From Serinicoccus kebangsaanensis (GTDB taxonomy: Bacteria; Actinomycetota; Actinomycetes; Actinomycetales; Dermatophilaceae): 64,000 nt of DNA. Positions 1-64,000 of this stretch are shown in pieces (within the stretch, counting starts at the first letter, position 1; each line of letters starts with the position of its first letter). The stretch is taken from positions 1 through 64,000 of the forward strand of contig NZ_VSLG01000002.1 of NCBI RefSeq assembly GCF_008919445.1, read 5' to 3'. The position numbers and the translations under genes are program-made. A model generated the notes under the pieces. The model worked only from the letters and a program-made list of their open reading frames with translations, was not told the DNA's origin and did not search any database.

Positions 1-52
1 GCCGCGTCCTCGTCTGGCACACACGCCGGAGACGACGACCTCAGCTACCGCG

Positions 53-559
53 CTACACCACTATGCGGGACTCAGCTACTGCGCCGTCCTCGTGGCCGGT
101 GAGCCATTGCACGCCTGCGAGCTGATAACCACGCAGCCTCGCCGCCAGTCCTGCGTTCGCGAGCGTGTCGGTGAGACGTAGTGCGCTGTGGAGGTGCCGT
201 GTGGTGGCCTTGGCGGTGTGAATGTGAGCGCCGTCGGTGACGACGGCGCAGTGCGCCGCCACCGGCAGGAGCGCAGTGTCGGCGTCGGGGTCTCGAGCGA
301 TGTGTGTCCAGGCCCGCAGCGAGTCACTGTCGGTCTGCGCTGGCTCACGGTCACGGAGCCAGTGCCATCCCTCGTGCAGGCTCATCTCGTGGCCGGGGAC
401 GTCTCGGGTCACGATCATGTCGCCGTCAGGGATCGCCAGTCGCATCGTCGCCGTGGTGTCGGCGGGTGAACCGGAGTCGTCGAGCGTGGCCGGGTCGGGC
501 GTCCAGAGGAACCAGCTCGCACGCTCAGGCAAGTAGGTCAGTTGTGAGTCGGCGGTCAC
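53..559 (-). CDS. Hypothetical protein coupled to marR
   Basis: A 168-residue protein that I do not recognise. It has no signal peptide or membrane segment and is rich in Asp, Thr, Ala and His. It starts at a GTG whose last two bases belong to the TGA of the upstream MarR gene (GTGA overlap), so the two are very probably translated together. The stop is a TAG near the window edge. A stretch near the C-terminus (GYQLAGVQWL) resembles the start of SNF2 helicase domains, but nothing else of a helicase is present. Reality of the gene rests on the coupling and on its length; its function is unknown. Confidence 0.6.
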   Translation of the reverse strand: MTADSQLTYLPERASWFLWTPDPATLDDSGSPADTTATMRLAIPDGDMIVTRDVPGHEMSLHEGWHWLRDREPAQTDSDSLRAWTHIARDPDADTALLPVAAHCAVVTDGAHIHTAKATTRHLHSALRLTDTLANAGLAARLRGYQLAGVQWLTGHEDGAVAESRIVV

Positions 560-1026
560 GGACTCTCGTCCAGCAGGGCGCGGGTGTTGTGCAGGCTGGT
601 CTCGATGAATCGTGCGATCACCTCCTGCTCGCGTGCGGTGAACCCGGCCAGGGTCGCGCGGGTCTGCGCATCCAGGCGCCCGTAACGGTCCAGCATCTGC
701 TCACGCGCCGCCGGGACGGCTTGGATGAGCACGCGGCGCCGGTCAGCGCCATCGCGGACCCGCTGCACCAGCCCGGTTTCGGTCAGCCGGTCGATCATGT
801 GCGTGATCGCCCCGGTGGTCAGCCGCAGCCTGCGTGACAGCTCGCCGGCCGGCAGTGGTCCGTCCACGATGACTTCGTGCAGGCACGCTAGATCAGAGGG
901 ACCGATGCCTGCCTCACGGGCGACCGCCTCGTTCACCGCATCGACCGCCGACAGCCACGGGGGCAGGGCGCGTGCGATCCGCTCCACCGCATCGGGCTCC
1001 GCCGGGGTCTTGCCATCACTCGCCAT
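556..1026 (-). CDS. MarR family transcriptional regulator
   Basis: A 156-residue winged-helix regulator of the MarR family. The recognition region reads LPAGELSRRLRLTTGAITHM followed by the wing (RVRDGADRRRVLIQ), with helical dimerisation segments on either side. It is divergent from the efflux gene at 1082, with 55 bp between start codons, the classic layout for a MarR repressor that controls a drug exporter and itself and is released by the exported compound. The ligand cannot be told from sequence. The gene and its neighbours lie in the compositionally different left part of the window. Confidence 0.9.
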   Translation of the reverse strand: MASDGKTPAEPDAVERIARALPPWLSAVDAVNEAVAREAGIGPSDLACLHEVIVDGPLPAGELSRRLRLTTGAITHMIDRLTETGLVQRVRDGADRRRVLIQAVPAAREQMLDRYGRLDAQTRATLAGFTAREQEVIARFIETSLHNTRALLDESP

Positions 1027-1081
1027 CTCGATAGTGTACCTGAACTACTCATTATCTTATTCATTCAGATATTATGTGGGC
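1027..1081. promoter_or_regulatory. Divergent marR/efflux promoter-operator region
   Basis: The 55 bp between the MarR and MFS start codons are strikingly AT-rich against the surroundings. They contain a CTGAA (1040-1044) / TTCAG (1064-1068) inverted pair and repeated TCATT words between them, plus a TATTAT-like -10 candidate close to the efflux start. This is where I would expect the MarR protein to bind. The exact operator is an inference. Confidence 0.45.
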
Positions 1082-2515
1082 ATGCGCACTCGAACTCTTG
1101 GCCTCGTCGCGATCCTGCTGGCAGTCTTCGTCGACCTGCTCGGCGTGACGATCGTGACCGTTGCCCTGCCCTCCATCACCACCGACCTGGACGCCAGTGC
1201 CGCCCAAGCCCAAGCGGTGCTGTCCGGCTACACGCTGACCTTCGCGGTCGGGCTCATCACTGGCGCCCGGCTGGGCAAACTGCTCGGCCTACTGCGCGCG
1301 TTCGTCATCGGCGTGGTCGGCTTCACCCTCGCCTCCCTAGCCTGCGGACTCGCCGATGCCGCGTCGCTGCTCGTGGCCACCCGCGTCATTCAAGGACTGT
1401 TCGCGGCGCTCATGGTCCCGCAGGTCCTAGCGTTCATCCAGCTCATGTACGAACCGAGCGAGCGAGCCAAGCCAATGGCCGCGTTCTCCGCTCTGCTGGG
1501 CATCGCCGCCGCCGCGGGTCCGATCCTCGGCGGCGTGCTCATCGCCCTGGACCTGTTCGGCACGAGCTGGCGAGGCGTGTTCCTGGTCAACGTGCCCATC
1601 GGCATCGCCGTCGTCATCCTGGCGCTGCGGACCCTGCCGGCGGCACGCTCCGAGACTCGGGTCCAACTCGACCTGCTCGGTCTGGCGCTGTCGGCGGCCG
1701 CGCTCTTCCTGATTCTGCGAGGACTAGCGGGGCTCGCCGACACCGACACGCCGCTCATCGAAGCCGCCGCCATCGCCGGCGGCGCGGTGCTATTCGTGGT
1801 GTTCCTGATCCAGCAGCGCACCAGCGACCGCCGTGGCGGTCAGCCGTTGGTGCCGTTGGCGTTGCAGCAGCGCAGCACCTTCCGGTCCGCGATGGCGGTC
1901 CAAGTGCTGTTCTTCATTCCCGTGATGGGCTTCTCCCTGGTCATCACCCAGTACGTCCAGAGCCATCTCGACTACAGCGCCCTCACTGCCGGTCTCGTCG
2001 TGCTGCCCTGGGCGATCCTCACCGGAGTCGGCGCGGGCATCGGCACCACCGCGCTCCTGCCACGCCTGGGACGTCTCGTCATACAAATCGGCCTTCTCAC
2101 CATGAGCCTGGGCATGGCGATGGTGATCCTCGCCGTCCTTCTGGCCTCCGACCAGCCCGCCTTCGCTTCGTTCCTGCCTGGTACCGCCATCGGCGGGCTC
2201 GGCATGGGACTGGTCGTCGGACCGCTAACCGAGACCGCCCTGGCCCGAGTGAGTCGCGACCACGCCTCGGAGGCATCTGGCCTGTTCAACAGCGTCGGAC
2301 AACTCTCAGCCAGCTTCGGCTTCGCCACCGTCGGCAGCACCTACTTCGCCATCACGGCAACCGCAAAGAGCCCTTCCGATTCCGCCTACGACCATGCACT
2401 CACCATCGCGCTGAGTGGCGGCATCGCCGTCGCCCTCCTCGCGGCCGTGGTCGCCTACCGCCTACCCAGGCATCACATCACCGGCAGCACCCCGACCCCT
2501 ACGCCAGATGCCTAG
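1082..2515 (+). CDS. MFS drug efflux transporter (DHA2-like)
   Basis: A 477-residue polytopic inner-membrane protein with at least 12 hydrophobic segments. The first helix carries the D(x)LGVTIVTVALP signature of the EmrB/QacA group, and helix 5 contains the antiporter motif C (GPILGGVL, about residue 146). The family exchanges protons for hydrophobic drugs, dyes or antibiotics. The start chosen is the ATG 12 residues before the first membrane segment; the reading frame is open far upstream, but that part overlaps the divergent MarR gene. There is little ribosome-binding sequence, so the transcript may be leaderless. Paired with the MarR gene, it is most simply an inducible efflux pump. The substrate is unknown. 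Confidence 0.9.
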   Translation: MRTRTLGLVAILLAVFVDLLGVTIVTVALPSITTDLDASAAQAQAVLSGYTLTFAVGLITGARLGKLLGLLRAFVIGVVGFTLASLACGLADAASLLVATRVIQGLFAALMVPQVLAFIQLMYEPSERAKPMAAFSALLGIAAAAGPILGGVLIALDLFGTSWRGVFLVNVPIGIAVVILALRTLPAARSETRVQLDLLGLALSAAALFLILRGLAGLADTDTPLIEAAAIAGGAVLFVVFLIQQRTSDRRGGQPLVPLALQQRSTFRSAMAVQVLFFIPVMGFSLVITQYVQSHLDYSALTAGLVVLPWAILTGVGAGIGTTALLPRLGRLVIQIGLLTMSLGMAMVILAVLLASDQPAFASFLPGTAIGGLGMGLVVGPLTETALARVSRDHASEASGLFNSVGQLSASFGFATVGSTYFAITATAKSPSDSAYDHALTIALSGGIAVALLAAVVAYRLPRHHITGSTPTPTPDA

Positions 2516-2770
2516 AGACCGCCACCACCATCGGCTCGAAAAGGGTGGTCACCGGGCCAACAATCGGTCCATCGCCTCAAGCCTGTGAGACGCCTTTTGG
2601 ACGCGTGCCGCGCCGCGGGACCATTCGATTCGCGACACCTGCCAGGGGCCTCGCGCACGAGTGACAGCTGAGGACGTAGATCGGCTGTAGAGAATGAGGG
2701 CTAGACCCCTCAGTCGCTGGAGTAGTCTGCGTTTCGCGTACCCACGGGGTTCGGTGAGAGGAGGTTCTAG

Positions 2771-3175
2771 ATGCACGCGAGCACTCGTCGAAACATCGCA
2801 GCCGCGATCATGTTGCTGCTGATGCTGGCTCCCTTCATCATGCTTACCGACCCCAGCTCGGACGTGGGCCACAAGGCGTTGCTCGCGAGTCTTGGCCTTG
2901 TCGTCGTCTGTCTTTGGCGGGTATGCGTCGCCCTGTGGGGGCCGATCGTCGCTCTGTTGACGTGGGGTACTGCCTGGCCCCTTTACTTCCTGATCTCGTG
3001 GCTACTCGCGGCCGGCCTGTGGCCCGCACCTGATCACTCCTGGGGGCACTTCTCGTTCCTCTTCCCCATCTGGGTGGCCATCGTGTTGCTCGCCGGCGGC
3101 ACGCTCGTGCATCTGCTCGAAACAGAACATCGCCAGGCCACCTCGCCACCCGCGTTGAGAACTTCAGACGCGTAG
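2771..3175 (+). CDS. Small membrane protein, unknown function
   Basis: A 134-residue protein with three to four hydrophobic segments (about residues 9-25, 36-55, 57-80 and 95-115) and a polar C-terminal tail. No family recognised. A strong GAGGAGG ribosome-binding site sits about eight bases before the ATG, which supports the gene and its start and rules against the overlapping frame on the other strand. The 255 bp upstream (2516-2770) and the 181 bp downstream hold no gene that I can support. It belongs to the left block of atypical composition. Confidence 0.72.
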   Translation: MHASTRRNIAAAIMLLLMLAPFIMLTDPSSDVGHKALLASLGLVVVCLWRVCVALWGPIVALLTWGTAWPLYFLISWLLAAGLWPAPDHSWGHFSFLFPIWVAIVLLAGGTLVHLLETEHRQATSPPALRTSDA

Positions 3176-3356
3176 ATCTATAGCTCGGTCAAACCACAGA
3201 ACGGTCGCCGACACTGCATCAACGACCTGGCCGACCTGTCGACAAGTCCTGCGCTCGGGTCCTCGCGCCACAGCGAGCGAGAAGGACAGGACGTCGACCC
3301 CGGTGAGGCGCCAGGTCCCACTCACCGGACGTGACGCGCCCGCGCGCTCGCCAGCG

Positions 3357-3770
3357 CTATAGCGGCGGCACCTGGTAGGTGTCGACCTTCCAGTCCCAGG
3401 CGCTCATGTCGTGCGGGTCCAGGTCCAGCAGCGAAGTGATCACCATCGCCATGAGCACGTCGGAGACCTCCACCCACAGCCCGTCCCGGTCGGGCAGACG
3501 TCCGTCCTCGCCAGGAACGGGTTCGGCGTTGGCCACCCAGGTCCAGAAGGGGATCTCGAACTCGGCCGGGTCCCCCACCAGGTCGCCGGTGTCGGACTCG
3601 TCCAGGCCGTAGCTCAGCCGCCGCTTCAGCCGGCCGCGCTCCCACCAGTCGAACTCCTCCCACCCCACCTTGGTGTTGCGGGCGACGTGCCTCATCTCGC
3701 CCGCGGTGATGTCCAGGGTGCGCCAGGGCTCGATCCGCGGGTCCAGGCTCAGGATGCTGGTGCTGGCCAT
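3357..3770 (-). CDS. Hypothetical protein, second of an overlapping pair
   Basis: A 137-residue soluble, acidic and Trp-rich protein (for example GWEEFDWWERG and FWTWVANAEP). No family recognised. Its ATG lies inside the end of the preceding gene (22-bp overlap), so it is probably translationally coupled to it. Codon use and the continuous amphipathic pattern look like a real protein. The high Trp and Asp/Glu content and the two-gene layout resemble small partner or immunity proteins, but that is only an impression. Confidence 0.6.
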   Translation of the reverse strand: MASTSILSLDPRIEPWRTLDITAGEMRHVARNTKVGWEEFDWWERGRLKRRLSYGLDESDTGDLVGDPAEFEIPFWTWVANAEPVPGEDGRLPDRDGLWVEVSDVLMAMVITSLLDLDPHDMSAWDWKVDTYQVPPL

Positions 3771-4072
3771 GAGTACGTGTGCTCGTCCGTCCCGAAGGCG
3801 ACGACCTCAGGGTCCTCCTCGGTCAGAAGGAACTCGCCCAACCGATGGCCCGTCCGTACGGGCTGCATCGGGATCCCTCGTAGAGCGTGGTACTGCTGCA
3901 CCACCGACCGGGGACCGCCCCTGGGCCGCAGCCACTGCACGATGTCGAAGGTGTCCGCCACCGGCGGGAACTCCTCGATCGGGTCCTTCGGGGCTCCTCC
4001 GCGCATGACCCACACCTTAGGTTCATCCAAGGAGCGGACAGCGTCCGGAGCCCGCTCGAGATCGGTCGTCAC
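3749..4072 (-). CDS. Hypothetical protein, first of an overlapping pair
   Basis: A 107-residue soluble protein with a GTG start and a weak ribosome-binding site. No recognised domain. Its last 22 bp overlap the next gene, so the two probably form one unit. The short length of both partners leaves open that they are pieces of one ancestral gene split by a frameshift; I cannot decide without homologues. It lies just downstream of the tandem repeat at 4170-4307, at the right border of the atypical block. Confidence 0.5.
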   Translation of the reverse strand: MTTDLERAPDAVRSLDEPKVWVMRGGAPKDPIEEFPPVADTFDIVQWLRPRGGPRSVVQQYHALRGIPMQPVRTGHRLGEFLLTEEDPEVVAFGTDEHTYSWPAPAS

Positions 4073-4169
4073 CGAGTCAGGCTCAAGACCTGATCAGGCC
4101 CGACACGACAGAGGTTCCACGAGTTCTCACCGGGTCCTGGGTGGACGCGAGTCGGAACCGGCCATTCGT

Positions 4170-4307
4170 GACGCTCGGTCGGTGCTCAGCCAACCACTCA
4201 CGACGCTCGGTCGGTCCTGAGGCAACCACAGGCGACGCTCGGTCGGTCCTGAGCCAACCACAGGCGACGCTCGGTCGGTCCTGAGCCAACCATTCGCGAC
4301 GCTCGGT
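4170..4307. repeat. 32-bp tandem repeat array, four units plus partial fifth
   Basis: The word GACGCTCGGT recurs at 4170, 4202, 4234, 4266 and 4298, an exact 32-bp period. Units are nearly identical (GACGCTCGGTCGGTCCTGAG, then CCAACCACAGGC), diverging at the outer edges. There are no spacers, so this is not a CRISPR array. On the minus strand each unit can fold into a small hairpin (GGTTGG/CCGACC around CTCAGGA). The array fills most of the 291-bp gap 4073-4363, downstream of the lactonase-like gene. It could act as a hairpin terminator, or be a dispersed repeat left by a past insertion. Confidence 0.85.
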
Positions 4308-4363
4308 GGGGTGAGGTGGTGGGGCGGTGGGCGTGGTGGGGGTGGGTAAGGCGGGGCGTGGGT

Positions 4364-5404
4364 TTAGAGCGGGAGGGCGCGGACCCAGTTGGCGCCGGCG
4401 CCGGTGTCGTAGCGGCCGAGCTCGGTGAGCGCACCGTCCGCACCGACGGAGACCAGGGCCACGTCGGTGTCCTTCTCACCGGCGACCACCGCGAGGGTCC
4501 CGCCGCCCAGGACGGCGAAGCCGCGTGGCTGCGCCACGGTCCCGATCATCGACACCGGCTCGCCGAGCGAGCCGTCGGCCAGGACCGGCAGGCTGGCCAG
4601 GGTCGACTCGGAGCGTTCGCTGGCCAGCAGGAAGCTCCCGCCCCGAGCCAGGTGCAGGTCCGCACCCCAGACGAGGTGCCCCTCCACCGGGTCGGCGCCC
4701 AGCTCGCTGTGGCGCAGCCCCCGGTCCTGGGCGTAGGCCGGGGTCTGACCCTCCAGCAGCAGGTCGCCGCTGGCGTCGCGCCGGTAGGTCAGCGCCTCGC
4801 CGGAGAACTCGGTCAGGACGTAGGCGTGCGACTCGTCCTCGTCGAGCACGAGGTGCCGGGGCCCGGACCCCTCCGGCGCGCCGGCGGTGGGGGGCGCCAG
4901 CGGGGAGAGCCCGCCCGCGGGCGAGAGGGCGTACTGCGCGACGACGTCGCCGCCGAGCGACACGACGTAGAGCTGTCGACCACCACCGGCGAGCGCCACG
5001 CAGTGCGCGTTCGGCCACGAGACGGACGCCGTCGGGTCGTCCACGTGACCGTCCCCGTCGACCCCGAAGACGTGCGCGCTCCCGCCGCCGTAGGACGCCC
5101 CCACCAGCAGGCTGCCGCCGTGCGCCAGCGCCAGGTAGGTCATCGACGCCTCGACGTCGGTGCGCGAGAGGTGCTCGAGCCGGCCGGTCTCCCGGTCCAC
5201 GGCGAAGACATCGATGCCGGGGGGATCGCCCTTGGCCGCGGCATACACCAGGTCGCGGTCCGCGTCGATCACGAACGTGCCGCACCCCTGCCCCACCTCG
5301 CTGACGGCGATCCGCTCCAGGGACGGCTCGCGCTCGCCGCCGGTGAGGCGGAAGGTGCTGATCGTGCTGTCTGCGGCGTTGGCCACGAGGACGAGTTCAC
5401 TCAT
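4364..5404 (-). CDS. Lactonase family beta-propeller protein
   Basis: A 346-residue protein of the YbhE/Pgl-type seven-bladed propeller family (cycloisomerase-2 family), whose best known members hydrolyse 6-phosphogluconolactone. Seen in the sequence: repeated blade cores (GTFVIDADRDLVYAAAKG, VLDEDESHAYVLTEFS, GGSFLLASERSESTLA) and the family phrase PRHLVLDEDE. No signal peptide. Length matches the family. It follows the GH13 gene by 30 bp on the same strand, so the pair is probably one carbohydrate-related unit. The true substrate is uncertain, because many proteins of this fold are not sugar lactonases. Confidence 0.8.
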   Translation of the reverse strand: MSELVLVANAADSTISTFRLTGGEREPSLERIAVSEVGQGCGTFVIDADRDLVYAAAKGDPPGIDVFAVDRETGRLEHLSRTDVEASMTYLALAHGGSLLVGASYGGGSAHVFGVDGDGHVDDPTASVSWPNAHCVALAGGGRQLYVVSLGGDVVAQYALSPAGGLSPLAPPTAGAPEGSGPRHLVLDEDESHAYVLTEFSGEALTYRRDASGDLLLEGQTPAYAQDRGLRHSELGADPVEGHLVWGADLHLARGGSFLLASERSESTLASLPVLADGSLGEPVSMIGTVAQPRGFAVLGGGTLAVVAGEKDTDVALVSVGADGALTELGRYDTGAGANWVRALPL

Positions 5405-5434
5405 GACCCCACGGTATGCGCTGCGCCGTCGGCG

Positions 5435-6685
5435 TCAGCGGTCGGCGTCGGCCGACCAGGCGAAGAGCTCGCCGTCCGCGCCGGACACCGTGACGGAGGC
5501 CTCCGGTGCGAGGTCGAGGGTCACGCGGATCCACTGGTCCTGCCCCGCCGAGGTGTAGGTGATCGACTCGTTGCTCCGGTCGTCCACGGTGGTGCGCGCC
5601 CGGGCCAGCCAGGCGTGCTGCCGGCGCAGCCCGATCAGCCCCCGGTGCAGCGACTCCATCCAGGCCCCGTCGTCACCGAGGTCCGCCGGGCTCGTCGGCA
5701 GCTCGGGACGGATCTCGTCGTCACCACCCAGCCGCTCCTCCTTGAGCCCGCGGTATGCCCGCTCGTCGCCGTAGTAGATCGAGGGCATGCCCCCGACGGT
5801 CATGAGCACGGCCAGCGCCAGGACCGCGCCGGGGTCACCGACCCGGGTCGCGATCCGGGTCACGTCGTGGTTGCCCACGAAGGTCTGCGGCACGAAGCTC
5901 TGGAGCAGTGCGTCGTGGCGCTCCAGGGCGTGCGCGAGCTCCCAGAAGTTGGTGTCCAGGATGGAGCTCCAGACCGCCTTCCACAGCTCGTACTGGGTGA
6001 CGGTGTCCAGCCCGCTCGCCGCCACGATCGCGGCGTAGTCGCCGTGGATGACCTCCCCGACGAAGAGCGCGTCCGGGAACTCCTCGCGCACCCGCGCGGT
6101 GATCCGGGACCACGCCTCCTCCGGCACGGCATACGCGACGTCCAGCCGCCAGCCCGCGACCCCGCGCCGGAGCCAGCGGAGCATCACCTCGACCACCAGG
6201 TCCTCGACCCGCTGGTCGGTGTGGTCCAGCTCGACCAGGCCCTCGTGCCCCTCCCAGCTCGCGGCCCCGCCGTCGGCGGACCGCTTGAGCATGCCGGCCC
6301 GCTCCTCGTCCCGCGTCAGCGGATGGTCGGCGGCGACGTGGTTGAAGACGCCGTCCAGCAGCACCGACAGGCCGCGCTCGCGACACTCCTCGAGCAGCCG
6401 GTCCAGGTCGGCCTCGTCACCGAGGCGCGGATCGATGCAGGAGTGGTCCAGCGTGTCGTAGCCGTGGCTGCGCGAGGCGAAGACCGGACCCAGCAGCAGC
6501 CCGGAGCACCCGAGCTCGACCAGGTGGTCGAGCCAGTCGGTCAGCCGGGGCAGCCGGTGCTCCACCGCGGCGTCGGCCACCTCGCCCTCGAGGACGTCGG
6601 GTGCCCCCAGGGCGCGCAGCGGATAGACGTGCCACCAGATCGCGTGGTCGAGCAGACGGGCGGCGCCGGGCGCGGTGGTGGCCAT
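5435..6685 (-). CDS. GH13 alpha-amylase family glycoside hydrolase
   Basis: A 416-residue TIM-barrel enzyme acting on alpha-glucans. The four conserved GH13 regions are present: DGVFNH, GWRLDVAY with the nucleophile Asp, FVGEVIH with the acid/base Glu, and FVGNHDV with the transition-state His-Asp. No signal peptide, so it acts in the cytoplasm, probably on maltodextrins or glycogen fragments. It is compact, lacking obvious starch-binding modules. The start is the ATG at 6685 beside the N-terminal phrase MATTAPGA; the upstream membrane-protein frame runs across it, which is odd and discussed there. Confidence 0.9.
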   Translation of the reverse strand: MATTAPGAARLLDHAIWWHVYPLRALGAPDVLEGEVADAAVEHRLPRLTDWLDHLVELGCSGLLLGPVFASRSHGYDTLDHSCIDPRLGDEADLDRLLEECRERGLSVLLDGVFNHVAADHPLTRDEERAGMLKRSADGGAASWEGHEGLVELDHTDQRVEDLVVEVMLRWLRRGVAGWRLDVAYAVPEEAWSRITARVREEFPDALFVGEVIHGDYAAIVAASGLDTVTQYELWKAVWSSILDTNFWELAHALERHDALLQSFVPQTFVGNHDVTRIATRVGDPGAVLALAVLMTVGGMPSIYYGDERAYRGLKEERLGGDDEIRPELPTSPADLGDDGAWMESLHRGLIGLRRQHAWLARARTTVDDRSNESITYTSAGQDQWIRVTLDLAPEASVTVSGADGELFAWSADADR

Positions 6686-7457
6686 GACCCCATCGTCTCA
6701 GTCCTCGGCCCCGGGCGGGCAGCACCAGTGCCAGGGTGAGCGCCGTGGCACCGGCGGCCAGCCCCACCGAGGTGACCAGGGGGAGATGGCCGGCGAGCGC
6801 GGCGAAGCAGGTGCAGAAGACGAAGTAGCCGGGCAGGGTGCGCAGCAGCGAGGTCGCCACCGCGTCGGCTCCCGGCGACCCCTGGTGCCGCCAGACCAGC
6901 AGCGCGACGAAGGTCGAGACCGCCGGGAAGGCGCCCAGCGCGGCGCCCATCCGCGGGCCGAGCAGCCCGGCCGCGGCGACCAGACCGGCCACGGCGAGCC
7001 AACCCACCAGGGCCCGCGCCGCGAGGCTGCCCACGCTCAGCGGCGCACCGGCTCCGATCGAGGTCGTGCCGCGGCGTCGGGCGACCCACCACCGCGCACC
7101 GACCATCACGGCCGCACCGGCCACCAGGGCGGCGACCGCCGGCGCCCGTGCGACCAACCAGGCCGTGCCGGCATACGCCAGGCAGGCGGCGAGGAAGGCC
7201 CACGCCGCCGACCACCGACGGCTCGTCGCGAGGAAGACCAGCGGCGCGGCACACTGCGCGACCACGTGCGACCCGAGGCTGCCGGCCAGCACCCCGGCGG
7301 CGACGGTCCCGGACTCACCCCCGATCACCGTCACGGCGAGGACCGGACTGAGCGGCAGGGCGGTGACCATGCCGGCGGCGGCCGGGCCGAAGCGTCGCTC
7401 CATGGCGGCGGCGAGCAGGATGACGAGGGGGACGAGGAACAGCGAGGGGTGGGGCAC
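6417..7457 (-). CDS. Membrane protein, likely frameshifted at its 3' end
   Basis: The first ~255 residues form a polytopic membrane protein with 8-9 hydrophobic segments starting at once (PSLFLVPLVILLAAAM). No family recognised. The frame then continues for about 90 residues over the amylase gene in another frame, giving an Arg-rich sequence typical of out-of-frame reading. Removing one C in the CCCGGGG run near 6708-6714 would instead give the ending LPAGAED with a TGA at about 6697, just before the amylase ATG. I therefore suspect an indel, real or in the assembly, and a true end near 6697. Divergent from the LysR gene. Confidence 0.62.
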   Translation of the reverse strand: MPHPSLFLVPLVILLAAAMERRFGPAAAGMVTALPLSPVLAVTVIGGESGTVAAGVLAGSLGSHVVAQCAAPLVFLATSRRWSAAWAFLAACLAYAGTAWLVARAPAVAALVAGAAVMVGARWWVARRRGTTSIGAGAPLSVGSLAARALVGWLAVAGLVAAAGLLGPRMGAALGAFPAVSTFVALLVWRHQGSPGADAVATSLLRTLPGYFVFCTCFAALAGHLPLVTSVGLAAGATALTLALVLPARGRGLRRWGHGHHRARRRPSARPRDLVARLSAARPGGTRRPRGRGGRRRGGAPAAPADRLARPPGRARVLRAAAGSGLRLAQPRLRHAGPLLHRSAPR

Positions 7458-7477
7458 CTCTCCAGCGTGACGCGGCT

Positions 7478-7522
7478 ATCACGTGGGCACAAGCGATGCT
7501 TTATGACGCAATCTCATGTGAT
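7478..7522. promoter_or_regulatory. Candidate LysR operator
   Basis: In the 75 bp between the divergent membrane-protein and LysR genes, ATCAC (7478-7482) is repeated inverted as GTGAT (7518-7522), in a locally AT-rich stretch close to the regulator start. LysR proteins usually bind such dyads between themselves and a divergent target. Only position and symmetry support it. Confidence 0.35.
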
Positions 7523-7532
7523 AATCCGATGT

Positions 7533-8462
7533 ATGGAGCTGCGTCGCCTCCGCCTGCTGGCCGAGCTGGAGCACCGCGGCACGATCGCCGCCGTCGCCGA
7601 GGCCCTGTCCTTCAGCCCGTCCTCGGTCTCGGTCCAGCTCGCCGAGCTGGAGCGCGAGGCCGGCTCGGTGATCCTGCAGCGGGTCGGGCGGGGCGTCCAG
7701 CTCACGGCGGCGGGCCGGCTGCTCGCGCAGCACGCACGGGAAGCGCTGTCGGCGGACGAGGCCGTGCGCGCCGAGATGGCGGCGACCGCCGAGCGGCCCG
7801 GCGGGCGGCTGCGGATCGCCGTCGTGCAGACGGCCGCCCTGGCGCTCGTCCCGCCGGTGCTCGCGGGCCTGGCCCGGAGCGCTCCCGAGCTGCGCGTCGA
7901 GGTGGTGGGCAGGGAGACCGAGGCGGCGCTGGACGAGCTGCGGGCCCGCGGCCTGGATCTGGTCGTGGGGATCGACTACGAACCCGTCCCGACCAGCCGG
8001 CACCGGGACGTGCACCGGACCGACCTGCTGCAGGAGGACGTGCTGGTCGCTGTGCCGGCCCGGACGCGGCCCCGCCTGGGCGTCCCGATCGACGTGCGGA
8101 CACTGGAGTCCGCGGCGTGGGCGGCGAGCCGACCGGGCAGCGGGCACAGCGCCGCGGTGGAGTATGTCTGTGCCCGCCACGGTGGTTTCGCCCCGGACAT
8201 CCGGCACCGCACGGACGACTCGTTGATCCTGCGGGCGCTCGTGTCGTCGGGCCACGCGGTGACCCTGCTGCCGGCCCTCATCGGGACGGCCACCCCGCAG
8301 GTGGCCGTCCGGCCGGTCGAGGGCACCCCGTTGGTGCGGACGATCTTCTCCGCCACCCGTGAGGCGCTCCGTGGCAGCCCGGGGGTCGAGGCGGTGCGGG
8401 CGGCCCTGCACCAGGCGGCCCAGGTCGTGACGCAGGACCGCACCGACGTGCGGGCGCTCTGA
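7533..8462 (+). CDS. LysR family transcriptional regulator
   Basis: A 309-residue LysR-type activator/repressor. The N-terminal helix-turn-helix covers about residues 1-60 (GTIAAVAEALSFSPSSVSVQ) and is followed by the linker helix and a periplasmic-binding-protein-like effector domain (about 90-295). The start is the ATG giving MELRRLRLL, which is the family's normal N-terminus; the longer open frame upstream is antisense to the membrane gene. It is divergent from that gene, its most likely target. The effector is unknown. Confidence 0.9.
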   Translation: MELRRLRLLAELEHRGTIAAVAEALSFSPSSVSVQLAELEREAGSVILQRVGRGVQLTAAGRLLAQHAREALSADEAVRAEMAATAERPGGRLRIAVVQTAALALVPPVLAGLARSAPELRVEVVGRETEAALDELRARGLDLVVGIDYEPVPTSRHRDVHRTDLLQEDVLVAVPARTRPRLGVPIDVRTLESAAWAASRPGSGHSAAVEYVCARHGGFAPDIRHRTDDSLILRALVSSGHAVTLLPALIGTATPQVAVRPVEGTPLVRTIFSATREALRGSPGVEAVRAALHQAAQVVTQDRTDVRAL

Positions 8463-8495
8463 GGTCGGCCGACCCGAGTCGCGGGACGGCGCGCC

Positions 8496-9374
8496 TCAGC
8501 CGGCCGTCTCCTGCTGGACGAGGGCACGGTAGGCGTCGAGCAGCCGGCGCCACTGCGGACCGGGCTCGCCGGTCCCGATCGGGCGGGCGTCGATCGTGGT
8601 GACCGGCACCAGCTCGCACACCGTCCCGGTGACGAAGACCTCGTCGGCGGTGTAGAGGTCGAAGAGCGTGAGCTTGTCCTCGTGGGTCTCGACGCCGAGC
8701 TCACGCCCCAGCCCCAGGACGATCTCGCGGGTGATGCCGTGCAGGCAGGCCGTCGCCACCGGGGTGCGCAGGACGCCGTCGGTGACGCAGAAGACGTTGG
8801 CGGTGTCCGCCTCCGCGACGAAGCCGTCGGTGTCGAGCATCAGCGTGGCGTCCACCTCCTCCTCGTCCAGGATCTCCAGCCTCGCCAGGATGGAGTTCAG
8901 CTGGTTCGAGTGGTGGATGGAGGGGTCCAGCACCTGCGGGGTGGGCCGCCGGATGCTCGCCGTCCGGAGTCGCTGCGGCGCCGGCGCCGGGGCCACCGGC
9001 TTGTGCTCCGGGACGATCACCAGGGTCCCCGACGGTGGCGCGTTGCGCGGGTCCATCCCGGACGTCGAGCGACTCCCGCGGGTCACCATGAGCCGGATGT
9101 GCGCATCACCGGTCATGCCGTTCGCGGCCAGCGTCTCCTCGATCGCGGCCGCGATGCCCGCCTCGTCCAGCGGGAGCACGAGCCGGACCGCGTGGGCCGA
9201 GGCCCGGAGCCGTGCCAGGTGCTGCTCCAGCCGGAAGACCCTGCCGTTGTAGACACGCATCCCCTCCCAGACGGCATCACCGGACTGGAAGCCGGCGTCG
9301 AACACCGAGATCTGCGGCTGGTCCGCGGGCACGACCTCGCCCCCGACATACACCTTGAGCTGAGCGACGGACAC
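8496..9374 (-). CDS. Class IV aminotransferase-like protein lacking PLP lysine
   Basis: A 292-residue protein of the fold-type IV PLP family (branched-chain and D-amino-acid aminotransferases, aminodeoxychorismate lyase). Family features are clear: the N-terminal VFDAGFQSGDAVWEG, an Arg-Leu-rich helix, VAEADTANVFCV, and the CLHGITRE and DEVFVTGT phosphate-site segments. The segment that normally carries the Schiff-base lysine reads IHHSNQLNSILA, with His154 at its place. Only three lysines exist (7, 125 and one near 235), none suitable. It may be a PLP-independent or non-catalytic relative. GTG start with AGGAGG eight bases upstream; FGE lies 39 bp downstream. Confidence 0.82.
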   Translation of the reverse strand: MSVAQLKVYVGGEVVPADQPQISVFDAGFQSGDAVWEGMRVYNGRVFRLEQHLARLRASAHAVRLVLPLDEAGIAAAIEETLAANGMTGDAHIRLMVTRGSRSTSGMDPRNAPPSGTLVIVPEHKPVAPAPAPQRLRTASIRRPTPQVLDPSIHHSNQLNSILARLEILDEEEVDATLMLDTDGFVAEADTANVFCVTDGVLRTPVATACLHGITREIVLGLGRELGVETHEDKLTLFDLYTADEVFVTGTVCELVPVTTIDARPIGTGEPGPQWRRLLDAYRALVQQETAG

Positions 9375-9413
9375 TGCGGCTACCTCCTGCTGGGACTGGA
9401 TGACGGTCAGGGA

Positions 9414-10394
9414 TCAGGGTGCCAGCCCGCGACCACCGGCGACCGCCGGGACGACGCACCGGAAGCCGAGGTTGCCACTGGCGGAGTCCGGGTCGTTGCT
9501 CGTCCTCGCGGCCACCCGATAGCGGTTGCAGTAGGAGTCGTGGCACAGGTAGGAACCGCCACGCATCACCCGCGCGGACCCGCTGCGGGGACCCTGCGGG
9601 TCCTGGGTCGGCGCGGCGGTATGCGCGGTGCCCCACCAGTCGGAGCACCACTCCCACACGTTGCCGGCGACGTCGAACAGGCCGTAGCCGTTGGGCGGGA
9701 AGCTGCCGACCGGCGCGGTCCCGGCATACCCGTCCTCCGCCGTGTTGCGCACGGGGAACCTGCCCTGCCAGATGTTGCACCTGTGCTCGCCTCCGACCAG
9801 CAGGTCCTCACCCCAGGCGTAGCGTGCGCCCACCAGGCCGCCGCGCGCGGCGCACTCCCACTCGGCCTCCGTCGGGAGCCGGCCGCCGACCCAGGCGCAG
9901 AAGGCCCGGGCGTCGTCGTGGTCGACGTGGACGACGGGGTGGTCGGGGCGCTCGGAGATGTCGCTGCCGGGCCCTTCGGGCGCCGACCAGACGGCACCGT
10001 CCACCCGGCACCACCAGGGCGCGCCCGGAGGTCGTTCGCCGCCGCGCAGGCGTCCCGGCAGGAACCCCGCGAAGACGAAGGACCACCCGAAGCGCTCCGC
10101 GCCGGTGCGGTGGCCCGTGGCCTCGACGAAGGCGGCGAACTGGGCGTTGGTCACCGCGGTCCTGCCGATCGAGAACGGGCTGAGCCGCACCTCGCGGAGC
10201 GGCCCCTCCCCGTCCCCGGGGTTGGCGTCCGGGTCCTCGGACCCCATCTGGAAGTTCCCCCCGTCCAGGTGCACCAGGTCCAGCAGGCCGGCCGGGGCCG
10301 GCGACCCCTCCGCCGCCCCTCGGTCACGGTCGATGACCGGGCGTTCACCCTGGGGCGCGCAGCACCGCGCAGCAGGCTCTGGGGCGGGGTCCAT
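9414..10394 (-). CDS. Formylglycine-generating enzyme (SUMF1/FGE family)
   Basis: Converts the active-site Cys of type I sulfatases into formylglycine with O2 and copper. At 326 residues it has the complete FGE-sulfatase domain: GGNFQMGSEDPDANPGDGEG, RLPTEAEWECAARGG, GNVWEWCSDWW and RGGSYLCHDSYCNRYR. Cys284 and Cys289 are the copper-binding active pair of the aerobic enzyme. The N-terminal CCAP motif is common in bacterial FGEs and supports the internal ATG at 10394 over one 23 codons earlier. No sulfatase is encoded in this window, so the substrate must be elsewhere. Downstream of it, 39 bp away, is the aminotransferase-like gene. Confidence 0.85.
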   Translation of the reverse strand: MDPAPEPAARCCAPQGERPVIDRDRGAAEGSPAPAGLLDLVHLDGGNFQMGSEDPDANPGDGEGPLREVRLSPFSIGRTAVTNAQFAAFVEATGHRTGAERFGWSFVFAGFLPGRLRGGERPPGAPWWCRVDGAVWSAPEGPGSDISERPDHPVVHVDHDDARAFCAWVGGRLPTEAEWECAARGGLVGARYAWGEDLLVGGEHRCNIWQGRFPVRNTAEDGYAGTAPVGSFPPNGYGLFDVAGNVWEWCSDWWGTAHTAAPTQDPQGPRSGSARVMRGGSYLCHDSYCNRYRVAARTSNDPDSASGNLGFRCVVPAVAGGRGLAP

Positions 10395-10460
10395 GGCCCC
10401 ATGGTCCCCCACGACCCCGCGAGCACGACCCTCTGGTGCGGAGGGACTGCCCGGCCCCGG

Positions 10461-10530
10461 CACTCCCAGCCGGTCCGTCCACCATCAGCCTGGAGGAACA
10501 GGCCGACAGCTGACGAACCGGCTGGGAGTG
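10461..10530. terminator. 14-bp inverted repeat with long loop
   Basis: CACTCCCAGCCGGT (10461-10474) and its exact complement ACCGGCTGGGAGTG (10517-10530) flank a 42-nt loop. It lies just after the end of the secreted AMIN-like gene and before the FGE gene on the same strand. It may terminate the first transcript; there is no U-run. Confidence 0.5.
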
Positions 10531-10535
10531 GTCCG

Positions 10536-11102
10536 TCACCAGCGGTGGGCGACGTCGATCACCAGCCGTTGTCCGTCGCCCGGGCCGTCGAGGACGAAGG
10601 CCCGCATCGGCAACCGGGCGCGAACCCCCATGCCGATGGAGGTCTGACCCTCGAAGCTCCCGCCGAGGCGCACCTGGCGCAGCGTCCGGTAGCCCGTCGT
10701 CCCCACCAGCTCCGCGGGGCGGGCCGGGTCGTAGACCGGGTCACCGTCGGCGTCGTAGGTCGGGTTGCCGACCAGGACCTCGAGCTTGGCTCCGCCGCGC
10801 AGCGACAGGGCCTGCCCGCTCCCGGGGGCACGGTAGGTGTTGACGTAGCGCACGGAGTACTCCCCCGCGTCGCCCGAGACGTCCAGGACGACCCGGTCGA
10901 AGCAGTCGTGCCGTCCGGCGCGGACGTCGGTCAGCGGGGCCTGCTCCACGTCATACCCCGTGACCTTGGGCAGCGAGCCCCAGTGGATGCCGCAGTACGG
11001 CGCCGCCTGGGCGGCGGGCGCCGCGGCGATGCTGCTGACCGGCGTGAGTGCCAACCCCGCCAGCATGGCGCTGGCCAGGAGGGCACGTGGTGTGGTTCTC
11101 AT
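10536..11102 (-). CDS. Secreted AMIN-like domain protein
   Basis: A 188-residue exported protein. It has a Sec signal peptide (positive MRTTPR, hydrophobic core to about residue 22, cleavage near AAPAAQA/APYCG). The mature part is a beta-rich domain with phrases (DCFDRVVLDVSG, RLVIDVAHRW) typical of the actinobacterial AMIN-like group, whose role at the cell surface is not settled. The ATG at 11102 is preferred over one 11 codons upstream because GAGGAGG stands six bases before it and the signal peptide then begins correctly. Two Cys may form a disulfide. Confidence 0.72.
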   Translation of the reverse strand: MRTTPRALLASAMLAGLALTPVSSIAAAPAAQAAPYCGIHWGSLPKVTGYDVEQAPLTDVRAGRHDCFDRVVLDVSGDAGEYSVRYVNTYRAPGSGQALSLRGGAKLEVLVGNPTYDADGDPVYDPARPAELVGTTGYRTLRQVRLGGSFEGQTSIGMGVRARLPMRAFVLDGPGDGQRLVIDVAHRW

Positions 11103-11191
11103 GACGACCTCCTCGTCGTGCAGTGGTGCTCTCATGTCGCACGGGGGAGGAGAAAGGTTGCCGCGCAGATACGCCCGGCGAGGCGTCGGGC

Positions 11192-11656
11192 TCAGACCGG
11201 TGCGGTGAGGCCGCCCGCCTGCTCGGCGTCCAGCGAGGACGCCACCCGCCGCAGCTGCAGCTGCAGCTCACGCACCTCGTCGGCGGACAGGCCCAGGACC
11301 TCCAGCAGACGGCACTGCACCCGGTCGCTGTCCTCGAAGATCGCCTGGCCCGCGGCGGTCAGCTCCAGCACCCACGACCTGCCGTCCCCGGGCGCCGGGC
11401 CACGCCTGATGACGTCGCTCCCCTCGAGCCGTCGCAGGATCGGGGTGAGGGTGCCATGGTCCAGGTGCAGCAGGCTCGCGAGCTCCTTGATCGACAGCGG
11501 ACCACGACCGCCGAGCACCACCACCACGAGGTACTGCGGATAGGTGAGTCCGTGCCGCTCGAGCAGCGGCCGGTAGCGCCGGGTCATGGCCCGGGAGGCG
11601 GCATACAGGTCGAAGCAGAGCAGCTCCTCCAGGTCCACGCCCGCGGAACGGTTCAC
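11192..11656 (-). CDS. ohrR: OhrR-type redox-sensing MarR regulator
   Basis: A 154-residue MarR-fold repressor of the OhrR subgroup, which senses organic hydroperoxides through a reactive Cys. The diagnostic N-terminus is present: EELLCFDLYAASRAMTRRY with the sensing Cys, then LTYPQYLVVVVL, a helix-turn-helix (SIKELASLLHLDHGTLTPIL) and a wing. The GTG start at 11656, with GGAG upstream, gives the family's usual length; the frame is open further upstream but not convincingly coding. A perfect palindrome lies in the divergent region to the hydrolase gene, which is thus the likely target. Confidence 0.85.
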   Translation of the reverse strand: MNRSAGVDLEELLCFDLYAASRAMTRRYRPLLERHGLTYPQYLVVVVLGGRGPLSIKELASLLHLDHGTLTPILRRLEGSDVIRRGPAPGDGRSWVLELTAAGQAIFEDSDRVQCRLLEVLGLSADEVRELQLQLRRVASSLDAEQAGGLTAPV

Positions 11657-11729
11657 GACACACTCCAGACGTCTCGGGTGACCGGGAGTGTAGCTCCGGG
11701 TTGCGGCACCACCGGACACCACTAGCATA

Positions 11730-11743
11730 TCTTGTGCACAAGA
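11730..11743. promoter_or_regulatory. Palindromic OhrR operator candidate
   Basis: TCTTGTGCACAAGA is a perfect 14-bp palindrome, extendable outward with one mismatch, in an AT-richer pocket between the divergent ohrR-like and chloroperoxidase-like genes. It lies about 22 bp before the hydrolase start and 74 bp before the regulator start. Position, symmetry and the OhrR neighbour support the call. Confidence 0.65.
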
Positions 11744-11765
11744 CATCTCGACCGAAGGAGAGACC

Positions 11766-12587
11766 GTGCCCACGCTGAACGCCCAGGACATCTCGCTGGC
11801 CTACACCGACTCCGGGGGCCAGGGCCGCCCCGTCGTGCTCATCCACGGCTGGCCGCTGCGCGGGTCGTCCTGGACCTCGCAGGTCCCCGCGCTGGAGGAG
11901 GCCGGATACCGGGTCATCACCTACGACCGTCGCGGTTTCGGCGACTCGGACAAGCCGGCCGACGGCTACGACTACGACACCCTCGCCGACGACCTGGCCG
12001 CCCTCCTGGACGGTCTGGACCTGACCGACGCCAGCCTGGTCGGCTTCTCCATGGGTGGGGGCGAGGTGGCCCGCTACGTCGGTTGTCACGGCACCGACCG
12101 GCTCCGGTCCGTCGTCTTCGCCGCCGCCGTCCCGCCGTTCCTGCTCACGACGGACGACAACCCCGACGGCGCGCTCGAGGAGGCGGACGTCCAGGAGATG
12201 GAGCAGGGCGCGCGCGAGGACCGCGAGTCCTTCCTCGACGGCTTCACCACGAACTTCTTCAGCGTCGACGGCGAGCTCGTCGTCGACGAGGAGCAGCGAC
12301 AGGACGCCCTGACGATGCAGACTCCGGCTCGGGACGAGGCGGTCGTCGGATGCATCGACGCCTTCGCCCGGACCGACTTCCGGCAGGACCTGGAGGCCCT
12401 GACCGTGCCGACCCTGGTGCTGCACGGCGATGCCGACGCGGTGGTGCCCTTCGAGGCCTCCGGCCAGCGCACGGCCGCAGCCGTTCCCGGCTCCACGGTC
12501 ACCGTGGTCGAGAGGGCGCCGCACGGGCTGAACGTCTCCCACGCCGAGGAGTTCAACCAGGCGCTGCTGTCCTTCCTGCGCGACTGA
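11766..12587 (+). CDS. Alpha/beta hydrolase, non-heme chloroperoxidase type
   Basis: A 273-residue alpha/beta hydrolase of the cofactor-free haloperoxidase/perhydrolase group. Seen: the oxyanion HGWP near residue 27, the nucleophile elbow GFSMGGG (Ser about 97), VLHGDADAVVPF with the acid Asp, and the catalytic His in APHGLNVSHA. Members make peracids or hydrolyse esters. GTG start with GAAGGAG upstream. Divergent from an OhrR-like sensor, so it is probably induced by organic peroxides. That regulation is an inference, because OhrR normally controls ohr. Confidence 0.9.
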   Translation: MPTLNAQDISLAYTDSGGQGRPVVLIHGWPLRGSSWTSQVPALEEAGYRVITYDRRGFGDSDKPADGYDYDTLADDLAALLDGLDLTDASLVGFSMGGGEVARYVGCHGTDRLRSVVFAAAVPPFLLTTDDNPDGALEEADVQEMEQGAREDRESFLDGFTTNFFSVDGELVVDEEQRQDALTMQTPARDEAVVGCIDAFARTDFRQDLEALTVPTLVLHGDADAVVPFEASGQRTAAAVPGSTVTVVERAPHGLNVSHAEEFNQALLSFLRD

Positions 12588-12606
12588 GGGTCCGGGGCCT
12601 GCCCGC

Positions 12607-13851
12607 TCACCCCGAGCGGCGCAGGCCCCGCGCCAGTGCGGCGGCACCTGCCGCGACGGGCAGCGCCAGCCGGAGCACCAGACGACCCGACGGCGTGGCC
12701 GAGCGCCGGATCCACGACACCGGCTCCAACGAGTCGTTCACCGCGCGGGCGGCATACTCCCGCATCCGCCGCTCATAGGCCGCGACGGCACCGACCACAC
12801 CTGTGCTCGCGCCGGCCCGGCCCAGCTCCTCGACCAGTGCGGCCGCGTCCCGGACCGCGGTCGCGGCGCCCTGCCCGCCGGTCGGGGGCATGGCGTGCAC
12901 CGCGTCACCGATCGCGGTGACGGGACCGGCCGACCACGGCGCGATCCCGGCAGGGTCCGCGGCGAGGAAGCGGAAGCCACCGACCGTGCGCCGGTCCGAC
13001 CAGGTCAGCAGGTCGAGCGTGGCGTCGGCCCAGGACCGCTCCCCGAGGACCTGGGTCACCCGGTCCACCAGGTCCGACGGGGGCACCTCCTTGAGCCGCT
13101 CCGGCAGCAGCCCTTCCGTCCCCAGGAACCCCCAGATCACGACCGGCTCGGTGGTCCGGGCGAGTGATCGGACGCCGACGTGCGCCGGTCGCCCCCGGGG
13201 GTCGTGCAGCGAGGCGAAGAGCCCGGCGCCTGCCGGTCCGACGGCCAGCATCGGGTCCTCCCGGACCAGTGCCTGTGCCCCCTCGGGGAGCGAGGCCCAC
13301 GGAGTGCGTCCGGCGACCCCCACCAGCCCCGTGGGGGTGCTCGTGGGCGACCCGGCCAGCGCGGCCGCCAGCTCGGACCCCGCGCCGTCGGCGAGGACCA
13401 GCAGATCCGCCTCGAGGCTCGTGCCGTCGTCGAGGTCCACCTCGACGAGCTGTCGCACGGTGCGGTGCCCCACGACCCGCAACCCGGTCCGCAGGGCCGA
13501 CCCGAGCCCCTCGGCCAGCACCAGCCGGAGCGTCACGCGGTCGATCTCCACCGAGGTGCCGGGACCCTGGTCGTCCGAGGCGCGTACCAGCAGTCGTCCG
13601 CGGTGGTCACGCACCGCGATCCGGAAGTCCTCCGAGCCCATCGAGGAGCCGAGCAACAGCTCGTGCCGCTCGCCGGGCAGCAGGGTCTCCAGGGCCGCGA
13701 GCGCCGTCGGCCCGAGGTGCAGCTTGTAGCCGCCGGTGCGCGCGAGGTCGACGTCCGGCTCGACCACGGTGACGGCATACCCCCGGCGGAGCAGTCCCTG
13801 GGCCAGCGCGAGCCCGCCGATCCCACCCCCTGCGACGACCACCCGCATCAT
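12607..13851 (-). CDS. FAD-dependent monooxygenase
   Basis: A 414-residue group A flavoprotein monooxygenase (p-hydroxybenzoate hydroxylase fold). The Rossmann GGGIGGLALAQGLLRRG begins at residue 6. The conserved Arg in the DRVTLRLVL stretch follows, and the second FAD motif reads AIGDAVHAMPPTGGQGAATA. Such enzymes hydroxylate aromatics, polyketides or antibiotics with NAD(P)H and O2. Two adjacent ATGs (13851 and 13848) start the family's normal N-terminus; the 40 upstream codons are non-conserved. It converges on the chloroperoxidase gene and is divergent from the YdeI-type gene. The substrate is not predictable. Confidence 0.9.
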   Translation of the reverse strand: MMRVVVAGGGIGGLALAQGLLRRGYAVTVVEPDVDLARTGGYKLHLGPTALAALETLLPGERHELLLGSSMGSEDFRIAVRDHRGRLLVRASDDQGPGTSVEIDRVTLRLVLAEGLGSALRTGLRVVGHRTVRQLVEVDLDDGTSLEADLLVLADGAGSELAAALAGSPTSTPTGLVGVAGRTPWASLPEGAQALVREDPMLAVGPAGAGLFASLHDPRGRPAHVGVRSLARTTEPVVIWGFLGTEGLLPERLKEVPPSDLVDRVTQVLGERSWADATLDLLTWSDRRTVGGFRFLAADPAGIAPWSAGPVTAIGDAVHAMPPTGGQGAATAVRDAAALVEELGRAGASTGVVGAVAAYERRMREYAARAVNDSLEPVSWIRRSATPSGRLVLRLALPVAAGAAALARGLRRSG

Positions 13852-13942
13852 CGGCTCCGCCCCGCTGGCCCCGTCCTCATGCGGTCGACGCTCGCAGGTC
13901 GCGGACCGGACGTCCACCGGGACCGGGGGATATCCTCGCGAC

Positions 13943-14209
13943 ATGGCGACGTCGACGGTCCCCGGTGGCAAAGTGCACGACCTGCCCGACGACCTGCGGG
14001 CCGAGCTGACCGGTCACGACGACGCGCTCGCGGCGTGGCTGGACATCACGCCGCTGGCCCGTAACGAGTTCATCTGCTGGGTCGAGGACGCGAAGAAGGA
14101 GCAGACCCGCGCCCGCCGGATCCGTCGCACGCGGGAGGAGCTCGAGGACGGCATGCGCCGACCGTGCTGCTGGCCCGGCTGCAGCCACCGGGAGAAGACC
14201 GGCAGCTGA
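13943..14209 (+). CDS. YdeI/OmpD-associated family protein
   Basis: An 88-residue soluble protein matching the C-terminal helical motif of the YdeI/OmpD-associated family: LPDDLRAELTGHDDALAAWL, then EFICWVEDAKKEQTRARRIR. The biochemical role of this family is unknown. The C-terminus adds a Cys-rich tail, PCCWPGCSHR, which could bind metal. The ATG at 13943 gives the usual start just before the conserved block. Its stop lies one base from the end of the convergent export-protein gene. Confidence 0.75.
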   Translation: MATSTVPGGKVHDLPDDLRAELTGHDDALAAWLDITPLARNEFICWVEDAKKEQTRARRIRRTREELEDGMRRPCCWPGCSHREKTGS

Positions 14210-14210
14210 G

Positions 14211-14693
14211 TCAGGCGGTCGCGAGCAGGTCGACGCCCAACGTGGCCAGCACTCCGAAGAGGACGCCCCACAGGATGATGGACACGACCTGCCACACGAT
14301 GACGCCTCGAGTGTTGGCGCCGAAGGCCACGAGTGCCCCCGACGTGATCTGGCTCGGCAGCACGGTCTGCCCGAGCAGGCTCACACCCGGCACCCCGAAC
14401 CGGTCGAAGATGCGGTGCAGCCGCTGCTTCCGCGGTGACATGTCCTCGGGAGCCTCGACCCCCCTGAGCCGACGGATCCGGTCGCCGAAGAGCACGACGA
14501 GCACCATGCTGATGACGTTGCCCACGACCGCCGCCACGATGGCCACGACCGGGTTGAGCCCGGCCACCACCCCGATGACCGACCCGAAGTAGCTCTCGAC
14601 GAAGGGGATGGCCGAGACGGCGATCACCCCCAACCACTGCAGCACCGCGGGAAGCCCGGCGGTCCACTCCTGAAGACCCTCGATCACAGCCAT
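14211..14693 (-). CDS. Small multidrug export-like membrane protein
   Basis: A 160-residue integral membrane protein resembling the putative small multidrug export group (COG2426). It has hydrophobic segments at about 15-35, 40-65, 95-120 and 130-155, and the typical phrase VSAIPFVESYFGSVIGVVAG with a Glu in the membrane. A polar loop (RIRRLRGVEAPEDMSPRKQR) splits the two halves. The ATG at 14693 is chosen because it follows a purine-rich GAGAGGGG and the protein then begins like its relatives; the longer frame covers the operator array. Divergent from a TetR gene that probably represses it. Confidence 0.8.
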   Translation of the reverse strand: MAVIEGLQEWTAGLPAVLQWLGVIAVSAIPFVESYFGSVIGVVAGLNPVVAIVAAVVGNVISMVLVVLFGDRIRRLRGVEAPEDMSPRKQRLHRIFDRFGVPGVSLLGQTVLPSQITSGALVAFGANTRGVIVWQVVSIILWGVLFGVLATLGVDLLATA

Positions 14694-14710
14694 ACCCCTC
14701 TCGTCGTTGT

Positions 14711-14762
14711 TAGTACGGCGTACTAGCTGTATGTTAGCACGGTGTACCAGCACAGCGTACCA
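14711..14762. promoter_or_regulatory. Triple TetR operator array
   Basis: Three related 15-bp dyads lie between the divergent export and TetR genes. TAGTACGGCGTACTA (14711-14725) is perfect; TAGCACGGTGTACCA (14735-14749) and CAGCACAGCGTACCA (14748-14762) are imperfect copies. Centres are 24 and 13 bp apart, so the last two touch. The array covers both likely promoters, as expected for autoregulation plus control of the exporter. Confidence 0.72.
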
Positions 14763-14776
14763 ACGAGGGAGGCAGG

Positions 14777-15355
14777 GTGACCGAGGACCGGCGGACCCAG
14801 ATCGTCGACGCCGCCCACCGCCTGGTGCAGCGCTCGGGGATCGAGTCCATCAGCGTGCGCAGCGTCGCCCGGGAGGCCGGGATCGGGGCCAGCACCCTGC
14901 GCCACTACTTCCCCACGCAGGCCGACCTCTTCGAGGTCCTCATCGAGCCTGCCGTCGAGCGCATGCTCCCCGACCTGCGGATCCACGACCAACGTGTGGC
15001 ACCACGGCGCCGGCTGACCGAGTGCCTCATGCAGTACTTCCCCGCAGAGTTCCTGCGACCGGACACGGTGTCGCTCTGGTTCGCCTCGTATGCCGTCGCC
15101 GTCGGGCCCACCGCCACCGAGCACGGGACCAGGACCCTGGAGCGGATGGCCCAGGTGTCCCGTGGACGGATCGAGCGGTGGCTGACGCAGGTGGAGGACG
15201 AGGACGCGCTGCTGGTGGACCGCCGCACGGCCATGCTGCAGGTCATGACCGTCCTGGACGGCATCTGCGTGCAGCTCATCACCCCGGGCACGATCTTCAC
15301 GCCCGACGACGTGCGGCCGATGGTGGAGCGTGCGGTCAGCGCCGTGGTGCGCTGA
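14777..15355 (+). CDS. TetR family transcriptional regulator
   Basis: A 192-residue regulator with an N-terminal helix-turn-helix (about residues 5-50: IVDAAHRLVQRSGIESISVR, then VAREAGIGASTLRHYFPTQ) and an all-helical ligand domain. GTG start with GAGGGAGG upstream. It faces the small export gene across the triple dyad, so it most likely represses that gene and itself and is relieved by a small molecule. The C-terminal part resembles the BetI/TetR_C_6 type, but the ligand is unknown. Confidence 0.9.
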   Translation: MTEDRRTQIVDAAHRLVQRSGIESISVRSVAREAGIGASTLRHYFPTQADLFEVLIEPAVERMLPDLRIHDQRVAPRRRLTECLMQYFPAEFLRPDTVSLWFASYAVAVGPTATEHGTRTLERMAQVSRGRIERWLTQVEDEDALLVDRRTAMLQVMTVLDGICVQLITPGTIFTPDDVRPMVERAVSAVVR

Positions 15356-15359
15356 CCTC

Positions 15360-16001
15360 CTACGGGAATGCCGGGTATGCCGCCCGCACGGCGTGCACCG
15401 AGGCGGGCGTGGGCGCGGTGGTGCCGGGAGTGGGCTCCGGCTCCCCCGCGACGAGCCGCAACGGCACGACGCCGGTCCAGACGCTGCGCTCGCTCGGGGC
15501 GTCAGCACCCCCCGTGCGGGACTTGAACAACCACGACCCCTCCTCGATGGGCAGCACCAGGCAGGTCGTGGCGGCCACCTCGCGCCGGGTACTCGCCCGG
15601 ATCTCGGTCGTCCGGCCGGGCAGCAGACGGTCGGTCAGGCGCTCCAGACCCTGCCAGGCCTCCTCGCCGCCGATCTCGACGGCCGTGCCGCGCAGCACCG
15701 CGCTGCGGTAGTTCGCCGAGGAGTCGAAGGCGCTCTCGGCCAGCACCAGACCGTCCAGCGCGACGACGGTCAGGGTCAGCGGCGCGCCCGCGACGAGGTG
15801 TCGCAGCGCGCCGGCCCCGGTGGAGCCGTGCAGCAGCACGCGGTCGCCGTCCCGGGCGACCAGGAGCGGCACGGACCACGGCATCCCGTCCACGACCGTG
15901 GACAGCACCCCCACCGGCATGCTGTCGAGGAGCTCGTCCAGGCGCGCCCGGTCCTCGGTGTAGCGGTCGGGCTTGCGGGTCGGGGTCGACAGGTCGGTCA
16001 T
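15360..16001 (-). CDS. Pyridoxamine 5'-phosphate oxidase family protein
   Basis: A 213-residue split-barrel flavin-binding protein of the NimA-like PPOX group. Seen: VGVLSTVVDGMPWSVPLLVA, then RVLLHGSTGAGALRHL, SANYRSAVLRGTAVEI and a C-terminal VWTGVVPLRL. These proteins bind FMN or related cofactors and reduce nitro- or other compounds, or have unknown roles. The ATG at 16001 gives the family N-terminus; one 12 codons upstream is less likely. It converges on the TetR gene with a 4-bp gap and is divergent from the reductase at 16055. Confidence 0.85.
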   Translation of the reverse strand: MTDLSTPTRKPDRYTEDRARLDELLDSMPVGVLSTVVDGMPWSVPLLVARDGDRVLLHGSTGAGALRHLVAGAPLTLTVVALDGLVLAESAFDSSANYRSAVLRGTAVEIGGEEAWQGLERLTDRLLPGRTTEIRASTRREVAATTCLVLPIEEGSWLFKSRTGGADAPSERSVWTGVVPLRLVAGEPEPTPGTTAPTPASVHAVRAAYPAFP

Positions 16002-16054
16002 GGCACCATCGTCGCGCACCGGCGGCATCCCGCACACCGCGACGAGAGGAAACC

Positions 16055-16630
16055 ATGCGCAGGCTCGTGTACTACGTGGCCACCACGCTCGACGGCTTCA
16101 TCGCCGGCCCCGACGGGACAGACCCGAGCGGGTCGGACTTCCTCCCGGTGACGCCGGATCTCGTGTCCTTCATCGCCCGGCACCACCCCGAGACGCTCCC
16201 CGCACCGGCACGCCAGGCGATGGGGATCGACGGGCCGGGCACCACCTTCGACACCGTCCTCGAGGGTCGCGCGTCCTACGAGCTGGGGCTCGCGGCCGGG
16301 ATGACGGACGCCTACCCGCACCTGCGCCACCTCGTCTTCTCCAGCACGTTGCAGCGGCACGACCCGGCGGTCGAGGTGGTCCGCGGCGATGCCCTGGAGC
16401 GGGTGCGCTCGCTGAAGGCGGAGGAGGGCAGGGACCTGTGGCTGGTGGGCGGAGGCACCCTCGCGCACTCCCTGCTGCCCGAGATCGACCGCCTCGTGCT
16501 CAAGCAGAACCCGACGGTGATCGGGGCCGGGGTGCCGCTCTTCGCCGGGCCGTTCCAGCCGCACGTCTTCCGCCCGGTGGACCAGGTCCTGCTGGAGTCC
16601 GGGGTGCGGGTCCTGACCCTCGAGCGCTAG
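16055..16630 (+). CDS. Dihydrofolate reductase/RibD-C family protein
   Basis: A 191-residue protein of the RibD C-terminal/DHFR-like family: MRRLVYYVATTLDGFIAGPD at the start, RDLWLVGGGTLAHSLL (NADPH-binding glycine loop) and LFAGPFQPHVF. Such single-domain proteins are common in actinobacteria and are thought to be NADPH-dependent reductases of unknown substrate rather than true folate or riboflavin enzymes. GAGAGGAAACC precedes the ATG. A paralogue is encoded at 54971. Its stop overlaps the end of the convergent VOC gene by 4 bp. Confidence 0.9.
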   Translation: MRRLVYYVATTLDGFIAGPDGTDPSGSDFLPVTPDLVSFIARHHPETLPAPARQAMGIDGPGTTFDTVLEGRASYELGLAAGMTDAYPHLRHLVFSSTLQRHDPAVEVVRGDALERVRSLKAEEGRDLWLVGGGTLAHSLLPEIDRLVLKQNPTVIGAGVPLFAGPFQPHVFRPVDQVLLESGVRVLTLER

Positions 16631-17052
16631 CTGCTGCGGCTCGCGCGCTGCTCCCGGTAGTGGGGGTTGGCCATGATCCCCAGGATGTTGCCGAAGGGGT
16701 CGGCCACCGCGGCGGTGACGAATCCCTCCCCACGCGGGGTCGGCTCCTCGTAGGCGGTCGCACCCAGCTCCAGCAGCCGGGACCACACGGCCTCCAGGTC
16801 GTCGACGGCCCAGTAGGCCACGACGCCACCCTCGGTGCCCTTCGGGCCCGCGAAGCGCCGGTCGACGATGCCGAGCTCGGTCTGGTCGTCACCGATCCGG
16901 AACTCGACGTACTGCGGCGGCTCGGGCGGCTCCGGCATGGCGAAGTAGCTCTCGACCCCCAGCAGCTCGGCATACCAGTCGCGGGCCTGTGCGACGTCGT
17001 CCGCGAAGTAGCTCAGGGTCGCGATCCCGCGCAACGGGCTGGTGGTGGTCAT
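16627..17052 (-). CDS. VOC (glyoxalase/bleomycin-resistance) family protein
   Basis: A 141-residue vicinal-oxygen-chelate protein with two beta-alpha-beta-beta-beta modules: LSYFADDVAQARDWYAELLG, then YVEFRIGDDQTELGIVD, and a second half ending TAAVADPFGNILGIMANPHY. The Glu of the metal site family is not in its usual final position, so the activity is uncertain; members include glyoxalases, dioxygenases and drug-binding proteins. GTCCTCC reads as a good ribosome-binding site on the coding strand. Confidence 0.9.
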   Translation of the reverse strand: MTTTSPLRGIATLSYFADDVAQARDWYAELLGVESYFAMPEPPEPPQYVEFRIGDDQTELGIVDRRFAGPKGTEGGVVAYWAVDDLEAVWSRLLELGATAYEEPTPRGEGFVTAAVADPFGNILGIMANPHYREQRASRSS

Positions 17053-17109
17053 GGGTCCTCCTCGGTGGTGGCCGGTGGCCCCGAACCTAGCCCGAGGGAC
17101 CGACGAACC

Positions 17110-17790
17110 TCACCCCGAGCGGACCGACCAGCCGGTGTCCGTCTCGCGCAGCACCAGGTCCGCGGGGTCCGACCGGTCCCGGACCGTGCTGGCGTTGACC
17201 TCGTCCACCCGCGCCACCCACGCCCGGGCCCGCTCTGCCCCCTTGCCCCACGCCTCGTGCCGGGAGACCAGGCGGGCCTGCCGCACCCCGGCATCCACCG
17301 CGACCCACCAGACCGCGTCCAGCTGGGCCCGCGCCGCCCGCCACCGGTCGTCCCGGAGCAGCAGGTAGTTGCCCTCGGTGAGCACCAGGCGCGCGGTCGG
17401 CGGGATGTGCAGAGCGGCCGCGAGCGGCTGCTCCAGGTCGCGCTCGAAGCCCGGGGCGTAGACCGGCCCCGACCCCGGCGCGGGGCGGCGCACCCGGTGC
17501 AGCAGCGCGGCATACCCCTCGACGTCGAAGGTCTCCGGGGCACCCTTGCGGTCGGTCAGACCCAGCCGCGCCAGCTGTGCATCGGCCAGGTGGAAGCCGT
17601 CCATCGGCAGGTGCGCGGCCCACCCCTGCCCGTGGACGGCGGTGAGCTCGCCCAGCAGCAGCCGCACCAGGGTGGACTTCCCCGCCCCCGGCTCCCCGGC
17701 AATCCCCAGCACCGCCCGGCCACCCTCCGCCCCGTCCACCAGCGCCTCGGCGAGCGTGCAGAGCTGCCGGAGGCCGGGCATACCGGTCAC
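17110..17790 (-). CDS. Nucleoside/nucleotide kinase family protein
   Basis: A 226-residue P-loop kinase of the uridine kinase/pantothenate kinase superfamily. The Walker A GIAGEPGAGKST is at about 29-40, the substrate-loop Asp in HLPMDGFHLAD follows, and the LID-like region is near ERDLEQPLA. The family phosphorylates small sugars, nucleosides or cofactors in the cytoplasm; the substrate here is unknown. Its GTG start overlaps the TGA of the upstream methyltransferase (GTGA), so the two are coupled. Confidence 0.85.
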   Translation of the reverse strand: MTGMPGLRQLCTLAEALVDGAEGGRAVLGIAGEPGAGKSTLVRLLLGELTAVHGQGWAAHLPMDGFHLADAQLARLGLTDRKGAPETFDVEGYAALLHRVRRPAPGSGPVYAPGFERDLEQPLAAALHIPPTARLVLTEGNYLLLRDDRWRAARAQLDAVWWVAVDAGVRQARLVSRHEAWGKGAERARAWVARVDEVNASTVRDRSDPADLVLRETDTGWSVRSG

Positions 17791-18515
17791 TCCTTCCGCC
17801 AGATGGACACGTGGCTCTCACTCTCCCCGGTGAACTCCGCACCGCGCCAGTCCGCCGTCCGCCGCTCCAGCCGCAGCCCCGCCAGACGGGCCATGAGGTC
17901 CAGCTCGCTGGGCCAGACGTAGCGGAAGTGGTGCGGGAAGTAGGCGTAGGACCCGTCTGCCTGCCGCGAGTAGTGGTGCGACATCGCCTGCTGGGTCACC
18001 GGGTCGTAGGTGTCGAGCCCGACGTGCTCCTCGCTGACGTCGAAGGGCACCGCGGCCTGGCCGGGCGGGAGCCGCCGCAGCGACGGCACCCCGACCTCGA
18101 CCACGAAGCGTCCGCCCGGCTCGAGGTGCCGCGCGGCGTTCGCGAAGCAGGCGACCTGCTCCTCCTGCGTGGTGAGGTTGCCGATGGTGTTGAAGACGAG
18201 GTAGACGAGCGAGAACAGACCCTCGACCCTCGTCGTCGCCATGTCGCCGACGGTCACCGGCAGGTCCGGCGCCTTGCGGTGGAGCTGGTCGGCCATCGGT
18301 CGGGACAGCTCGATCCCCACGACGTCCACGCCGCGCTCGGCCAGGGGTATGCCGACGCGCCCGGTGCCGATCGCCAGCTCCAGGGCGCGGCCGGCGCCGG
18401 CGAGGTCGGCGAGCAGGTCGACGGCGGGGTCGAGCACCTCCGGCGCGAACATCGCCGCCGAGCTCTCGTCGTAGCGCGCGGCCGTCCCCTCGTCCCACAG
18501 GTCGCTGGTCGTCAT
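17787..18515 (-). CDS. Class I SAM-dependent methyltransferase
   Basis: A 242-residue Rossmann-fold methyltransferase. The SAM-binding motif I is ALELAIGTGRVGIPLAERGV (about residues 48-67), followed by the acidic residue in VVGIELSRPM and motif II in LVYLVFNTIGNL. The C-terminal part carries beta-strands typical of small-molecule methyltransferases. The ATG at 18515 starts the conserved TSDLWDEGTAARYDE; the 28 codons before it are not coding-like. First gene of a two-gene unit with the kinase. Substrate unknown. Confidence 0.9.
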   Translation of the reverse strand: MTTSDLWDEGTAARYDESSAAMFAPEVLDPAVDLLADLAGAGRALELAIGTGRVGIPLAERGVDVVGIELSRPMADQLHRKAPDLPVTVGDMATTRVEGLFSLVYLVFNTIGNLTTQEEQVACFANAARHLEPGGRFVVEVGVPSLRRLPPGQAAVPFDVSEEHVGLDTYDPVTQQAMSHHYSRQADGSYAYFPHHFRYVWPSELDLMARLAGLRLERRTADWRGAEFTGESESHVSIWRKE

Positions 18516-18579
18516 GGCGCCAGCCTGCCGCCGCGGCCGTCCTCGTCGCCACCGCATTTCCTCGGGCACACTGAGGGCC

Positions 18580-19236
18580 ATGGCCTCCTTCACCGGCATC
18601 CCGCACGCCGCGACCGACTTCTACGCGCGGCTGGAGCAGGACAACACCAAGGAGTTCTGGGCGGCGCACCGGGAGGACTACGAGCGCGACGTGGCCGGGC
18701 CGCTGCGCGCGCTCACCGACAGGCTCGCCGACGACTTCGGTGAGGCCAAGCTCTTCCGCCCGCACCGGGACGTGCGCTTCTCCGCCGACAAGAGCCCCTA
18801 CAAGACGCACCAGGGGGCCTACGTCCCTGTCGCGGAGGCGACCGGGTGGTACGTCCAGGTGTCCGCGGACGGCCTCATGCTCGGCGGCGGCTGCTACCAG
18901 ATGGACGCCGCCCGGCTGCGGGCCTACCGCGCCGCCGTGGACAGCCCCGGCACCGGTCAGGAGCTGGAGAGCCTGGTGGCCGGGCTCCGCGAGGGCGGCT
19001 GGGAGATCGGCGGCGACCGCGTCAAGACCGCCCCGCGCGGCTGGGACCGCGAGCATGAGCGGATCGAGCTGCTGCGGCACAAGAACCTCACCTGCATGCG
19101 CTGGGAGCAGGACGGCGACATCGTCACCACCCCGCGGCTGCTGGACGAGGTCCGTGGGCTGTGGGAGCAGGTGCGTCCCCTCGTCGACTGGTTGGCGGCG
19201 ACCGACACCGGCCCCCGGGCAGGTGTCGACCGGTGA
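18580..19236 (+). CDS. DUF2461 (TIGR02453) family protein
   Basis: A 218-residue cytoplasmic protein of the DUF2461/TIGR02453 family: TDFYARLEQDNTKEFWAAHR, FRPHRDVRFSADKSPYKTHQ, GGGCYQMDAARLRAYRAAV and HKNLTCMRWEQDG. The family is widespread in bacteria and has no established biochemical role. Its TGA overlaps the ATG of the next gene (TGATG), so the two are almost certainly translated as a pair. Divergent from the methyltransferase. Confidence 0.9.
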   Translation: MASFTGIPHAATDFYARLEQDNTKEFWAAHREDYERDVAGPLRALTDRLADDFGEAKLFRPHRDVRFSADKSPYKTHQGAYVPVAEATGWYVQVSADGLMLGGGCYQMDAARLRAYRAAVDSPGTGQELESLVAGLREGGWEIGGDRVKTAPRGWDREHERIELLRHKNLTCMRWEQDGDIVTTPRLLDEVRGLWEQVRPLVDWLAATDTGPRAGVDR

Positions 19237-20024
19237 TGATCCGGCCCGCCGAGCTGACGGCGATCAGGCAGGGTCAGATCGACCTGGCCTTCCGCCGCTG
19301 GGACCGGCCCCGGGTCAAGGTCGGCACCCGGCTGCGCACCTCGGTCGGTCTCATCGAGGTGACCTCGGTGGATCAGGTCGCCACCTCTTCGCTGCGGGCC
19401 GAGGACGCCCGCCGGGCCGGCGCCGCCAGCCTGGCCGCGCTCCGGGCCGGCCTCGCGTCGAAGGCGGAGCGACCGGCATACCGCGTGGGGTTGCGGTATG
19501 CCGGTCCGGACCCGCGCACCCAGCTCCGGGAGCAGATCCCCGACGCCGAGGAGATCGGGCGGTTGCGCGCCTGGATGGACCGGCTGGACGCCGCGTCCAG
19601 CCATGGCCCGTGGACACGGGAGACGTTGCGCCTCATCGACGAGAACCCCGGCGTGCGGGCGCCCGAGCTCGCCGAGGAGCTCGGCCGGGAGACGCTGTCG
19701 TGGAAGGCGGACGTGCGCAAGCTCAAGGAGAAGGGGCTCACCGAGTCCCTCGCCATCGGCTACCGCCTCTCCCCCCGCGGTGAGGCTGTCCTGGACCACG
19801 GCGGGCCGGCCCGGCGGCGGGACCCGCGACCGACAGGCACCGGCCTGCCCCGCTCGATCGGGGCCCAGGCGACGCGCGCACTGCACGCCGCTGGCGTCAG
19901 CACGGTCGAGGAGCTGGCCGGGTGGACCGAGGTCGACCTGGACGGGTTGCACGGCGTCGGTCCGGTCGCCGTGGCGCGGCTCCGGGAAGCCCTGGGCGAG
20001 CTGGGTCGCGGGTTCGCCGGCTGA
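19236..20024 (+). CDS. ASCH/PUA-like plus HTH plus helix-hairpin-helix protein
   Basis: A 262-residue protein with three visible parts. Residues 1-75 look like an ASCH/PUA-type small beta barrel (IRQGQIDLAFRRWDRP, VGLIEVTSVDQV). Residues about 125-185 form a winged-helix-like segment (RAPELAEELGRETLSWKADV, then GYRLSPRGEAVLD). The last ~55 residues form a helix-hairpin-helix unit (VEELAGWTEVDLDGLHGVGP). This combination suggests binding to RNA or DNA. The ATG is embedded in the stop of the DUF2461 gene, so their roles are probably linked. The domain names are my reading of the folds, not a search result. Confidence 0.7.
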   Translation: MIRPAELTAIRQGQIDLAFRRWDRPRVKVGTRLRTSVGLIEVTSVDQVATSSLRAEDARRAGAASLAALRAGLASKAERPAYRVGLRYAGPDPRTQLREQIPDAEEIGRLRAWMDRLDAASSHGPWTRETLRLIDENPGVRAPELAEELGRETLSWKADVRKLKEKGLTESLAIGYRLSPRGEAVLDHGGPARRRDPRPTGTGLPRSIGAQATRALHAAGVSTVEELAGWTEVDLDGLHGVGPVAVARLREALGELGRGFAG

Positions 20025-20028
20025 CGCC

Positions 20029-20814
20029 TCACGGCCCGACCGCACCCACGACCTCCAGGTCGGCGGGCAGGTCCTCCCCGCGGATCCAGGCCAGGACCGT
20101 CGCGTTGAACAGGTCTGGATCCTCGCCGTTCCACCCGTGGTGCAGCCCCGGCGCCGATGCCGCGTGGGCACCGGTGATGATCCCCAGGCCCACCTCCAGG
20201 CTCCGCCGCACCGGCGCGAGCTCGGCCCCGCCCGCCAGCAGCAGCACGGGGAGGGCCGTCTGGAGCGGTGGCGGCGCGAAGTCGGTGACCTCCTCGTAGA
20301 CGCGTCGGAAGGTGCGGTGCGGGACGCCGGTGGTGTCGGCGACGTAGGCCTCGTGCGCCTCGGCGGGCAGCTGCATCGCCCGGGCACCGACACGGGCCAG
20401 CACCCTCGAGGTCATGACCGGCGCGCCCCACCGGGCGACACCACGCCAGAACCAGCTCGGTGTCACCGGCTGCAGGCTCACCCCGGAGAGCACGAGGGAG
20501 GCCAGCAGGTCCGGGTGGTCCCGCAGCAGGTGCCACCCGACATACCCACCCAGCGAGAGCCCGACGACGTGCACCGGGCCACCCTGCCGGGCGAGCTCCT
20601 CGGCCACCAGGTCGGCGGTGTCGGCGAAGGAGGTCCACTCCACCTCGCGCGAGCCGCCGAACCCCGGCAGGTCGATCGTGAGGCAGCGCACCCGACCCGC
20701 CAGCCCCGACACCTGGTCGGCCCACATCCAGCTGCTGGTGCCGAAGCCGTGGAGGAAGGCCACGGTGGGCGCCTCGTCGGGCCCGCCGGCGTGGACCTGG
20801 GTGGCGAGTCTCAT
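20029..20814 (-). CDS. Alpha/beta fold hydrolase
   Basis: A 261-residue alpha/beta hydrolase. The oxyanion segment is FLHGFGTSSWMW, the nucleophile elbow VVGLSLGGYVG with Ser about 99, and the acid/His part VLLLAGGAEL...GLHHGWNGE. Members hydrolyse esters, lactones or amides. Its ATG overlaps the TGA of the regulator gene upstream (ATGA), so the regulator-hydrolase pair forms one transcript under the operator at 21345-21379. Substrate unknown. Confidence 0.9.
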   Translation of the reverse strand: MRLATQVHAGGPDEAPTVAFLHGFGTSSWMWADQVSGLAGRVRCLTIDLPGFGGSREVEWTSFADTADLVAEELARQGGPVHVVGLSLGGYVGWHLLRDHPDLLASLVLSGVSLQPVTPSWFWRGVARWGAPVMTSRVLARVGARAMQLPAEAHEAYVADTTGVPHRTFRRVYEEVTDFAPPPLQTALPVLLLAGGAELAPVRRSLEVGLGIITGAHAASAPGLHHGWNGEDPDLFNATVLAWIRGEDLPADLEVVGAVGP

Positions 20815-21353
20815 GCCTGCCCCCTGTCGGGTCTCGGCACGACCACCGAGGCCAGGGTGTAGGGGCGCGTGCCGGCACGCGGCCCCTGCTGGAGCATCTC
20901 CCCCACGAGCTCCTCCAGCCGGGACCGCATCTGACCGCGCTCCGCATCGGTGAGGTGCACCACGACCCGGTTGTAGGACAAGCCGGCGTCGAGGAGCTCG
21001 GGCACCGTGGACTCGTCCAGTGCTGCGGCGAAGGTGTCCATCAGCGAGGCGACGTAGGTGGCGAAGAAGCCCCGGTGCTCCGAGACCGACGCATCGCGCA
21101 GGGCGTCGGGCTCCAGCCGGTCCATGCCGGCCGCGATCCGCAGCAGCCGGTCACGTTCGGTGGAGCCGTCGGCCACCTCGAGCACGCCGGCGTCCAGGAG
21201 CGCGCTCACGTGCCGGTAGAGCGTGGCCGAGGGCACGTCGTGGAGGCTCTCGGCCAGCTGCTTGGTCGTCGCGGTCCGCCCGGCCAGCTCCGAGAGCAGC
21301 CGCAGCCGCACGGGGTGGGCGAGGAGATCGAGCGGTGGACTGTTCCCGTTCAT
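20811..21353 (-). CDS. ArsR-like winged-helix transcriptional regulator
   Basis: A 180-residue regulator. The N-terminal 75 residues form an ArsR-type winged helix (LLAHPVRLRLLSELAGRTAT, TKQLAESLHDVPSATLYRHV). The C-terminal helical part resembles the ligand or dimer domain of YdfL/PadR-like helix-turn-helix proteins. No metal-binding Cys pair is visible, so it is not a metal sensor. Its start codon lies inside a large inverted repeat, indicating autoregulation. It is followed, with a 4-bp overlap, by a hydrolase gene that is probably its co-regulated partner. Confidence 0.85.
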   Translation of the reverse strand: MNGNSPPLDLLAHPVRLRLLSELAGRTATTKQLAESLHDVPSATLYRHVSALLDAGVLEVADGSTERDRLLRIAAGMDRLEPDALRDASVSEHRGFFATYVASLMDTFAAALDESTVPELLDAGLSYNRVVVHLTDAERGQMRSRLEELVGEMLQQGPRAGTRPYTLASVVVPRPDRGQA

Positions 21354-21379
21354 GAGAACAGCGTATTCTCATGAATGGG
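21345..21379. promoter_or_regulatory. Large inverted-repeat operator over regulator start
   Basis: CCCGTTCATGAGAA (21345-21358) and TTCTCATGAATGGG (21366-21379) are inverted copies with one mismatch across a 7-bp spacer. The left arm contains the regulator's start codon. This is a strong candidate for autoregulation by the winged-helix protein. Confidence 0.62.
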
Positions 21380-21394
21380 AATGTGGCAAGGGGC

Positions 21395-21877
21395 TCAGCA
21401 GGTGGTCGTCCCCGAGCGGTGCTTGGAGGCGGTGAAGGTGCAGGTGTCCTGGACCGAGCCGCGGCTGTTGCGCAGCGTGGCGGTGTCGCCGGGCGTGTTG
21501 TTCCACACGTAGTTGCCCTGGCCCCAGTAGACGTGGCCCGCGGCGTTCCTGCCCTTGCCGGTGTGCAGGACGACCGCCTTGCCGGGCTTCAGGGTGAGGT
21601 TCTTCGGGAAGGTGAACCGGTGGTTCTGCTTGTCCCTCACGGTGTAGCCGGACAGGTTGATGGTGCTCCGTCCGGTGTTCTTGATCGTGATCTTCTCGCG
21701 GTTGATGTGCGCGTTGGTGCGGTTGTCCTTCCCCGACGGGTCCGCGACGAAGGTGGTGAACCGGAGCGCGGACGCCGCCTCGACCGACGGCACCGGGCCG
21801 GCGCCGAGCACCAGGGTGCCGGTGAGCGCCGCGGCGGCGCAGAGGGCGGAGAGGAGTCGGGCAGGGGTCGCGAACAT
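21395..21877 (-). CDS. Secreted lamin-tail (LTD) domain protein
   Basis: A 160-residue exported protein. The signal peptide covers about residues 1-35 (LLSALCAAAALTGTLVLGAG, cleavage near VEAAS). The rest is a single lamin-tail domain, an immunoglobulin-like fold: INREKITIKNTGRSTINLSG, FTFPKNLTLKPGKAVVLHTG and VWNNTPGDTATLRNSRG. In bacteria these domains are extracellular, often attached to nucleases or surface proteins. A free single-domain form has no defined role. Two C-terminal Cys may form a disulfide. Confidence 0.85.
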   Translation of the reverse strand: MFATPARLLSALCAAAALTGTLVLGAGPVPSVEAASALRFTTFVADPSGKDNRTNAHINREKITIKNTGRSTINLSGYTVRDKQNHRFTFPKNLTLKPGKAVVLHTGKGRNAAGHVYWGQGNYVWNNTPGDTATLRNSRGSVQDTCTFTASKHRSGTTTC

Positions 21878-21979
21878 GGGGGGCCTCCAGGACGGGCGGT
21901 GGGTGACACCGGGGTCCCGGGCAGCAGGAAGTTACCAGAAGGTAGGCGCGCGCTGCTCCACCCGCAGGGGTGAGGAGGC

Positions 21980-22831
21980 TCAGAGGTCGTGGCGCCGCAG
22001 GAAGCCCGTGACGGCGGCGTTGAAGCCGGCCGGGTTCTCGAGGTTCGGGTAGTGCGCGCCGCCCGGGACCTCCTCGTGGTCCGCGTCCGGCACGACCTCG
22101 GCCAGGCGCCGGCCCAGGCGACGGTGGTCCTCCCCGTCGAGCGCGCCGGGCAGCGCCAGCACCGGCACCGAGATGCCGGCAGCCCGCTCCCACGTCTCGG
22201 TGACCGGGGTGGGTGGCACGGGAGGCAGGGGTATGCCGTCGGCCCCCACCCGCAGGTGTCCGGCCAGCGTCTCCCGCGCCATCGTCTCGACGAGGTCCCA
22301 CACCTGCGGGTCGACCTCGGCACGGTCACGCCCGGGACCGTGCGTGAACCGCAGGAAGGCGGCGATCCACCCCTCCAGGTCGGCCTGCTCCTCGGCGCGC
22401 CGCCAGGCGGCGAGGGTCTCCAGGGTCCAGCTGTCGGCGAAGTCCGGCTCACTCGTGCCGGTGCCGCTCACCACGAGCCCGGCCACCCGGTCGGGGTGCT
22501 CGAGCGCGGTGTCGACCGCGATGCCGCCACCCATGGACACGCCGACGAGCACGGCGCGCCCGACCCCGAGCGCGTCGAGCAGCTCCACGACGTCGTCGGT
22601 CAGGCGGTATGCCTCCTCCGCGTCGGAGGTGCCGCCGTGGCCCCGCGCGTCGGGTGCGAGGACGAGCCGGTCCGGGAAGGCCTCGAGCTGCGGCTCCCAC
22701 ATCCGGTGGTCCACCGCCCCGCCGTGCAGCAGGACGAGCGGGGTGCCGGTGGCCTCGCCGCGGGGGGCGCGCAGGGCATACCGGACGCTGTGGGAGCCGA
22801 GCTGGGCGGAGGTGGGCGAGGAGGCGATCAT
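21980..22831 (-). CDS. Alpha/beta fold hydrolase
   Basis: A 283-residue alpha/beta hydrolase: LVLLHGGAVDHRMW for the oxyanion hole, LAPDARGHGGTSD, the nucleophile elbow LVGVSMGGGIAVD (Ser about 104), the acid in LPGALDGEDH and the His in VPGGAHYPNLENP. It resembles 3-oxoadipate enol-lactonase-like esterases, but the substrate is unknown. The start codon at 22831 overlaps the first of two MarR-type operators, so the divergent MarR protein very likely represses it. Confidence 0.9.
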   Translation of the reverse strand: MIASSPTSAQLGSHSVRYALRAPRGEATGTPLVLLHGGAVDHRMWEPQLEAFPDRLVLAPDARGHGGTSDAEEAYRLTDDVVELLDALGVGRAVLVGVSMGGGIAVDTALEHPDRVAGLVVSGTGTSEPDFADSWTLETLAAWRRAEEQADLEGWIAAFLRFTHGPGRDRAEVDPQVWDLVETMARETLAGHLRVGADGIPLPPVPPTPVTETWERAAGISVPVLALPGALDGEDHRRLGRRLAEVVPDADHEEVPGGAHYPNLENPAGFNAAVTGFLRRHDL

Positions 22832-22880
22832 GACAACCAAGGTGTCATATGTCGTTCTCGTTGACAACCCAGGTGTCATA
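22831..22880. promoter_or_regulatory. Twin MarR operators
   Basis: TGACAACCAAGGTGTCATA (22831-22849) and TGACAACCCAGGTGTCATA (22862-22880) differ by one base and are 31 bp apart, three helical turns. Each is a dyad (TGACA/TGTCA arms). The first touches the hydrolase start codon and the second ends 9 bp before the MarR start, so both genes can be repressed. Confidence 0.75.
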
Positions 22881-22889
22881 CTGACCTCC

Positions 22890-23354
22890 GTGGACACCCC
22901 TCTGGACCCCACTGCTCTCGCGCCCCGCCTGGCCGAGGTCTACGGCGTGCTCGGGCCGATCTACCGGCGGGTCGCCCGGATCGTGGAGCGCGACCAGGAG
23001 GTGATGGGGATGTCCGTCGGGGTGCGCGCGGTCCTGGACCAGCTCCGGCACGAGGGGGACCTGACCGTGCCGGAGATGGCGAGGGAGCAGGCGCTGAGCC
23101 GGCAGTTCGTCCAGCGGATGGTGAACGACGCGCTCGAAGCCGGGTTCGTGCGGCTGCGGGACAACCCGGCGCACCGCCGCTCCCGCCTGGTGCAGCTCAC
23201 CGCCGCAGGACGGCAGGCGATCGGAGCGGTCCACGACCGCGAGCGCGGGCTCCTCGCCGAGGTCGGGGGCGAGCTCACCGGTGCCGAGCTCGACGCGACC
23301 CTGCGGGTGCTCCGGCAGATGCTGCTCGCCCTGGAGGACATCGAGCGTCGCTGA
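22890..23354 (+). CDS. MarR family transcriptional regulator
   Basis: A 154-residue MarR-type repressor: GVRAVLDQLRHEGDLTVPEM, AREQALSRQFVQRMVNDALE (helix-turn-helix), a wing with NPAHRRSRLVQLTAAG, and C-terminal dimer helices. The GTG at 22890 is the only start that keeps it clear of the operators. It faces the hydrolase gene across the twin dyads and most likely controls both. The inducer is unknown and may be a substrate of the hydrolase. Confidence 0.9.
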   Translation: MDTPLDPTALAPRLAEVYGVLGPIYRRVARIVERDQEVMGMSVGVRAVLDQLRHEGDLTVPEMAREQALSRQFVQRMVNDALEAGFVRLRDNPAHRRSRLVQLTAAGRQAIGAVHDRERGLLAEVGGELTGAELDATLRVLRQMLLALEDIERR

Positions 23355-23372
23355 GCCTGCGGCCGCCGTCGC

Positions 23373-23888
23373 TCAGCGGTTCTCGCCCGTCGCGGGCCCG
23401 CCCTCCCAGGGGTAGCCATGGTCGACGAAGGCGCGACGGACGGCGTCCTTGTCGCCCTCGATCTCGTCGTCGAAGAGCACCCGCCCCTCCTTGGCCTCGA
23501 TGACCGTCTTGCTGCCCCTGCGGTGCACGCCCCCGACCGTCTCCCGGGGGATGACGCGCTGCACCTCGCCGTAGCGCCGCACCTCCAGCGCGTCGTCCCT
23601 GACCTCGAGCACCGGGCTCTCCAGGATCACCCACAGCCCGAAGGCGAGACCGAGGACGGCCCCGATGAGCGGTCGGCCCCACACCAGCCAGGTGCCCTCG
23701 AAGGAGGAGAACAGCTCCAACGGGCCCTGGAAGGGCACCCAGGGCAGTCCTGCCGCCCACTGCGCCACCAGCGGCAGCAGGAACCCGGCCGCCACCCCGG
23801 CGAGCGCGAAGCCACCGGCCACCAGGGAGCGACCCGCCCCGTCGAAGCCTCCGACGACCGTTCCCGACCCGTCCCCACCGTCTGTCAT
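23373..23888 (-). CDS. YqeB-like PH-domain membrane protein
   Basis: A 171-residue protein with two membrane segments (about 22-45 and 68-88), then a small PH-like beta domain (LEVRDDALEVRRYGEVQRVI, GGVHRRGSKTVIEAKEGRVL) that ends in the phrase FVDHGYPWEGG. This layout and ending match the YqeB family of unknown function. Two close ATGs are possible; the inner one is chosen. It is the last gene of the minus-strand unit that begins with hemolysin III, 21 bp after the penicillin-binding protein. Confidence 0.7.
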   Translation of the reverse strand: MTDGGDGSGTVVGGFDGAGRSLVAGGFALAGVAAGFLLPLVAQWAAGLPWVPFQGPLELFSSFEGTWLVWGRPLIGAVLGLAFGLWVILESPVLEVRDDALEVRRYGEVQRVIPRETVGGVHRRGSKTVIEAKEGRVLFDDEIEGDKDAVRRAFVDHGYPWEGGPATGENR

Positions 23889-23918
23889 GGCCCCCATGCT
23901 AGGACGCGCCCCGCGCGC

Positions 23919-25859
23919 TCAGCCGTCCTCGACCACCTCGGTGAGGAAGGCGTCCATGATCGGGCCGGCCGTCGTCGACCCGCGCTCGCCCTCCTCGACG
24001 AAGACGGCCACCGCGAGGTCACCCTGGACGGCGACCATCCACACGGGCGTGCGTGGCGGGTCGTCGGTGCCCACCTCGGCCGTCCCGGTCTTGGCCAGCA
24101 CCGGTGGGCCGGGGTTGTCGGCCAGCATCGAGCCCCCGCCCTCGGTGACCACCGCCCGCATCATGGTCCGCAACGCCTCCGACTCCTCGGGGCTCAGGGC
24201 GCCGTCCGGCTCGGGGACCTCCTGCCCGTCCACCACCCGGGGGACGACCGGGGAGCCCTGCGCGACGGTCGCGGCGACGACCGCCATCGCGGTCGGTGAG
24301 GCGAGCACCCTGCCCTGGCCGATGAGGCTCGCGGCGTGCTCGGTCTCGCTGGCGGCCTCGACCGGCACCGAGCCGGAGAAGGCCGTGACAGGCATGTCCC
24401 AGACGCCGCCGATCCCGAGGTCTGCCGCGGCCTGCGCCAACGCCTCCATGGGGACCCGGTCGCGCTCGGCGATGAGAGCGGTGTTGCACGAGTTGGCCAT
24501 CGCGGTGGTGAGCGGGATCTCGCCCAGCGCGGACACCGGGTATCCCGGCACGTTGGTGAACTCGTAGCCGTCCACCACGAGGCTCTCGGTGCAGGTCACC
24601 GTGGTCTGCGGGGTGCTCCCGTCCCGCAGCAACCCGAGGGCCGACGCGAGCTTGAAGGTCGACCCCGGAGGATATTGCGAGGCCAGCGCCGTCGACCGCC
24701 CCTCCGAGCCAGGACCGTTGGCCAGCGCCAGGACGTCGCCGGTGGTGTGGTCGATCGCGACCAGCGCGCTGGCCGGCCCGACCTCGCCGAGGGCGGTCTC
24801 GGCCGCCCGCTGCATGCTGGTGCTCAGCGTCAGCCGCAGCGGGTCACCGGCGACCGGGTCCCGCTCGAGCAGGGTGTCGGTGACGCGACCGGTGTCCGCG
24901 TCCACCGCGGCCACGCGCAGCCCGGGCTCGCCCCGCAGCGACTCGTCGAAGGCCGCCTGCAGACCGCTGCGGCCGACCTCGTCCCCCTCGGCATACCGGT
25001 CCGGGTGCTGCTCCAGCAGCTCCTGGGTCACCGGCCCGACCGTGCCGAGCAGCGGCTGGGCGAAGGTCCGGGTGGGCCCGAGGACGAGCTCGTCCTCGAT
25101 CGCGACCGCGCCCGGTATGCCCTCGGTCGCCGCGGCCAGGTCCTGCCCGTCGGGGTCGCTCTGGCGGTAGGTGATGAGCTCGACGAAGGCCTGCTCCCCG
25201 GCGGTCCAGACCCGCTCGGCATAGGGCTCGGCGTCGAGGTCCGCCGCCTGCGCCAGGTCGCGCGCCGCGCTCCGGAAGGCCTCGGGCTCGACGGCGGTCT
25301 TGTCGATCCCGATCCGCCAGACCGGCCGACCGGTCGCGAGCGGCTCGCCGTCGCGGTCGACCACGTCGGCCCGCACCGGCGGGGTCTCCTCCAGCCGCAG
25401 CTCCTGCCCTCGCGGGACGCCGAGCAGCGCGTGCTCCCACGAGGCCACCCACTGGTCCTCGGCGACCTGCATCCGCAGGGCGACCTCCTGGTCCAGGTCC
25501 GCCCCCTCGCCCGGGAGATCCCAGGTCAGCCGCAGCCGGGCCTGGGCGCGCTGCGCCTCGTCCGGCTCCCCCACGTCCAGCACCTCGACGGACAGGGGTG
25601 CCTCACCCAGGCCGGTGTGCGCCCGCTCCAGCTGGGCGGCGGCGTCTGCCGGGGTGCTGTCGACCAGGCTCACCCCACCGAGGTCGCCCGACTCCAGCCC
25701 GGCCGCCAGCTCGGCGGCCACCTGCTCCGGGCTGCCGTCCGGCCCGGCGTCGCAGGCCACGAGCGACCCACCGAGGGCGAGGGTCAGGCCGAGGATCGTG
25801 GTGCGGTGCCGCGCTCGTCCGGGAGGGGCGGCGCGGGCCACCCGTCGTCCGGCCGTCAC
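23919..25859 (-). CDS. Penicillin-binding transpeptidase with MecA_N domain
   Basis: A 646-residue peptidoglycan DD-transpeptidase. N-terminal lipobox-like GSLVAC (Cys about 35), then an NTF2-like MecA_N domain (about 45-150), a PBP dimerisation domain, and the transpeptidase domain with the three motifs STFK, SCN and KTGT. The architecture is that of low-affinity, PBP2a-like class B enzymes of Gram-positive bacteria; resistance cannot be claimed from this. Its GTG overlaps the TGA of the molybdenum hydroxylase large subunit, which is an unusual coupling for a cell-wall enzyme. Confidence 0.92.
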   Translation of the reverse strand: MTAGRRVARAAPPGRARHRTTILGLTLALGGSLVACDAGPDGSPEQVAAELAAGLESGDLGGVSLVDSTPADAAAQLERAHTGLGEAPLSVEVLDVGEPDEAQRAQARLRLTWDLPGEGADLDQEVALRMQVAEDQWVASWEHALLGVPRGQELRLEETPPVRADVVDRDGEPLATGRPVWRIGIDKTAVEPEAFRSAARDLAQAADLDAEPYAERVWTAGEQAFVELITYRQSDPDGQDLAAATEGIPGAVAIEDELVLGPTRTFAQPLLGTVGPVTQELLEQHPDRYAEGDEVGRSGLQAAFDESLRGEPGLRVAAVDADTGRVTDTLLERDPVAGDPLRLTLSTSMQRAAETALGEVGPASALVAIDHTTGDVLALANGPGSEGRSTALASQYPPGSTFKLASALGLLRDGSTPQTTVTCTESLVVDGYEFTNVPGYPVSALGEIPLTTAMANSCNTALIAERDRVPMEALAQAAADLGIGGVWDMPVTAFSGSVPVEAASETEHAASLIGQGRVLASPTAMAVVAATVAQGSPVVPRVVDGQEVPEPDGALSPEESEALRTMMRAVVTEGGGSMLADNPGPPVLAKTGTAEVGTDDPPRTPVWMVAVQGDLAVAVFVEEGERGSTTAGPIMDAFLTEVVEDG

Positions 25860-28012
25860 CGTACCGTCGCCGCCGGCGCGGGTCCGCTCGATTCCCAGGC
25901 CTCGAGCACCTTGACGGGCGTGAACGGCAGCTCACGCAGGCGCAGCCCGGTCGCGTCGAAGATCGCGTTGCCGATCGCTGCGGGGACGCCGACGATCCCG
26001 ACCTCCCCGATGCCCTTGGCGCCCGTCGCGCCCATCCACGGGTCGGGCTCGCCGACCCAGCCGACCTCGATGTCCACGACGTCTGCGTGCGCGGCGACGT
26101 GGTAGCCCGCCAGGTCGGCGTTGACCACGTGCCCGAAGCGGGGGTCGCGGTAGGACTCCTCGAAGAGCGCACCGGACAACCCCATCGTCATCCCGCCGAC
26201 GAGCTGGCTGCGGGCGGTCCGCGGGTTCATGATCCGACCGCCGTCGAAGTGGCCGTAGAGCCGCCGCACCCGCACCTCGCCCGAGACCTCGCTGACCGCG
26301 ACCTCGGCGAAGTGGGCGCCGAAGGCCATCCGACGCACCCCGCGCACCCCCTGGGGCATCCGGGTGCGTGCCCGCGTGGTGGCGCCCTCGGCAGGGTCGC
26401 TCCCGTGCTCGGCGCGGAACGCCTGCGCCGCCTCGACGACGGCGGATCCCCAGCCGAAGGTGCCGGTGCTGCCACCGGCGATGATCGCGTAGGGAGCGTC
26501 GGTCGTGCCGATCCGTGCCTCGACCTGGTCCTGCGGCACGTCCAGCGCCTGCGCGGCGATCTGGGCCAGCACCGTCCACGCGCCGGTGCCGATGTCGCTG
26601 GCCTGCATGCTCACGACGTAGCGACCGCCGGTGAAGGTGATCCGCGCCAGGCTCGGGCCCATCCCCATCTGCGGGAAGCTCGCGCTGGCCACGCCCATGC
26701 CCAGCAGCCACTCCCCCTCGCGTCGTCCGCCGGGCTGCTGCTGCTGCTCGAGACCGAAGATCCGTGCGCCCTCGGTCAGGCAGGTCGCGACGTGCCTGCT
26801 GCTCCACGGCCTCCCCGACTCCGGGTCGGCCTCCGGCTCGTTGCGCAGCCGCAGCTCGACCGGGTCCATCCCCATCTCCCGCGCGAGCTCGTCCATCGCC
26901 GTCTCGAGCGCGAACATGCCGGTGTACTCCCCCGGCGCCCGCATGAACGTGCCAGGCCCGATGTCGAGGTGCTGCGCCCGGTAGGACACCCGCCGGGTGG
27001 GGGAGGCATACATCGACAGGCTGGGGCCGGCGGTCGGGTCGACCCAGGGGATGACCCGGGAGACCGGGGCGAAGACCTCGTGGTCCACCGCGCGCAACCG
27101 ACCCTGCTCGTCGGCGGCGAGCGCGACCCGCTGCCGGGTCTCGGGCCGGTAGCCGGTGCCCGCGAACATCTGCGGCCGGGTGAGCGCGACCTTGACCGCC
27201 CGCCCCGGCAGCTTCCGCGCCGCCATGGCCGTGACCATGACGTGCGGGTGCGGCATGCCCTTGGTGCCGAACGAGCCGCCGACGTAGGGCGAGATCACCT
27301 CGACCTGGGTCGGCAGCAGTCCGAAAGCCCCCGCGAGCACCCCCTGCGGCGCGACCACGCCCTGGTTGCTGTCCCACACCGTGAGCCGGGTCGAGCGCGG
27401 CTGCACGGTCGCCAGCGGCCCGAGGTCGGCGTGCCACAGCGCGACCATGCTGTGCGGCTCGATCGGGTTGTGGTGGTTGACCGGGGTCGCATAGTGCCCC
27501 TCGACGCGGTATGCCGCTCCCGCGAGCTCGCCGTCGACGTCACCGACGGTGTGCTGACCCGGGTAGACCCCCATCACCCGGCGCAGCGGCCGGACGCCGG
27601 GGTCCTCGGGGTCGAGACGCACGTCGGGCCCGGACGGAGGGGCGGCGTAGTCCACCCGGACCAGGGACGCGGCATACCGGGCGGTCTCCAGCGAGTCGGC
27701 CACGACGGCGGCGACGATCTCGCCGCGGTAGCGCACCCGCGGCTTGCGCAGCACCGCCAGGGTGGGGATCGTCGGGAGTGCCAGCCGCGGGGCGTTCTCG
27801 TGCGTGAGCACGAGGGCCACCCCGGGCACGGCACGGGCGGCCTCCGCGTCGATCCCGGTGATCGCACCGGTGGCGACGGTGGAGAGGACGGGGACCAGGA
27901 AGAGCGGGTCCTCCAGCTCGTGCTCGTAGGCGTACGGCGCCAGGCCGGAGACCTTGAGGGGGGCGTCGACCCGGGCGCGGTCGCGGCCCTGCTCGGTCGC
28001 GGCGTCGCTCAT
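25856..28012 (-). CDS. Molybdopterin-binding subunit, xanthine dehydrogenase family
   Basis: The 718-residue large subunit of a three-subunit molybdenum hydroxylase (aldehyde/xanthine oxidase family, PaoC-like). It binds molybdopterin and carries the catalytic Glu in GAKGIGEVGIVG near the C-terminus. Other signatures: SPYVGGSFGTKG, GTFMRAPGEYTGMFALE and ASDIGTGAWTVLAQIAAQ. It would oxidise aldehydes or N-heterocycles with water as oxygen source. ATGA overlap with the FAD subunit. No XdhC/MocA-type maturation gene is in the operon here. Confidence 0.95.
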   Translation of the reverse strand: MSDAATEQGRDRARVDAPLKVSGLAPYAYEHELEDPLFLVPVLSTVATGAITGIDAEAARAVPGVALVLTHENAPRLALPTIPTLAVLRKPRVRYRGEIVAAVVADSLETARYAASLVRVDYAAPPSGPDVRLDPEDPGVRPLRRVMGVYPGQHTVGDVDGELAGAAYRVEGHYATPVNHHNPIEPHSMVALWHADLGPLATVQPRSTRLTVWDSNQGVVAPQGVLAGAFGLLPTQVEVISPYVGGSFGTKGMPHPHVMVTAMAARKLPGRAVKVALTRPQMFAGTGYRPETRQRVALAADEQGRLRAVDHEVFAPVSRVIPWVDPTAGPSLSMYASPTRRVSYRAQHLDIGPGTFMRAPGEYTGMFALETAMDELAREMGMDPVELRLRNEPEADPESGRPWSSRHVATCLTEGARIFGLEQQQQPGGRREGEWLLGMGVASASFPQMGMGPSLARITFTGGRYVVSMQASDIGTGAWTVLAQIAAQALDVPQDQVEARIGTTDAPYAIIAGGSTGTFGWGSAVVEAAQAFRAEHGSDPAEGATTRARTRMPQGVRGVRRMAFGAHFAEVAVSEVSGEVRVRRLYGHFDGGRIMNPRTARSQLVGGMTMGLSGALFEESYRDPRFGHVVNADLAGYHVAAHADVVDIEVGWVGEPDPWMGATGAKGIGEVGIVGVPAAIGNAIFDATGLRLRELPFTPVKVLEAWESSGPAPAATVR

Positions 28013-29010
28013 GCCGTCTCCTCCGTCAGGGCCGACAGCACGGCGGGGACGGCCCGCCGCAGCTGGGTGACCTTGTAACCGTTGTCCGGCCCCGGCCTGG
28101 CCTGCTCCATCTCGACCGCGATCGCGGCGGCGTAGGCCTCGTGGGTGGCCGGGCCGCCGCGCAGCACCTCCTCGGCCCGCAGGGCCCGGTGCGGCTTGTG
28201 CGAGACCCCACCCAGACCGATCCGCACGTCCGCGACCTGTCCGTCCCGGACCTCGAGGGCGGCGGCGACGGAGACGGTGGCGAAGGCATACGAGGCGCGC
28301 TCACGCAGCTTGCGGTAGCGGGATCGGCGGGCGAAGCCCGGGCCGGCGATCTCGATCGCCGTGATCAGCTCGCTGCGCTCGAGCGTGGTGTCGCGCTCGG
28401 GCCGGTCCCCGGGGAGCCGGTGCAGGTCGGCGAAGTCGATCCGCCGTTCGCCTAGCGGGCCCTCGACGACGACGGTGACGTCCAGGGCGGCGAGCGCCAC
28501 GCACAGGTCGGAGGGGTGGACGGCGACGCAGGAGTCGGACGTCCCGATCAGCGCGTTGTAGGTGCCCAGCCCCTCGATCGCCGAGCAGCCCGAGCCCGGG
28601 TCCCGCTTGTTGCACGGGGTGCTGAGGTCCTGGAAGTAGACGCAGCGGGTGCGCTGCAGCAGGTTGCCGCCCATGGTCGCCATGTTGCGCAGCTGCCCGG
28701 ACGCACCGGCCAGCATCGCCGCGCTCACCACCGGGAAGGTGCGGCGCACCAGCGGGTGGGCGGCGACGTCGGCGTTGCGGGCCAGCGCCCCGATCCGCAG
28801 CCCACCCTCCTCGAGCTCGGTGACCTCGGTGAGGTCGAGGTGGCTGACGTCGATGAGCCGGTCGGTCTCGCGGATGCCCAGGCGCAGGTGGTCGATGAGG
28901 TTCGTCCCGCCGGCGAGGTATGCCGTGCGCTCGCCCTCGCGGGAGGCGCCCGCGGTGCGGCGCAGGGCGTCGGCGACGCTGGTCGCGCGCTCGTAGGTGA
29001 AGGGCCTCAC
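28009..29010 (-). CDS. FAD-binding subunit of molybdenum hydroxylase
   Basis: A 333-residue medium subunit. The FAD-binding AYLAGGTNLIDHLRLG and GNLLQRTRC segments are clear, and the CO-dehydrogenase flavoprotein C-terminal domain follows. A Cys cluster (CVYFQDLSTPCNKRDPGSGC) matches the extra [4Fe-4S] insertion seen in PaoB-type subunits, which ordinary xanthine dehydrogenases lack. The GTG start overlaps the stop of the 2Fe-2S subunit (GTGA). It passes electrons from the molybdenum centre through the Fe-S clusters to FAD. Confidence 0.94.
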   Translation of the reverse strand: MRPFTYERATSVADALRRTAGASREGERTAYLAGGTNLIDHLRLGIRETDRLIDVSHLDLTEVTELEEGGLRIGALARNADVAAHPLVRRTFPVVSAAMLAGASGQLRNMATMGGNLLQRTRCVYFQDLSTPCNKRDPGSGCSAIEGLGTYNALIGTSDSCVAVHPSDLCVALAALDVTVVVEGPLGERRIDFADLHRLPGDRPERDTTLERSELITAIEIAGPGFARRSRYRKLRERASYAFATVSVAAALEVRDGQVADVRIGLGGVSHKPHRALRAEEVLRGGPATHEAYAAAIAVEMEQARPGPDNGYKVTQLRRAVPAVLSALTEETA

Positions 29011-29576
29011 GGCTGCGCCCCGGTCCCGGCACGCCGGGCGGCCGTGTCGCGGATGGCGGCGACGATGTTGACGTAGGCGCCGCAGCGGCACAGGTTGCCG
29101 CTCATCCGCTCGCGGATCTCCTCGTCGGTGAGCTCCACCGCCGTGTCGGGGTCGGTGAGTGCACCGGGCTCGGTGACGTGGCTGGGCATACCGGCCGCGA
29201 CCTCGGCGAGCATCGCCTGGGCGGAGCAGACCTGCCCCGGGGTGCAGTAGCCGCACTGCAGCCCGTCCCGGTCGACGAAGGCCTGCTGCAGGTCGCTGAG
29301 CTCGTCGGGCGTGCCGAGCCCCTCGGCGGTGACCACCTCCGCGCCGTCGAGGGAGGCGGTCAGCGACAGGCAGGACACGACCCGGCGCCCGTCGACGAGC
29401 ACCGTGCAGGCGCCGCACTGCCCGTGGTCGCAGCCCTTCTTCACCGAGGTCACCCCGAGGTGGTCGCGCAGCGCGTCGAGCAGGGTCACCCGCACGTCGT
29501 GGCGCAGCTCCTGGGGGTGGCCGTTGACGACGAGCTTGGTGGACAGGTGGCTCGTTCCCCCGACGGCATGATCCAT
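29007..29576 (-). CDS. 2Fe-2S subunit of molybdenum hydroxylase
   Basis: A 189-residue small subunit with two [2Fe-2S] domains: the plant-ferredoxin-type GCDHGQCGACTVLVDGRRV with a later Cys, and the all-helical LQCGYCTPGQ...GNLCRCGAYVNI. No Tat signal is visible, so the enzyme is probably cytoplasmic, unlike periplasmic PaoA. It starts the three-subunit block and sits 4 bp after the hydrolase gene. Confidence 0.95.
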   Translation of the reverse strand: MDHAVGGTSHLSTKLVVNGHPQELRHDVRVTLLDALRDHLGVTSVKKGCDHGQCGACTVLVDGRRVVSCLSLTASLDGAEVVTAEGLGTPDELSDLQQAFVDRDGLQCGYCTPGQVCSAQAMLAEVAAGMPSHVTEPGALTDPDTAVELTDEEIRERMSGNLCRCGAYVNIVAAIRDTAARRAGTGAQP

Positions 29577-29580
29577 CGCC

Positions 29581-30225
29581 TCAGTCTGCCCCGCGGCCCT
29601 CGGCGGCGCACGTCGAGCCCGTCAGCACCTCGACCAGGTGGGCGGAGGCCAGGCGGTGCCAGGCGGCGCGATGGCGCATCATGCCGTGGGTGTCGGCGAG
29701 GTCGGTCCGCGCCCGCGCGTCCGCGCCGAGACCGCGCAGCCGCTCGGCGGCGAGGCGGGAGCCCTCGGCCGCGGTCATCTGGTCCTCGGAGCCGTGCAGC
29801 AGCAGCACCCGGCCGCTGGCCGGCGGCCGCAGCACCGACAGGTCGGCCTCGTCCACCCAGGCGGCCGCCGTGACCACCGTCTCGACCCCGTCGGCGAGGT
29901 GCAGCGCCACCCGGCCCCCCATCGAGTAGCCCAGCAGGCCCACCGGCAGGCCCGGGTGCTCGGCACGCACGGTCTCCAGCGCCCACCGCGCGTCCCGCAC
30001 CGGTGCGCCGTCGTTCCAGCCGCGCCGGGCATACCGCAGGAAGGAGACGTCGATCCGGTGCGGCGCCCCGGCCCGAGCCACCGCGCTCGCGAAGAGGCGG
30101 CTGCGCAGCACCGAGAGCTGGCGCCAGCTCGTCGGCTCGGTGCTGCGCTGCTGGCCGCCGTGCAGCACGAGGACGTGGGCGCACGGATCCCGGTGGCGGC
30201 GCACCGTGTGCAGGCGCCGGGTCAC
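29581..30225 (-). CDS. Alpha/beta hydrolase (dienelactone hydrolase-like)
   Basis: A 214-residue small alpha/beta hydrolase: VLVLHGGQQRS at the start, the nucleophile elbow LLGYSMGGRVALH with Ser about 101, VLLLHGSEDQMTAAEGS with the acid Asp, and a C-terminal ADTHGMMRH supplying the His. GTG start overlapping the TGA of the hemolysin-III gene. Its place between that gene and the molybdenum hydroxylase subunits suggests a role in the same process, but the substrate is unknown. Confidence 0.85.
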   Translation of the reverse strand: MTRRLHTVRRHRDPCAHVLVLHGGQQRSTEPTSWRQLSVLRSRLFASAVARAGAPHRIDVSFLRYARRGWNDGAPVRDARWALETVRAEHPGLPVGLLGYSMGGRVALHLADGVETVVTAAAWVDEADLSVLRPPASGRVLLLHGSEDQMTAAEGSRLAAERLRGLGADARARTDLADTHGMMRHRAAWHRLASAHLVEVLTGSTCAAEGRGAD

Positions 30226-30917
30226 AGGAGGTAGCGGTACATCAGCAGGAAGTGCAGGGCGGCTGCGAGCATCACCAGCAGGTGCCAGATCTCGTGGAAG
30301 CCGAAGACGCCGGGCACCGGGTTGGGCCGCTCCAGGATGAAGATGATGAAGCCGATGCTGTAGACCACGCCCCCGGCGGCCATGAGCACCAGCGCTCCGG
30401 TGGGCAGCTCGAGCCCGCCGAGGACCAGCACCACGGGCATCCACCCGAGCACGATGTAGAGCGTGTTGGTGACCCACTTGGGCAGCTCGCGCCAGACCGA
30501 CCGGGCCGCGATGCCGAGTCCCGCGATGCCCCAGACGGTGCCGAGCACCGCCCAGCCGAAGGCCGTCCGGTCCAGCACCAGCACGATCGGCGTGACCGTG
30601 CCCGCGATGAGGAAGAAGACCGAGGTGTAGTCCAGCGTCCGCAGCACGTCGTTGACCTTCGGCCCGCGGTCGAACCCGTGGTGCACCGTGCTGGCGACGA
30701 AGAGGGTCACGAGGGAGGCGGCATACACCGACAGCCCGACCACCCGCCACGGGTCGCCGCCGACGCCCGCCTGCGCGATGAGCAGGGCGGCACCGAGCAC
30801 GGCGAAGCAGGACGCGACGAGGTGGGAGATCGTGTTGATCCGCTCGTCGGTCACATGGACGCTGCCGTCGCGGCTGCGCTGGACGGTCTCCACGGGCTCA
30901 CTCTCGATGTCGGACAC
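30222..30917 (-). CDS. Hemolysin III family (YqfA-like) membrane protein
   Basis: A 231-residue integral membrane protein of the PAQR/hemolysin III family with seven hydrophobic segments. Conserved residues seen: the N-terminal RINTISHLVA, VASTVHHGFDRG with the metal-site His, TLDYTSVFFLIAGTVTP with Asp, and HEIWHLLVMLAAALHF with the C-terminal His residues. PAQR proteins bind zinc and may be hydrolases acting on membrane lipids. GTG start. It heads a tightly coupled set of genes running to 23373. Confidence 0.9.
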   Translation of the reverse strand: MSDIESEPVETVQRSRDGSVHVTDERINTISHLVASCFAVLGAALLIAQAGVGGDPWRVVGLSVYAASLVTLFVASTVHHGFDRGPKVNDVLRTLDYTSVFFLIAGTVTPIVLVLDRTAFGWAVLGTVWGIAGLGIAARSVWRELPKWVTNTLYIVLGWMPVVLVLGGLELPTGALVLMAAGGVVYSIGFIIFILERPNPVPGVFGFHEIWHLLVMLAAALHFLLMYRYLL

Positions 30918-30958
30918 GGCGTATGTCGATGGTAGCCGGGGCGTGGTGCAGGCAACGT

Positions 30959-31651
30959 TCAGCCGGGCAGCACCCGGCGGCCCTCCCAGGTGCCGTGCTC
31001 GGAGACGGGCCGGAAGCGCAGCGTCGTGAACTCGTGGTGGAAGTCGCGGCGCTCCCGCTCGACCATCGCGTCGGCGTGCCGGCGAGGTGCCTCGACGCTC
31101 CCGTCGGTGCGCCCGTGGACCATGCCGGTCATCTCGCGGGCGCTGCGCCAGACCGAGAAGGTGGAGACGGTGCGGGATGGCCGGAAGGCGGCGAGCGCCA
31201 GGGTCGTGGCGGGGTGGTCCCGCACCAGCCGCTCCACCGGCCGCCCCCAGTGCACGAAGCGCGGCACCTCCGGCAGCCGCATCCGCGCCAGCGTCACCGC
31301 GACGACCGGCTCGGCCGGGTCCGAGCGTCCGGCGAGCTCGGGCAGGTCCCCCAGCTCGCGCACCCGGCCCCAGCGGCGCAGGAACTCCAGCCGCACGTGC
31401 CAGCCCTGCGCCAGCTCGCGCCCGAGCTGGTCCTGCTCCAGGAAGCGCTGCAGCGCACCCTCGTCCTCCCAGGCCGCGAAGACCGCGAGCCGGCGCAGCT
31501 GCAGCCGGTCCGGTGAGACGACCGGTGCGCCCAGCCGCATCGTGACCATCGTCTCCGCGTGCCGCAGACCGGGCACGTCCCGCAGCGGCCGCGCCAGCGC
31601 CCGGGCGCCGGTGCGTGCCGGCACCTGCACCAGGTGGAAGGAGTGCACCAC
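30959..31651 (-). CDS. Spheroidene monooxygenase-like (CrtA-type) protein
   Basis: A 230-residue soluble protein resembling the CrtA-like family found in many actinobacteria: VAVTLARMRLPEVPRFVHWG, then GRPVERLVRDHP, TFSVWRSAREMTGMVHG and a C-terminal RDFHHEFTTLRFRPVSEHG. The family contains carotenoid oxygenases that use haem, but most members, like this one, have no carotenoid genes nearby and are of unknown role. It is 41 bp before the hemolysin-III gene on the same strand and may be part of that unit. Confidence 0.65.
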   Translation of the reverse strand: MVHSFHLVQVPARTGARALARPLRDVPGLRHAETMVTMRLGAPVVSPDRLQLRRLAVFAAWEDEGALQRFLEQDQLGRELAQGWHVRLEFLRRWGRVRELGDLPELAGRSDPAEPVVAVTLARMRLPEVPRFVHWGRPVERLVRDHPATTLALAAFRPSRTVSTFSVWRSAREMTGMVHGRTDGSVEAPRRHADAMVERERRDFHHEFTTLRFRPVSEHGTWEGRRVLPG

Positions 31652-31754
31652 CGCAACCTACCGATGAGTCCGCAGGGCCGGCACGGTCCACCTCGCAGGA
31701 CCGGCTGCGCCCAGGCACGCTGGTCGACACCAGGACGACCGGAGGACGACACCC

Positions 31755-32435
31755 ATGAGCAACCCCAAGACGCAGCAGCCCGAGGCGGCCCCGCAGGTCG
31801 TCGACCGCGCAGCCTTCGACGCCGCCCTGGAGGAGCAGGTCGCGCGGGACAAGGAGGTCACCCGCCTGGGCGACCAGGTCTCGGCCGCGCGTCGCCGGCT
31901 CCCGATGGTGGAGGTGGACAACTACACCTTCGAGGGCCCGGACGGTCCGGTGACGCTGGTGGAGCTCTTCGGCGATCACTACCTGCTGCTGGTGCAGAAC
32001 GTCATGCACGGCGTGGACTGGGACGAGGGTTGCCCGAGCTGCACGTGGGCGGTGGACAACCTGCCGGCCAACATGGAGCGGATGGGCGAGGAGGGCATCG
32101 CCTTCGCGATGATCTCGCAGGCACCGATCGACAAGCTGGAGGCGTGGCGAGCGCAGCACGGCTGGCCGCACACGTGGGTCTCCTCCGGGGGGACGAGCTA
32201 CCACGACGACTGGGGCTGGACTGTCGAGGGCGAGGACGGCTCACCCTTCCCCCTCCCGGGGTACTCGTACTACCTGCTGCACGACGGCAGGCCCTACCTC
32301 ACCTACATGACGGGCGCACGGGGCACCGAGGCGATCCTGCCGGTCGCGCACATCATGGACCGCACGGTCTACGGGCGGCAGCAGGACTGGGAGGACAGCC
32401 CGGAGGGCTGGCCGCAGTACCCGACGTACGGGTGA
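31755..32435 (+). CDS. DUF899 thioredoxin-like protein
   Basis: A 226-residue protein of the DUF899 family, distantly thioredoxin-fold. The characteristic EVTRLGDQVSAARRRLPMVE opens the domain, followed by LLVQNVMHGVDWDEGCPSCT with a CxxC pair and FAMISQAPIDKLEAWR. Its reaction is unknown; a dithiol redox role is suggested by the CPSC pair. GGAGGACGACACCC precedes the ATG. Divergent from the CrtA-like gene. Confidence 0.9.
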   Translation: MSNPKTQQPEAAPQVVDRAAFDAALEEQVARDKEVTRLGDQVSAARRRLPMVEVDNYTFEGPDGPVTLVELFGDHYLLLVQNVMHGVDWDEGCPSCTWAVDNLPANMERMGEEGIAFAMISQAPIDKLEAWRAQHGWPHTWVSSGGTSYHDDWGWTVEGEDGSPFPLPGYSYYLLHDGRPYLTYMTGARGTEAILPVAHIMDRTVYGRQQDWEDSPEGWPQYPTYG

Positions 32436-32465
32436 GGGTCCAGCAGGATGCGCCATAGTGGGCGC

Positions 32466-32888
32466 ATGGAGGCAGCACTGCGCGACATCCTGACGGCGGG
32501 CGGCACCGGCGCCCTCACGACCATCAAGCGGGACGGCCGGCCGCAGCTGTCGATGGTGACCTACGTGATCGACCCCGAGGCGACCCTCGTCCGGGTCTCC
32601 ACGACCGACGGCCGGGCCAAGGTCGCCAACCTGCGCCGCGACCCGCGCGGGAGCCTCTACGTCACCAGCTCGTCGGGATGGTCGTATGCCGTCGCCCAGG
32701 GCACCGTCGAGCTCTCACCCGTCGCCGGGGCGGAGGACGACCCGGTGGTCGAGGACCTCGTCCAGCTCTACCGCGACGCGAACGGCGAGCACCCCGACTG
32801 GGACGAGTACCGCCAGGCGATGGTGGCCGACCGGCGGCTCGTCGTCCGGCTGCGGGTGGAGCACGTCTACGGCGTGGCCCAGGGCTGA
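32466..32888 (+). CDS. PPOX-class, probable F420-dependent protein
   Basis: A 140-residue split-barrel protein of the PPOX/Rv1155-like family: ILTAGGTGALTTIKRDGRPQ, RVSTTDGRAKVANLRRDPRG, YAVAQGTVELSPVA and a C-terminal RLVVRLRVEHVYG. Mycobacterial relatives bind coenzyme F420 or act as deazaflavin reductases. Whether this organism makes F420 cannot be told here. The ATG at 32466 gives the normal family start. It follows DUF899 by 30 bp on the same strand. Confidence 0.85.
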   Translation: MEAALRDILTAGGTGALTTIKRDGRPQLSMVTYVIDPEATLVRVSTTDGRAKVANLRRDPRGSLYVTSSSGWSYAVAQGTVELSPVAGAEDDPVVEDLVQLYRDANGEHPDWDEYRQAMVADRRLVVRLRVEHVYGVAQG

Positions 32889-32901
32889 GCCGCCGCCGAG
32901 G

Positions 32902-34008
32902 TCACAGCTGCTGCAGGTCGCTGAAGAGCTGCATCACGGGAGCGTCCATCTCGACCTGGGTGAGCAGCACGGCATACCGCCCGGAGCGGGGGTCCACCCA
33001 CAGGTCCGTGCCCAGGCCGCCGGACCAGCCGAACCGGCCCGCGTGCGCTGCCGTCCGCTCGACGGCGACGCCGAAGCCCCAGCCCGAGGAGTCCCAGAAC
33101 CCGGGGAAGAAGCTGCCCGAGTCCTTGGCGGCGTCCGGCACCTGGTCGACCCGCAGCTGGGCGAGCAGCTCGGCACCGACGATCCGCTCGCCGTCGTGCA
33201 CCCCACCGGCTGCCAGCACCCGGGCGAAGGCGGCGTAGTCCCGCACCGTCGAGACCAGCTCGTCGTGCGCCCGGTCCGCGGCGTCGTCGGCGACGTAGTG
33301 GCCCGCACCAGCCGGCTCGATCTGCACCAGCGTGCCGTCGTCCTGCCGCCGGTAGGCCGCGGGGAGGCGGTCCGCGGCGCCGGGGGCGACGGCATACCCC
33401 GTGTCGTGCATGCCCAGCGGGTTCAGCAGGTCGTCGGCCAGGTGGTCGCCGAGCGGTCGCCCGGCCACGCGCCCCAGCAGGATGCCGAGGAGCCCGAAGG
33501 AGTGGTGGTAGCGCCACCTCTCCCCCGGCTGCGCCACCAGCGGCAGCGAGCTGAGCGCCCCTAGCCACTCCGGGGCGCTCAGCGTGAGCGGGTCGGGGCC
33601 CGCCTCGACGCCGGCCTCCCGCATCGCCTCCTGCAGCGGCGACTCCTCGAGGACCATGCCGTAGCCCGAGGTGCAGGTGAGCAGGTGCCGCACCGTGACC
33701 CTGCCCCGCGCGGGCACCGTGTCGTCCAGCGCGGCGTCGGGCGACCGCAGCACCTGCCGGTCGGCGAGCTCGGGCACCCATCGCTCGACCGGGTCGTCCA
33801 GGGTGATCGCCCCCGCGCCCACCAGGCGGAGCGCGGCGACCGCGAGCACCGGCTTGGTCATCGACGCGATCCGCACGACCGCGTCCTCGGCGAGCTCGCC
33901 CACGGCCGCGACCTCGATCGCGCCGTCGGCGTCGCCCAGGGCGGCCACGATGCCGGGGGCGGTGCCCTGGTCCAGGTGGCGGTCCAGCAGGTCGGTCAGC
34001 TCGCTCAT
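32902..34008 (-). CDS. Serine hydrolase (beta-lactamase/EstB family)
   Basis: A 368-residue penicillin-binding-fold esterase/peptidase. Motifs: SMTKP (SxxK nucleophile, about 67), a Tyr in the YxN-like region near SFGLLGILLG, and FGWSGGLGTDLWVDP replacing the usual KTG/HxG. It is close to class C-type EstB esterases and 1,4-butanediol-diacrylate esterases. No signal peptide, so it is cytoplasmic. The ATG at 34008 is preferred over an unconserved 30-codon extension. The 253 bp upstream (34009-34261) hold no gene I can support. Confidence 0.9.
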   Translation of the reverse strand: MSELTDLLDRHLDQGTAPGIVAALGDADGAIEVAAVGELAEDAVVRIASMTKPVLAVAALRLVGAGAITLDDPVERWVPELADRQVLRSPDAALDDTVPARGRVTVRHLLTCTSGYGMVLEESPLQEAMREAGVEAGPDPLTLSAPEWLGALSSLPLVAQPGERWRYHHSFGLLGILLGRVAGRPLGDHLADDLLNPLGMHDTGYAVAPGAADRLPAAYRRQDDGTLVQIEPAGAGHYVADDAADRAHDELVSTVRDYAAFARVLAAGGVHDGERIVGAELLAQLRVDQVPDAAKDSGSFFPGFWDSSGWGFGVAVERTAAHAGRFGWSGGLGTDLWVDPRSGRYAVLLTQVEMDAPVMQLFSDLQQL

Positions 34009-34261
34009 CGTCTCGTCTCCCGATGGATGGATGGGGCGCTGGTCCGACCGTCGACCGGCCGGTGACTCATCGGTCCGGGTGCGACGGCGGACGTGCACGA
34101 CGCCTGCTCCCCCACGGTATGCCCGTGCTCAGGTCCGCGGTGCACGTCGGGCCGCACGTGGGGACGGCGAATGACACCGGTGTAGTTCTCCACAGGCTGT
34201 GCACATCCTGGGGACGACGCGGTGGCTCGTCGGTGGGCACGTGGGCCGGAGCCCCGCGAGC

Positions 34262-36058
34262 TCAGCCGGCGCGGACGGCGCTGCGGCGCAGCGCCCGGTC
34301 GGCCACGCGGTAGCCGTCGCGGGCCATGGCCTGCCAGATCGGCAGCGCGACCGCGGGGTCGTCCTCGGTGATCCGTGCCAGGTCGTCGGCCGAGAGGACG
34401 AGCAGCTCCAGCTCGGTCGCGGCGCGGATCGTCGTCTCCTGCACCTCACCGGTGCCGAGGGCGAGCTCGCCGAAGGACGTGCCCGGCCCCATCGTCACCA
34501 GCGTCATCAGCTCGCCGTCCGGCCCGGTGTCCTCCGCCACCGCCTTCCCGGCGACGATGAGGTGGATGCCGGCGAAGCCGCCGCCCGCCTCCAGGACCAC
34601 CTCGCCCCCCGGCACAGTGCGCCGGGTCATCGCCGCGCGCACCGCCTCCAGGGCGGCGCCGTCGAGGTCGCGCACCAGGGGGTGGTCCTCCACCGGGTCG
34701 GGCTCCTTGCGCGGGCCGCAGTGGGTGCGGATGAGCTGCCGCTCGCACCACTCGATCGCGGTGGGCAGGTCGGTGAAGATCGGCGAGGCCTGGTCGGTCC
34801 CGGCGTCCGGGTCGGGGAAGACGCCGTCCGGGTCGACCGCGATCCCCTCCGAGCCCTCCTCCCGGAGCCGGTCCCGCAGCGCCAGCAGCGTCACCCGGCT
34901 CACCTCGGCGATGTCGTTGACGTGGGTCAGGTCGAAGATCGCCAGCTCGGGCGCGTCCTGCACCACCTGGCGGACGACGGCCTCGGCCCCGGCGAAGAGG
35001 ATGTCGCCGTGCAGCTCGTAGACCCGCGCCCGGTCCGAGACCCGCTCCAGCACCTCCTGGTCCGCGCCCTGCCAGCGCGTGGTGGAGCGGGCGGTGGCCA
35101 GCGAGTAGCTGCTGCGCAGGGCGCTGCGCGAGCCTCGGCTGACGTGCATGAGATGCAGCTCCATGTCGGTCGACATCCGCTCGAAGAGCGCGACGCCGCG
35201 GGCACTGTTGCCGTGCGCGTCCAGCCGCGGTGAGAAGACCGCCAACCCGACCTGTCCGGGAAGGATGCCGATGATGCCGCCGCTGACCCCGCTCTTGGCC
35301 GGTATGCCCACGGCCGTCACCCAGTCCCCGGCCGCGTCGTACATGCCGCAGGTGGTCATGACCGACAGGACGTGCTCGACCAGCGTGGGGTCGAGCACCT
35401 GCTCCCCGGTGCGCGGCTGCCGTCCTCCGTTGGCCAGGGTCGCCGCCATGAGCGCCAGGTCGCGGGTGTCGACCGCCACCGAGCACTGGCGGACGTACTG
35501 GTCCAGCACCTCCTCCGGGTCGCCCTCGAGGATCCCGAACTCGCGCAGCATGTGCGCGATGGCCCGGTTGCGGTGGGCCGTCCCCAGCTCCGAGGAGTAG
35601 ATCGAGGTGTCCAGCTCGAGCTCGCGACCGGCGAAGCGGCCGTACCACTCCAGCGCCCGGGCGAAGCGTGCGTCGCCGCTGTCGCCGGAGACCAGCGAGG
35701 ACGCGGTGATCGCCCCCGCGTTGATCATCGGGTTCTTCGGTCTCCCCGTGTCCGGCGAGACGCTGATCTCGTTGAAGGCGTCACCGGACGGCTCGACGTC
35801 CACCTTCCGCGCCACCGCCTCGACGCCCTGGTCGTGCAGGCCGAGGGCATACGTGAACGGCTTGGACATCGACTGGATGCTGTAGCGGTGGTCGGCCTCC
35901 CCCACCTCGTAGACCTGGCCGTCCACGCTCGCGAGGCACAGCGCGAAGCGGTCGGGGTCGGCCGCCGCGAGCTCGGGGATGTAGGCGGCCACCTCCCCGC
36001 CCGAGTCGCCGCACTGCTCGACGATCTGCTCGAGATAGTCCTGCACCGGGTTGCGCAT
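34262..36058 (-). CDS. glsA: Glutaminase fused to STAS and cNMP-binding domains
   Basis: A 598-residue cytoplasmic fusion. Residues 1-305 are a serine-type glutaminase (glutamine to glutamate plus ammonia), with the SxxK pair Ser63/Lys66 in SIQSMSKPF and family segments NPMINAGAI and KSGVSGGI. Residues about 330-440 form a STAS domain (ELHGDILFAGAEAVVRQVVQ). Residues about 460-590 are a cyclic-nucleotide-binding barrel (FGELALGTGEVQETTIRA), in which the Arg that normally grips the phosphate is not visible. The tail may be a sensor or a degenerate one. ATG with AGGAGG eight bases upstream. Divergent from the serpin-like gene. Confidence 0.95.
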   Translation of the reverse strand: MRNPVQDYLEQIVEQCGDSGGEVAAYIPELAAADPDRFALCLASVDGQVYEVGEADHRYSIQSMSKPFTYALGLHDQGVEAVARKVDVEPSGDAFNEISVSPDTGRPKNPMINAGAITASSLVSGDSGDARFARALEWYGRFAGRELELDTSIYSSELGTAHRNRAIAHMLREFGILEGDPEEVLDQYVRQCSVAVDTRDLALMAATLANGGRQPRTGEQVLDPTLVEHVLSVMTTCGMYDAAGDWVTAVGIPAKSGVSGGIIGILPGQVGLAVFSPRLDAHGNSARGVALFERMSTDMELHLMHVSRGSRSALRSSYSLATARSTTRWQGADQEVLERVSDRARVYELHGDILFAGAEAVVRQVVQDAPELAIFDLTHVNDIAEVSRVTLLALRDRLREEGSEGIAVDPDGVFPDPDAGTDQASPIFTDLPTAIEWCERQLIRTHCGPRKEPDPVEDHPLVRDLDGAALEAVRAAMTRRTVPGGEVVLEAGGGFAGIHLIVAGKAVAEDTGPDGELMTLVTMGPGTSFGELALGTGEVQETTIRAATELELLVLSADDLARITEDDPAVALPIWQAMARDGYRVADRALRRSAVRAG

Positions 36059-36115
36059 CAGAGTCCTCCTCGCCGTGGCCGACCCGATGAGCCTACGGGT
36101 GGCAGGATCGGGGTC

Positions 36116-37261
36116 ATGTCGGACGATCAGGCGCGCACGCTCGAGGCGGTGCGACGGTATGCCGTCGAGCTCGACGCGCAGGTGCTGACCGGGCCTGGCG
36201 TGTGCTCGGGCCTGGGCGCGTGGCTGCTGCTGGCGCTGGCGGCAGGCAGCGGCAGCGCCGACGAGCCGGGTGCCGCGGCCCTCACCGACGCCCTGGGGCT
36301 GAGCCCGCAGGAGGCGGTGGCCGCGCTGACCCGGCTGCTGGACGACCCGCACCCCGCCGTCGCGGCGGCGGTGGCGCGGTGGGCGGACGCCGGGAGCCTC
36401 ACCGAGGACTTCGCCGCGTGGTCCGTGCCGGAGCGGGTCGAGGACGGGCCGCTGCCGGACCAGGCCGGGGCGGACCGCTGGGCCAGCGAGCGGACCGACG
36501 GCCTGATCGAGAGCTTCCCGGTGGAGATCACCGAGCTGACCCGCCTGGTGCTGGCGTCCGCGCTGGCCAGCCGCATCTCGTGGACCACGCCGCTGACCGA
36601 GGAGGCGGACGGTGGTCTCGGCACCGAGGCCGCCACCGCCCGGCACGCCGTCCTCGACACCGGGGCCGCGGGGCAGGTCGGCGTGGTCGCCCCGACCTCC
36701 TCCTCCGGCCTGGCCGTCGTCAGCGTCATCGCCGACCCCCAGGTGCCACCCGGGCGGGTGATCGCGGCGGCGCACGAGGTCGCCGCCCGCTTCGCCAGCC
36801 CGCGCATGCTGCAGGGCGTCGAGGTGAGCGCCGACGGCCACGCCTGGACCGTGACCGAGCGCCGGGAGGTGCGGCCTAGCTTCCGGGACGTGGTGGAGGA
36901 GTGGACCGGCTGGGTGCCGGCGTGGCGGATCAGCAGCGACCACGACCTGTCGGCCGCCCCGGGCTTCCCGGCCGCGATGGCCGCGATGGGTCGGTTCGTC
37001 CTGCCGGCCGAGCGACCGGCCGAGTGCGGGGCCCGGCAGAGCGCCGTGGCCGCCTACTCGGCGACCGGCTTCGAGGCGGCCGCGGTCACCGGAATGGCCG
37101 TCCGCGCCGCGGGGCTGCCCCAGGAGCAGGAGGTCCTGGTGCGGGAGATCCACCTGCGCCTGGACCGGCCGCACGCGGTGGTCGCCGTCGCGCTCGACCA
37201 CGGCGGCGCCTGGCACGGCATCCCCGTCTTCACCGCCTGGGTGGACCCGGCGGAGCACTGA
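36116..37261 (+). CDS. Serpin-like protein
   Basis: A 381-residue protein whose pattern follows a serpin from end to end. An N-terminal helical core GLGAWLLLALAAGSGSADEP, then ADRWASERTDGLIESFP (like the serpin xWVxxxTxGxI), TRLVLASALASRISWTTPL (like VLVNAxYFKGxW), the hinge-like SATGFEAAAVTGMAV of a reactive-centre loop, and a C-terminal LDRPHAVVAVAL with PVFTAWVDP. Serpins trap serine or cysteine proteases; P14 is a Phe rather than a small residue, so inhibition is uncertain. No signal peptide, so a target would be intracellular. The assignment rests on my alignment by eye. Confidence 0.6.
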   Translation: MSDDQARTLEAVRRYAVELDAQVLTGPGVCSGLGAWLLLALAAGSGSADEPGAAALTDALGLSPQEAVAALTRLLDDPHPAVAAAVARWADAGSLTEDFAAWSVPERVEDGPLPDQAGADRWASERTDGLIESFPVEITELTRLVLASALASRISWTTPLTEEADGGLGTEAATARHAVLDTGAAGQVGVVAPTSSSGLAVVSVIADPQVPPGRVIAAAHEVAARFASPRMLQGVEVSADGHAWTVTERREVRPSFRDVVEEWTGWVPAWRISSDHDLSAAPGFPAAMAAMGRFVLPAERPAECGARQSAVAAYSATGFEAAAVTGMAVRAAGLPQEQEVLVREIHLRLDRPHAVVAVALDHGGAWHGIPVFTAWVDPAEH

Positions 37262-37273
37262 GGCCGCGCAGGG

Positions 37274-38776
37274 TCAGAGGCTGCCGAGCCGTCCGGCGAG
37301 CTGGCGGTGCCGGGAGAGGCTGGACTCGTTGAGCCCCTGGATGTCGACCGTGGTGCCGTGCGCCGCATACTTGCGCTCGATCGCGTCGAGGGCGGCGACG
37401 GTCGACGCGTCCCAGATGTGCGAGTCGCTCATGTCGATGACCACCGTCCCGGGGTCGCCGGCGTAGTCGAACTGGTGCACCAGGTCGTTGCTGGAGGCGA
37501 AGAAGAGCTCGCCCACGACCTTGTAGGTGCGCACCTCGGGGTCGTCGCCGGGGACGGTGACGACCTGGGTGAAGTGGGCGACCCGGCGGGCGAAGACGAC
37601 CATCGCGGTGAGCACCCCGACCACCACGCCGATCGCGAGGTTGTGCGTGGCGATAGTGGTGACGACGGTCGCGAGCATGACGACGTTTTCGCTCTTGGGC
37701 ATCCGGCGCAGCGTCGACGGGGCGATGCTGTGCCAGTCGAAGGTCGCGACCGAGACCATGATCATCACCGCGACCAGCGCCGCCATCGGGATGGAGGCGA
37801 CGAGGTCGCCGAGCGCGACGACGAGGACGAGCAGGAAGACGCCGGCGAGGAAGGTCGAGATCCGGGTCCGCGCGCCGGAGGCCTTGACGTTGACCATGGT
37901 CTGGCCGATCATCGCGCAGCCGCCCATGCCGCCGAAGAGGCCCGTGACGAGGTTGGCTACGCCCTGTCCCCACCCCTCGCGGGTCTTGTCCGACCCGGTG
38001 TCGGTGATGTCGTCGACGAGCTTGGCGGTCATCAGCGACTCCATCAGCCCGACGAGCGCCATGCCGAGGGCATACGGCGCGATGATCTGCAGCGTCTCCC
38101 AGGTGAGGGGGACGTCCGGGACCAGCAGGGAAGGCAGGCTGTCCGGCAGCCGCCCCTCGTCGCCGACGTCGGGCAGGCTCCACCCCGCGGCGAGCGCCAT
38201 CGCGGTGAGCAGCACGATGGCGACCAGCGGGGCGGGGACGACCGTCGTCACCCGCGGCAGCAGGACCATGATCGCGATGCCGGCCGCGACGAGCGGGTAG
38301 ACCAGCCAGGGCACCCCCAGCAGGTGGGGCAGCTGCGCCATGAAGATGAGGATCGCCAGCGCGTTGACGAAGCCGACCATGACCATGCGCGGCAGGAAGC
38401 GCATCAGCCTGGCCACCCCCAGCAGGGACAGCACGATCTGCAGCGCACCGGCCAGCAGCACCGTGGCGATGAGGTAGTCCAGGCCGTGCTCGGCGACGAC
38501 CGGGGCGATGACCAGTGCGATCGCCCCGGTGGCGGCGGAGATCATGGCCCGGCGACCGCCGACGACCGCGATGGTCACCGCCATGGTGAAGGACGCGAAG
38601 AGCCCCACCCGCGGGTCGACACCGGCGATGACGGAGAACGAGATGGCCTCGGGGATCAGGGCCAGCGCGACGACGAGGCCGGCCAGGATCTCGGTGCGCA
38701 GCCGCGCCGGGCTGCGCAGCGCGGCGCGGACGGAGTGCGGGTCGGGGGTGGTCGAGGGCGCGGAGGCAGGCAGCAT
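37274..38776 (-). CDS. SulP family anion transporter with STAS domain
   Basis: A 500-residue inner-membrane transporter of the SLC26/SulP family. The membrane part has 10 or more hydrophobic segments with the family phrases LALIPEAISFSVIAGVDPRV, GGMGGCAMIGQTMVNVKASG and LVDDITDTGSDKTREGWGQG. The C-terminal STAS domain (VVIDMSDSHIWDASTVAALD) is the cytoplasmic regulatory part. Substrates include sulfate, bicarbonate and dicarboxylates; these cannot be told apart here. It converges on the serpin-like gene and lies 148 bp downstream of the pyrophosphatase remnant. Confidence 0.95.
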   Translation of the reverse strand: MLPASAPSTTPDPHSVRAALRSPARLRTEILAGLVVALALIPEAISFSVIAGVDPRVGLFASFTMAVTIAVVGGRRAMISAATGAIALVIAPVVAEHGLDYLIATVLLAGALQIVLSLLGVARLMRFLPRMVMVGFVNALAILIFMAQLPHLLGVPWLVYPLVAAGIAIMVLLPRVTTVVPAPLVAIVLLTAMALAAGWSLPDVGDEGRLPDSLPSLLVPDVPLTWETLQIIAPYALGMALVGLMESLMTAKLVDDITDTGSDKTREGWGQGVANLVTGLFGGMGGCAMIGQTMVNVKASGARTRISTFLAGVFLLVLVVALGDLVASIPMAALVAVMIMVSVATFDWHSIAPSTLRRMPKSENVVMLATVVTTIATHNLAIGVVVGVLTAMVVFARRVAHFTQVVTVPGDDPEVRTYKVVGELFFASSNDLVHQFDYAGDPGTVVIDMSDSHIWDASTVAALDAIERKYAAHGTTVDIQGLNESSLSRHRQLAGRLGSL

Positions 38777-38924
38777 GGACAGGGCGAGTCCTCGCAGAAT
38801 CGTCGGTGGTGTCAGGGAGATATGCCGCCGGGCCGGTCTGGGTGGGCACCCACCGAGGGCAGCGGCTCCAGTCTATCGCGTCGGGAGACTGGGGAGCGCC
38901 GGACGCCGGGTCGGCGGCACGCCG

Positions 38925-39431
38925 TCAGGACGGAGCGCCGACCAGCGTCCCGACCGCCGCGTCGCGGTCCTGGTGCTCCAGCACGCTGACCTTCTTGACC
39001 TCGAGCATGCGGTAGGCCTCGAAGAAGGCGTCGAGCTCGTCGCGGAAGGCCTGCGGCAGGTCCTCCAACCCCTGGAGGTGGTCCCGGTGGTGGTCGTGCA
39101 GCGGCACGCAGATGAGCTTGGTCTCCTCGATCTCACCGACCTGCAGCAGGAAGCCGGCGACCACCCGGCACCGGATCCGGATGCCCGGGAAGGTCGGCTC
39201 GTCGATGAGGACGAGTGCGTCGAGGGCATCGCCGTCCTCCCCGTCGGCACCCATGACATACCCGTAGTCGCCCGGGAAACCGGCCGGTCCACCGAGCCGG
39301 CGGTCGAACCACATCTCGCCGTCGGCTCCGACCTGGTACTTGTTCCGGCTACCGCGAGGGATCTCGACGACGACGTTTCAGACCCCGTCGGCGTGCATGG
39401 CGTCGCGGTCGTCCCAGGTCTCCTCGCCCAT
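38925..39431 (-). pseudogene. ppa: Inorganic pyrophosphatase gene with in-frame TGA
   Basis: Read from the ATG at 39431, the frame gives 17 residues (MGEETWDDRDAMHADGV), a TGA at 39378-39380, then NVVVEIPRGSRNKYQV and a complete soluble pyrophosphatase core (GDYGYVMGADGEDGDALDAL with the metal-binding Asp residues, CVPLHDHHRDH, FFEAYRMLEVKK). No ATG, GTG or TTG lies between the stop and the codon for the catalytic Glu and Lys. The first later ATG (39314) would drop them. Without the stop the protein would be 168 residues, normal for the family. It is divergent from canonical actinobacterial PPases, so it may be a decaying second copy. Confidence 0.75.
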
Positions 39432-39474
39432 GGACCCCGAGGCTACGCACCGGGCTCCGCGTGCCGCCAGGCGG

Positions 39475-39921
39475 TCAGCCCTCGGCGACCGCGGCGAGCC
39501 GATCCAGCGAGGCGCGCAGGTTGTCGGCGGTGGTGCTGCGGGCCTTGGCCAGGCGGGACTCGTCGGTGAGCTCGGTCCAGTCGTAGACGTGGGTCACGCG
39601 GCAGCGACCCTCGCCCAGCGGCTCGACCTGCCAGCCCCACTCGTGCCCGGCCGGGTCCTGGCCCTCGCTCGCCGGTCGCCAGGCGACCCGGCGACCCTCC
39701 TCGAAGGCCACGACGTGGTTGTCGCGCACCTTGTCGTTGGTGAGCCGCATCGAGAAGACGTCGCCCACGGCGCGGATCCGCTCGCCCCGGACGATCTCGG
39801 CCAGGTTGTCGTTGCCGTCCCAGTCGGGCTGGCGGCCCGGGTCGGCGATGAGCTCGAAGACCACCTCCGCCGGCGCCTCGATGTCGCGGCTGGCGGTGAT
39901 GACGCGCTGTTCGCTGTCCAT
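39475..39921 (-). CDS. SRPBCC family (polyketide cyclase-like) protein
   Basis: A 148-residue START-like helix-grip protein: ASRDIEAPAEVVFELIADPG at the N-terminus, then DVFSMRLTNDKVRDNHVVAF and a C-terminal amphipathic helix (LRASLDRLAAVAEG). Such proteins bind hydrophobic ligands or modify polyketides, and many have no known role. Its start codon is only 6 bp from that of the divergent hydrolase, leaving no room for a ribosome-binding site on either side, so leaderless translation is likely. Confidence 0.85.
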   Translation of the reverse strand: MDSEQRVITASRDIEAPAEVVFELIADPGRQPDWDGNDNLAEIVRGERIRAVGDVFSMRLTNDKVRDNHVVAFEEGRRVAWRPASEGQDPAGHEWGWQVEPLGEGRCRVTHVYDWTELTDESRLAKARSTTADNLRASLDRLAAVAEG

Positions 39922-39927
39922 GGGTCC

Positions 39928-40818
39928 ATGATGGACCCCATGACCGCAGCCCGGGGCAGCAGCGACACCCGCACCGTCGGCGAGGGCGCCGACCTCATCA
40001 CGTATGACGTCCACGGCGATCTCGCGGACGCCTCGCCCGACCGCCCGGTCCTGCTGGCCTTCGGCTCGCCGATGGACGCGGTGGGCTTCCTGGCGCTCGC
40101 CGAGCAGCTCGACGACCGGCCGGTGGTGACCCTGGACCCGCGCGGCTCGGGCCGCAACCCACGGGGCACCGACCCGATGACCCCGGAGCAGCACGCCGAG
40201 GACCTGCACCGCGTGGTCGAGGCTCTCGGCGCCGCGCCGGTGGACGTCTTCGGCTCCAGCGGGGGCGCCGTCAACGCCCTCGCGCACGCCGCGGCATACC
40301 CGGAGGACGTGCGCCGGGTCGTGGCCCACGAGCCGCCGCTGGCCACCTACCTGCCGGACCGGGAGACGCTGCTCGCCGCCTGCGCGGACCTGGAGCAGAC
40401 CTACGAGCGGGACGGCCACGGCCACGCGATGGCCCAGTTCATCGCGCTCGTGATGGCGCCCGGTGAGCTGGACGCGGCATACCTCCAGCAGCCCGCCCCT
40501 GACCCCGCCGCCTTCGGCATGCCGGCTGAGGACGACGGGTCGCGCGACGACCCGCTCTTTCGCAACCTGCCCGCGTGCAACGCGCTGGAGCTCGACGTGG
40601 AGCGGCTCGGCACGCTCGGGGACCGGCTGGTGCTGGCCGTCGGCGAGGACTCGGGCGAGACGTTCGCCGCCCGCGGCGCCCGGTCCGTGGCGCGGGCGCT
40701 GGGCGGCGAGGCCGTGGTCGTGCCCGGTGACCACGGCGGATTCATGGGAGAGGTCTACGGCCAGCCCGCCGGCAAGCCCGAGGAGTTCGCCGCAGCGCTG
40801 CGCGAGATCCTCGGCTGA
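39928..40818 (+). CDS. Alpha/beta fold hydrolase
   Basis: A 296-residue alpha/beta hydrolase: VLLAFGSPMDAVGFLALAEQ, VVTLDPRGSGRNPRG, the nucleophile elbow VFGSSGGAVNALAH (Ser about 111), and the C-terminal His in VPGDHGGFMGE. Three ATGs (39928, 39931 and 39940) are possible; the first two are tandem. It is close to the actinobacterial hydrolases that begin with an unusual GSP in place of HG at the oxyanion position. A perfect 30-bp hairpin follows 6 bp after the stop. Confidence 0.85.
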   Translation: MMDPMTAARGSSDTRTVGEGADLITYDVHGDLADASPDRPVLLAFGSPMDAVGFLALAEQLDDRPVVTLDPRGSGRNPRGTDPMTPEQHAEDLHRVVEALGAAPVDVFGSSGGAVNALAHAAAYPEDVRRVVAHEPPLATYLPDRETLLAACADLEQTYERDGHGHAMAQFIALVMAPGELDAAYLQQPAPDPAAFGMPAEDDGSRDDPLFRNLPACNALELDVERLGTLGDRLVLAVGEDSGETFAARGARSVARALGGEAVVVPGDHGGFMGEVYGQPAGKPEEFAAALREILG

Positions 40819-40824
40819 CCACCC

Positions 40825-40890
40825 TGGTGCAGGAACGGTGCGTCACATCCGTCGCCCTGACGACGGATGTGACGCACCGTTCCTGCACCA
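40825..40890. terminator. Perfect 30-bp hairpin between convergent genes
   Basis: Arms 40825-40854 and 40861-40890 are exact complements over 30 bp, with a 6-nt loop (CCCTGA). The left arm begins TGGTGCAGGAACGGTGCGTC. It separates the convergent hydrolase and SRPBCC genes and has no U-run, so it may end transcription from both sides by its stem alone. The perfect match over 30 bp is far more than a terminator needs. Confidence 0.88.
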
Positions 40891-40899
40891 CCGTCGAGG

Positions 40900-41361
40900 T
40901 CACCCCTCGAGGACGGCCTTCATCCGCTCCAGCGTGGTGCGCATCCCCTGCTCGTTGGTGCGCCCGCGCATCCTCCCGAGCAGCGCCCAGTAGACCCGCA
41001 GCGGGAGCATCGGCTCGAGCCGGTAGTACTCGGTGACGTCGGTGCCGCCACCGGACGGCTGGAGCCGGTAGCCCCAGTTGTTGACCGCGACCTTCTTCGT
41101 GCCGACGGAGAACTCGAAGACCCGCTCCGGCTCGCAGCGGGTGACCCGGCAGGCGGACCAGTAGGTCGGACCCACGCCGTTGCGCACCACCTTCCCGGCG
41201 AAGGTCGCGCCCACCTCCGGTCCGGTCGACCCGCCGGTCCAGCGCCCGGCGACCGTCTCGGGGCTGAACTCGCCGATCCGCGTGACGTCGCTGATCAGCG
41301 CCCAGACCCGGTCCGGTGGCGCGTCCATGTGCAGCGTGACCTCACCGCCGAGCGGTCTCAT
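40900..41361 (-). CDS. SRPBCC family protein
   Basis: A 153-residue START-like protein: VTLHMDAPPDRVWALISDVT, IGEFSPETVAGRWTGG, GPEVGATFAGKVVRNGVG and RLEPMLPLRVYWALLGRMRG. It is the common actinobacterial polyketide-cyclase/dehydrase-like SRPBCC type of unknown ligand. The ATG at 41361 has GAGGAGGAGC just upstream and gives the family N-terminus; the 54 codons before it are not conserved. Transcription runs into the long hairpin at 40825-40890. Confidence 0.85.
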   Translation of the reverse strand: MRPLGGEVTLHMDAPPDRVWALISDVTRIGEFSPETVAGRWTGGSTGPEVGATFAGKVVRNGVGPTYWSACRVTRCEPERVFEFSVGTKKVAVNNWGYRLQPSGGGTDVTEYYRLEPMLPLRVYWALLGRMRGRTNEQGMRTTLERMKAVLEG

Positions 41362-41550
41362 CTGCTCCTCCTCGCTGCGGCACCCGGTATGCGCCGCGGT
41401 CGGCTCCTGCGGACGACGGTAGTGGGTCGGGGTGCGGCCGCCCATCACACCCTGACGGGTGGTGTGGGCCGGTCGCGCCGTGACTAACGTCGACGTGGTC
41501 CCGTCCGGCGACCGCCACGTCACCGGTCACCCGATCACCGAGGGGTTCAC

Positions 41551-43746
41551 ATGGCCGCGCGCGAGAACGACACCGCCACCTCAGCAGTGGACCTGCACGA
41601 GCCGTCCGCACCGCACTACCCGCCGGCACCCGAGGCTCCGGCACCGCCCACCCCGCGGCACGCCGGCGCCGCGGCGGACAACGCGGTCTACACCGAGCGG
41701 ACGCAGCCCGGTCACGGCGGTGAGCTGCACCAGCAGCCCGGCCCCGACCAGCCCACGCTCACCACCTCCCAGGGGCAGCCGCTGTCGGACGGCCAGAACT
41801 CGCTGACGGCCGGTGAGGCGGGGCCGACGCTGCTCGAGGACTTCGCCCTGCGCGACAAGATCTTCCACTTCGACCACGAGCGGATCCCCGAGCGCGTCGT
41901 GCACGCCCGCGGCTACGGCGCGCACGGGACCTTCACCGCCGCCGAGGACCTCTCGGACCTGACCTGCGCCTCCGTGTTCGCGAAGGCGGGCAAGCAGACC
42001 CCGGTCTTCGTCCGGTTCTCCACGGTCGCCGGCAACCTGGGGTCGTTCGACCTCGCCCGGGACGTGCGCGGCTTCGCGACGAAGTTCTACACCGACGAGG
42101 GCAACTGGGACCTGGTCGGCAACAACATCCCGGTCTTCTTCATCCAGGACGCGCTCAAGTTCCCCGACCTGATCCACGCGGTGAAGGAGGAGCAGGACCG
42201 GGGCTGGCCGCAGGCGCAGTCCGCCCACGACACCTTCTGGGACTTCGCGGGGCTGATGCCCGAGTCGACGCACATGCTGATGTGGCAGATGTCGGACCGC
42301 GCCATCCCACGCTCCTTCCGGTTCATGCAGGGCTTCGGCGTGCACACCTTCCGGTTCGTCGACAAGGACGGTCGGAGCACCTTCGTCAAGTTCCACTGGG
42401 TGCCCAGGCAAGGGCTGCAGTCGGTGGTGTGGAACGAGGCGGTGAAGATCAACGGGGCCGACCCGGACTTCCACCGCAAGGACCTGTGGCAGGCCATCAC
42501 CAACGGGGACCTGCCGGAGTGGGACCTCGCCGTGCAGACCTTCGACGACGAGTTCGCCGACCAGTTCGAGTTCGACGTGCTGGACGCGACGAAGCTCATC
42601 CCCGAGGAGCAGGTGCCGCTGCGGGTGATCGGCACGATGCGGCTCGAGCGCACCGTCGACAACGTCTTCAGCGAGACCGAGCAGGTCGCCTTCTGCACCC
42701 AGAACATCGTGCCCGGGATCGACTTCACCAACGACCCGCTCCTCCAGGGTCGCAACTTCTCCTACCTGGACACCCAGCTCAAGCGGCTGGGCAGCCCCAA
42801 CTTCAGCCAGCTCCCCGTCAACGCGCCCCGCTGCCCGGTCGCCCACTTCCAGCGGGACGGGCACATGCAGACCGGGCGTCAGGCCGGCCGGGCCACCTAC
42901 GAGCCGAACTCCTTCACCGGAGCAGCGGCGGGGCCGCGCGCGGACGCGGAGAAGGGCTTCCGCAGCGCGGAACGCCCGGTGAGCGGCGACACCCGCCGGA
43001 TCAGGCCGGAGTCGTTCGCGGACCACTACTCCCAGGCCGGGCAGTTCTGGCGCAGCCAGAGCGCGGTGGAGCAGCAGCACATCCGGATGTCGTTCGTCTT
43101 CGAGCTCTCCAAGTGCGAGATCCCCCAGATCCGCACGCGTGTCGTCGCCAACCTGCGCAACGTCGACGAGGAGCTGGCCGCCGCCGTGGCCGACGGTCTC
43201 GGGATGGAGCTGCCGGAGGCGACCGAACCGCACACCCGGCCGAACCACGACCTGCCGGCTTCACCCGCGCTGAGCATGACAACTCGGGCGCCGGAGAGCT
43301 TCGCCGGCCGCAAGCTGGGCATCCTCGTGAGCGACGGCGTGGACGCGGGTGTGCTGGACGGGCTGCAGCAGACCTTCGAGCAGGGCGGCGCCCTGGTGGA
43401 GACGATCGGGCTCAAGGTGGGTGGGGTCACCCTCGCCGACGGCGAGCGCCGCACCGTGGACCACACCGTCGCCGGAGCCCCCTCCGTGCTCTTCGACGCG
43501 GTGGCCCTGCTGGGTGCGGGACCGGCCGCCGAGCAGCTGGCCGGTCACCCTGCCACCCGCGACTTCGTCGCGGACGCCTTCAGCCACTACAAGGTCATCG
43601 GCCACCTCCCCGGTGCCCGGGCGATGCTCGAGGCCGGCGGCATCGCCGACAGCCTGGACGAGGCCTGCCTCGACCTCGAGTCCGTCACGCCGCAGGAGTT
43701 CCTCGACGCCTGTGCCGAGCTGCGCCGGTGGGCGCGAGACGTCTGA
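41551..43746 (+). CDS. katE: Large-subunit catalase (HPII/KatE type)
   Basis: A 731-residue clade 2 haem catalase, degrading H2O2. The core carries the active-site His in [12 protein letters not shown], Asn in [11 protein letters not shown] and the haem-ligand Tyr in [14 protein letters not shown]. An extended N-terminal arm (about 1-75, Pro/Ala/His-rich) and a C-terminal DJ-1/PfpI-like domain (about 580-731, [14 protein letters not shown]) define the large type. The ATG is at 41551, with a 189-bp upstream gap likely to hold the promoter. A co-directional SDR gene follows 22 bp later. Confidence 0.97.
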
Positions 43747-43768
43747 CCGACCCGACCCAGGAGCACCC

Positions 43769-44629
43769 ATGACCAGAGCTGACCTGTCCTCGATCCCCGG
43801 CCAGCACCAGGAGTGGCCGGGCACCGTCGCCGACCTCGACCCGCAGCCGGACCACGGCGAGCAGTCCTGGACCGGCCGGGAGCGGCTGGTCGGCCGGCGG
43901 GCACTCATCACCGGCGGCGACTCGGGCATCGGCCGCGCGGTCGCCCTCACCTTCGCCCAGGAAGGCGCCTCGGTGGCGGTGGCGCACCTGCCGCAGGAGC
44001 AGGAGGACGCCGAGCGCACCCGGCACCTGGTGGAGCAGGCGGGAGGCACCTGCCACCTCTTCCCGGTCGACCTGACCGACCGCGAGGCGAACGAGCAGGT
44101 CGCCCGGGACGCCGTCGAGGCACTCGGTGGGCTGGACGTGCTCGTCGCCAACGCGGCATACCAGATGACCCACGACGTGCTGGAGGACTTCCCGCCCGAG
44201 CAGATCGAGCGGACCTTCGCCACCAACGTGTTCTCCCCCTTCTGGTTGGTCCGTGCACTGGCCGGTCAGCTCGACACGGGTGGCTCGGTCGTCGTGACCA
44301 CCTCGATCCAGGCCTACTCGCCCTCGGACCACCTGCTGGACTATGCCGCGACCAAGGCCGCGCTCAACAACCTGGTGGTCAATCTCGCGGCCGAGCTGGG
44401 GCCGCGCGGCATCCGGGTGAACGCCGTGGCACCGGGGCCGATCTGGACGCCGCTCATCCCGGCGACGATGACGGCGGACAAGGTCGAGGGCTTCGGCTCC
44501 GACACCCCGCTCGGGCGCGCCGGACACCCGGTGGAGGTGGCTGCGGCCTACGTCTTCCTCGCCTCGGACGAGGCGAGCTACGTCTCCGGGACGGTCCTCG
44601 GGGTGACCGGCGGCAAGCCGGTCTTCTGA
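43769..44629 (+). CDS. SDR family oxidoreductase
   Basis: A 286-residue short-chain dehydrogenase of the YhdG/GsiB-like stress group. A glycine-rich NAD(P) site (RRALITGGDSGIGRAVALTF), the NAG-like motif VANAAYQ, the catalytic Ser-Tyr-Lys (TTSIQAYSP, then DYAATKAALNN) and GPIWTPLIPATM are all visible. The N-terminal extension SIPGQHQEWPGTVADLDPQP is typical of this group, which is often induced with general-stress catalase. It shares the transcript of katE. The last 52 bp overlap the convergent EamA gene. Confidence 0.95.
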   Translation: MTRADLSSIPGQHQEWPGTVADLDPQPDHGEQSWTGRERLVGRRALITGGDSGIGRAVALTFAQEGASVAVAHLPQEQEDAERTRHLVEQAGGTCHLFPVDLTDREANEQVARDAVEALGGLDVLVANAAYQMTHDVLEDFPPEQIERTFATNVFSPFWLVRALAGQLDTGGSVVVTTSIQAYSPSDHLLDYAATKAALNNLVVNLAAELGPRGIRVNAVAPGPIWTPLIPATMTADKVEGFGSDTPLGRAGHPVEVAAAYVFLASDEASYVSGTVLGVTGGKPVF

Positions 44630-45513
44630 CCCGGGTCACCCGCCCGGCGGGTGGACATGGTGACCGCGTTGGCGGCCACGATGACGGCCAGACCGACCCA
44701 CTCGTGCAGGGCGAGGAGCTGGCCGAGCAGCACCATCCCGACGAGCGCGGCGAGCACCGGGTGGGCGCTCATGGCGATCCCGAAGACGCCGGCCGGCACC
44801 CGCCGCAGCACGAGCAGGTCCAGGGTGTAGGGCACGACCGTCGACAGCACCCCGGCGACCACGGCATACCCGAAGGCGGCGGTGGTGAACCGTCCGGTGA
44901 CGCTCAGCCACACCAGCACCGGGAGGTATGCCGTCGCCGTGACCGCGGTGGCCAGCGCCGTGCCCTGCACACCGGGCACCACGGCGCCCACCGCCCGGTT
45001 CGCGAGGATGTAGCCGCCCCAGCAGGCTGCCGCGGCCAGGCCCAGGAGCACGCCGACGTGGTCGCTGCTCGGCCCCGGCAGCACCAGCACGTAGACCCCG
45101 ATCCCCGCGGCCACGGCGAGCGCCAGGTCGCGCGCCGAGCGTGAGCCCAGCAGGGCCACCGCGAGGGGGCCGAGGAACTCCAGCGTGACCGCCAGGCCGA
45201 GCCCGATGCGCTCCACGGCCGCGTAGAGGGACAGGTTCATGCCGGCGAACATCGCCGCAAGCCAGACGATCCTCAGCCACTGGGTCCGCGTCAGCCGGCG
45301 CACGGGTGGACGGGTCAGCGGCAGCAGCACCACCGAGGCGACGAGCTGCCGCACCGCGACGACACCGGCCGGGCCGATGGCCGAGAACGCGTGGCTGCCC
45401 CAGGCGGCCCCCACCTGCGTGCTGCCGGCCGCGGTGAGCATCAGCGCGACGTCCCGCGCACGGGTGCGTCCAGGGCGCGACGGGGCGAGGCTCGGGGGTG
45501 GGGCGACCGACAT
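44578..45513 (-). CDS. EamA family (RhtA-like) transporter
   Basis: A 311-residue DMT-superfamily exporter with ten hydrophobic segments in two EamA halves: GSTQVGAAWGSHAFSAIGPA, LGLAVTLEFLGPLAVALLGS, then ACWGGYILANRAVGAVVPGV and VPYTLDLLVLRRVPAGVFGI. RhtA-type members export homoserine, threonine or other metabolites. The ATG at 45513 avoids an unconserved 22-codon extension. It is divergent from a LysR gene whose operator-like dyad overlaps that gene's start. Its 3' end overlaps the SDR gene by 52 bp. Confidence 0.9.
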   Translation of the reverse strand: MSVAPPPSLAPSRPGRTRARDVALMLTAAGSTQVGAAWGSHAFSAIGPAGVVAVRQLVASVVLLPLTRPPVRRLTRTQWLRIVWLAAMFAGMNLSLYAAVERIGLGLAVTLEFLGPLAVALLGSRSARDLALAVAAGIGVYVLVLPGPSSDHVGVLLGLAAAACWGGYILANRAVGAVVPGVQGTALATAVTATAYLPVLVWLSVTGRFTTAAFGYAVVAGVLSTVVPYTLDLLVLRRVPAGVFGIAMSAHPVLAALVGMVLLGQLLALHEWVGLAVIVAANAVTMSTRRAGDPGQKTGLPPVTPRTVPET

Positions 45514-45565
45514 GCCTCCAGTGTTGGCGGTGCCGGGGCATACGAGAAATGCACAACTCTTGATC

Positions 45566-45586
45566 GACATACACTTCACGTATGTC
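45566..45586. promoter_or_regulatory. LysR-type dyad over the regulator start
   Basis: GACATAC (45566-45572) and GTATGTC (45580-45586) are perfect inverted copies with a 7-bp spacer. The right arm includes the ATG of the LysR gene. It lies between that gene and the EamA exporter, in a locally AT-rich stretch, and is the natural candidate for autorepression. Confidence 0.5.
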
Positions 45587-46454
45587 CGACGCCGACCCCT
45601 CGCTGCGCGACCTACGTTCCTTCGTCGCCGTCGTCGACCAGGGGACGTTCACCGACGCCGCGATCTCGCTGCGGACCACCCAGGCGAGCGTCTCCCGCCA
45701 CGTCGGGTCGCTCGAGGCCGCGCTGGGGGTGCGGCTGCTGCAGCGGGGCGGGCGGGTGGTGACCCTGACCGTCGCCGGGCGTCGCGTGCTCGGCCACGCG
45801 CGCCGGGTGCTGGACGAGGCCACCGCCGTCGTCCGGGCCGCCCAGGACGAGGGGCGGGAGGTCAGGGTCGGGTATGCCTGGGCCGCCCTCGGCGCGCACA
45901 CGGCCACCGTGCAGCGGGCGTGGTCGCGGCGCCGCCCAGGCTCGGAGCTGACCTTCGTCAACAGCACCACCCGCTTCGCCGGGCTGACCGAGGGGATCGC
46001 GGAGGTGGCCGTCGTCCGGCGCGACCCGGGCGTCTCGCAGATCGCGAGCGCGCTGCTGGGGCACGAGGACCGGGTGGCGGCGCTGCCGGCCGGGCACGAG
46101 CTGGCCCGGCGTCGCAGCCTGCGGATGGCCGACTACGCGGGGCAGGTCGTCGCGCGCGACGTCGCCACCGGCACCACCACGCCCGACCTGTGGACGCCGC
46201 AGCAGGCGCCCCGGGCCTACCGCGAGGTGCGGGGCACCGACGAGTGGCTCACCACCATCGCGGCCGGCCGGGCGATCGGCCTGACGTCGCAGGCCACGGC
46301 CGCGCAGTACTCCCGGCAGGGCGTCGTCTTCCGCCGGGTGCGCGACGCCCCGACCGTGGCCGTCCACCTCATCTGGTGGCGCCAGGACGCACCGGTCTGG
46401 CTCGACGACCTCTGCGCCATCATCCGGGAGGCGTACCAGGCCGGCTCGCGGTGA
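45582..46454 (+). CDS. LysR family transcriptional regulator
   Basis: A 290-residue LysR-type regulator. The N-terminal helix-turn-helix is SFVAVVDQGTFTDAAISLRT followed by TQASVSRHVGSLEAALGVRL. The effector domain follows (VRVGYAWAALGAHTATVQRA). ATG start inside the dyad at 45566-45586. Divergent from the EamA exporter, so it probably controls it in response to the exported metabolite. It converges on the next LysR gene with a 9-bp gap. Confidence 0.92.
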   Translation: MSDADPSLRDLRSFVAVVDQGTFTDAAISLRTTQASVSRHVGSLEAALGVRLLQRGGRVVTLTVAGRRVLGHARRVLDEATAVVRAAQDEGREVRVGYAWAALGAHTATVQRAWSRRRPGSELTFVNSTTRFAGLTEGIAEVAVVRRDPGVSQIASALLGHEDRVAALPAGHELARRRSLRMADYAGQVVARDVATGTTTPDLWTPQQAPRAYREVRGTDEWLTTIAAGRAIGLTSQATAAQYSRQGVVFRRVRDAPTVAVHLIWWRQDAPVWLDDLCAIIREAYQAGSR

Positions 46455-46463
46455 GCCGACCGG

Positions 46464-47366
46464 TCAGCGGCGGCTCTGGGCGACCGCCTCGAGCGCCGTG
46501 AGCGCCGCCGCGATGGCCGGCTGCTCCCTGCTGCCACGGCGGATGCCGGTCCGCAGGTGCCGGGCCGGGGCCGGGTCACCGTGCAGCGGCACCCGCACGA
46601 CCGGGTATGCCGTGGGGATCTGCGCGAGGCGCGGGACCAGCGCGATGCCGAGACCGGCGCCGACGAGGGCGGCACCGGTGTCCCACTCCGAGGCGAAGTG
46701 GGCCACGGAGGGCGTGAAGCCGGCCTCGGTGCACGCGGTCTGCAGCAGCTGGTGGTAAGGCCGTCCAGGCCGATCCATGATCCAGCGCTCCTCCGCGAGG
46801 TCGCGCAGCGCGACCGACGTCCTCGCCGCGAGCGGGTGACCCTCGCGCACCAGGAGATCGATCGGGTCGTCCACCAGGTGGCGCTGCTCGAAACGTGCAT
46901 CGGTGCTGGCGGGGAGGGTGGCGACGGCCACGACGACCGCGATGTCGGCCCGGTCGGTGAGCAGCAGCTCGAAGCACTCCTCGGGGTCGGCCTCGATGAT
47001 CTGCACCTCGCTGCCCAGCTCGGCCCGGACGCGTGCCGCGACCCCCGGCAGCAGTGCCGACGCGGCCGTGGAGAAGCCCGCGAGCCGCAGCACCCCGCCC
47101 CCGGTCTGCGCCACCCGCGCGACCTCGGCGCGGATCTGCTCCCACCGGTCCACCAGGTCGTCGGTCCGGGCCAGCAGCACCTGCGCGGCGGGGCTGAGCC
47201 GCACCCCGCGCCCGTCGTGCACGAGCAGCTCGACCCCGAGCTCCCGGCCGAGGGCGCGCAGCTGCTGCGAGACCGCGGAGGGGGTGTAGCTGAGCGCCTC
47301 GGCGGCGGCCGTGACGGTGCCGCGCTGCGCCACCATCCGCAGCACCTGGAGGCGCCGGTCGATCAT
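46464..47366 (-). CDS. LysR family regulator of the demethylase cluster
   Basis: A 300-residue LysR-type regulator: LRMVAQRGTVTAAAEALSYT, PSAVSQQLRALGRELGVELL, then an effector domain with the HPLAART and LVGAGLGIALVPRLAQIP segments. MIDRRLQVLR at 47366 is the usual family start. It is divergent, with 73 bp between starts, from the three-gene demethylation set at 47440-51836, so it is most likely the substrate-responsive activator of that set. Confidence 0.92.
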   Translation of the reverse strand: MIDRRLQVLRMVAQRGTVTAAAEALSYTPSAVSQQLRALGRELGVELLVHDGRGVRLSPAAQVLLARTDDLVDRWEQIRAEVARVAQTGGGVLRLAGFSTAASALLPGVAARVRAELGSEVQIIEADPEECFELLLTDRADIAVVVAVATLPASTDARFEQRHLVDDPIDLLVREGHPLAARTSVALRDLAEERWIMDRPGRPYHQLLQTACTEAGFTPSVAHFASEWDTGAALVGAGLGIALVPRLAQIPTAYPVVRVPLHGDPAPARHLRTGIRRGSREQPAIAAALTALEAVAQSRR

Positions 47367-47439
47367 GCAGCCAGTGTGCACGACACCGTGCAGATTTCGG
47401 CGCTGGTGCGGCGCCGTCAGGCACCCGCAGACTCACGGT

Positions 47440-49470
47440 GTGCGCACCCTCGACCCCCTCCTGGACCCCTACCGGATCAAGGGCCTCCAGCTGCGCAACC
47501 GGGTCGTCAGCACCAGCCACGAGCCGGCCTACGCCGAGGGGGGACTCCCGCGCGAGCGCTACCTGGCCTACCACCGGGAGAAGGCGCGCGGCGGCGTCGG
47601 CCTCACCATGATCGGTGGCTCGGCGGTCGTCGCGCGCGACAGCCCCCCGGCCTTCGGCAACCTGGAGCTGCACCGCGACGAGATCGTGCCGTGGATGCGC
47701 CGGCTCGCGGACGCCGTGCACGCGGAGGGGGCCGCGGTGATGTGCCAGGTGACCCACCTGGGTCGGCGGACCAGCAACTACACCGCCGACTGGCTCCCGA
47801 CGATCTATCCCTCCCCGTTGCGCGAGCCCGCGCACCGTGCCTTTCCCAAGGTCGCCGAGGCGTGGGACCTCGACCGGGTCGTCGACGACTACGTCAGCGC
47901 CGCCCAGCGCTGCGTCGAGGCGGGCCTGGACGGGATCGAGCTGCAGAGCTACGGCCACCTGCTCGACGCCTTTCTCTCCCCCGCGACCAACCACCGCGAC
48001 GACGAGTGGGGCGGATCCTTGGAGCACCGCATGGCCTTCCCGCGCCGGGTCATCCGGGCGGTCCGGGAGGCGATCGGTCCGGAGCCGGTCCTCGCGATCC
48101 GCATGTCGATGGACGAGGACCGACCCGACGGGTTGCAGCGTGAGGAGGCGCTGACCGCGCTGCGCGCCTTCACCGAGGACGGCATCGACCTGCTCAGCGT
48201 GATCAAGGGCACCATCGAGAGCGACGCGACCCTGGCCAGGGTCATCCCCTCGATGGGCACCCCCTCCGCACCCTTCCTCGACTTCGCCGGGGAGATCCGC
48301 CGCGAGATCGACATCCCGGTCATGCACGCCTCGCGGATCTCCGACGCGGCCACCGCGCGGCACGCGATCAGGGACGGGTTGCTGGACCTGGTGGGGATGA
48401 CCCGCCCGCAGATGGCCGACCCCTACCTCGTCGCCAAGATCGCCGCCGGCGAGGAGGACCGGGTGCGGCCCTGCGTGGGCGCCAACTACTGCCTGGACGC
48501 GATCTACGAGTCCGGCGACGCCAAGTGCCTGCACAACCCGGCGACCGGACGTGAGCTCACCCTCGGCCACGTGGTCCCGCCGGCCACGGTGCGGCGCAAG
48601 GTCGTCGTGGTCGGCGCCGGCCCGGCCGGCCTGGAGGCCGGCAGGGTGCTGGGCGAGCGCGGCCACGACGTCGTCATCCTGGAGGCCGACGACCTGCCCG
48701 GCGGCCAGGTCAGGCTGGCCTCGCGGCCCTCCCGCCGCCGCGACCTCATCGGCGTGGTCGACTGGCGGGTCAGCGAGCTCAAGCACACGGGGGTCGACCT
48801 GCGCCTCGGCGTCTTCGCCGAGGCGGACACGGTGCTCGCCGAGGAGCCGGACGTCGTGATCGTCGCGACCGGGGGTATGCCGAACCACGGCTTCCTCGCC
48901 GAGGGCGGGTCGCTGGTGCGCGACACCTGGGACGTCATGTCCGGCGACGTGCGGGCCGGGGGCAACGTGCTCGTCTACGACGACAACGGTGCCGAGCCCG
49001 GGGTGGACGCCGCCGAGCTGCTGGCCACCCGCGGTGCACGGGTGGAGTTCGTCACCCCGGAGCGGACGCTGGCGCCGCTCGTCGGAGGGATGAACTCACC
49101 CGCCTACCTCCGGGCGTTCGACGAGCACTCCGTGGCGGTCACCCTGGCCACCCGGCTGGTCGGTGTCACCCGCCATCCCGGAGGCGGTGTGGTCGCGCGG
49201 CTGCGGCACGACTACTCCGGGGCCGAGTCCGAGCGGCAGGTCGACCAGGTCGTGATCGAGCACGGCACCCTGCCCAACGACGACCTCTACCACGAGCTCG
49301 TGCCGCTGTCGGCCAACCACGGCGCGGTCGACCACCAGGCGCTGCTGGACGTCCGGCCGCAGCCGGTCGGCGGCGAGGGCTTCCAGCTCTTCCGGATCGG
49401 TGACGCGGTCGCCAGCCGCAACATCCACGCCGCCACCTACGACGCCCTGCGCCTCTGCCTGCCCATCTGA
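47440..49470 (+). CDS. OYE-family N-demethylase (DgcA/Stc5-like)
   Basis: A 676-residue flavoenzyme with an FMN-binding TIM barrel (1-350: LQLRNRVVSTSHEPAYAEGG, QVTHLGRRTSN) followed by a pyridine-nucleotide/FAD-like domain (VVVVGAGPAGLEAGRVLGER). It is closest to dimethylglycine or N-methylproline demethylases. The Fe-S stretch is CVGANYCLDAIYESGDAKC, where the second of the four usual Cys is Ala. With the next two genes it forms a pathway removing methyl groups stepwise from a quaternary amine. GTG start without a clear ribosome-binding site. Confidence 0.9.
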   Translation: MRTLDPLLDPYRIKGLQLRNRVVSTSHEPAYAEGGLPRERYLAYHREKARGGVGLTMIGGSAVVARDSPPAFGNLELHRDEIVPWMRRLADAVHAEGAAVMCQVTHLGRRTSNYTADWLPTIYPSPLREPAHRAFPKVAEAWDLDRVVDDYVSAAQRCVEAGLDGIELQSYGHLLDAFLSPATNHRDDEWGGSLEHRMAFPRRVIRAVREAIGPEPVLAIRMSMDEDRPDGLQREEALTALRAFTEDGIDLLSVIKGTIESDATLARVIPSMGTPSAPFLDFAGEIRREIDIPVMHASRISDAATARHAIRDGLLDLVGMTRPQMADPYLVAKIAAGEEDRVRPCVGANYCLDAIYESGDAKCLHNPATGRELTLGHVVPPATVRRKVVVVGAGPAGLEAGRVLGERGHDVVILEADDLPGGQVRLASRPSRRRDLIGVVDWRVSELKHTGVDLRLGVFAEADTVLAEEPDVVIVATGGMPNHGFLAEGGSLVRDTWDVMSGDVRAGGNVLVYDDNGAEPGVDAAELLATRGARVEFVTPERTLAPLVGGMNSPAYLRAFDEHSVAVTLATRLVGVTRHPGGGVVARLRHDYSGAESERQVDQVVIEHGTLPNDDLYHELVPLSANHGAVDHQALLDVRPQPVGGEGFQLFRIGDAVASRNIHAATYDALRLCLPI

Positions 49471-49494
49471 CCGGCATACCCGAAGGAGGACCCG

Positions 49495-50763
49495 ATGACC
49501 ACCCTCACCGCCGCCACCGAGGCGACCGACCTCGCCGGCCTCGTCGCCCGCAGGACGCCGGGCTTCAGCCTGGACGCGCCGTTCTACACCAGCCAGGAGG
49601 TCTTCGACGCCGACCTCGCGGCGGTGTGGGCGCGCAGCTGGGTCTTCGTCGCGACCGAGGCCGAGATCCGTGAGCCCGGCGACTTCGTCACCATCGACAT
49701 CGGGCCCCACTCCGTCATCGTCGTCCGCGACGACGACGAGCAGGTCAGCGCACTGCGCAACGTCTGCCGGCACCGCGGCTCGCGGGTGCTGACCGAGCGC
49801 TCCGGCTCGGTGGGCAACATCGTCTGCGGCTACCACCGGTGGACCTACGCGACCGACGGCACCCTGCTGCACGCCGGCGACCAGGCACCCACCTTCGACC
49901 GCTCCTGCTTCGGGCTGCGACGGGTGCACGTGCGCACCGTGTCCGGGCTGATCTTCGTCAGCCTCGCCGACGACCCGCCGGCCGATGTGGACGAGATGGC
50001 CGCCACCGTCGCGCCCTACCTCGACCCGCACCAACCGCTGCGGACCAAGGTGGCCGCCCAGCACGACCTGGTGGAGCACGCCAACTGGAAGCTGGTGATG
50101 GAGAACAACCGGGAGTGCTACCACTGCGAGGGCGGTCACCCCGAGCTGACCTGCACCTTCTTCCCGACCTACGGCTACGACCGGGACCAGATCCCCGCCC
50201 GGCTGATGCCGGCCCACGAGCGCTACCTGGCGGCCGAGGCAGACCTGGAGGCCGCCTGCCTGCAGCGCGGCATGGCCTTCGCCGAGGTCGAGGCCCTGGA
50301 CGAGGACCGGGTCACGGCCTACCGGGTCCAGCGCGAGGCCCTCGACGGTGCCGGCGAGTCCTACACCCTCGACGGGGCGGTGGCCTGCCGCCGGCTGCTC
50401 GGCGACTTCGACACCGCCCGGCTCGGCCGGGCCTCGGTGCACACCCAGCCGAACGCGTGGTTCCACTTCCTCTCCGACCACATCGTGACCTTCGCCGTGC
50501 TGCCCCTCGCCCCGGACCGGACCCTGGTGCGCACCACCTGGCTCGTGCACGAGGACGCGGTCGAGGGTGAGGACTACGACCTGACCAGCCTCACCCAGGT
50601 GTGGGACCACACCAACGAGGAGGACGGCGAGTTCTGCGCCCGGGCGCAGCAGGGCGTCGGCGACCCCGGCTACCTGCCGGGCCCCTACTCCGCGAGCGAG
50701 CGTCAGGTCGAGTCCTTCGTGGCGTGGTACGTCGCGCGGCTGCGCGAGGAGCTCGCCCGATGA
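49495..50763 (+). CDS. Rieske oxygenase large subunit (glycine/proline betaine type)
   Basis: A 422-residue aromatic-ring-hydroxylating-type oxygenase alpha subunit. The Rieske centre is CRHRGSRVLTERSGSVGNIV followed by CGYHRW (CxH...CxxH). The mononuclear iron site lies in MENNRECYHCEGGHPEL. The N-terminal LVARRTPGFSLDAPFYTSQE and the overall pattern match GbcA/Stc2, which oxidatively remove a methyl from glycine betaine or stachydrine. AAGGAGG precedes the ATG. The stop overlaps the start of the reductase (ATGA). Confidence 0.92.
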   Translation: MTTLTAATEATDLAGLVARRTPGFSLDAPFYTSQEVFDADLAAVWARSWVFVATEAEIREPGDFVTIDIGPHSVIVVRDDDEQVSALRNVCRHRGSRVLTERSGSVGNIVCGYHRWTYATDGTLLHAGDQAPTFDRSCFGLRRVHVRTVSGLIFVSLADDPPADVDEMAATVAPYLDPHQPLRTKVAAQHDLVEHANWKLVMENNRECYHCEGGHPELTCTFFPTYGYDRDQIPARLMPAHERYLAAEADLEAACLQRGMAFAEVEALDEDRVTAYRVQREALDGAGESYTLDGAVACRRLLGDFDTARLGRASVHTQPNAWFHFLSDHIVTFAVLPLAPDRTLVRTTWLVHEDAVEGEDYDLTSLTQVWDHTNEEDGEFCARAQQGVGDPGYLPGPYSASERQVESFVAWYVARLREELAR

Positions 50764-51836
50764 CGCACGTCCTGGCGGAGCCGAGCACCGGCACCCACCG
50801 TGAGCAGGTCGACGAGGCCCTGGTCTGCGTCGCCGTCGAGCAGGTCACCCATGACGTGCGCAGCCTCACGCTCGCGGTGCCCGGCGGGGCGGCGCTGTGG
50901 TTCCGGCCCGGTCAGTACGTCACGGTCACCGTCGAGGTCGACGGGGAGCAGCTCAGCCGCTGCTACACCATCGCCTCCTCCCCGCTGCAGACCGGGAGCA
51001 TCACCCTCACCGTGAAGCGGCAGGGGCCGGTGTCCGGCTGGCTGCACGACCGGCTCGGCATCGGGGGACGGGTGCGGGTGAGCGGGCCGATGGGGGTCTT
51101 CAGCACGCACGAGCACCCGGCCCCCGCCTACCTGCTCCTCTCCGCCGGGAGCGGGATCACGCCGGTCATGTCGATGCTGCGGACGCTCGCCGGGGCGGAC
51201 GTGCCCACGGACGTCGTCTTCGTCCACAGCGCGAGGACCCCGGCCGACATCATCTTCCGGCACGAGCTGGAGGAGCTGGAGGCGGCGCTGCCCTGGCTGC
51301 GGGTCGCGGTGGTCTGCGAGGGGGACGGCGACGACGAGGTATGGCGTGGGGCCAGGGGCAGGCTCACGCGCGAGCTGCTCGGGGCGCTGGTGCCGGACGC
51401 GGCCGCGCGGGAGGTGTTCACCTGCGGCCCCGCGCCGTACATGGACAGCGTGCGCGGGCTGCTGAGCGAGCTGGGGTGCGATCCCGCGCGGTGTCACGAG
51501 GAGTCCTTCGTGCTCGACACCGGGGGGGCCGTGGTGACCGGACCACCCGGTGACCTCCCCCGCGGTCCGGTTCGGACGCATACCGTGACGCTGACCCGCA
51601 GCGGTCGGCAGGTGACCTGCGCGGCCGGTCAGACCATCCTCGCCGCCGCCGCGGAGGCGGGGCTGAGCCTGCCGTCGTCCTGCGCGGAGGGGGTGTGCGG
51701 CACCTGCAAGAGCCAGCTGCTCACCGGCCGGGTCGACATGCGGCACGGCGGCGGCATCCGGCCTCGCGAGATCGCCGCCGACAAGGTGCTGCTGTGCTGC
51801 TCCACGCCGGAGGAGGACTGCGTCATCGAGGCGTGA
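50760..51836 (+). CDS. Ferredoxin reductase component (GbcB/Stc4-like)
   Basis: A 358-residue reductase: FAD domain (RPGQYVTVTVEVDGEQLSRC, YTIASSP), NAD domain (AGSGITPVMSMLRTLA, FTCGPAPYMDSVRG) and a C-terminal plant-type [2Fe-2S] ferredoxin (SSCAEGVCGTCKSQ with a later Cys in LCCSTP). It passes electrons from NAD(P)H to the Rieske oxygenase. Start-stop overlap with the oxygenase shows they are made together. The domain order is the one used by glycine-betaine monooxygenases. Confidence 0.95.
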   Translation: MTHVLAEPSTGTHREQVDEALVCVAVEQVTHDVRSLTLAVPGGAALWFRPGQYVTVTVEVDGEQLSRCYTIASSPLQTGSITLTVKRQGPVSGWLHDRLGIGGRVRVSGPMGVFSTHEHPAPAYLLLSAGSGITPVMSMLRTLAGADVPTDVVFVHSARTPADIIFRHELEELEAALPWLRVAVVCEGDGDDEVWRGARGRLTRELLGALVPDAAAREVFTCGPAPYMDSVRGLLSELGCDPARCHEESFVLDTGGAVVTGPPGDLPRGPVRTHTVTLTRSGRQVTCAAGQTILAAAAEAGLSLPSSCAEGVCGTCKSQLLTGRVDMRHGGGIRPREIAADKVLLCCSTPEEDCVIEA

Positions 51837-51880
51837 GACCTGGTGGCAGGACCGTCGGTTCCCTCACGCATGATGGGCGT

Positions 51881-52363
51881 ATGCCGCAGCCGCAGGACCC
51901 GGTGCGGGTCGTGGAGATCGGGATCGCGCCCGGCAGCCGCCTGCCCGTGCGGACCCTCGATCAGGTCGACGCCGAGGCCGGGGTGGGCCTGGTCGGCGAC
52001 CGCTACCACGGCAGCCGGCACCGGCACGTGACGATCCAGTCCCGCAGCGACCTCGACGACGCCGCCGCCGACCTGGGCCGGCCGGTCCCCGCCACCGGCA
52101 CCCGACGGAACGTCACGGTCTCCCACGGTTCGGTGCCGACCCGGCCTGGCACCCTGCTGCGGATCGGGGAGGTCGAGCTGCAGGTCGTCCGGCTCGCAGC
52201 GCCCTGCCGGCTGCTCGACGACTGGCTCGGCCCGGGGGCGATGCGGGCCCTGCACGGGCGGGGCGGAGCAGTGTGCCGGCTGCTCGGCTCCGGGACGATC
52301 CGGGTGGGCCACGAGCTGCAGGTCGGCGACGTCGCCCCGGCTCCGTCCGGTCCCCGGACCTAG
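51881..52363 (+). CDS. MOSC domain protein
   Basis: A 160-residue MOSC (molybdenum cofactor sulfurase C-terminal) protein: GVGLVGDRYHGSRHRHVTIQ, then TGTRRNVTVSHGSVPTRPG, LLRIGEVELQVVRLAAPCRL with the conserved Cys. Small MOSC proteins, such as YiiM, act in moco-dependent reduction or sulfur carriage, for example reduction of N-hydroxylated compounds. The ATG at 51881 gives the family start. It is 44 bp after the reductase and may be read from the same transcript. It converges on a VOC gene. Confidence 0.85.
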   Translation: MPQPQDPVRVVEIGIAPGSRLPVRTLDQVDAEAGVGLVGDRYHGSRHRHVTIQSRSDLDDAAADLGRPVPATGTRRNVTVSHGSVPTRPGTLLRIGEVELQVVRLAAPCRLLDDWLGPGAMRALHGRGGAVCRLLGSGTIRVGHELQVGDVAPAPSGPRT

Positions 52364-52423
52364 GCCGACAGCTCCTGCAGCCGCGGCCGCAGCTCGTCGG
52401 CGCAGCCCGCTGTTGCCGCGCGG

Positions 52424-52822
52424 TCACGCGACGCAGAACTCGTTGCCCTCGGGGTCCAGCATGACGACGTGACCGAGGACGGTGCGGCCCTGGTCGTCGG
52501 CGTACTCCTCCTCGCGCACCGTGCTCGCCCCGAGGCCCAGCAGCTGCTCGACCTTCGTCCGGATGAGCTCGGCCCGGGCCGGCCAGTCCCACGGCGGCTC
52601 GCCCGCGACCCGGATGTCCAGGTGGAGCCGGTTCTTGGCTGTCTTGGCCTCCGGCACCCGAAGCCAGCCGATCGCCGGCGCGAGACCCTCCGGGTCCACG
52701 ATCGAGGCGGCGTCCGGGTCCTCGAACCCCGGCTCCCGGACGTATCCCAGCGCAGCGGCCCAAAAGGTCGCCTGGCGCTGGGGGTCCTGCGCGTCGCAGC
52801 CGAGGGTCCAGTGCGTGGCCAT
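52424..52822 (-). CDS. VOC family protein
   Basis: A 132-residue single-module glyoxalase-like protein of the common actinobacterial type: WTLGCDAQDPQRQATFWAAA, GYVREPGFEDPDAASIVDPE, KNRLHLDIRVAGEPPW and LDPEGNEFCVA at the C-terminus. The His-Asp-Glu pattern fits the VOC fold, but activity is unknown. It converges on the MOSC gene and is divergent from the glutathione peroxidase region. Confidence 0.88.
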   Translation of the reverse strand: MATHWTLGCDAQDPQRQATFWAAALGYVREPGFEDPDAASIVDPEGLAPAIGWLRVPEAKTAKNRLHLDIRVAGEPPWDWPARAELIRTKVEQLLGLGASTVREEEYADDQGRTVLGHVVMLDPEGNEFCVA

Positions 52823-52917
52823 GGACCCAGCGTAGAAGCGTTCGCGGACGCCTCGGGTCCGCGACCCATGGGCCAGCGGCGTAGAGTCCGCGCAGGACCT
52901 CGACCTGGAAGGACATC

Positions 52918-52971
52918 GTGCCCGTGACCGACATCAGCGCCGCCACAGACCGTTCCGAGGTGCCGCTGTGA
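52918..52971 (+). CDS. Candidate 17-residue leader ORF of gpx
   Basis: A GTG at 52918 with GGAAGGACATC upstream opens a frame MPVTDISAATDRSEVPL whose TGA overlaps the GTG start of the glutathione peroxidase (GTGA). If translated it would couple to gpx. It could be a regulatory leader or the tail of a lost gene; I cannot show that it is expressed. Confidence 0.3.
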   Translation: MPVTDISAATDRSEVPL

Positions 52972-53459
52972 GCACCCTGCACGACTTCGAGGCCGAGACG
53001 CTCACCGGTGGACGACAGGACCTGGGCGACTACGCAGGCCGGGCGGTGCTGGTGGTCAACACGGCCAGCCAGTGCGGCTTCACGCCGCAGCTGGCCGGGT
53101 TGGAGGAGCTGCACGCCGAGCTCGCCGACGCCGGACTGGTCGTCCTCGGTTTCCCGTGCAACCAGTTCGGCAACCAGGAGCCCGGCGACGCGGAGCAGAT
53201 CGGCGACTTCTGCCAGCGCAACTACGGCGTGAGCTTCCCGATGTTCGCCAAGGTCGACGTCAACGGGTCGGGTGCGCACCCGCCCTTCGCGTGGCTCAAA
53301 TCGCAGAAGAAGGGGTTGCTCGGGGGCCGGATCAAGTGGAACTTCACCAAGTTCCTCATCGGTCCCGACGGGCAGGTGGTGGCGCGGTATGCCCCGACCA
53401 CCGAGCCGTCCGCCATCCGGGAGGACATCGAGCAGGTGCTGGCCGGGCGCACCACCTGA
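52968..53459 (+). CDS. Glutathione peroxidase family protein
   Basis: A 163-residue thioredoxin-fold peroxidase that reduces peroxides. All catalytic residues are present: Cys in NTASQCGFTPQ (about 36), Gln in GFPCNQFGNQEP and the Trp-Asn pair in IKWNFTKFLI. It is a Cys enzyme, not selenocysteine, and bacterial members usually use thioredoxin or mycothiol systems rather than glutathione. GTG start overlapping a short upstream frame. No ribosome-binding site of its own is obvious, which fits coupling. Confidence 0.94.
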   Translation: MSTLHDFEAETLTGGRQDLGDYAGRAVLVVNTASQCGFTPQLAGLEELHAELADAGLVVLGFPCNQFGNQEPGDAEQIGDFCQRNYGVSFPMFAKVDVNGSGAHPPFAWLKSQKKGLLGGRIKWNFTKFLIGPDGQVVARYAPTTEPSAIREDIEQVLAGRTT

Positions 53460-53531
53460 GCGCACGCGCGGGGAAACAACCTTCGGTGGCGGTACGTTGA
53501 GCGCAGCGAAGACTCCGACGAGAGGACCCTC

Positions 53532-53831
53532 ATGCCGTCCCGCAAGTTCGCCGCCCTCGGTGCCGCCGTGGACGCGGCCCGCCGGTTCGCCCGCAAGGAC
53601 CCGGAGAAGACCCAGTCCTACCTCGACAAGGCTGCCGACTTCGCCGACCGGCAGACCAAGGGGAAGTACTCCAGCCAGATCCGCTCGGCCAGCGACAAGG
53701 CCAGCCAGGCCGCGCTCGGGCACGACGGCACCCAGGGCGGCTCGGCCTCGGGCGACCGCGTCCAGGACGAGGTGGACCCCGGCACCCAGGGCCGCACACC
53801 GCCTCCGCCCCCGCCGCCGCCCGGCTCCTGA
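53532..53831 (+). CDS. MT0933-like antitoxin family protein
   Basis: A 99-residue helical protein resembling the Rv0909/MT0933-like antitoxins: KTQSYLDKAADFADRQTKGK, then YSSQIRSASDKASQAA, a Gly/Asp-rich linker and a C-terminal run of eight prolines. In M. tuberculosis such a protein pairs with a START-like toxin. Here the next genes are not such a toxin, so it is an orphan, and the family name does not prove antitoxin action. AGAGGACC precedes the ATG. A 66-bp palindrome follows the stop. Confidence 0.72.
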   Translation: MPSRKFAALGAAVDAARRFARKDPEKTQSYLDKAADFADRQTKGKYSSQIRSASDKASQAALGHDGTQGGSASGDRVQDEVDPGTQGRTPPPPPPPPGS

Positions 53832-53848
53832 GCGCAGCCGCCGCGCGT

Positions 53849-53914
53849 CTCGTACGCAGCAGTTGTTCTTCGGTCGTGATGCATCACGGCATACGAACAA
53901 GAACTGCGTACGAG
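53849..53914. terminator. 66-bp imperfect palindrome between convergent genes
   Basis: The stretch is symmetric about 53881/53882. Outer arms CTCGTACGCAG/CTGCGTACGAG (11 bp), middle TTGTTC/GAACAA (6 bp) and a centre CGTGATGCATCACG (perfect 14-bp palindrome) are separated by symmetric 3- and 6-nt internal loops. It lies between the convergent antitoxin-like and alarmone synthetase genes and could end both transcripts; there is no U-run. It is less GC-rich than its surroundings. Confidence 0.8.
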
Positions 53915-53928
53915 TGGAGGGCGTCTGC

Positions 53929-54921
53929 TCAGCCCAGCCGCGCCAACCGCGCCGTCAGCAGGTCCTGGCGGTGCGCGTTGCCGTGCAGCCGGACATACCG
54001 CTCCCCGAAGACCATGAGCAGGGAGTCGTCCAGCCGCCGGACCGCACCCGGCGGGTAGCGGTAGGCCATGCGTGCCTCGATGGCCTCGACGTCCACCTCC
54101 CGCAGCACCTCGCGCAGTTCGGACAACGAGGTGATGCCCAGCTCGAGGAGCAGACCGCTGATCCAGGCGTAGTGGTCGGTCCTGGACCACCCCGCGTCGG
54201 CGAACTGGCCGGCCAGGAAGGCCGCGAGGTCGGTCGGGCTGATCCGCGGATCGTCGTCGACGGCGTCGGCCGGGGAGGTCAGCTCCTCCCGGTGCCGGTC
54301 CCGGATCGCGGAGAACTGCTGGTCGGCCAGCTCGAGCAGGCCCGCGGCCAGGGTGAACCGGCGGTCGAAGTCGTGCGCGTGCTCCTCAGGGACGGACCCC
54401 TTGTAGCGGATGTCGTGCTCGAACTCCGCCCACGCGTGCTGCAGCACGGTGCGGATCTGGACCGACGCGGGACGCTCGGGCGGGATCCCGGCCTCCGCGG
54501 CCCGCTCCTCGTCCAGCGCCACCAGCAGGTGCCGGCTGGAGTAGCCGAACCGTCCCTCTTCGGCGGTCTCCCGGCCCATGTCGCGGTCGTCGCGCACGTC
54601 CAGCTGGGCGGCCAGCAGCTGGGCCACCGCGTCGACATCGGCCAGCACGTAGGTCACCACCCGCACACCGATCTGGTCGGTGATGTCGGTCAGCGGCTCG
54701 GGGTGGGCCAGCCGCCCGCCGTCGGTGCGCCGGGCCGCCTTGCCCGCGAAGGACTCCACGCTCTTGGTGCGTCCGGTGACCGCGAGATAGTTGATGCCGG
54801 CGTCATCGAGGAGCTGGGTGACCAGGGCGACGTAGGCGTCGGTGGCGGCGCGCAGCGCGTCGTGCCCCGCGGCATACCTCGTCACCGCCCTGCGGATCCG
54901 GGTCGACTGCGTGCTGGCCAT
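53929..54921 (-). CDS. Small alarmone synthetase (RelA/SpoT domain)
   Basis: A 330-residue (p)ppGpp synthetase-type protein without hydrolase, TGS or ACT domains. The synthetase block is visible: GRTKSVESFAGKAARR (ATP-binding Arg/Lys), LTDITDQIGVRVVTYV (metal Asp), GYSSRHLLVAL and VQIRTVLQHAWAEFEHDIRY. The C-terminal 120 residues are helical and of unknown role. It would make stringent-response alarmone from GTP/GDP and ATP in response to an unidentified stress. The ATG at 54921 is preferred to a 17-codon extension. Divergent from a RibD-C gene by about 50 bp. Confidence 0.9.
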   Translation of the reverse strand: MASTQSTRIRRAVTRYAAGHDALRAATDAYVALVTQLLDDAGINYLAVTGRTKSVESFAGKAARRTDGGRLAHPEPLTDITDQIGVRVVTYVLADVDAVAQLLAAQLDVRDDRDMGRETAEEGRFGYSSRHLLVALDEERAAEAGIPPERPASVQIRTVLQHAWAEFEHDIRYKGSVPEEHAHDFDRRFTLAAGLLELADQQFSAIRDRHREELTSPADAVDDDPRISPTDLAAFLAGQFADAGWSRTDHYAWISGLLLELGITSLSELREVLREVDVEAIEARMAYRYPPGAVRRLDDSLLMVFGERYVRLHGNAHRQDLLTARLARLG

Positions 54922-54970
54922 GAGCACAGCCTGCCTCACGTCCCCGCCCCTCGGTGCCACGATGGGGTCC

Positions 54971-55531
54971 ATGGGACGCCTCGTGTATGCCGGGATCGGG
55001 TCGCTGGACGGTTACGTCGCCGACGAGCAGGGCGGCTTCGACTGGAGCGCACCGGACGCGGAGGTCCACGCCTATCTCAACGAGCGCGACCGCCGGGTCA
55101 CCGCCGAGCTCTACGGCCGCCGCCTCTACGAGGTGATGAAGGTCTGGGAGACCTACGGCACCGGGCCGGACGCGTCCCCGGAGGAGCAGCAGTACGGCGA
55201 GCAGTGGCGCGGCCGGCCCAAGGTGGTCTACTCGCGCACGCTGACCGGGGTGGACACCGCGCACACCCGGCTGGAGCGCGAGGTGGACCCGGCACAGCTG
55301 CGGGCCTACGTCGACGCGGCGGAGGGTGAGGTGTCCATCGGCGGCCCGGAGCTGGCCGCGCACGCGCTGCGGGCCGGGATCGTCGACGCGGTCGAGTACT
55401 ACGCCAGCCCGGTGGTCCTGGGCTCCGGCACACCATGGCTGCCCGCCGGGCTGCGGCTCGACCTGCGCCTGGTGGAGCTGCACCGCTTCGGCAACGGCGT
55501 CGTGCACCTGGCCTACGAGCTCCGAGGGTGA
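54971..55531 (+). CDS. Dihydrofolate reductase/RibD-C family protein
   Basis: A 186-residue RibD-C/DHFR-like protein: RLVYAGIGSLDGYVADEQGG, RVTAELYGRRLYEVMKVWET, VSIGGPELAAHALRAGIVDA and a C-terminal LRLVELHRFGNGVVHLAYEL. As with its paralogue at 16055, the family probably reduces an NADPH-dependent substrate that is unknown. An ATG three codons upstream is possible. The 174 bp after it (55532-55705) hold no gene I can support but should contain the promoter of the YCII-sigma pair. Confidence 0.9.
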   Translation: MGRLVYAGIGSLDGYVADEQGGFDWSAPDAEVHAYLNERDRRVTAELYGRRLYEVMKVWETYGTGPDASPEEQQYGEQWRGRPKVVYSRTLTGVDTAHTRLEREVDPAQLRAYVDAAEGEVSIGGPELAAHALRAGIVDAVEYYASPVVLGSGTPWLPAGLRLDLRLVELHRFGNGVVHLAYELRG

Positions 55532-55705
55532 CGCCGCCGACTCCTCGCCGACGCCGTCAGAGCGCCGGAGCGAGGTCGGTCTGCGTCAAGTCGTCGCCCG
55601 TGAAGAGCAGCGGCGGGGCGGGGTCAGATGTCGAGAACGGCTGGAGGGCTCCGTCCCCGGGGTGATGGCGACCACAATGGTCGGCACGGACACCAGGAGG
55701 ACATC

Positions 55706-56125
55706 ATGGCGAAGTACCTGTTGCTCAAGCACTACCGGCGCAGCTCCGGCCCCACCGCGCTCCCCGGGACCGACGTCCCCATGGACCAGTGGACCGAGCA
55801 GGAGGTCGCCGACCACATCCGCTTCATGGACGACTTCGCGGACGGCCTGCGCGAGCGCGGCGAGTTCGTCGACGGGCAGGCCCTCTCCCCCGAGGGCACC
55901 TTCGTCCGCTACGGCGGCGAGGGCAGGCCCCCGGTCACCGACGGGCCGTTCGCGGAGACCAAGGACCTCATCGCCGGCTGGATGATCATCGACGTCGACA
56001 GCCAGGAGCGTGCCTACGAGGCGGCGGCCGAGCTGTCCGCGGCCCCCGGCAGGGGCGGTGAGCCCATCCACGAGTGGCTGGAGGTGCGGCCGTTCCTGAC
56101 CCGGGAGCCCTCGGCGGACGCCTGA
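55706..56125 (+). CDS. YCII/DGPF domain protein of the ECF42 system
   Basis: A 139-residue ferredoxin-fold protein of the YCII/DGPF family: MAKYLLLKHYRRSS, then DDFADGLRERGEFVDGQALS, PVTDGPFAETKDLIAGWMII with the namesake DGPF, and EWLEVRPF at the end. CACCAGGAGG precedes the ATG. DGPF proteins are the usual neighbours and targets of ECF42 sigma factors; the sigma gene follows 10 bp later. Their biochemical role is unknown, though some are thought to act in stress or metabolite sensing. Confidence 0.93.
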   Translation: MAKYLLLKHYRRSSGPTALPGTDVPMDQWTEQEVADHIRFMDDFADGLRERGEFVDGQALSPEGTFVRYGGEGRPPVTDGPFAETKDLIAGWMIIDVDSQERAYEAAAELSAAPGRGGEPIHEWLEVRPFLTREPSADA

Positions 56126-56135
56126 GGCGCCAGAC

Positions 56136-57278
56136 GTGGAGGACCTGCTGCGGCAGCTCGCCCCCCGGGTGCTGGGCGTCCTCGTCCGGCGCGGAGCAGA
56201 CTTCGCGTCGGCCGAGGACGCCGTCCAGGAGGCGTTGATAGAGGCGGTCGCCCGCTGGCCGGAGGGTATGCCGTCGGACCCGCAGGCGTGGCTGGTCACC
56301 GTCGCCTGGCGCAGGTGGCTGGACCACGTGCGCTCGGAGTCGGCGCGTCACCGGCGCGAGCAGGCCGACCTGGACGAACCGCCGCCCGGGCCGACCGAGA
56401 GCCGGGACGACACGCTCCACCTGCTCTTCCTGTGCTGCCACCCGGCCCTGACCCCGTCCTCGGCGGTGGCGCTGACGCTGCGCGCCGTCGGCGGGCTCAC
56501 CACCCGTCAGATCGCCGAGGCATACCTGGTGCCGGAGACCACGATGGGGCAACGGATCAGCCGGGCCAAGCGCACCGTGGCCGACGAGGGTCTGGGCGGG
56601 ACGGGCGACCTCGGGCGGGTGCTGCGGGTGCTCTACCTGATCTTCAACGAGGGCTACCAGGGGGAGGTCGACCTCGCGGCCGAGGCGATCCGGCTGGCCC
56701 GTGAGCTGGCCGACCGGGCCGACGACCCGGAGGCCGCCGGGTTGCTGGCTCTCATGCTGCTGCACCACGCGCGTCGGCCGTCCCGGTTCGGCACCGACGG
56801 CTCTCTGGTGACGCTCGCCGAGCAGGACCGCACCCGGTGGGACACAGGCGCGATCGCCGAGGGGATCGACATCCTGCACCGGGCGCTCGCCGCCGACCGG
56901 CTCGGGGAGTTCCAGGCGCAGGCCGCGATCGCCGCGCTGCACGCGGACGCCCAGAGCGCCGACGAGACCGACTGGCCGCAGATCGTCGGCTGGTACGACG
57001 AGCTGCTGGCCCTCACCGACAGCCCGGTCGTGGCCCTCAACCGCGCGGTGGCGGTGGGCGAGGCCGATGGTGCGCAGGCAGGGCTGCGGGCGCTCGCGGA
57101 GGTGCCCGACGGCATACCTCGCCGGCACGCGGCGCACGCCTTCCTGCGGGAGCGGGCGGGAGAGCCCGACCGCGCCGCGGAGCTGTATGCCGAGGCCGCG
57201 GCCCGCGCGAGCAGCACCGCCGAGCGCGACCACCTGACCCGGCAGGCGGCCCGGCTCAGGTCTGGGCAGCCCCGGTGA
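56136..57278 (+). CDS. ECF42-type RNA polymerase sigma factor
   Basis: A 380-residue extracytoplasmic-function sigma factor. The sigma-2 region is at about 5-70 (FASAEDAVQEALIEAVARWP), sigma-4 follows at about 110-160 (LTPSSAVALTLRAVGGLTTR, then QIAEAYLVPETTMGQRISRA) and a long C-terminal helical, TPR/SnoaL-unrelated extension (160-380) contains VLYLIFNEGY and the ALNRAVAVGEADG segment. That extension defines ECF42, which replaces an anti-sigma factor. GTG start; it is co-transcribed with the DGPF gene. The last 23 bp overlap the convergent gene. Confidence 0.94.
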   Translation: MEDLLRQLAPRVLGVLVRRGADFASAEDAVQEALIEAVARWPEGMPSDPQAWLVTVAWRRWLDHVRSESARHRREQADLDEPPPGPTESRDDTLHLLFLCCHPALTPSSAVALTLRAVGGLTTRQIAEAYLVPETTMGQRISRAKRTVADEGLGGTGDLGRVLRVLYLIFNEGYQGEVDLAAEAIRLARELADRADDPEAAGLLALMLLHHARRPSRFGTDGSLVTLAEQDRTRWDTGAIAEGIDILHRALAADRLGEFQAQAAIAALHADAQSADETDWPQIVGWYDELLALTDSPVVALNRAVAVGEADGAQAGLRALAEVPDGIPRRHAAHAFLRERAGEPDRAAELYAEAAARASSTAERDHLTRQAARLRSGQPR

Positions 57279-57705
57279 CCCGCTCGTCGAGACCGGCGAG
57301 GCCCTGGCGGATCATCCGGCCGTAGCCGTCGTCCGGCAGCACGTCGACCACCGCCAGGCCGGCGGCGAGCTGATCGCGGGCGTCGGCCACCCGCCCCTGG
57401 CGCAGGTAGCCGTCCCCCAGGTTGAGGTGCAGGCTCGGCGCCAGCCCGAGTGCGGAGCCGATCCCGACCGGGGCCAGGGCGTCGTCACCGACGTGCGGCA
57501 GCTCGGCCAGCGCGCGTTCGTCCCAGGCGACCTCGTCGTCCAGCTCCTCCTCGAGGTCCGCGAGGTAGTGCGCCATCACGCACCGCTGCGCGTGGTCGTG
57601 CTCGTCGGTCTGCTCCCAGAGCGCGAGCAGGTCCGCCCGGCCCTGCGGGGGATCCCCGCCCAGAGCCAGGCCGATGGCGGTCGTGACGGACTCCCAGGTG
57701 ACCAT
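57256..57705 (-). CDS. Tetratricopeptide-like hypothetical protein
   Basis: A 149-residue all-helical protein with TPR-like pairs (QRCVMAHYLADLEEELDDEV, then LAPSLHLNLGDGYLRQGRVA, ARDQLAAGLAVVDVLPDDG). No known domain beyond this. TPR units usually bind other proteins. It converges on the ECF42 gene, overlapping it by 23 bp. The GTG/ATG at 57705 gives MVTWESVTTAIGLALGG as a plausible start. Confidence 0.75.
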   Translation of the reverse strand: MVTWESVTTAIGLALGGDPPQGRADLLALWEQTDEHDHAQRCVMAHYLADLEEELDDEVAWDERALAELPHVGDDALAPVGIGSALGLAPSLHLNLGDGYLRQGRVADARDQLAAGLAVVDVLPDDGYGRMIRQGLAGLDERVTGAAQT

Positions 57706-57750
57706 GTCGGAAGGCTAGTGTCCGGGGCCGACACCCTCGAGCGCCTCCGC

Positions 57751-58515
57751 TCAGCCCGCGAGGTAGGGGTCGACCCAGGCGGAGATGATCCTGGCCGCCC
57801 GCCGGGCCTGGTCGCGCTCGGTGAGCAGATGGTCGGCGCCCTCCAGGGACACGAAGCTGCGGGGGTGCCGCGCGGCCCGGAAGATCTCGCTGGCGTTGGC
57901 GATGCCCACGGTGTTGTCGGTCGGCGAGTGCATGACCAGCAGCGCCCGCCTCAGCGTGCGGATCTGGTCGTGCAGGTCCACCGCGCGCACGTCCTCGATG
58001 AAGTGGCGCCGCAGGGTCAGCGCCTTGCCGCCGACGAGGAAGGGCGCCTCCCCTTCACCCATGATCCGCTCCACCAGGGCGTCGTAGTTGTGCTCGACGT
58101 GGCTGGGCTCGTAGGGGGCACCGACACTGGCCACCGCACGCACCGAGGGGACCTCGTGCGCCGCCGCGATGACCGCGGCGCCGCCGAAGGAGTGGCCCAC
58201 GAGCAGCCGGACGTCGCGGCCGGCCTCGCTCAGATGGCGCACGGCCTGGGCGGTGTCGGCGACCTTGTGCGAGAAGGAGCCGTCGCCCCAGTCGCCCTCG
58301 GAGTCACCCAGACCCAGGTTGTCGAAGCGCAGCATCCCGATGCCTTCGCGGGCCAGCTGCTTGCAGATCCGGCTGGCGGCGGGACTGTCCTTGCCGAGGG
58401 TGAACCCGTGCGAGAAGACACCCCAGCCGCGGACCTGGCCCTCGGGGTGGTCGACGAGGCCGGCCAGCCGGGGCCCGCTCGTGCTGGAGAACCACACCCG
58501 CTCGGCCACGCCCAC
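57751..58515 (-). CDS. Alpha/beta hydrolase (S9-like)
   Basis: A 254-residue alpha/beta hydrolase: VFSHGFTLGKDSPAASRICK, MLRFDNLGLGDSEGDWGD, the nucleophile elbow LLVGHSFGGAAVIAA with Ser about 109, LLVMHSPTDNTVGIANASEI with the acid Asp and GADHLLTERDQA with the His. It matches the hydrolase half of the actinobacterial proteins that carry an OsmC domain at the other end; that OsmC half is absent here. Substrate unknown. Confidence 0.9.
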   Translation of the reverse strand: MGVAERVWFSSTSGPRLAGLVDHPEGQVRGWGVFSHGFTLGKDSPAASRICKQLAREGIGMLRFDNLGLGDSEGDWGDGSFSHKVADTAQAVRHLSEAGRDVRLLVGHSFGGAAVIAAAHEVPSVRAVASVGAPYEPSHVEHNYDALVERIMGEGEAPFLVGGKALTLRRHFIEDVRAVDLHDQIRTLRRALLVMHSPTDNTVGIANASEIFRAARHPRSFVSLEGADHLLTERDQARRAARIISAWVDPYLAG

Positions 58516-58551
58516 ATCCTGGCAGAGCCCGAGCTCCCGTGCGGGGCTCGC

Positions 58552-59010
58552 TCAGCGGCCGTAGCGGTCCGGGTGCTCCCAGGGCCAGTCGGTCCGCAGC
58601 CACGCGGCCACGGCGTCGGCGAGGACGCCGTCCAGCTGGGCCCGGTCGGCGCGCACCCACGACTGGACGCTCACGTCATACCCCGGACGCTCCGGCGGGT
58701 AGAGGTAGACGCAACCGATGACGTCGCCGCCGTCCGGGTCGAGCACGGTGAAGGTGAATCCTGTGCCCGCCGTGAAGTCGGCCGCGTGCCGCGTCAGGTC
58801 GCTCAGGTTCTCCTCCAGCGACATCCCGGCGAGCGGTGGCCAGCTGCCGTCCGGGTAGCCGGGGGTCGCCCGGATGTGCTCCACGCTGGAGGTCCACGCC
58901 GCGTGGTCTGACACGTTGTGCTGCGGCCCCAGCGGCTCGAGCCGGAAGTCGTCGGTGACGAGCGAGGTCGGGGCGTCGAAGCCCGCGGGGACGAGGGGGG
59001 CGGAGGGCAT
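58552..59010 (-). CDS. GNAT-like acetyltransferase family protein
   Basis: A 152-residue protein with the outline of a GNAT fold: FRLEPLGPQHNVSDHAAWTS, then FTFTVLDPDGGDVIGCVYLY (beta-4) and YDVSVQSWVRADRAQLDGVL, ending AVAAWLRTDWPWEHPDRYGR. The acetyl-CoA P-loop is weak, so activity is uncertain. Actinobacteria commonly carry this short type. The substrate is unknown. Divergent from mraY, with 116 bp between starts. Confidence 0.75.
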   Translation of the reverse strand: MPSAPLVPAGFDAPTSLVTDDFRLEPLGPQHNVSDHAAWTSSVEHIRATPGYPDGSWPPLAGMSLEENLSDLTRHAADFTAGTGFTFTVLDPDGGDVIGCVYLYPPERPGYDVSVQSWVRADRAQLDGVLADAVAAWLRTDWPWEHPDRYGR

Positions 59011-59126
59011 CTGCCGAGGGTATGCCGGTGGCTCGCCGCCCGCACCCGGGTTGTCGGACGGCGGGGCGCCCGGGGTCGGGTAGCGTCTGCCCAGCCAGTG
59101 GACGACCGCAGCGGAAGGGGAGGCGC

Positions 59127-60239
59127 ATGATCGACGTCATGCTTGCCGGCGGCATCTCGATGGCCGTCGCGCTGCTGTGCACGCCGGCCTTCATCCGCTT
59201 CCTGGTGCGCCGTCGCTACGGCCAGTTCATCCGCGACGACCTCACCCACCACCACGTGAAGCGGGGCAAGCCCACCATGGGTGGGGCGGTGATCATCGGG
59301 GCGACGCTGCTCGGCTACTTCGGCTCGCACGCGGTGCTGCTCGTGCTCGGGGCCACCGGCTGGCTGGACGTGAGCGCCAGCCCGATCTCGCTGAGCGCGA
59401 TGCTCGTGCTCTTCCTGCTGGCCGGGCTCGGGCTGATCGGCTTCTTCGACGACTTCACCAAGATCAGCAAGGAGCGCAGCCTGGGCCTGACCTCGCGGCA
59501 GAAGCTCGTGGGTCAGACGCTGGTGACCGTGGTCTTCGCGCTGGCCGCGCTGCTCGTGACCGACGACCAGGGCAGGTCAGCGGCGTCCACGGCCGTCTCC
59601 TTCGTCCGCGACACCCCGCTCGACCTGGCCTTCGCCGGACCGGTCCTGGGGGTTGTGCTCTTCCTGCTCTGGTCCAACCTGCTCATCACCGGCGCCTCCA
59701 ACGGCGTGAACATCACCGACGGCCTCGACGGACTGGCGACCGGGGCGTCGACGATGGTGTTCGGGGCATACACCGTGATTGCGATGTGGCAGGCCGCGCA
59801 GAGCTGTGAGATCTCGCCGGTGGCCAACTGCTACCCCGTCCGGGACGCACTCGACCTCGCCGTCGTCGCCGCGGCGATCTCCGGCGCCTGCGCCGGCTTC
59901 CTGTGGTGGAACGCCGCGCCTGCCGCGATCATCATGGGCGACACCGGGTCGTTGTCGCTCGGCGCAGCCCTGGCCGGGATGGCGATCCTCACCCAGACCC
60001 AGCTGCTGCTGGTCGTGCTGGGCGGGCTCTTCGTCATCATCACCGCCTCGGTCATCATCCAGGTGATCAGCTTCAAGCTGACCGGCCGGCGGGTCTTCCG
60101 GATGGCGCCCCTGCACCACCACTTCGAGCTGCTCGGCTGGGCCGAGATCACCATCGTCATCCGCTTCTGGATCATCGCCGGGATCTGCGCGGCCGCCGGA
60201 CTGGGCCTGTTCTACGCCGAGTGGCTCGCCAACCTGTAG
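59127..60239 (+). CDS. mraY: Phospho-N-acetylmuramoyl-pentapeptide-transferase (MraY)
   Basis: A 370-residue ten-helix membrane enzyme making lipid I from UDP-MurNAc-pentapeptide and undecaprenyl phosphate on the inner face of the membrane. Key segments: HHVKRGKPTMGGAVII, IGFFDDFTKISKERSLGLTS (the DD pair), SNGVNITDGLDGLATG, MGDTGSLSLGA and the PLHHHFELLGWAE loop. It is complete. Remarkably, it stands alone: no other dcw or wall gene is beside it. GGAAGGGGAGGC precedes the ATG. Confidence 0.95.
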   Translation: MIDVMLAGGISMAVALLCTPAFIRFLVRRRYGQFIRDDLTHHHVKRGKPTMGGAVIIGATLLGYFGSHAVLLVLGATGWLDVSASPISLSAMLVLFLLAGLGLIGFFDDFTKISKERSLGLTSRQKLVGQTLVTVVFALAALLVTDDQGRSAASTAVSFVRDTPLDLAFAGPVLGVVLFLLWSNLLITGASNGVNITDGLDGLATGASTMVFGAYTVIAMWQAAQSCEISPVANCYPVRDALDLAVVAAAISGACAGFLWWNAAPAAIIMGDTGSLSLGAALAGMAILTQTQLLLVVLGGLFVIITASVIIQVISFKLTGRRVFRMAPLHHHFELLGWAEITIVIRFWIIAGICAAAGLGLFYAEWLANL

Positions 60240-60277
60240 CGGCCCGGGCCTTCAACCGTCCCGCACGGCCCGGGCCG
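60240..60277 (+). terminator. Hairpin after mraY
   Basis: CGGCCCGGGCC (60240-60250) and GGCCCGGGCCG (60267-60277) are exact complements, 11 bp all G/C, with a 16-nt loop. It starts at the mraY stop and lies before the PopR-like gene. There is no U-run, as is usual for actinobacterial terminators. Confidence 0.6.
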
Positions 60278-60293
60278 GGGCTACCCTGGGCCT

Positions 60294-60599
60294 ATGAGCA
60301 CCGTCGTCCCCCTGCACCGTCGCCACCGAAGGCGTCTCCCGGAGCTGCTGTGGCGGGAGGCTGTCGGTGAGGTGCTGCGCGAGGAGCGGCAGGACCGGGG
60401 CGAGCGGATCGTCGACACCGCCGGCACGGCCGGCGTGAGCCCGCAGTACCTCTCCGAGGTGGAACGCGGCCGCAAGGACCCCTCGTCGGAGGTGCTCAGC
60501 GCCCTCACCGGAGCACTGGACCTCAGCGTGGCCGAGGTCGCCGCCCGGGCCGCCGACCGGATGACCCGCAGCTCCGGACCGCTCTGCCTCGCCGCCTGA
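60294..60599 (+). CDS. PopR/ClgR-like XRE regulator
   Basis: A 101-residue helix-turn-helix protein: LLWREAVGEVLREERQDRGE, TAGTAGVSPQYLSEVERGRK (recognition helix), DPSSEVLSALTGALDLSVAE. It matches the ClgR/PopR group, which in Streptomyces activates clp protease genes and is itself degraded by ClpP; the C-terminal LAA here resembles a degradation tag for ClpP. It sits beside, and converges on, two clpP genes, so it most likely controls them. Confidence 0.85.
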   Translation: MSTVVPLHRRHRRRLPELLWREAVGEVLREERQDRGERIVDTAGTAGVSPQYLSEVERGRKDPSSEVLSALTGALDLSVAEVAARAADRMTRSSGPLCLAA

Positions 60600-60618
60600 G
60601 CAGACCGCGAGACCTGCC

Positions 60619-61224
60619 TCACTCGAGCTCCACGGGGTCCCGACTGGTCAGCACCGCGTCCACCACGCCGTAGTCGAGGGCGGCCGCAGCGGTCAGGATC
60701 AGGTCGCGCTGCGTGTCCTCCCGGATCTGCGCGGGTGACTTGCCGGTGTGCGCCGCCAGCAGCTCCTCCAGCATGGTGCGGACGCGGGCGACCTCCTCGG
60801 CCTCCAGGATGAGGTCCGGGATGGTCCCGCGCTGCTGACCGGCCGGGGCGTGGATGACGACGCGGCCGTGCGCCAGCATCGCCCGGTGCCCCGCGGCACC
60901 ACCGGCCAGCAGGACCGCGGCCGTGGACGCCGCCTGACCGACGCAGGTGGTGTGCACGGCGGGCCGGACATATTGCATCGCGTCGTAGATGGCGAGCACC
61001 GCCGGGATCTGCCCGCCGGGCGAGTTCAGGTAGAGCTGGACCGGCAGGTCGGGGCTCTCCGACTCGAGGTGGATGAGCTGGGCGATGACCGTGTTGGCGA
61101 CCCCGTCGTCGACGGCCGTGCCGAGATAGATCACCCGCTCGGCCAGGAGCCGGCTGTAGATGTCCTGGGTGCGCTCGCCCGCCGGGGTGCGGGTGGTGAC
61201 GTAGGGGATGGGATAGCTGCTCAT
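60619..61224 (-). CDS. clpP: ATP-dependent Clp protease proteolytic subunit (second of pair)
   Basis: A 201-residue ClpP with the full catalytic triad: Ser100 in VGQAASTAAVLL, His125 in RVVIHAPAGQ and Asp174 in EDTQRDLILT. The N-terminal IPYVTTRTPAGERTQDIYSR is ordinary. It would form mixed tetradecamers with the other ClpP and partner with a Clp ATPase. It starts in the stop of the upstream clpP (ATGA). Divergence and the PopR-like neighbour point to the clpP3/clpP4 type of Streptomyces rather than the essential clpP1/clpP2. Confidence 0.95.
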   Translation of the reverse strand: MSSYPIPYVTTRTPAGERTQDIYSRLLAERVIYLGTAVDDGVANTVIAQLIHLESESPDLPVQLYLNSPGGQIPAVLAIYDAMQYVRPAVHTTCVGQAASTAAVLLAGGAAGHRAMLAHGRVVIHAPAGQQRGTIPDLILEAEEVARVRTMLEELLAAHTGKSPAQIREDTQRDLILTAAAALDYGVVDAVLTSRDPVELE

Positions 61225-61847
61225 CGCCCGCCTCCCAGCCCGACCTGGGGACGCCGCACCGGCATCACCTCGCTCATCGAGGCCACCACGTGGTCGACGA
61301 AGCCGTAGTCACGGGCCGCCTCCGCGTCGAACCACCGGTCCCGGCGGGAGTCGTGCTCGACGGTGGCCAGGTCCTGGCCGGTGTCGGCGGCGACCAGCGT
61401 GAGCACCGTGTCCCGGGTGTGCCGCAGGTCGTCGGCCTGGATCTCGATGTCCATCGCCGTGCCACCGATCCCGGCGCTGCCCTGGTGCAGCATGACCTTG
61501 GAGTGGGGCAGGGCGTAGCGCTTGCCGGGCGTGCCGCTGCTGAGCAGGAACTGCCCGGCGCTGTAGGCCATCCCCAGGTTGACGGTGACGACGTCGCACC
61601 CGACGAGGCGCATGCAGTCGCGGATCGCCAGCATCCCGGGGACCGAGCCGCCGGGACTGTTGATCAGGAGCCGGATGTCAGCCGTCGCGTCCTGCGCCGC
61701 GAGGATGAGCAGGCCGGAGCAGAGCCGGTTGCTGTTCCACTCCTCCAACGGCTCCCCGAGCAGGAGGGTGCGCTGCTCGAAGAGCTGTCGGTAGAGGTCC
61801 TCGTCGAGGTCTCGCCCCGGTGGCGGGGGTGCGGTCTGCGTGCTCAT
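61221..61847 (-). CDS. clpP: ATP-dependent Clp protease proteolytic subunit (first of pair)
   Basis: A 208-residue ClpP with Ser96 in LGMAYSAGQFLLSSG, His121 in KVMLHQGSAG and Asp170 in EHDSRRDRWFD. The first ten residues are a Pro-rich, possibly processed, extension. Its sequence differs clearly from the second clpP, as expected for hetero-oligomers in actinobacteria. It is first in the two-gene unit, and the palindrome at 61889-61903 lies just upstream of its start. Confidence 0.95.
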   Translation of the reverse strand: MSTQTAPPPPGRDLDEDLYRQLFEQRTLLLGEPLEEWNSNRLCSGLLILAAQDATADIRLLINSPGGSVPGMLAIRDCMRLVGCDVVTVNLGMAYSAGQFLLSSGTPGKRYALPHSKVMLHQGSAGIGGTAMDIEIQADDLRHTRDTVLTLVAADTGQDLATVEHDSRRDRWFDAEAARDYGFVDHVVASMSEVMPVRRPQVGLGGGR

Positions 61848-61888
61848 GGGGCCAGCCTGCGTCCGGGGTCGACCCTCGGCTCCCTCCC

Positions 61889-61903
61889 GCTGCTCAGAGC
61901 AGC
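61889..61903. promoter_or_regulatory. Palindrome upstream of clpP pair
   Basis: GCTGCTCAGAGCAGC is a perfect 15-bp dyad (GCTGCTC, A, GAGCAGC) 42 bp before the first clpP start, with AGCAGCG repeated just beyond. Candidate site for the PopR-like regulator encoded at the far end of the unit. It could also be the terminator of the gene to its right being read the other way; the dyad lies in the 79-bp gap between the two minus-strand genes. Confidence 0.45.
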
Positions 61904-61926
61904 GCTGCCCGGAGCAGCGTGCGAGG

Positions 61927-63549
61927 TCAGCCGGTCCGCACCGCCCGGAGCACCACGTCGTCGACGTGGTGGGTCGACGCGGCTCCGGCCGGGCGGGGTC
62001 GGGTCTGGTGGAGCTCGACCGTCCACCCGTCCTGGGCGGCGAGTGCGGTCGCGATCTCCTCGACGCCGACGTAGGCCTCGGGGTCCCACATCCGGGTCTG
62101 CTCGGCGGGGTCGACCGGCTCGCGCAGCGGGGTCAGGTCGTGGCTGACCACGAGCAGCGTCCCGCCGGGGGCGACCGCGCCCAGCAGGTTGCCCAGGCCC
62201 CGGCCCTCCGGGGTGCGGAGGAACGAGCCGTACTGCAGCGAGACCAGGTCGTAGGTCCGGCCGTCGAAGGCACCGGGTGCGTTGGCGTCCGTGCGCAGCA
62301 GCGTGACCGGCAGGCCCCGGGCCTGTGCCGCGGCACCGACGTGCCCCAGGGCGTTGCCCGAGATGTCGGAGGCGGTCACCTCCCACCCCTGCTCGGCGAG
62401 CCAGAGCACGTCGCCGCCCTCGCCGGCGCCGACGTCGAGCGCCCGGCCGGGCGGCATACCGGTCACCTGGGCGACCAGGGTGCCGTTCGGGTTGCCGCTC
62501 CACATGCGGGCCTCGCCGGCGTAGCGGTGGTCCCAGTCGCCCTCCTCGCCGGACGGGCGCTGCTGCGCGCGGACGTCCTCATCGGCCAGGCTGAAGGAGA
62601 TCATGGCGCCGATCCGGCTGCCGTGCGCCGCGGACGGGAGCACCTGCAGCGAGGGGTCGGTGACGTTGCCGGCGGCATACACCCCGGGGACCGCGGTCTG
62701 GCCCGTCATCGGGTCCACCTCCAGCACGTCGCCCATGCCGCTGGCGTGCGGGGTGGCCTCCAGGCCGAGCGAGGCGAGAGCGCCGAGGCGGGCGTGGAAG
62801 CGGGTGCCGACCAGCACCGAGTCGGCCTCGAGGGTGGAGCCGTCGGCGAGCTCCACGCCGGTCACCGCGCCGTCCGGACCGGTCGTGACCCGGCGCACCG
62901 CCGTGCGCACGACGGGCACGCCGGCGCCCTCCAGTCCGCTCAGGGCCGCCTCGGCGTGGTCGTCCAGCCCGTCGACGTCGTGCAGGACGACGGTCAGCCG
63001 GTCGGTGAGGTGGCGCAGCAGGGGGCTGGGGTGCAGCCCCATCGGGTGGGTGACGATCTGGACCAGACGCTGGTCGCGCACCTCGTAGCCGTGGCAGAAC
63101 GGGCAGTGGATCACGTCCTGCCCCCAGCGCGGCGCGAGCCCCTCGATGTCGGGGAGCTCGTCGACGATCCCGGTGGCGGCGAGCACCCGACGCGCCAGGA
63201 GGGTATGCCCCCCGCTGAGCTCGACCCGGAAGCGCCCGTCGTCGCCGGCGCGGACGGCCAGCGCACGCCCGGTGAGCACCTCACCGCCGTAGCTGCGCAC
63301 CTCCTCGCGGCCCACGGCCACGAGCTCCGAGGGCGCGGCGCCCTCCCGCCCGAGGTAGCCGTGCATGTGCGCCGCGGGGGCGTTGCGGGGCGTGCCGTCG
63401 TCGACGACGATGACGGTGCGCCGCTGCCGGGCGATCTGCAGGGCCCCGGCCAGGCCGGCGGCGGAGCCACCGATCACCGCCACGTCGCAGTGGCGCTCGA
63501 CAGGGGGTGGGGCGGCGTGGTCGTGGGAGTGGGCGTGCTCAGCGGTCAT
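61927..63549 (-). CDS. Thioredoxin reductase-like/SAM methyltransferase fusion
   Basis: A 540-residue bifunctional protein. Residues 15-325 form an NAD(P)/FAD-dependent reductase of the thioredoxin reductase fold (VIGGSAAGLAGALQIARQRR, CPFCHGYEV with the redox Cys pair, GVYAAGNVTDP). Residues 335-540 form a class I methyltransferase (GRALDVGAGEGGDVLWLAEQ, VTASDISGNALGHVG). The N-terminus is His-rich (HAHSHDHAA), suggesting metal binding. This fusion recurs in actinobacteria with no known reaction. Divergent from an XRE regulator 77 bp away. Confidence 0.9.
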   Translation of the reverse strand: MTAEHAHSHDHAAPPPVERHCDVAVIGGSAAGLAGALQIARQRRTVIVVDDGTPRNAPAAHMHGYLGREGAAPSELVAVGREEVRSYGGEVLTGRALAVRAGDDGRFRVELSGGHTLLARRVLAATGIVDELPDIEGLAPRWGQDVIHCPFCHGYEVRDQRLVQIVTHPMGLHPSPLLRHLTDRLTVVLHDVDGLDDHAEAALSGLEGAGVPVVRTAVRRVTTGPDGAVTGVELADGSTLEADSVLVGTRFHARLGALASLGLEATPHASGMGDVLEVDPMTGQTAVPGVYAAGNVTDPSLQVLPSAAHGSRIGAMISFSLADEDVRAQQRPSGEEGDWDHRYAGEARMWSGNPNGTLVAQVTGMPPGRALDVGAGEGGDVLWLAEQGWEVTASDISGNALGHVGAAAQARGLPVTLLRTDANAPGAFDGRTYDLVSLQYGSFLRTPEGRGLGNLLGAVAPGGTLLVVSHDLTPLREPVDPAEQTRMWDPEAYVGVEEIATALAAQDGWTVELHQTRPRPAGAASTHHVDDVVLRAVRTG

Positions 63550-63590
63550 GGGTCAACGGTACGCCCGCCATGCGGTAAGTGAGAACACGT

Positions 63591-63605
63591 TTGCAGAATT
63601 CGCAA
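63591..63605. promoter_or_regulatory. Dyad between fusion reductase and XRE gene
   Basis: TTGC (63591-63594) and GCAA (63602-63605) flank AGAATTC, forming an imperfect dyad in the 76-bp, AT-richer divergent intergenic region. Candidate operator for the adjacent XRE regulator. The GAATTC centre adds symmetry but is offset by one base. Confidence 0.4.
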
Positions 63606-63625
63606 GACTGCGGCACGCTTGCCCC

Positions 63626-64000
63626 ATGAGCGCCGCGAAGGACGTCGAGGACCTGGCCCGGTCCCGGCTGCGCAGCCTGCGCACGACCCTCGGCTACTCG
63701 TTGGAGGAGCTGGCCGACCGCACCCGCCTGAGCCCCTCCACGATCAGCAGGGTCGAGACCGGCAAGCGCGCCCTGGGTCTGGACGTGCTGGTGCCGCTCG
63801 CCCAGGCGCTCGGCGTCAGCCTCGACGCGCTCTTCGAGATGCCCGGCGACGAGGACGTGGTGATCCGCCCGGCGCCGCACAGCTCCGGGGGCCACACCAC
63901 GTGGCCGCTGAGCCGCTCCGACGGACGCACCATCGCGGTCAAGATGCGGATCGAGCCGACGGGAGGCAGGCCGGACCAGCGGGTGCACCCGGGGCACGAC
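63626..64000 (+). CDS. XRE family regulator with start of cupin domain (partial)
   Basis: The first 125 residues of a gene cut by the window end. An N-terminal helix-turn-helix (LRTTLGYSLEELADRTRLSP, STISRVETGKRALGLDVLVP) is followed by the start of what is probably a cupin domain (RVHPGHD). XRE-cupin proteins of this kind usually bind a small-molecule ligand and control an adjacent gene, here the divergent reductase-methyltransferase. The true length is unknown. Confidence 0.85.
   Translation, partial: MSAAKDVEDLARSRLRSLRTTLGYSLEELADRTRLSPSTISRVETGKRALGLDVLVPLAQALGVSLDALFEMPGDEDVVIRPAPHSSGGHTTWPLSRSDGRTIAVKMRIEPTGGRPDQRVHPGHD

Follow-up and report, generated by a model that had tools for sequence, protein, structure and literature searches.

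The genome to which the 64-kb window (the whole stretch of DNA analyzed here) belongs contains a short word, with the core GTATGCC, in numbers that codon use fails to account for, and the evidence supports selection or drive acting directly on this DNA word. The word is specific to one family, the Intrasporangiaceae (which we take to be the Dermatophilaceae of GTDB), in which some genera use other words instead. The explanation toward which we lean, as somewhat probable, is a DNA-uptake-sequence-like system with dialects, evolved independently in this Gram-positive family and read by strand, with GTATGCC as its self-recognition word.

Word Counts in the Window and the Genome

In the window, the octamer GGTATGCC occurs 42 times, 20 on the + strand and 22 on the − strand (Table 1), against a mean of 0.80 and a largest count of 3 in 100 dinucleotide shuffles; for the hexamer GTATGC there are 67 copies against a shuffle mean of 8.05. 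A sequence-only reading of the same stretch had estimated about 67 hexamers and more than 40 octamers in both orientations, very close to these counts, although its chance values of 15 and 2 lie above the shuffle means. The best core is the heptamer GTATGCC, with 61 copies, the first at 5240 and the last at 63203. An ORF encoding an MFS transporter (725–2515) lies inside the core-free stretch at the left end. Over the whole genome (3.5 Mb) there are 1764 copies of GGTATGCC (894 + and 870 −), compared with 10 (4 + and 6 −) of the reversed word used as a control, so the enrichment extends beyond the window; its disappearance there was the outcome that the sequence-only reading had named as refuting its proposal.

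Table 1. Positions of the word in the window. Basis: W, window word count; C, core-word count; G, gene reading.
Feature	Position	Strand	Basis
GGTATGCC	5752–5759	+	W
GGTATGCC	9723–9730	−	W
GGTATGCC	13774–13781	−	W
GGTATGCC	15374–15381	+	W
GGTATGCC	16969–16976	−	W
GGTATGCC	17509–17516	−	W
GGTATGCC	17777–17784	−	W
GGTATGCC, Gly-Ile-Pro with ATA	18346–18353	+	W, G
GGTATGCC, inverted pair, left arm	19475–19482	−	W
GGTATGCC, inverted pair with 19475–19482, right arm	19495–19502	+	W
GGTATGCC, Gly-Ile-Pro with ATA	22230–22237	+	W, G
GGTATGCC	22606–22613	+	W
GGTATGCC	22775–22782	−	W
GGTATGCC	24990–24997	−	W
GGTATGCC, Gly-Ile-Pro with ATA	25114–25121	+	W, G
GGTATGCC	27508–27515	+	W
GGTATGCC	27671–27678	−	W
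GGTATGCC	28917–28924	+	W
GGTATGCC	29185–29192	−	W
GGTATGCC	30028–30035	−	W
GGTATGCC	32971–32978	−	W
GGTATGCC	33391–33398	−	W
GGTATGCC	34116–34123	+	W
GGTATGCC, Gly-Ile-Pro with ATA, ORF doubtful	35301–35308	+	W, G
GGTATGCC	36156–36163	+	W
GGTATGCC	40293–40300	−	W
GGTATGCC	40476–40483	−	W
GGTATGCC	44155–44162	−	W
GGTATGCC	44863–44870	−	W
GGTATGCC	44925–44932	+	W
GGTATGCC	45871–45878	+	W
GGTATGCC	46604–46611	+	W
GGTATGCC	48874–48881	+	W
GGTATGCC	49473–49480	−	W
GGTATGCC	53386–53393	+	W
GGTATGCC	54871–54878	−	W
GGTATGCC	56265–56272	+	W
GGTATGCC	56519–56526	−	W
GGTATGCC, Gly-Ile-Pro with ATA	57111–57118	−	W, G
GGTATGCC	59019–59026	+	W
GGTATGCC	62453–62460	−	W
GGTATGCC	63202–63209	+	W
GTATGCC core, without leading G	5240–5246	−	C
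GTATGCC core	6128–6134	−	C
GTATGCC core	7170–7176	−	C
GTATGCC core	11600–11606	−	C
GTATGCC core	12751–12757	−	C
GTATGCC core	15088–15094	+	C
GTATGCC core	27005–27011	−	C
GTATGCC core	28285–28291	−	C
GTATGCC core	30720–30726	−	C
GTATGCC core	32684–32690	+	C
GTATGCC core	35846–35852	−	C
GTATGCC core	38069–38075	−	C
GTATGCC core	45537–45543	−	C
GTATGCC core	51879–51885	+	C
GTATGCC core	53888–53894	−	C
GTATGCC core	54985–54991	+	C
GTATGCC core	57185–57191	+	C
GTATGCC core	59765–59771	−	C
GTATGCC core	62674–62680	−	C
Core-free stretch	1–5239		GC 0.67–0.69 vs. ~0.73 in remainder

Codon Context and Support for Selection or Drive on the Word

The enrichment survives a codon-shuffled background. Within the called genes of the window, 37 copies of GGTATGCC compare with 4.41 expected (SD 1.77) under synonymous-codon shuffling, the largest count in 300 shuffles being 10, and sampled genes contain 182 words vs. 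18 after shuffling. Tyrosine codons in the context ..G_GCC are TAT in 128 of 136 cases in the sampled genes, compared with 54 of 1195 elsewhere. A shift toward the word is seen at several independent synonymous positions, and one synonymous opportunity is near saturation; the push at position 4 is a transition (Tyr TAC to TAT), and that at position 2 is a transversion, which on the opposite strand turns Ile ATC into ATA. Gly-Ile-Pro with ATA, picked out at five places by the sequence-only reading, is indeed read at all five (Table 1), one of them in a doubtful ORF. The same reading's description of the word as codon-independent stands insofar as all six frames are occupied and codon shuffling is survived, but cheap frames dominate, with Tyr-Ala accounting for 129 of 265 sites in the sampled genes of the window's genome. 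Its suggestion of selection on the word gains support, as selection or drive, from codon shuffling, the synonymous positions, the genome-wide counts and the family specificity.

A by-product of DNA modification, of a mutational hotspot (e.g., C to T change after GTACGCC methylation) or of restriction-modification could also leave such a pattern, and GTACGCC is strongly depleted (10 copies vs. 94 expected in genome G000, 39 vs. 106 in G012). The depletion is however general to GTAC (206 vs. 700 expected), the push falls at several positions and includes a transversion along with the transition, the strand-specific spacing described below is not predicted, and restriction sites are normally avoided while the word here is enriched. 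We consider this origin quite improbable.

Distribution and Dialects in the Family

At the thresholds used, the word is carried by 82 of 149 Intrasporangiaceae genomes, in many of them at about one copy per kb, while each of 183 genomes from other families of the order has at most 136 copies. GGATGCCG reaches 2099–4480 copies in seven of the 149 genomes, from three genera, with at most 1336 in the remaining 142; CGAAGGGG reaches 1746–3180 copies in every one of the 11 genomes searched from two genera, g38 and g39, with 87–396 in the remaining 138. The pyrG loci of Nostocoides, Terrabacter, and Knoellia have GTATGCCG, that of Humibacillus GGATGCCG and that of Janibacter CGAAGGGG, in agreement with genus-specific dialects. 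One genus has mixed genomes, and G074 and G108 carry both a GTATGCC-type word and GGATGCCG.

The word is nearly absent from low-GC DNA, with one site in 15 2-kb windows below 66% GC, low GC being a stand-in for foreign DNA. Phage TJE1 has three core words in 49 kb and its host species 17 in 21.7 kb, in raw counts and for a single phage of lower GC.

Competence machinery is present in the family, a point in favor of uptake, with ComEC found in 145 and T2SSF in 146 of the 149 genomes; the type IVa marker PilM_2 is in just five. Being nearly universal, the first two do not separate genomes with the word from those without and do not point to a reader, which counts against the uptake explanation. 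Counting against it as well, 51 of the 149 genomes have none of the three words at the thresholds used, though ComEC is near-universal.

Orientation and Spacing

Along 20 stretches of the complete chromosome of G012 (origin and terminus not located), octamers are balanced overall by orientation (130 vs. 142); individual stretches differ (3 and 11 in one of them), but there is no sustained strand bias. Cores in a sample of the window's genome number 148 vs. 159, without long one-sign runs. This check had been proposed in the sequence-only reading, which compared the word with FtsK-orienting sequences, Chi and uptake sequences. FtsK-orienting (KOPS-like) polar words are typically short, frequent, and clade-specific, but must be skewed by replichore; because there is no sustained skew along the complete chromosome, that comparison is contradicted, the candidate is refuted as far as tested, and we give it practically no credence.

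Spacing does depend on orientation. In 764 kb from two genomes of the window's genus, no same-orientation sites are less than 120 bp apart, vs. ~38 expected, while opposite-orientation close pairs have near normal frequency. In a separate count of 23 close pairs, two are tight inverted pairs (<30 bp start to start). Same-orientation exclusion of GGATGCCG is strong in G056 (3 close pairs vs. 15.3 expected), weak in G131 (15 vs. 19.4), and absent in G074 (7 vs. 6.3), and the last two results count against a strand-read uptake system. G074 also has no clear mutual exclusion between the first two words (4 vs. 6.9 expected).

Chi sites (RecBCD/AddAB) are short, high in copy number, and read on one strand. 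A genus-specific Chi-like signal, read on one strand by AdnAB (or RecBCD where present) in break repair or recombination, would explain why exclusion is confined to sites that share a strand; distantly related species have different Chi words, and RecC is found in all nine genomes of the window's genus within the family sample. The sustained strand bias of many Chi words is nonetheless missing here, and the recognized word would need to have changed more than once in one family. RecC was detected in 28 carriers, including the window's genome, but not in the other 54 of 82, and 29 of 53 non-carriers have it, a distribution against Chi (Fisher p 0.02, for species that are not independent and with some genomes incomplete). 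The RecBCD-Chi comparison is thus a poor fit, because RecC goes undetected in those 54 carriers, and Chi recognition is not known for AdnAB. On this evidence a Chi-like role is unlikely.

The chances appear similarly low for another strand-specific chromosomal process unrelated to uptake, such as replication priming or restart, strand marking in repair, or a nucleoid protein. The strand-specific spacing and a density not raised between genes would suit it; the balanced strands would not, near absence from low-GC DNA would be unexpected of a housekeeping word, and thousands of different-word sites in related genera would be hard to reach without drive.

A Possible DNA Uptake System

Among the three comparisons originally made, the closest match is with uptake sequences, above all on account of the dialects in the family; neither these dialects nor the strand-specific spacing had been noticed in the sequence-only reading. 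It is also supported by a copy number and density (1764 octamers in 3.5 Mb) within the known range, and by the overall strand balance in G012, as reported for known uptake sequences (PMC1939737; PMC2346458). The mixed genomes and the near-saturated synonymous opportunity point the same way, as do, more tentatively, the low-GC and phage counts. Under this explanation the process would be DNA uptake, and GTATGCC, best as GGTATGCC or GTATGCCG, would be the self-recognition word of the Intrasporangiaceae. Free DNA with the word would be preferentially taken up or used by competent cells, and its recombination would keep the word abundant, a molecular drive bounded by codon constraints. Genera with a changed reader specificity would have swapped their genomic set of sites, giving GTATGCC(G), GGATGCCG, and CGAAGGGG as three words for the same job. 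A reader acting on one strand would make a second same-strand site within a few hundred bases redundant and leave the other strand unaffected; if it is a surface or pilus protein, as we suppose, the Tad/Flp pilus would be the likely filament. More speculatively, and with considerable doubt on our part, word orientation may pick which single strand enters the cell, each chromosome strand carrying its own spaced tags, with at least three mutually replaceable dialects serving as gene-exchange barriers between genera.

The literature searched offered no record of transformation or DNA uptake in these organisms, which counts against the uptake explanation, and no description of self-recognition uptake tags for this actinobacterial group. 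Self-specific uptake words are described, in the parts of the sources consulted, for two Gram-negative families, Neisseriaceae and Pasteurellaceae (PMC3630211; PMC7811141). An independent Gram-positive system with dialects would, if real, mean that uptake tags evolve repeatedly; it would offer a direct transformation handle for non-model actinobacteria and, since the genera of this family differ in their words, a setting in which to test how uptake specificity arose. Exclusion between same-orientation sites gives a quantitative clue to mechanism, to be explained by any model, and even if the role is other than uptake, the family-wide word, the sister-genus alternatives, the strand-specific spacing, and the near-saturated synonymous position need explaining.

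Comparison with Known Systems

As far as the consulted parts of PMC3630211 go, the Neisseriaceae DUS are similar in being a short, strongly over-represented word with up to thousands of copies and dialects within one family, two of them one base apart; the mixed genomes G074 and G108 resemble that of S. muelleri, which carries two DUS dialects (PMC3630211). Differences are the unrelated sequence, the high-GC Gram-positive host, the same-orientation exclusion, a third word (CGAAGGGG) that is no one-base variant of the first, and the rarity of PilM_2.

The Pasteurellaceae USS (Hin/Apl) also occur about once per kb (about one per 1,000 bp in H. influenzae; PMC7811141), on both strands, with different words in subclades and, in H. 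influenzae, mostly within genes (PMC7811141; PMC12616744; PMC2346458). Here, in contrast, no A+T-rich tracts were found flanking the word, tight inverted pairs are rare, and no intragenic end bias was seen. H. influenzae uptake is reported to be orientation-independent (PMC1939737), and in one genome of that species 230 pairs of USS lie within 100 bp (PMC7811141), unlike the mutual exclusion of same-orientation sites here; the material consulted on USS and DUS makes no mention of strand-specific spacing, which counts against the uptake explanation. So does word density between called genes, lower than within them in two genomes (0.52 vs. 0.85 and 0.78 vs. 0.94 per kb), the opposite of a statement in PMC1939737 that known uptake sequences are denser outside genes. 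Among near-miss forms of the core, GTATGTC alone shows more than 2-fold enrichment in both genomes examined, a further point against uptake, since decayed sites should be common. The small amount of evidence on turnover of sites counts against it too. With this lower intergenic density and two inverted pairs in 23, the tendency of uptake sequences to be in excess outside coding sequence and to form inverted-pair terminators is not seen.

Iterated words such as HIP1, the highly iterated palindrome, are likewise genome-wide, short, clade-specific, and mainly in genes. Unlike HIP1, the word here is non-palindromic, has other words as counterparts in other genera, and is spaced in a strand-specific way.

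Enrichment and codon choice

A reading of the sequence alone had proposed that the octamer GGTATGCC is strongly over-represented independently of codon use, and the over-representation held up, with codon use failing to explain it. In the window (64 kb, about 73% GC) there are 42 copies, compared with 0.80 expected from 100 dinucleotide shuffles, and 67 copies of the hexamer GTATGC compared with 8.05. The core of the word is GTATGCC, preferentially preceded by G and followed by G or C. The window's called genes contain 37 octamers, versus 4.41 after synonymous-codon shuffling (maximum 10 in 300 shuffles), and the enrichment extends genome-wide: the assembly (3.50 Mb in 37 contigs) contains 894 + 870 octamers and 4 + 6 copies of the reversal. 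Besides the window, the sample of this genome comprised fifteen 20-kb stretches and four small contigs. The octamer is present in each large stretch, at 0.25 to 0.85 per kb, and has zero copies in the small contigs, which are low in GC and total 19.3 kb. GTATGCC is the top over-represented 7-mer in the sampled genes after codon shuffling (264 vs 30), as it also is in those of G012, a complete genome of the same genus (319 vs 32).

Positions of features in the window
Position	Feature	Remarks
1-5239	GC lower, core word absent	MFS transporter carried; may be acquired DNA
5240-63209	61 copies of the core GTATGCC	
19475-19502	Tight inverted word pair inside a called gene	Potential 12-bp stem and 8-base loop in the surroundings

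The suggestion that selection acts on the DNA word itself rather than on codons is borne out by the concentration of TAT and ATA where neighboring bases fit the word. Tyrosine after G and before GCC is encoded by TAT in 128 of 136 cases in the window's genome and 129 of 152 in G012, whereas contexts that match the word on neither side give 54 of 1195 and 30 of 1363. For isoleucine between GGC and C, ATA is used in 33/72 and 47/87 cases, compared with 9/2120 and 12/1965 where neither neighbor fits. In total, 129 of 259 sampled TAT codons and 33 of 54 ATA codons in the window's genome lie inside the word, as do 130 of 199 and 47 of 73 in G012. A single mutational hotspot fails as an explanation because the codon changes affect separate positions in the word, by a transition in one case and a transversion (position 2) in the other. 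A C-to-T hotspot, prompted by the depletion of GTACGCC (10 vs 94 after codon shuffling, window's genome), was set aside because of that transversion and because GTAC is depleted generally, about threefold after codon shuffling of sampled genes (206 vs 700 in the window's genome, 276 vs 781 in G012). GTAC before TC is spared (GTACTC 66 vs 79 and 88 vs 102), a pattern suggestive of site avoidance. Relative to codon shuffling, the sampled genes of both genomes contain hardly any runs of seven C or G (3 vs 145 and 2 vs 158).

Spacing and orientation

Distances between GTATGCC pairs in 364 kb of the window's genome and 400 kb of G012 were compared with random placement. Same-orientation pairs less than 120 bp apart are absent from both, with 15.5 and 22.6 expected, and those at 120 to 600 bp are about half as frequent as expected (31 vs 62 and 51 vs 90). 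Opposite-orientation pairs are near expectation, with 30 vs 39 below 120 bp and 183 vs 156 at 120 to 600 bp. Permuting orientation at fixed positions gave 14.9 same-orientation pairs below 120 bp, with a minimum of 5 in 2000 trials, where 0 were observed; among control 7-mers of similar abundance (80 tested of 198 eligible) the same-orientation ratio was 0.73 or more, with a median of 1.15. Most simply, a single site would be enough for a few hundred bases of its own strand, with each strand served independently of the other. A Chi-like reader, a main rival to an uptake signal, would also lead to same-orientation exclusion.

Along the G012 chromosome the two orientations balance overall (130 and 142 copies in 20 stretches) and show no long same-sign runs, although individual stretches can be uneven (e.g., 3 and 11). 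This balance contradicts the comparison with FtsK-orienting words (KOPS) made from sequence alone, and KOPS are rejected on this ground. Some other strand-specific role on the chromosome, which would fit a word whose strands are served separately, seems unlikely.

Distribution in the family and beyond

Among 31 genomes searched in the window's genus, 30 have 285 to 2180 octamers; the sole exception, G009, has 38, near background, and is a candidate for natural loss of the word. The genera named by the best PyrG matches listed (79 to 83%), which include Nostocoides, Janibacter, Humibacillus, Phycicoccus, Terrabacter, and Knoellia, identify the family as the one NCBI calls Intrasporangiaceae (as looked up for Janibacter and Humibacillus); Dermatophilaceae is its GTDB name. 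A survey of the family took 149 genomes, representing 53 genera, out of a larger group. With carriers considered to have at least 60 octamers per Mb and three times the control, and non-carriers under 25 per Mb (thresholds set after the counts were seen), there were 82 carriers, 53 non-carriers and 14 genomes between; since GGTATGCC alone overlooks genera that use GTATGCCG, without the leading G (1 vs 11 at one Terrabacter locus), 82 may be a lower bound, and some genera in the other two classes may be carriers. Carriers occur in 31 of the genera. Of 183 genomes from 18 other families of the order, each has at most 136 copies. In a phylum sample of 296 genomes (four of Intrasporangiaceae, seven others of the order), the highest count beyond Intrasporangiaceae is 408, in a 7.5-Mb genome that also has 146 copies of the reversed control. 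Within a single genus of the family, g26, counts are 347 (G055), 11 (G098) and 1694 (G124), making it a good place to seek gain or loss of a putative reader.

Genera without this first word have other words enriched. The second, GGATGCCG, differs from GTATGCCG by one base and reaches 2099 to 4480 copies in seven of the 149 family genomes (G056; G046, G093; G074, G108, G131, G145), with at most 1336 in the remaining 142. Five of the seven have 20 to 125 copies of GGTATGCC; G074 and G108 have 523 and 508 beside GGATGCCG, so that their genus, g45, includes mixed genomes. The third, CGAAGGGG, has 1746 to 3180 copies in all three searched genomes of genus g38 and all eight of g39, where GGTATGCC numbers 6 to 40, and 87 to 396 in the other 138. 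Both words outlast codon shuffling (GGATGCCG 228 vs 46 in G056 and 200 vs 36.5 in G131; CGAAGGGG 132 vs 26 in G152). On the same thresholds, 98 of the 149 genomes have at least one of the three words. Loci around pyrG show the same words: GTATGCCG in Nostocoides jenkinsii (16), Terrabacter (11), Knoellia (12) and a metagenome bin (24), GGATGCCG in Humibacillus (16), and CGAAGGGG in two Janibacter (9 and 9). Phycicoccus loci have 0, 4 and 0 of the three words, and GTATGCC totals 50 in the 1.36 Mb of 72 loci that ranked lower, none of which bears an Intrasporangiaceae label.

Same-orientation exclusion of GGATGCCG is clear in G056 (3 vs 15.3 expected; opposite pairs 22 vs 17.1), weak in G131 (15 vs 19.4) and not seen in G074 (7 vs 6.3). 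For CGAAGGGG in G152 there are 2 same-orientation pairs vs 6.1, and opposite pairs are in excess (14 vs 6.4). G054, which lacks all three words, is enriched in CGTACG with CC or TC after it (174 and 127 copies in genes of the sampled stretches); this was rejected as a dialect because its core is a palindrome and same-orientation pairs are not excluded (7 vs 7.4 expected, CGTACGCC). Candidate words of G040 and G031 are weak and also without exclusion.

Possible functions

On balance, the analysis leans toward the word being a signal of a DNA-uptake system. Uptake sequences fit best among the systems compared in the sequence-only reading. Those of Neisseriaceae and Pasteurellaceae, as described in published accounts (PMC3630211, PMC7811141, PMC1939737, PMC12616744, PMC2346458), are alike in density, in strand balance, and above all in having different words in sister genera and mixed genomes. 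Biased uptake followed by recombination could spread a word, and would be the easiest route to thousands of sites of a different word in related genera. Same-orientation exclusion fits known uptake systems poorly, as does the lower word density between genes, a class that here includes missed genes because genes were called by a simple script from the third-position GC of codons rather than by a gene finder. Intragenic end bias as in USS and flanking A+T tracts around the word were not seen. If the orientation of the word decided which strand enters the cell, the exclusion would follow; DNA crosses ComEC as a single strand, according to PMC12616744.

ComEC (PF03772) and T2SSF (PF00482) are near-universal, in 145 and 146 of the 149 family genomes, and the type IVa marker PilM_2 is found in just five, so all three were rejected as correlates. 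As none tracks the word, specificity should sit in another part. Transformation of another actinobacterium, Micrococcus luteus, requires Flp/Tad pili, and the species has comEA and comEC (PMC6370729). The distribution of RecC (28 of the 82 carriers, 29 of the 53 non-carriers) disfavors RecBCD-Chi, and a Chi-like role read by strand, despite predicting the exclusion, seems unlikely. A literature search on GGTATGCC, GTATGCCG, GGCATACC, CGGCATAC and CGAAGGGGG found no description, the last four drawing a single listed paper, on Ralstonia, nor any report of uptake sequences in Intrasporangiaceae or Actinobacteria; it did not cover most subscription journals, and an earlier mention may exist elsewhere.

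Conservation of sites and low-GC DNA

In a within-genus orthologue alignment (16 kb at 77% identity), 8/13 and 8/11 sites are conserved, compared with 442 of 1345 7-mers of equal composition (33%), which is suggestive, in a small sample, of conservation above background. Between genera, where few sites could be aligned, those of the metagenome bin are matched in 4/14 cases in Knoellia, 3/8 in Terrabacter and 2/11 in the window's genome; in the reverse direction, 4/6 Knoellia and 3/3 Terrabacter sites occur in the bin. This comparison paired no site of the Humibacillus word with a GTATGCC site in any other genus. Neither a rapid turnover of sites nor their strict conservation follows from these few alignments.

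Two-kb windows below 66% GC, a mere stand-in for foreign DNA, have one site in 15 windows, and other GC classes have 0.47 to 1.12 per kb. A Tetrasphaera jenkinsii phage, a single example of lower GC, has three core words in 49.2 kb, compared with 17 in 21.7 kb at the pyrG locus of its host species.
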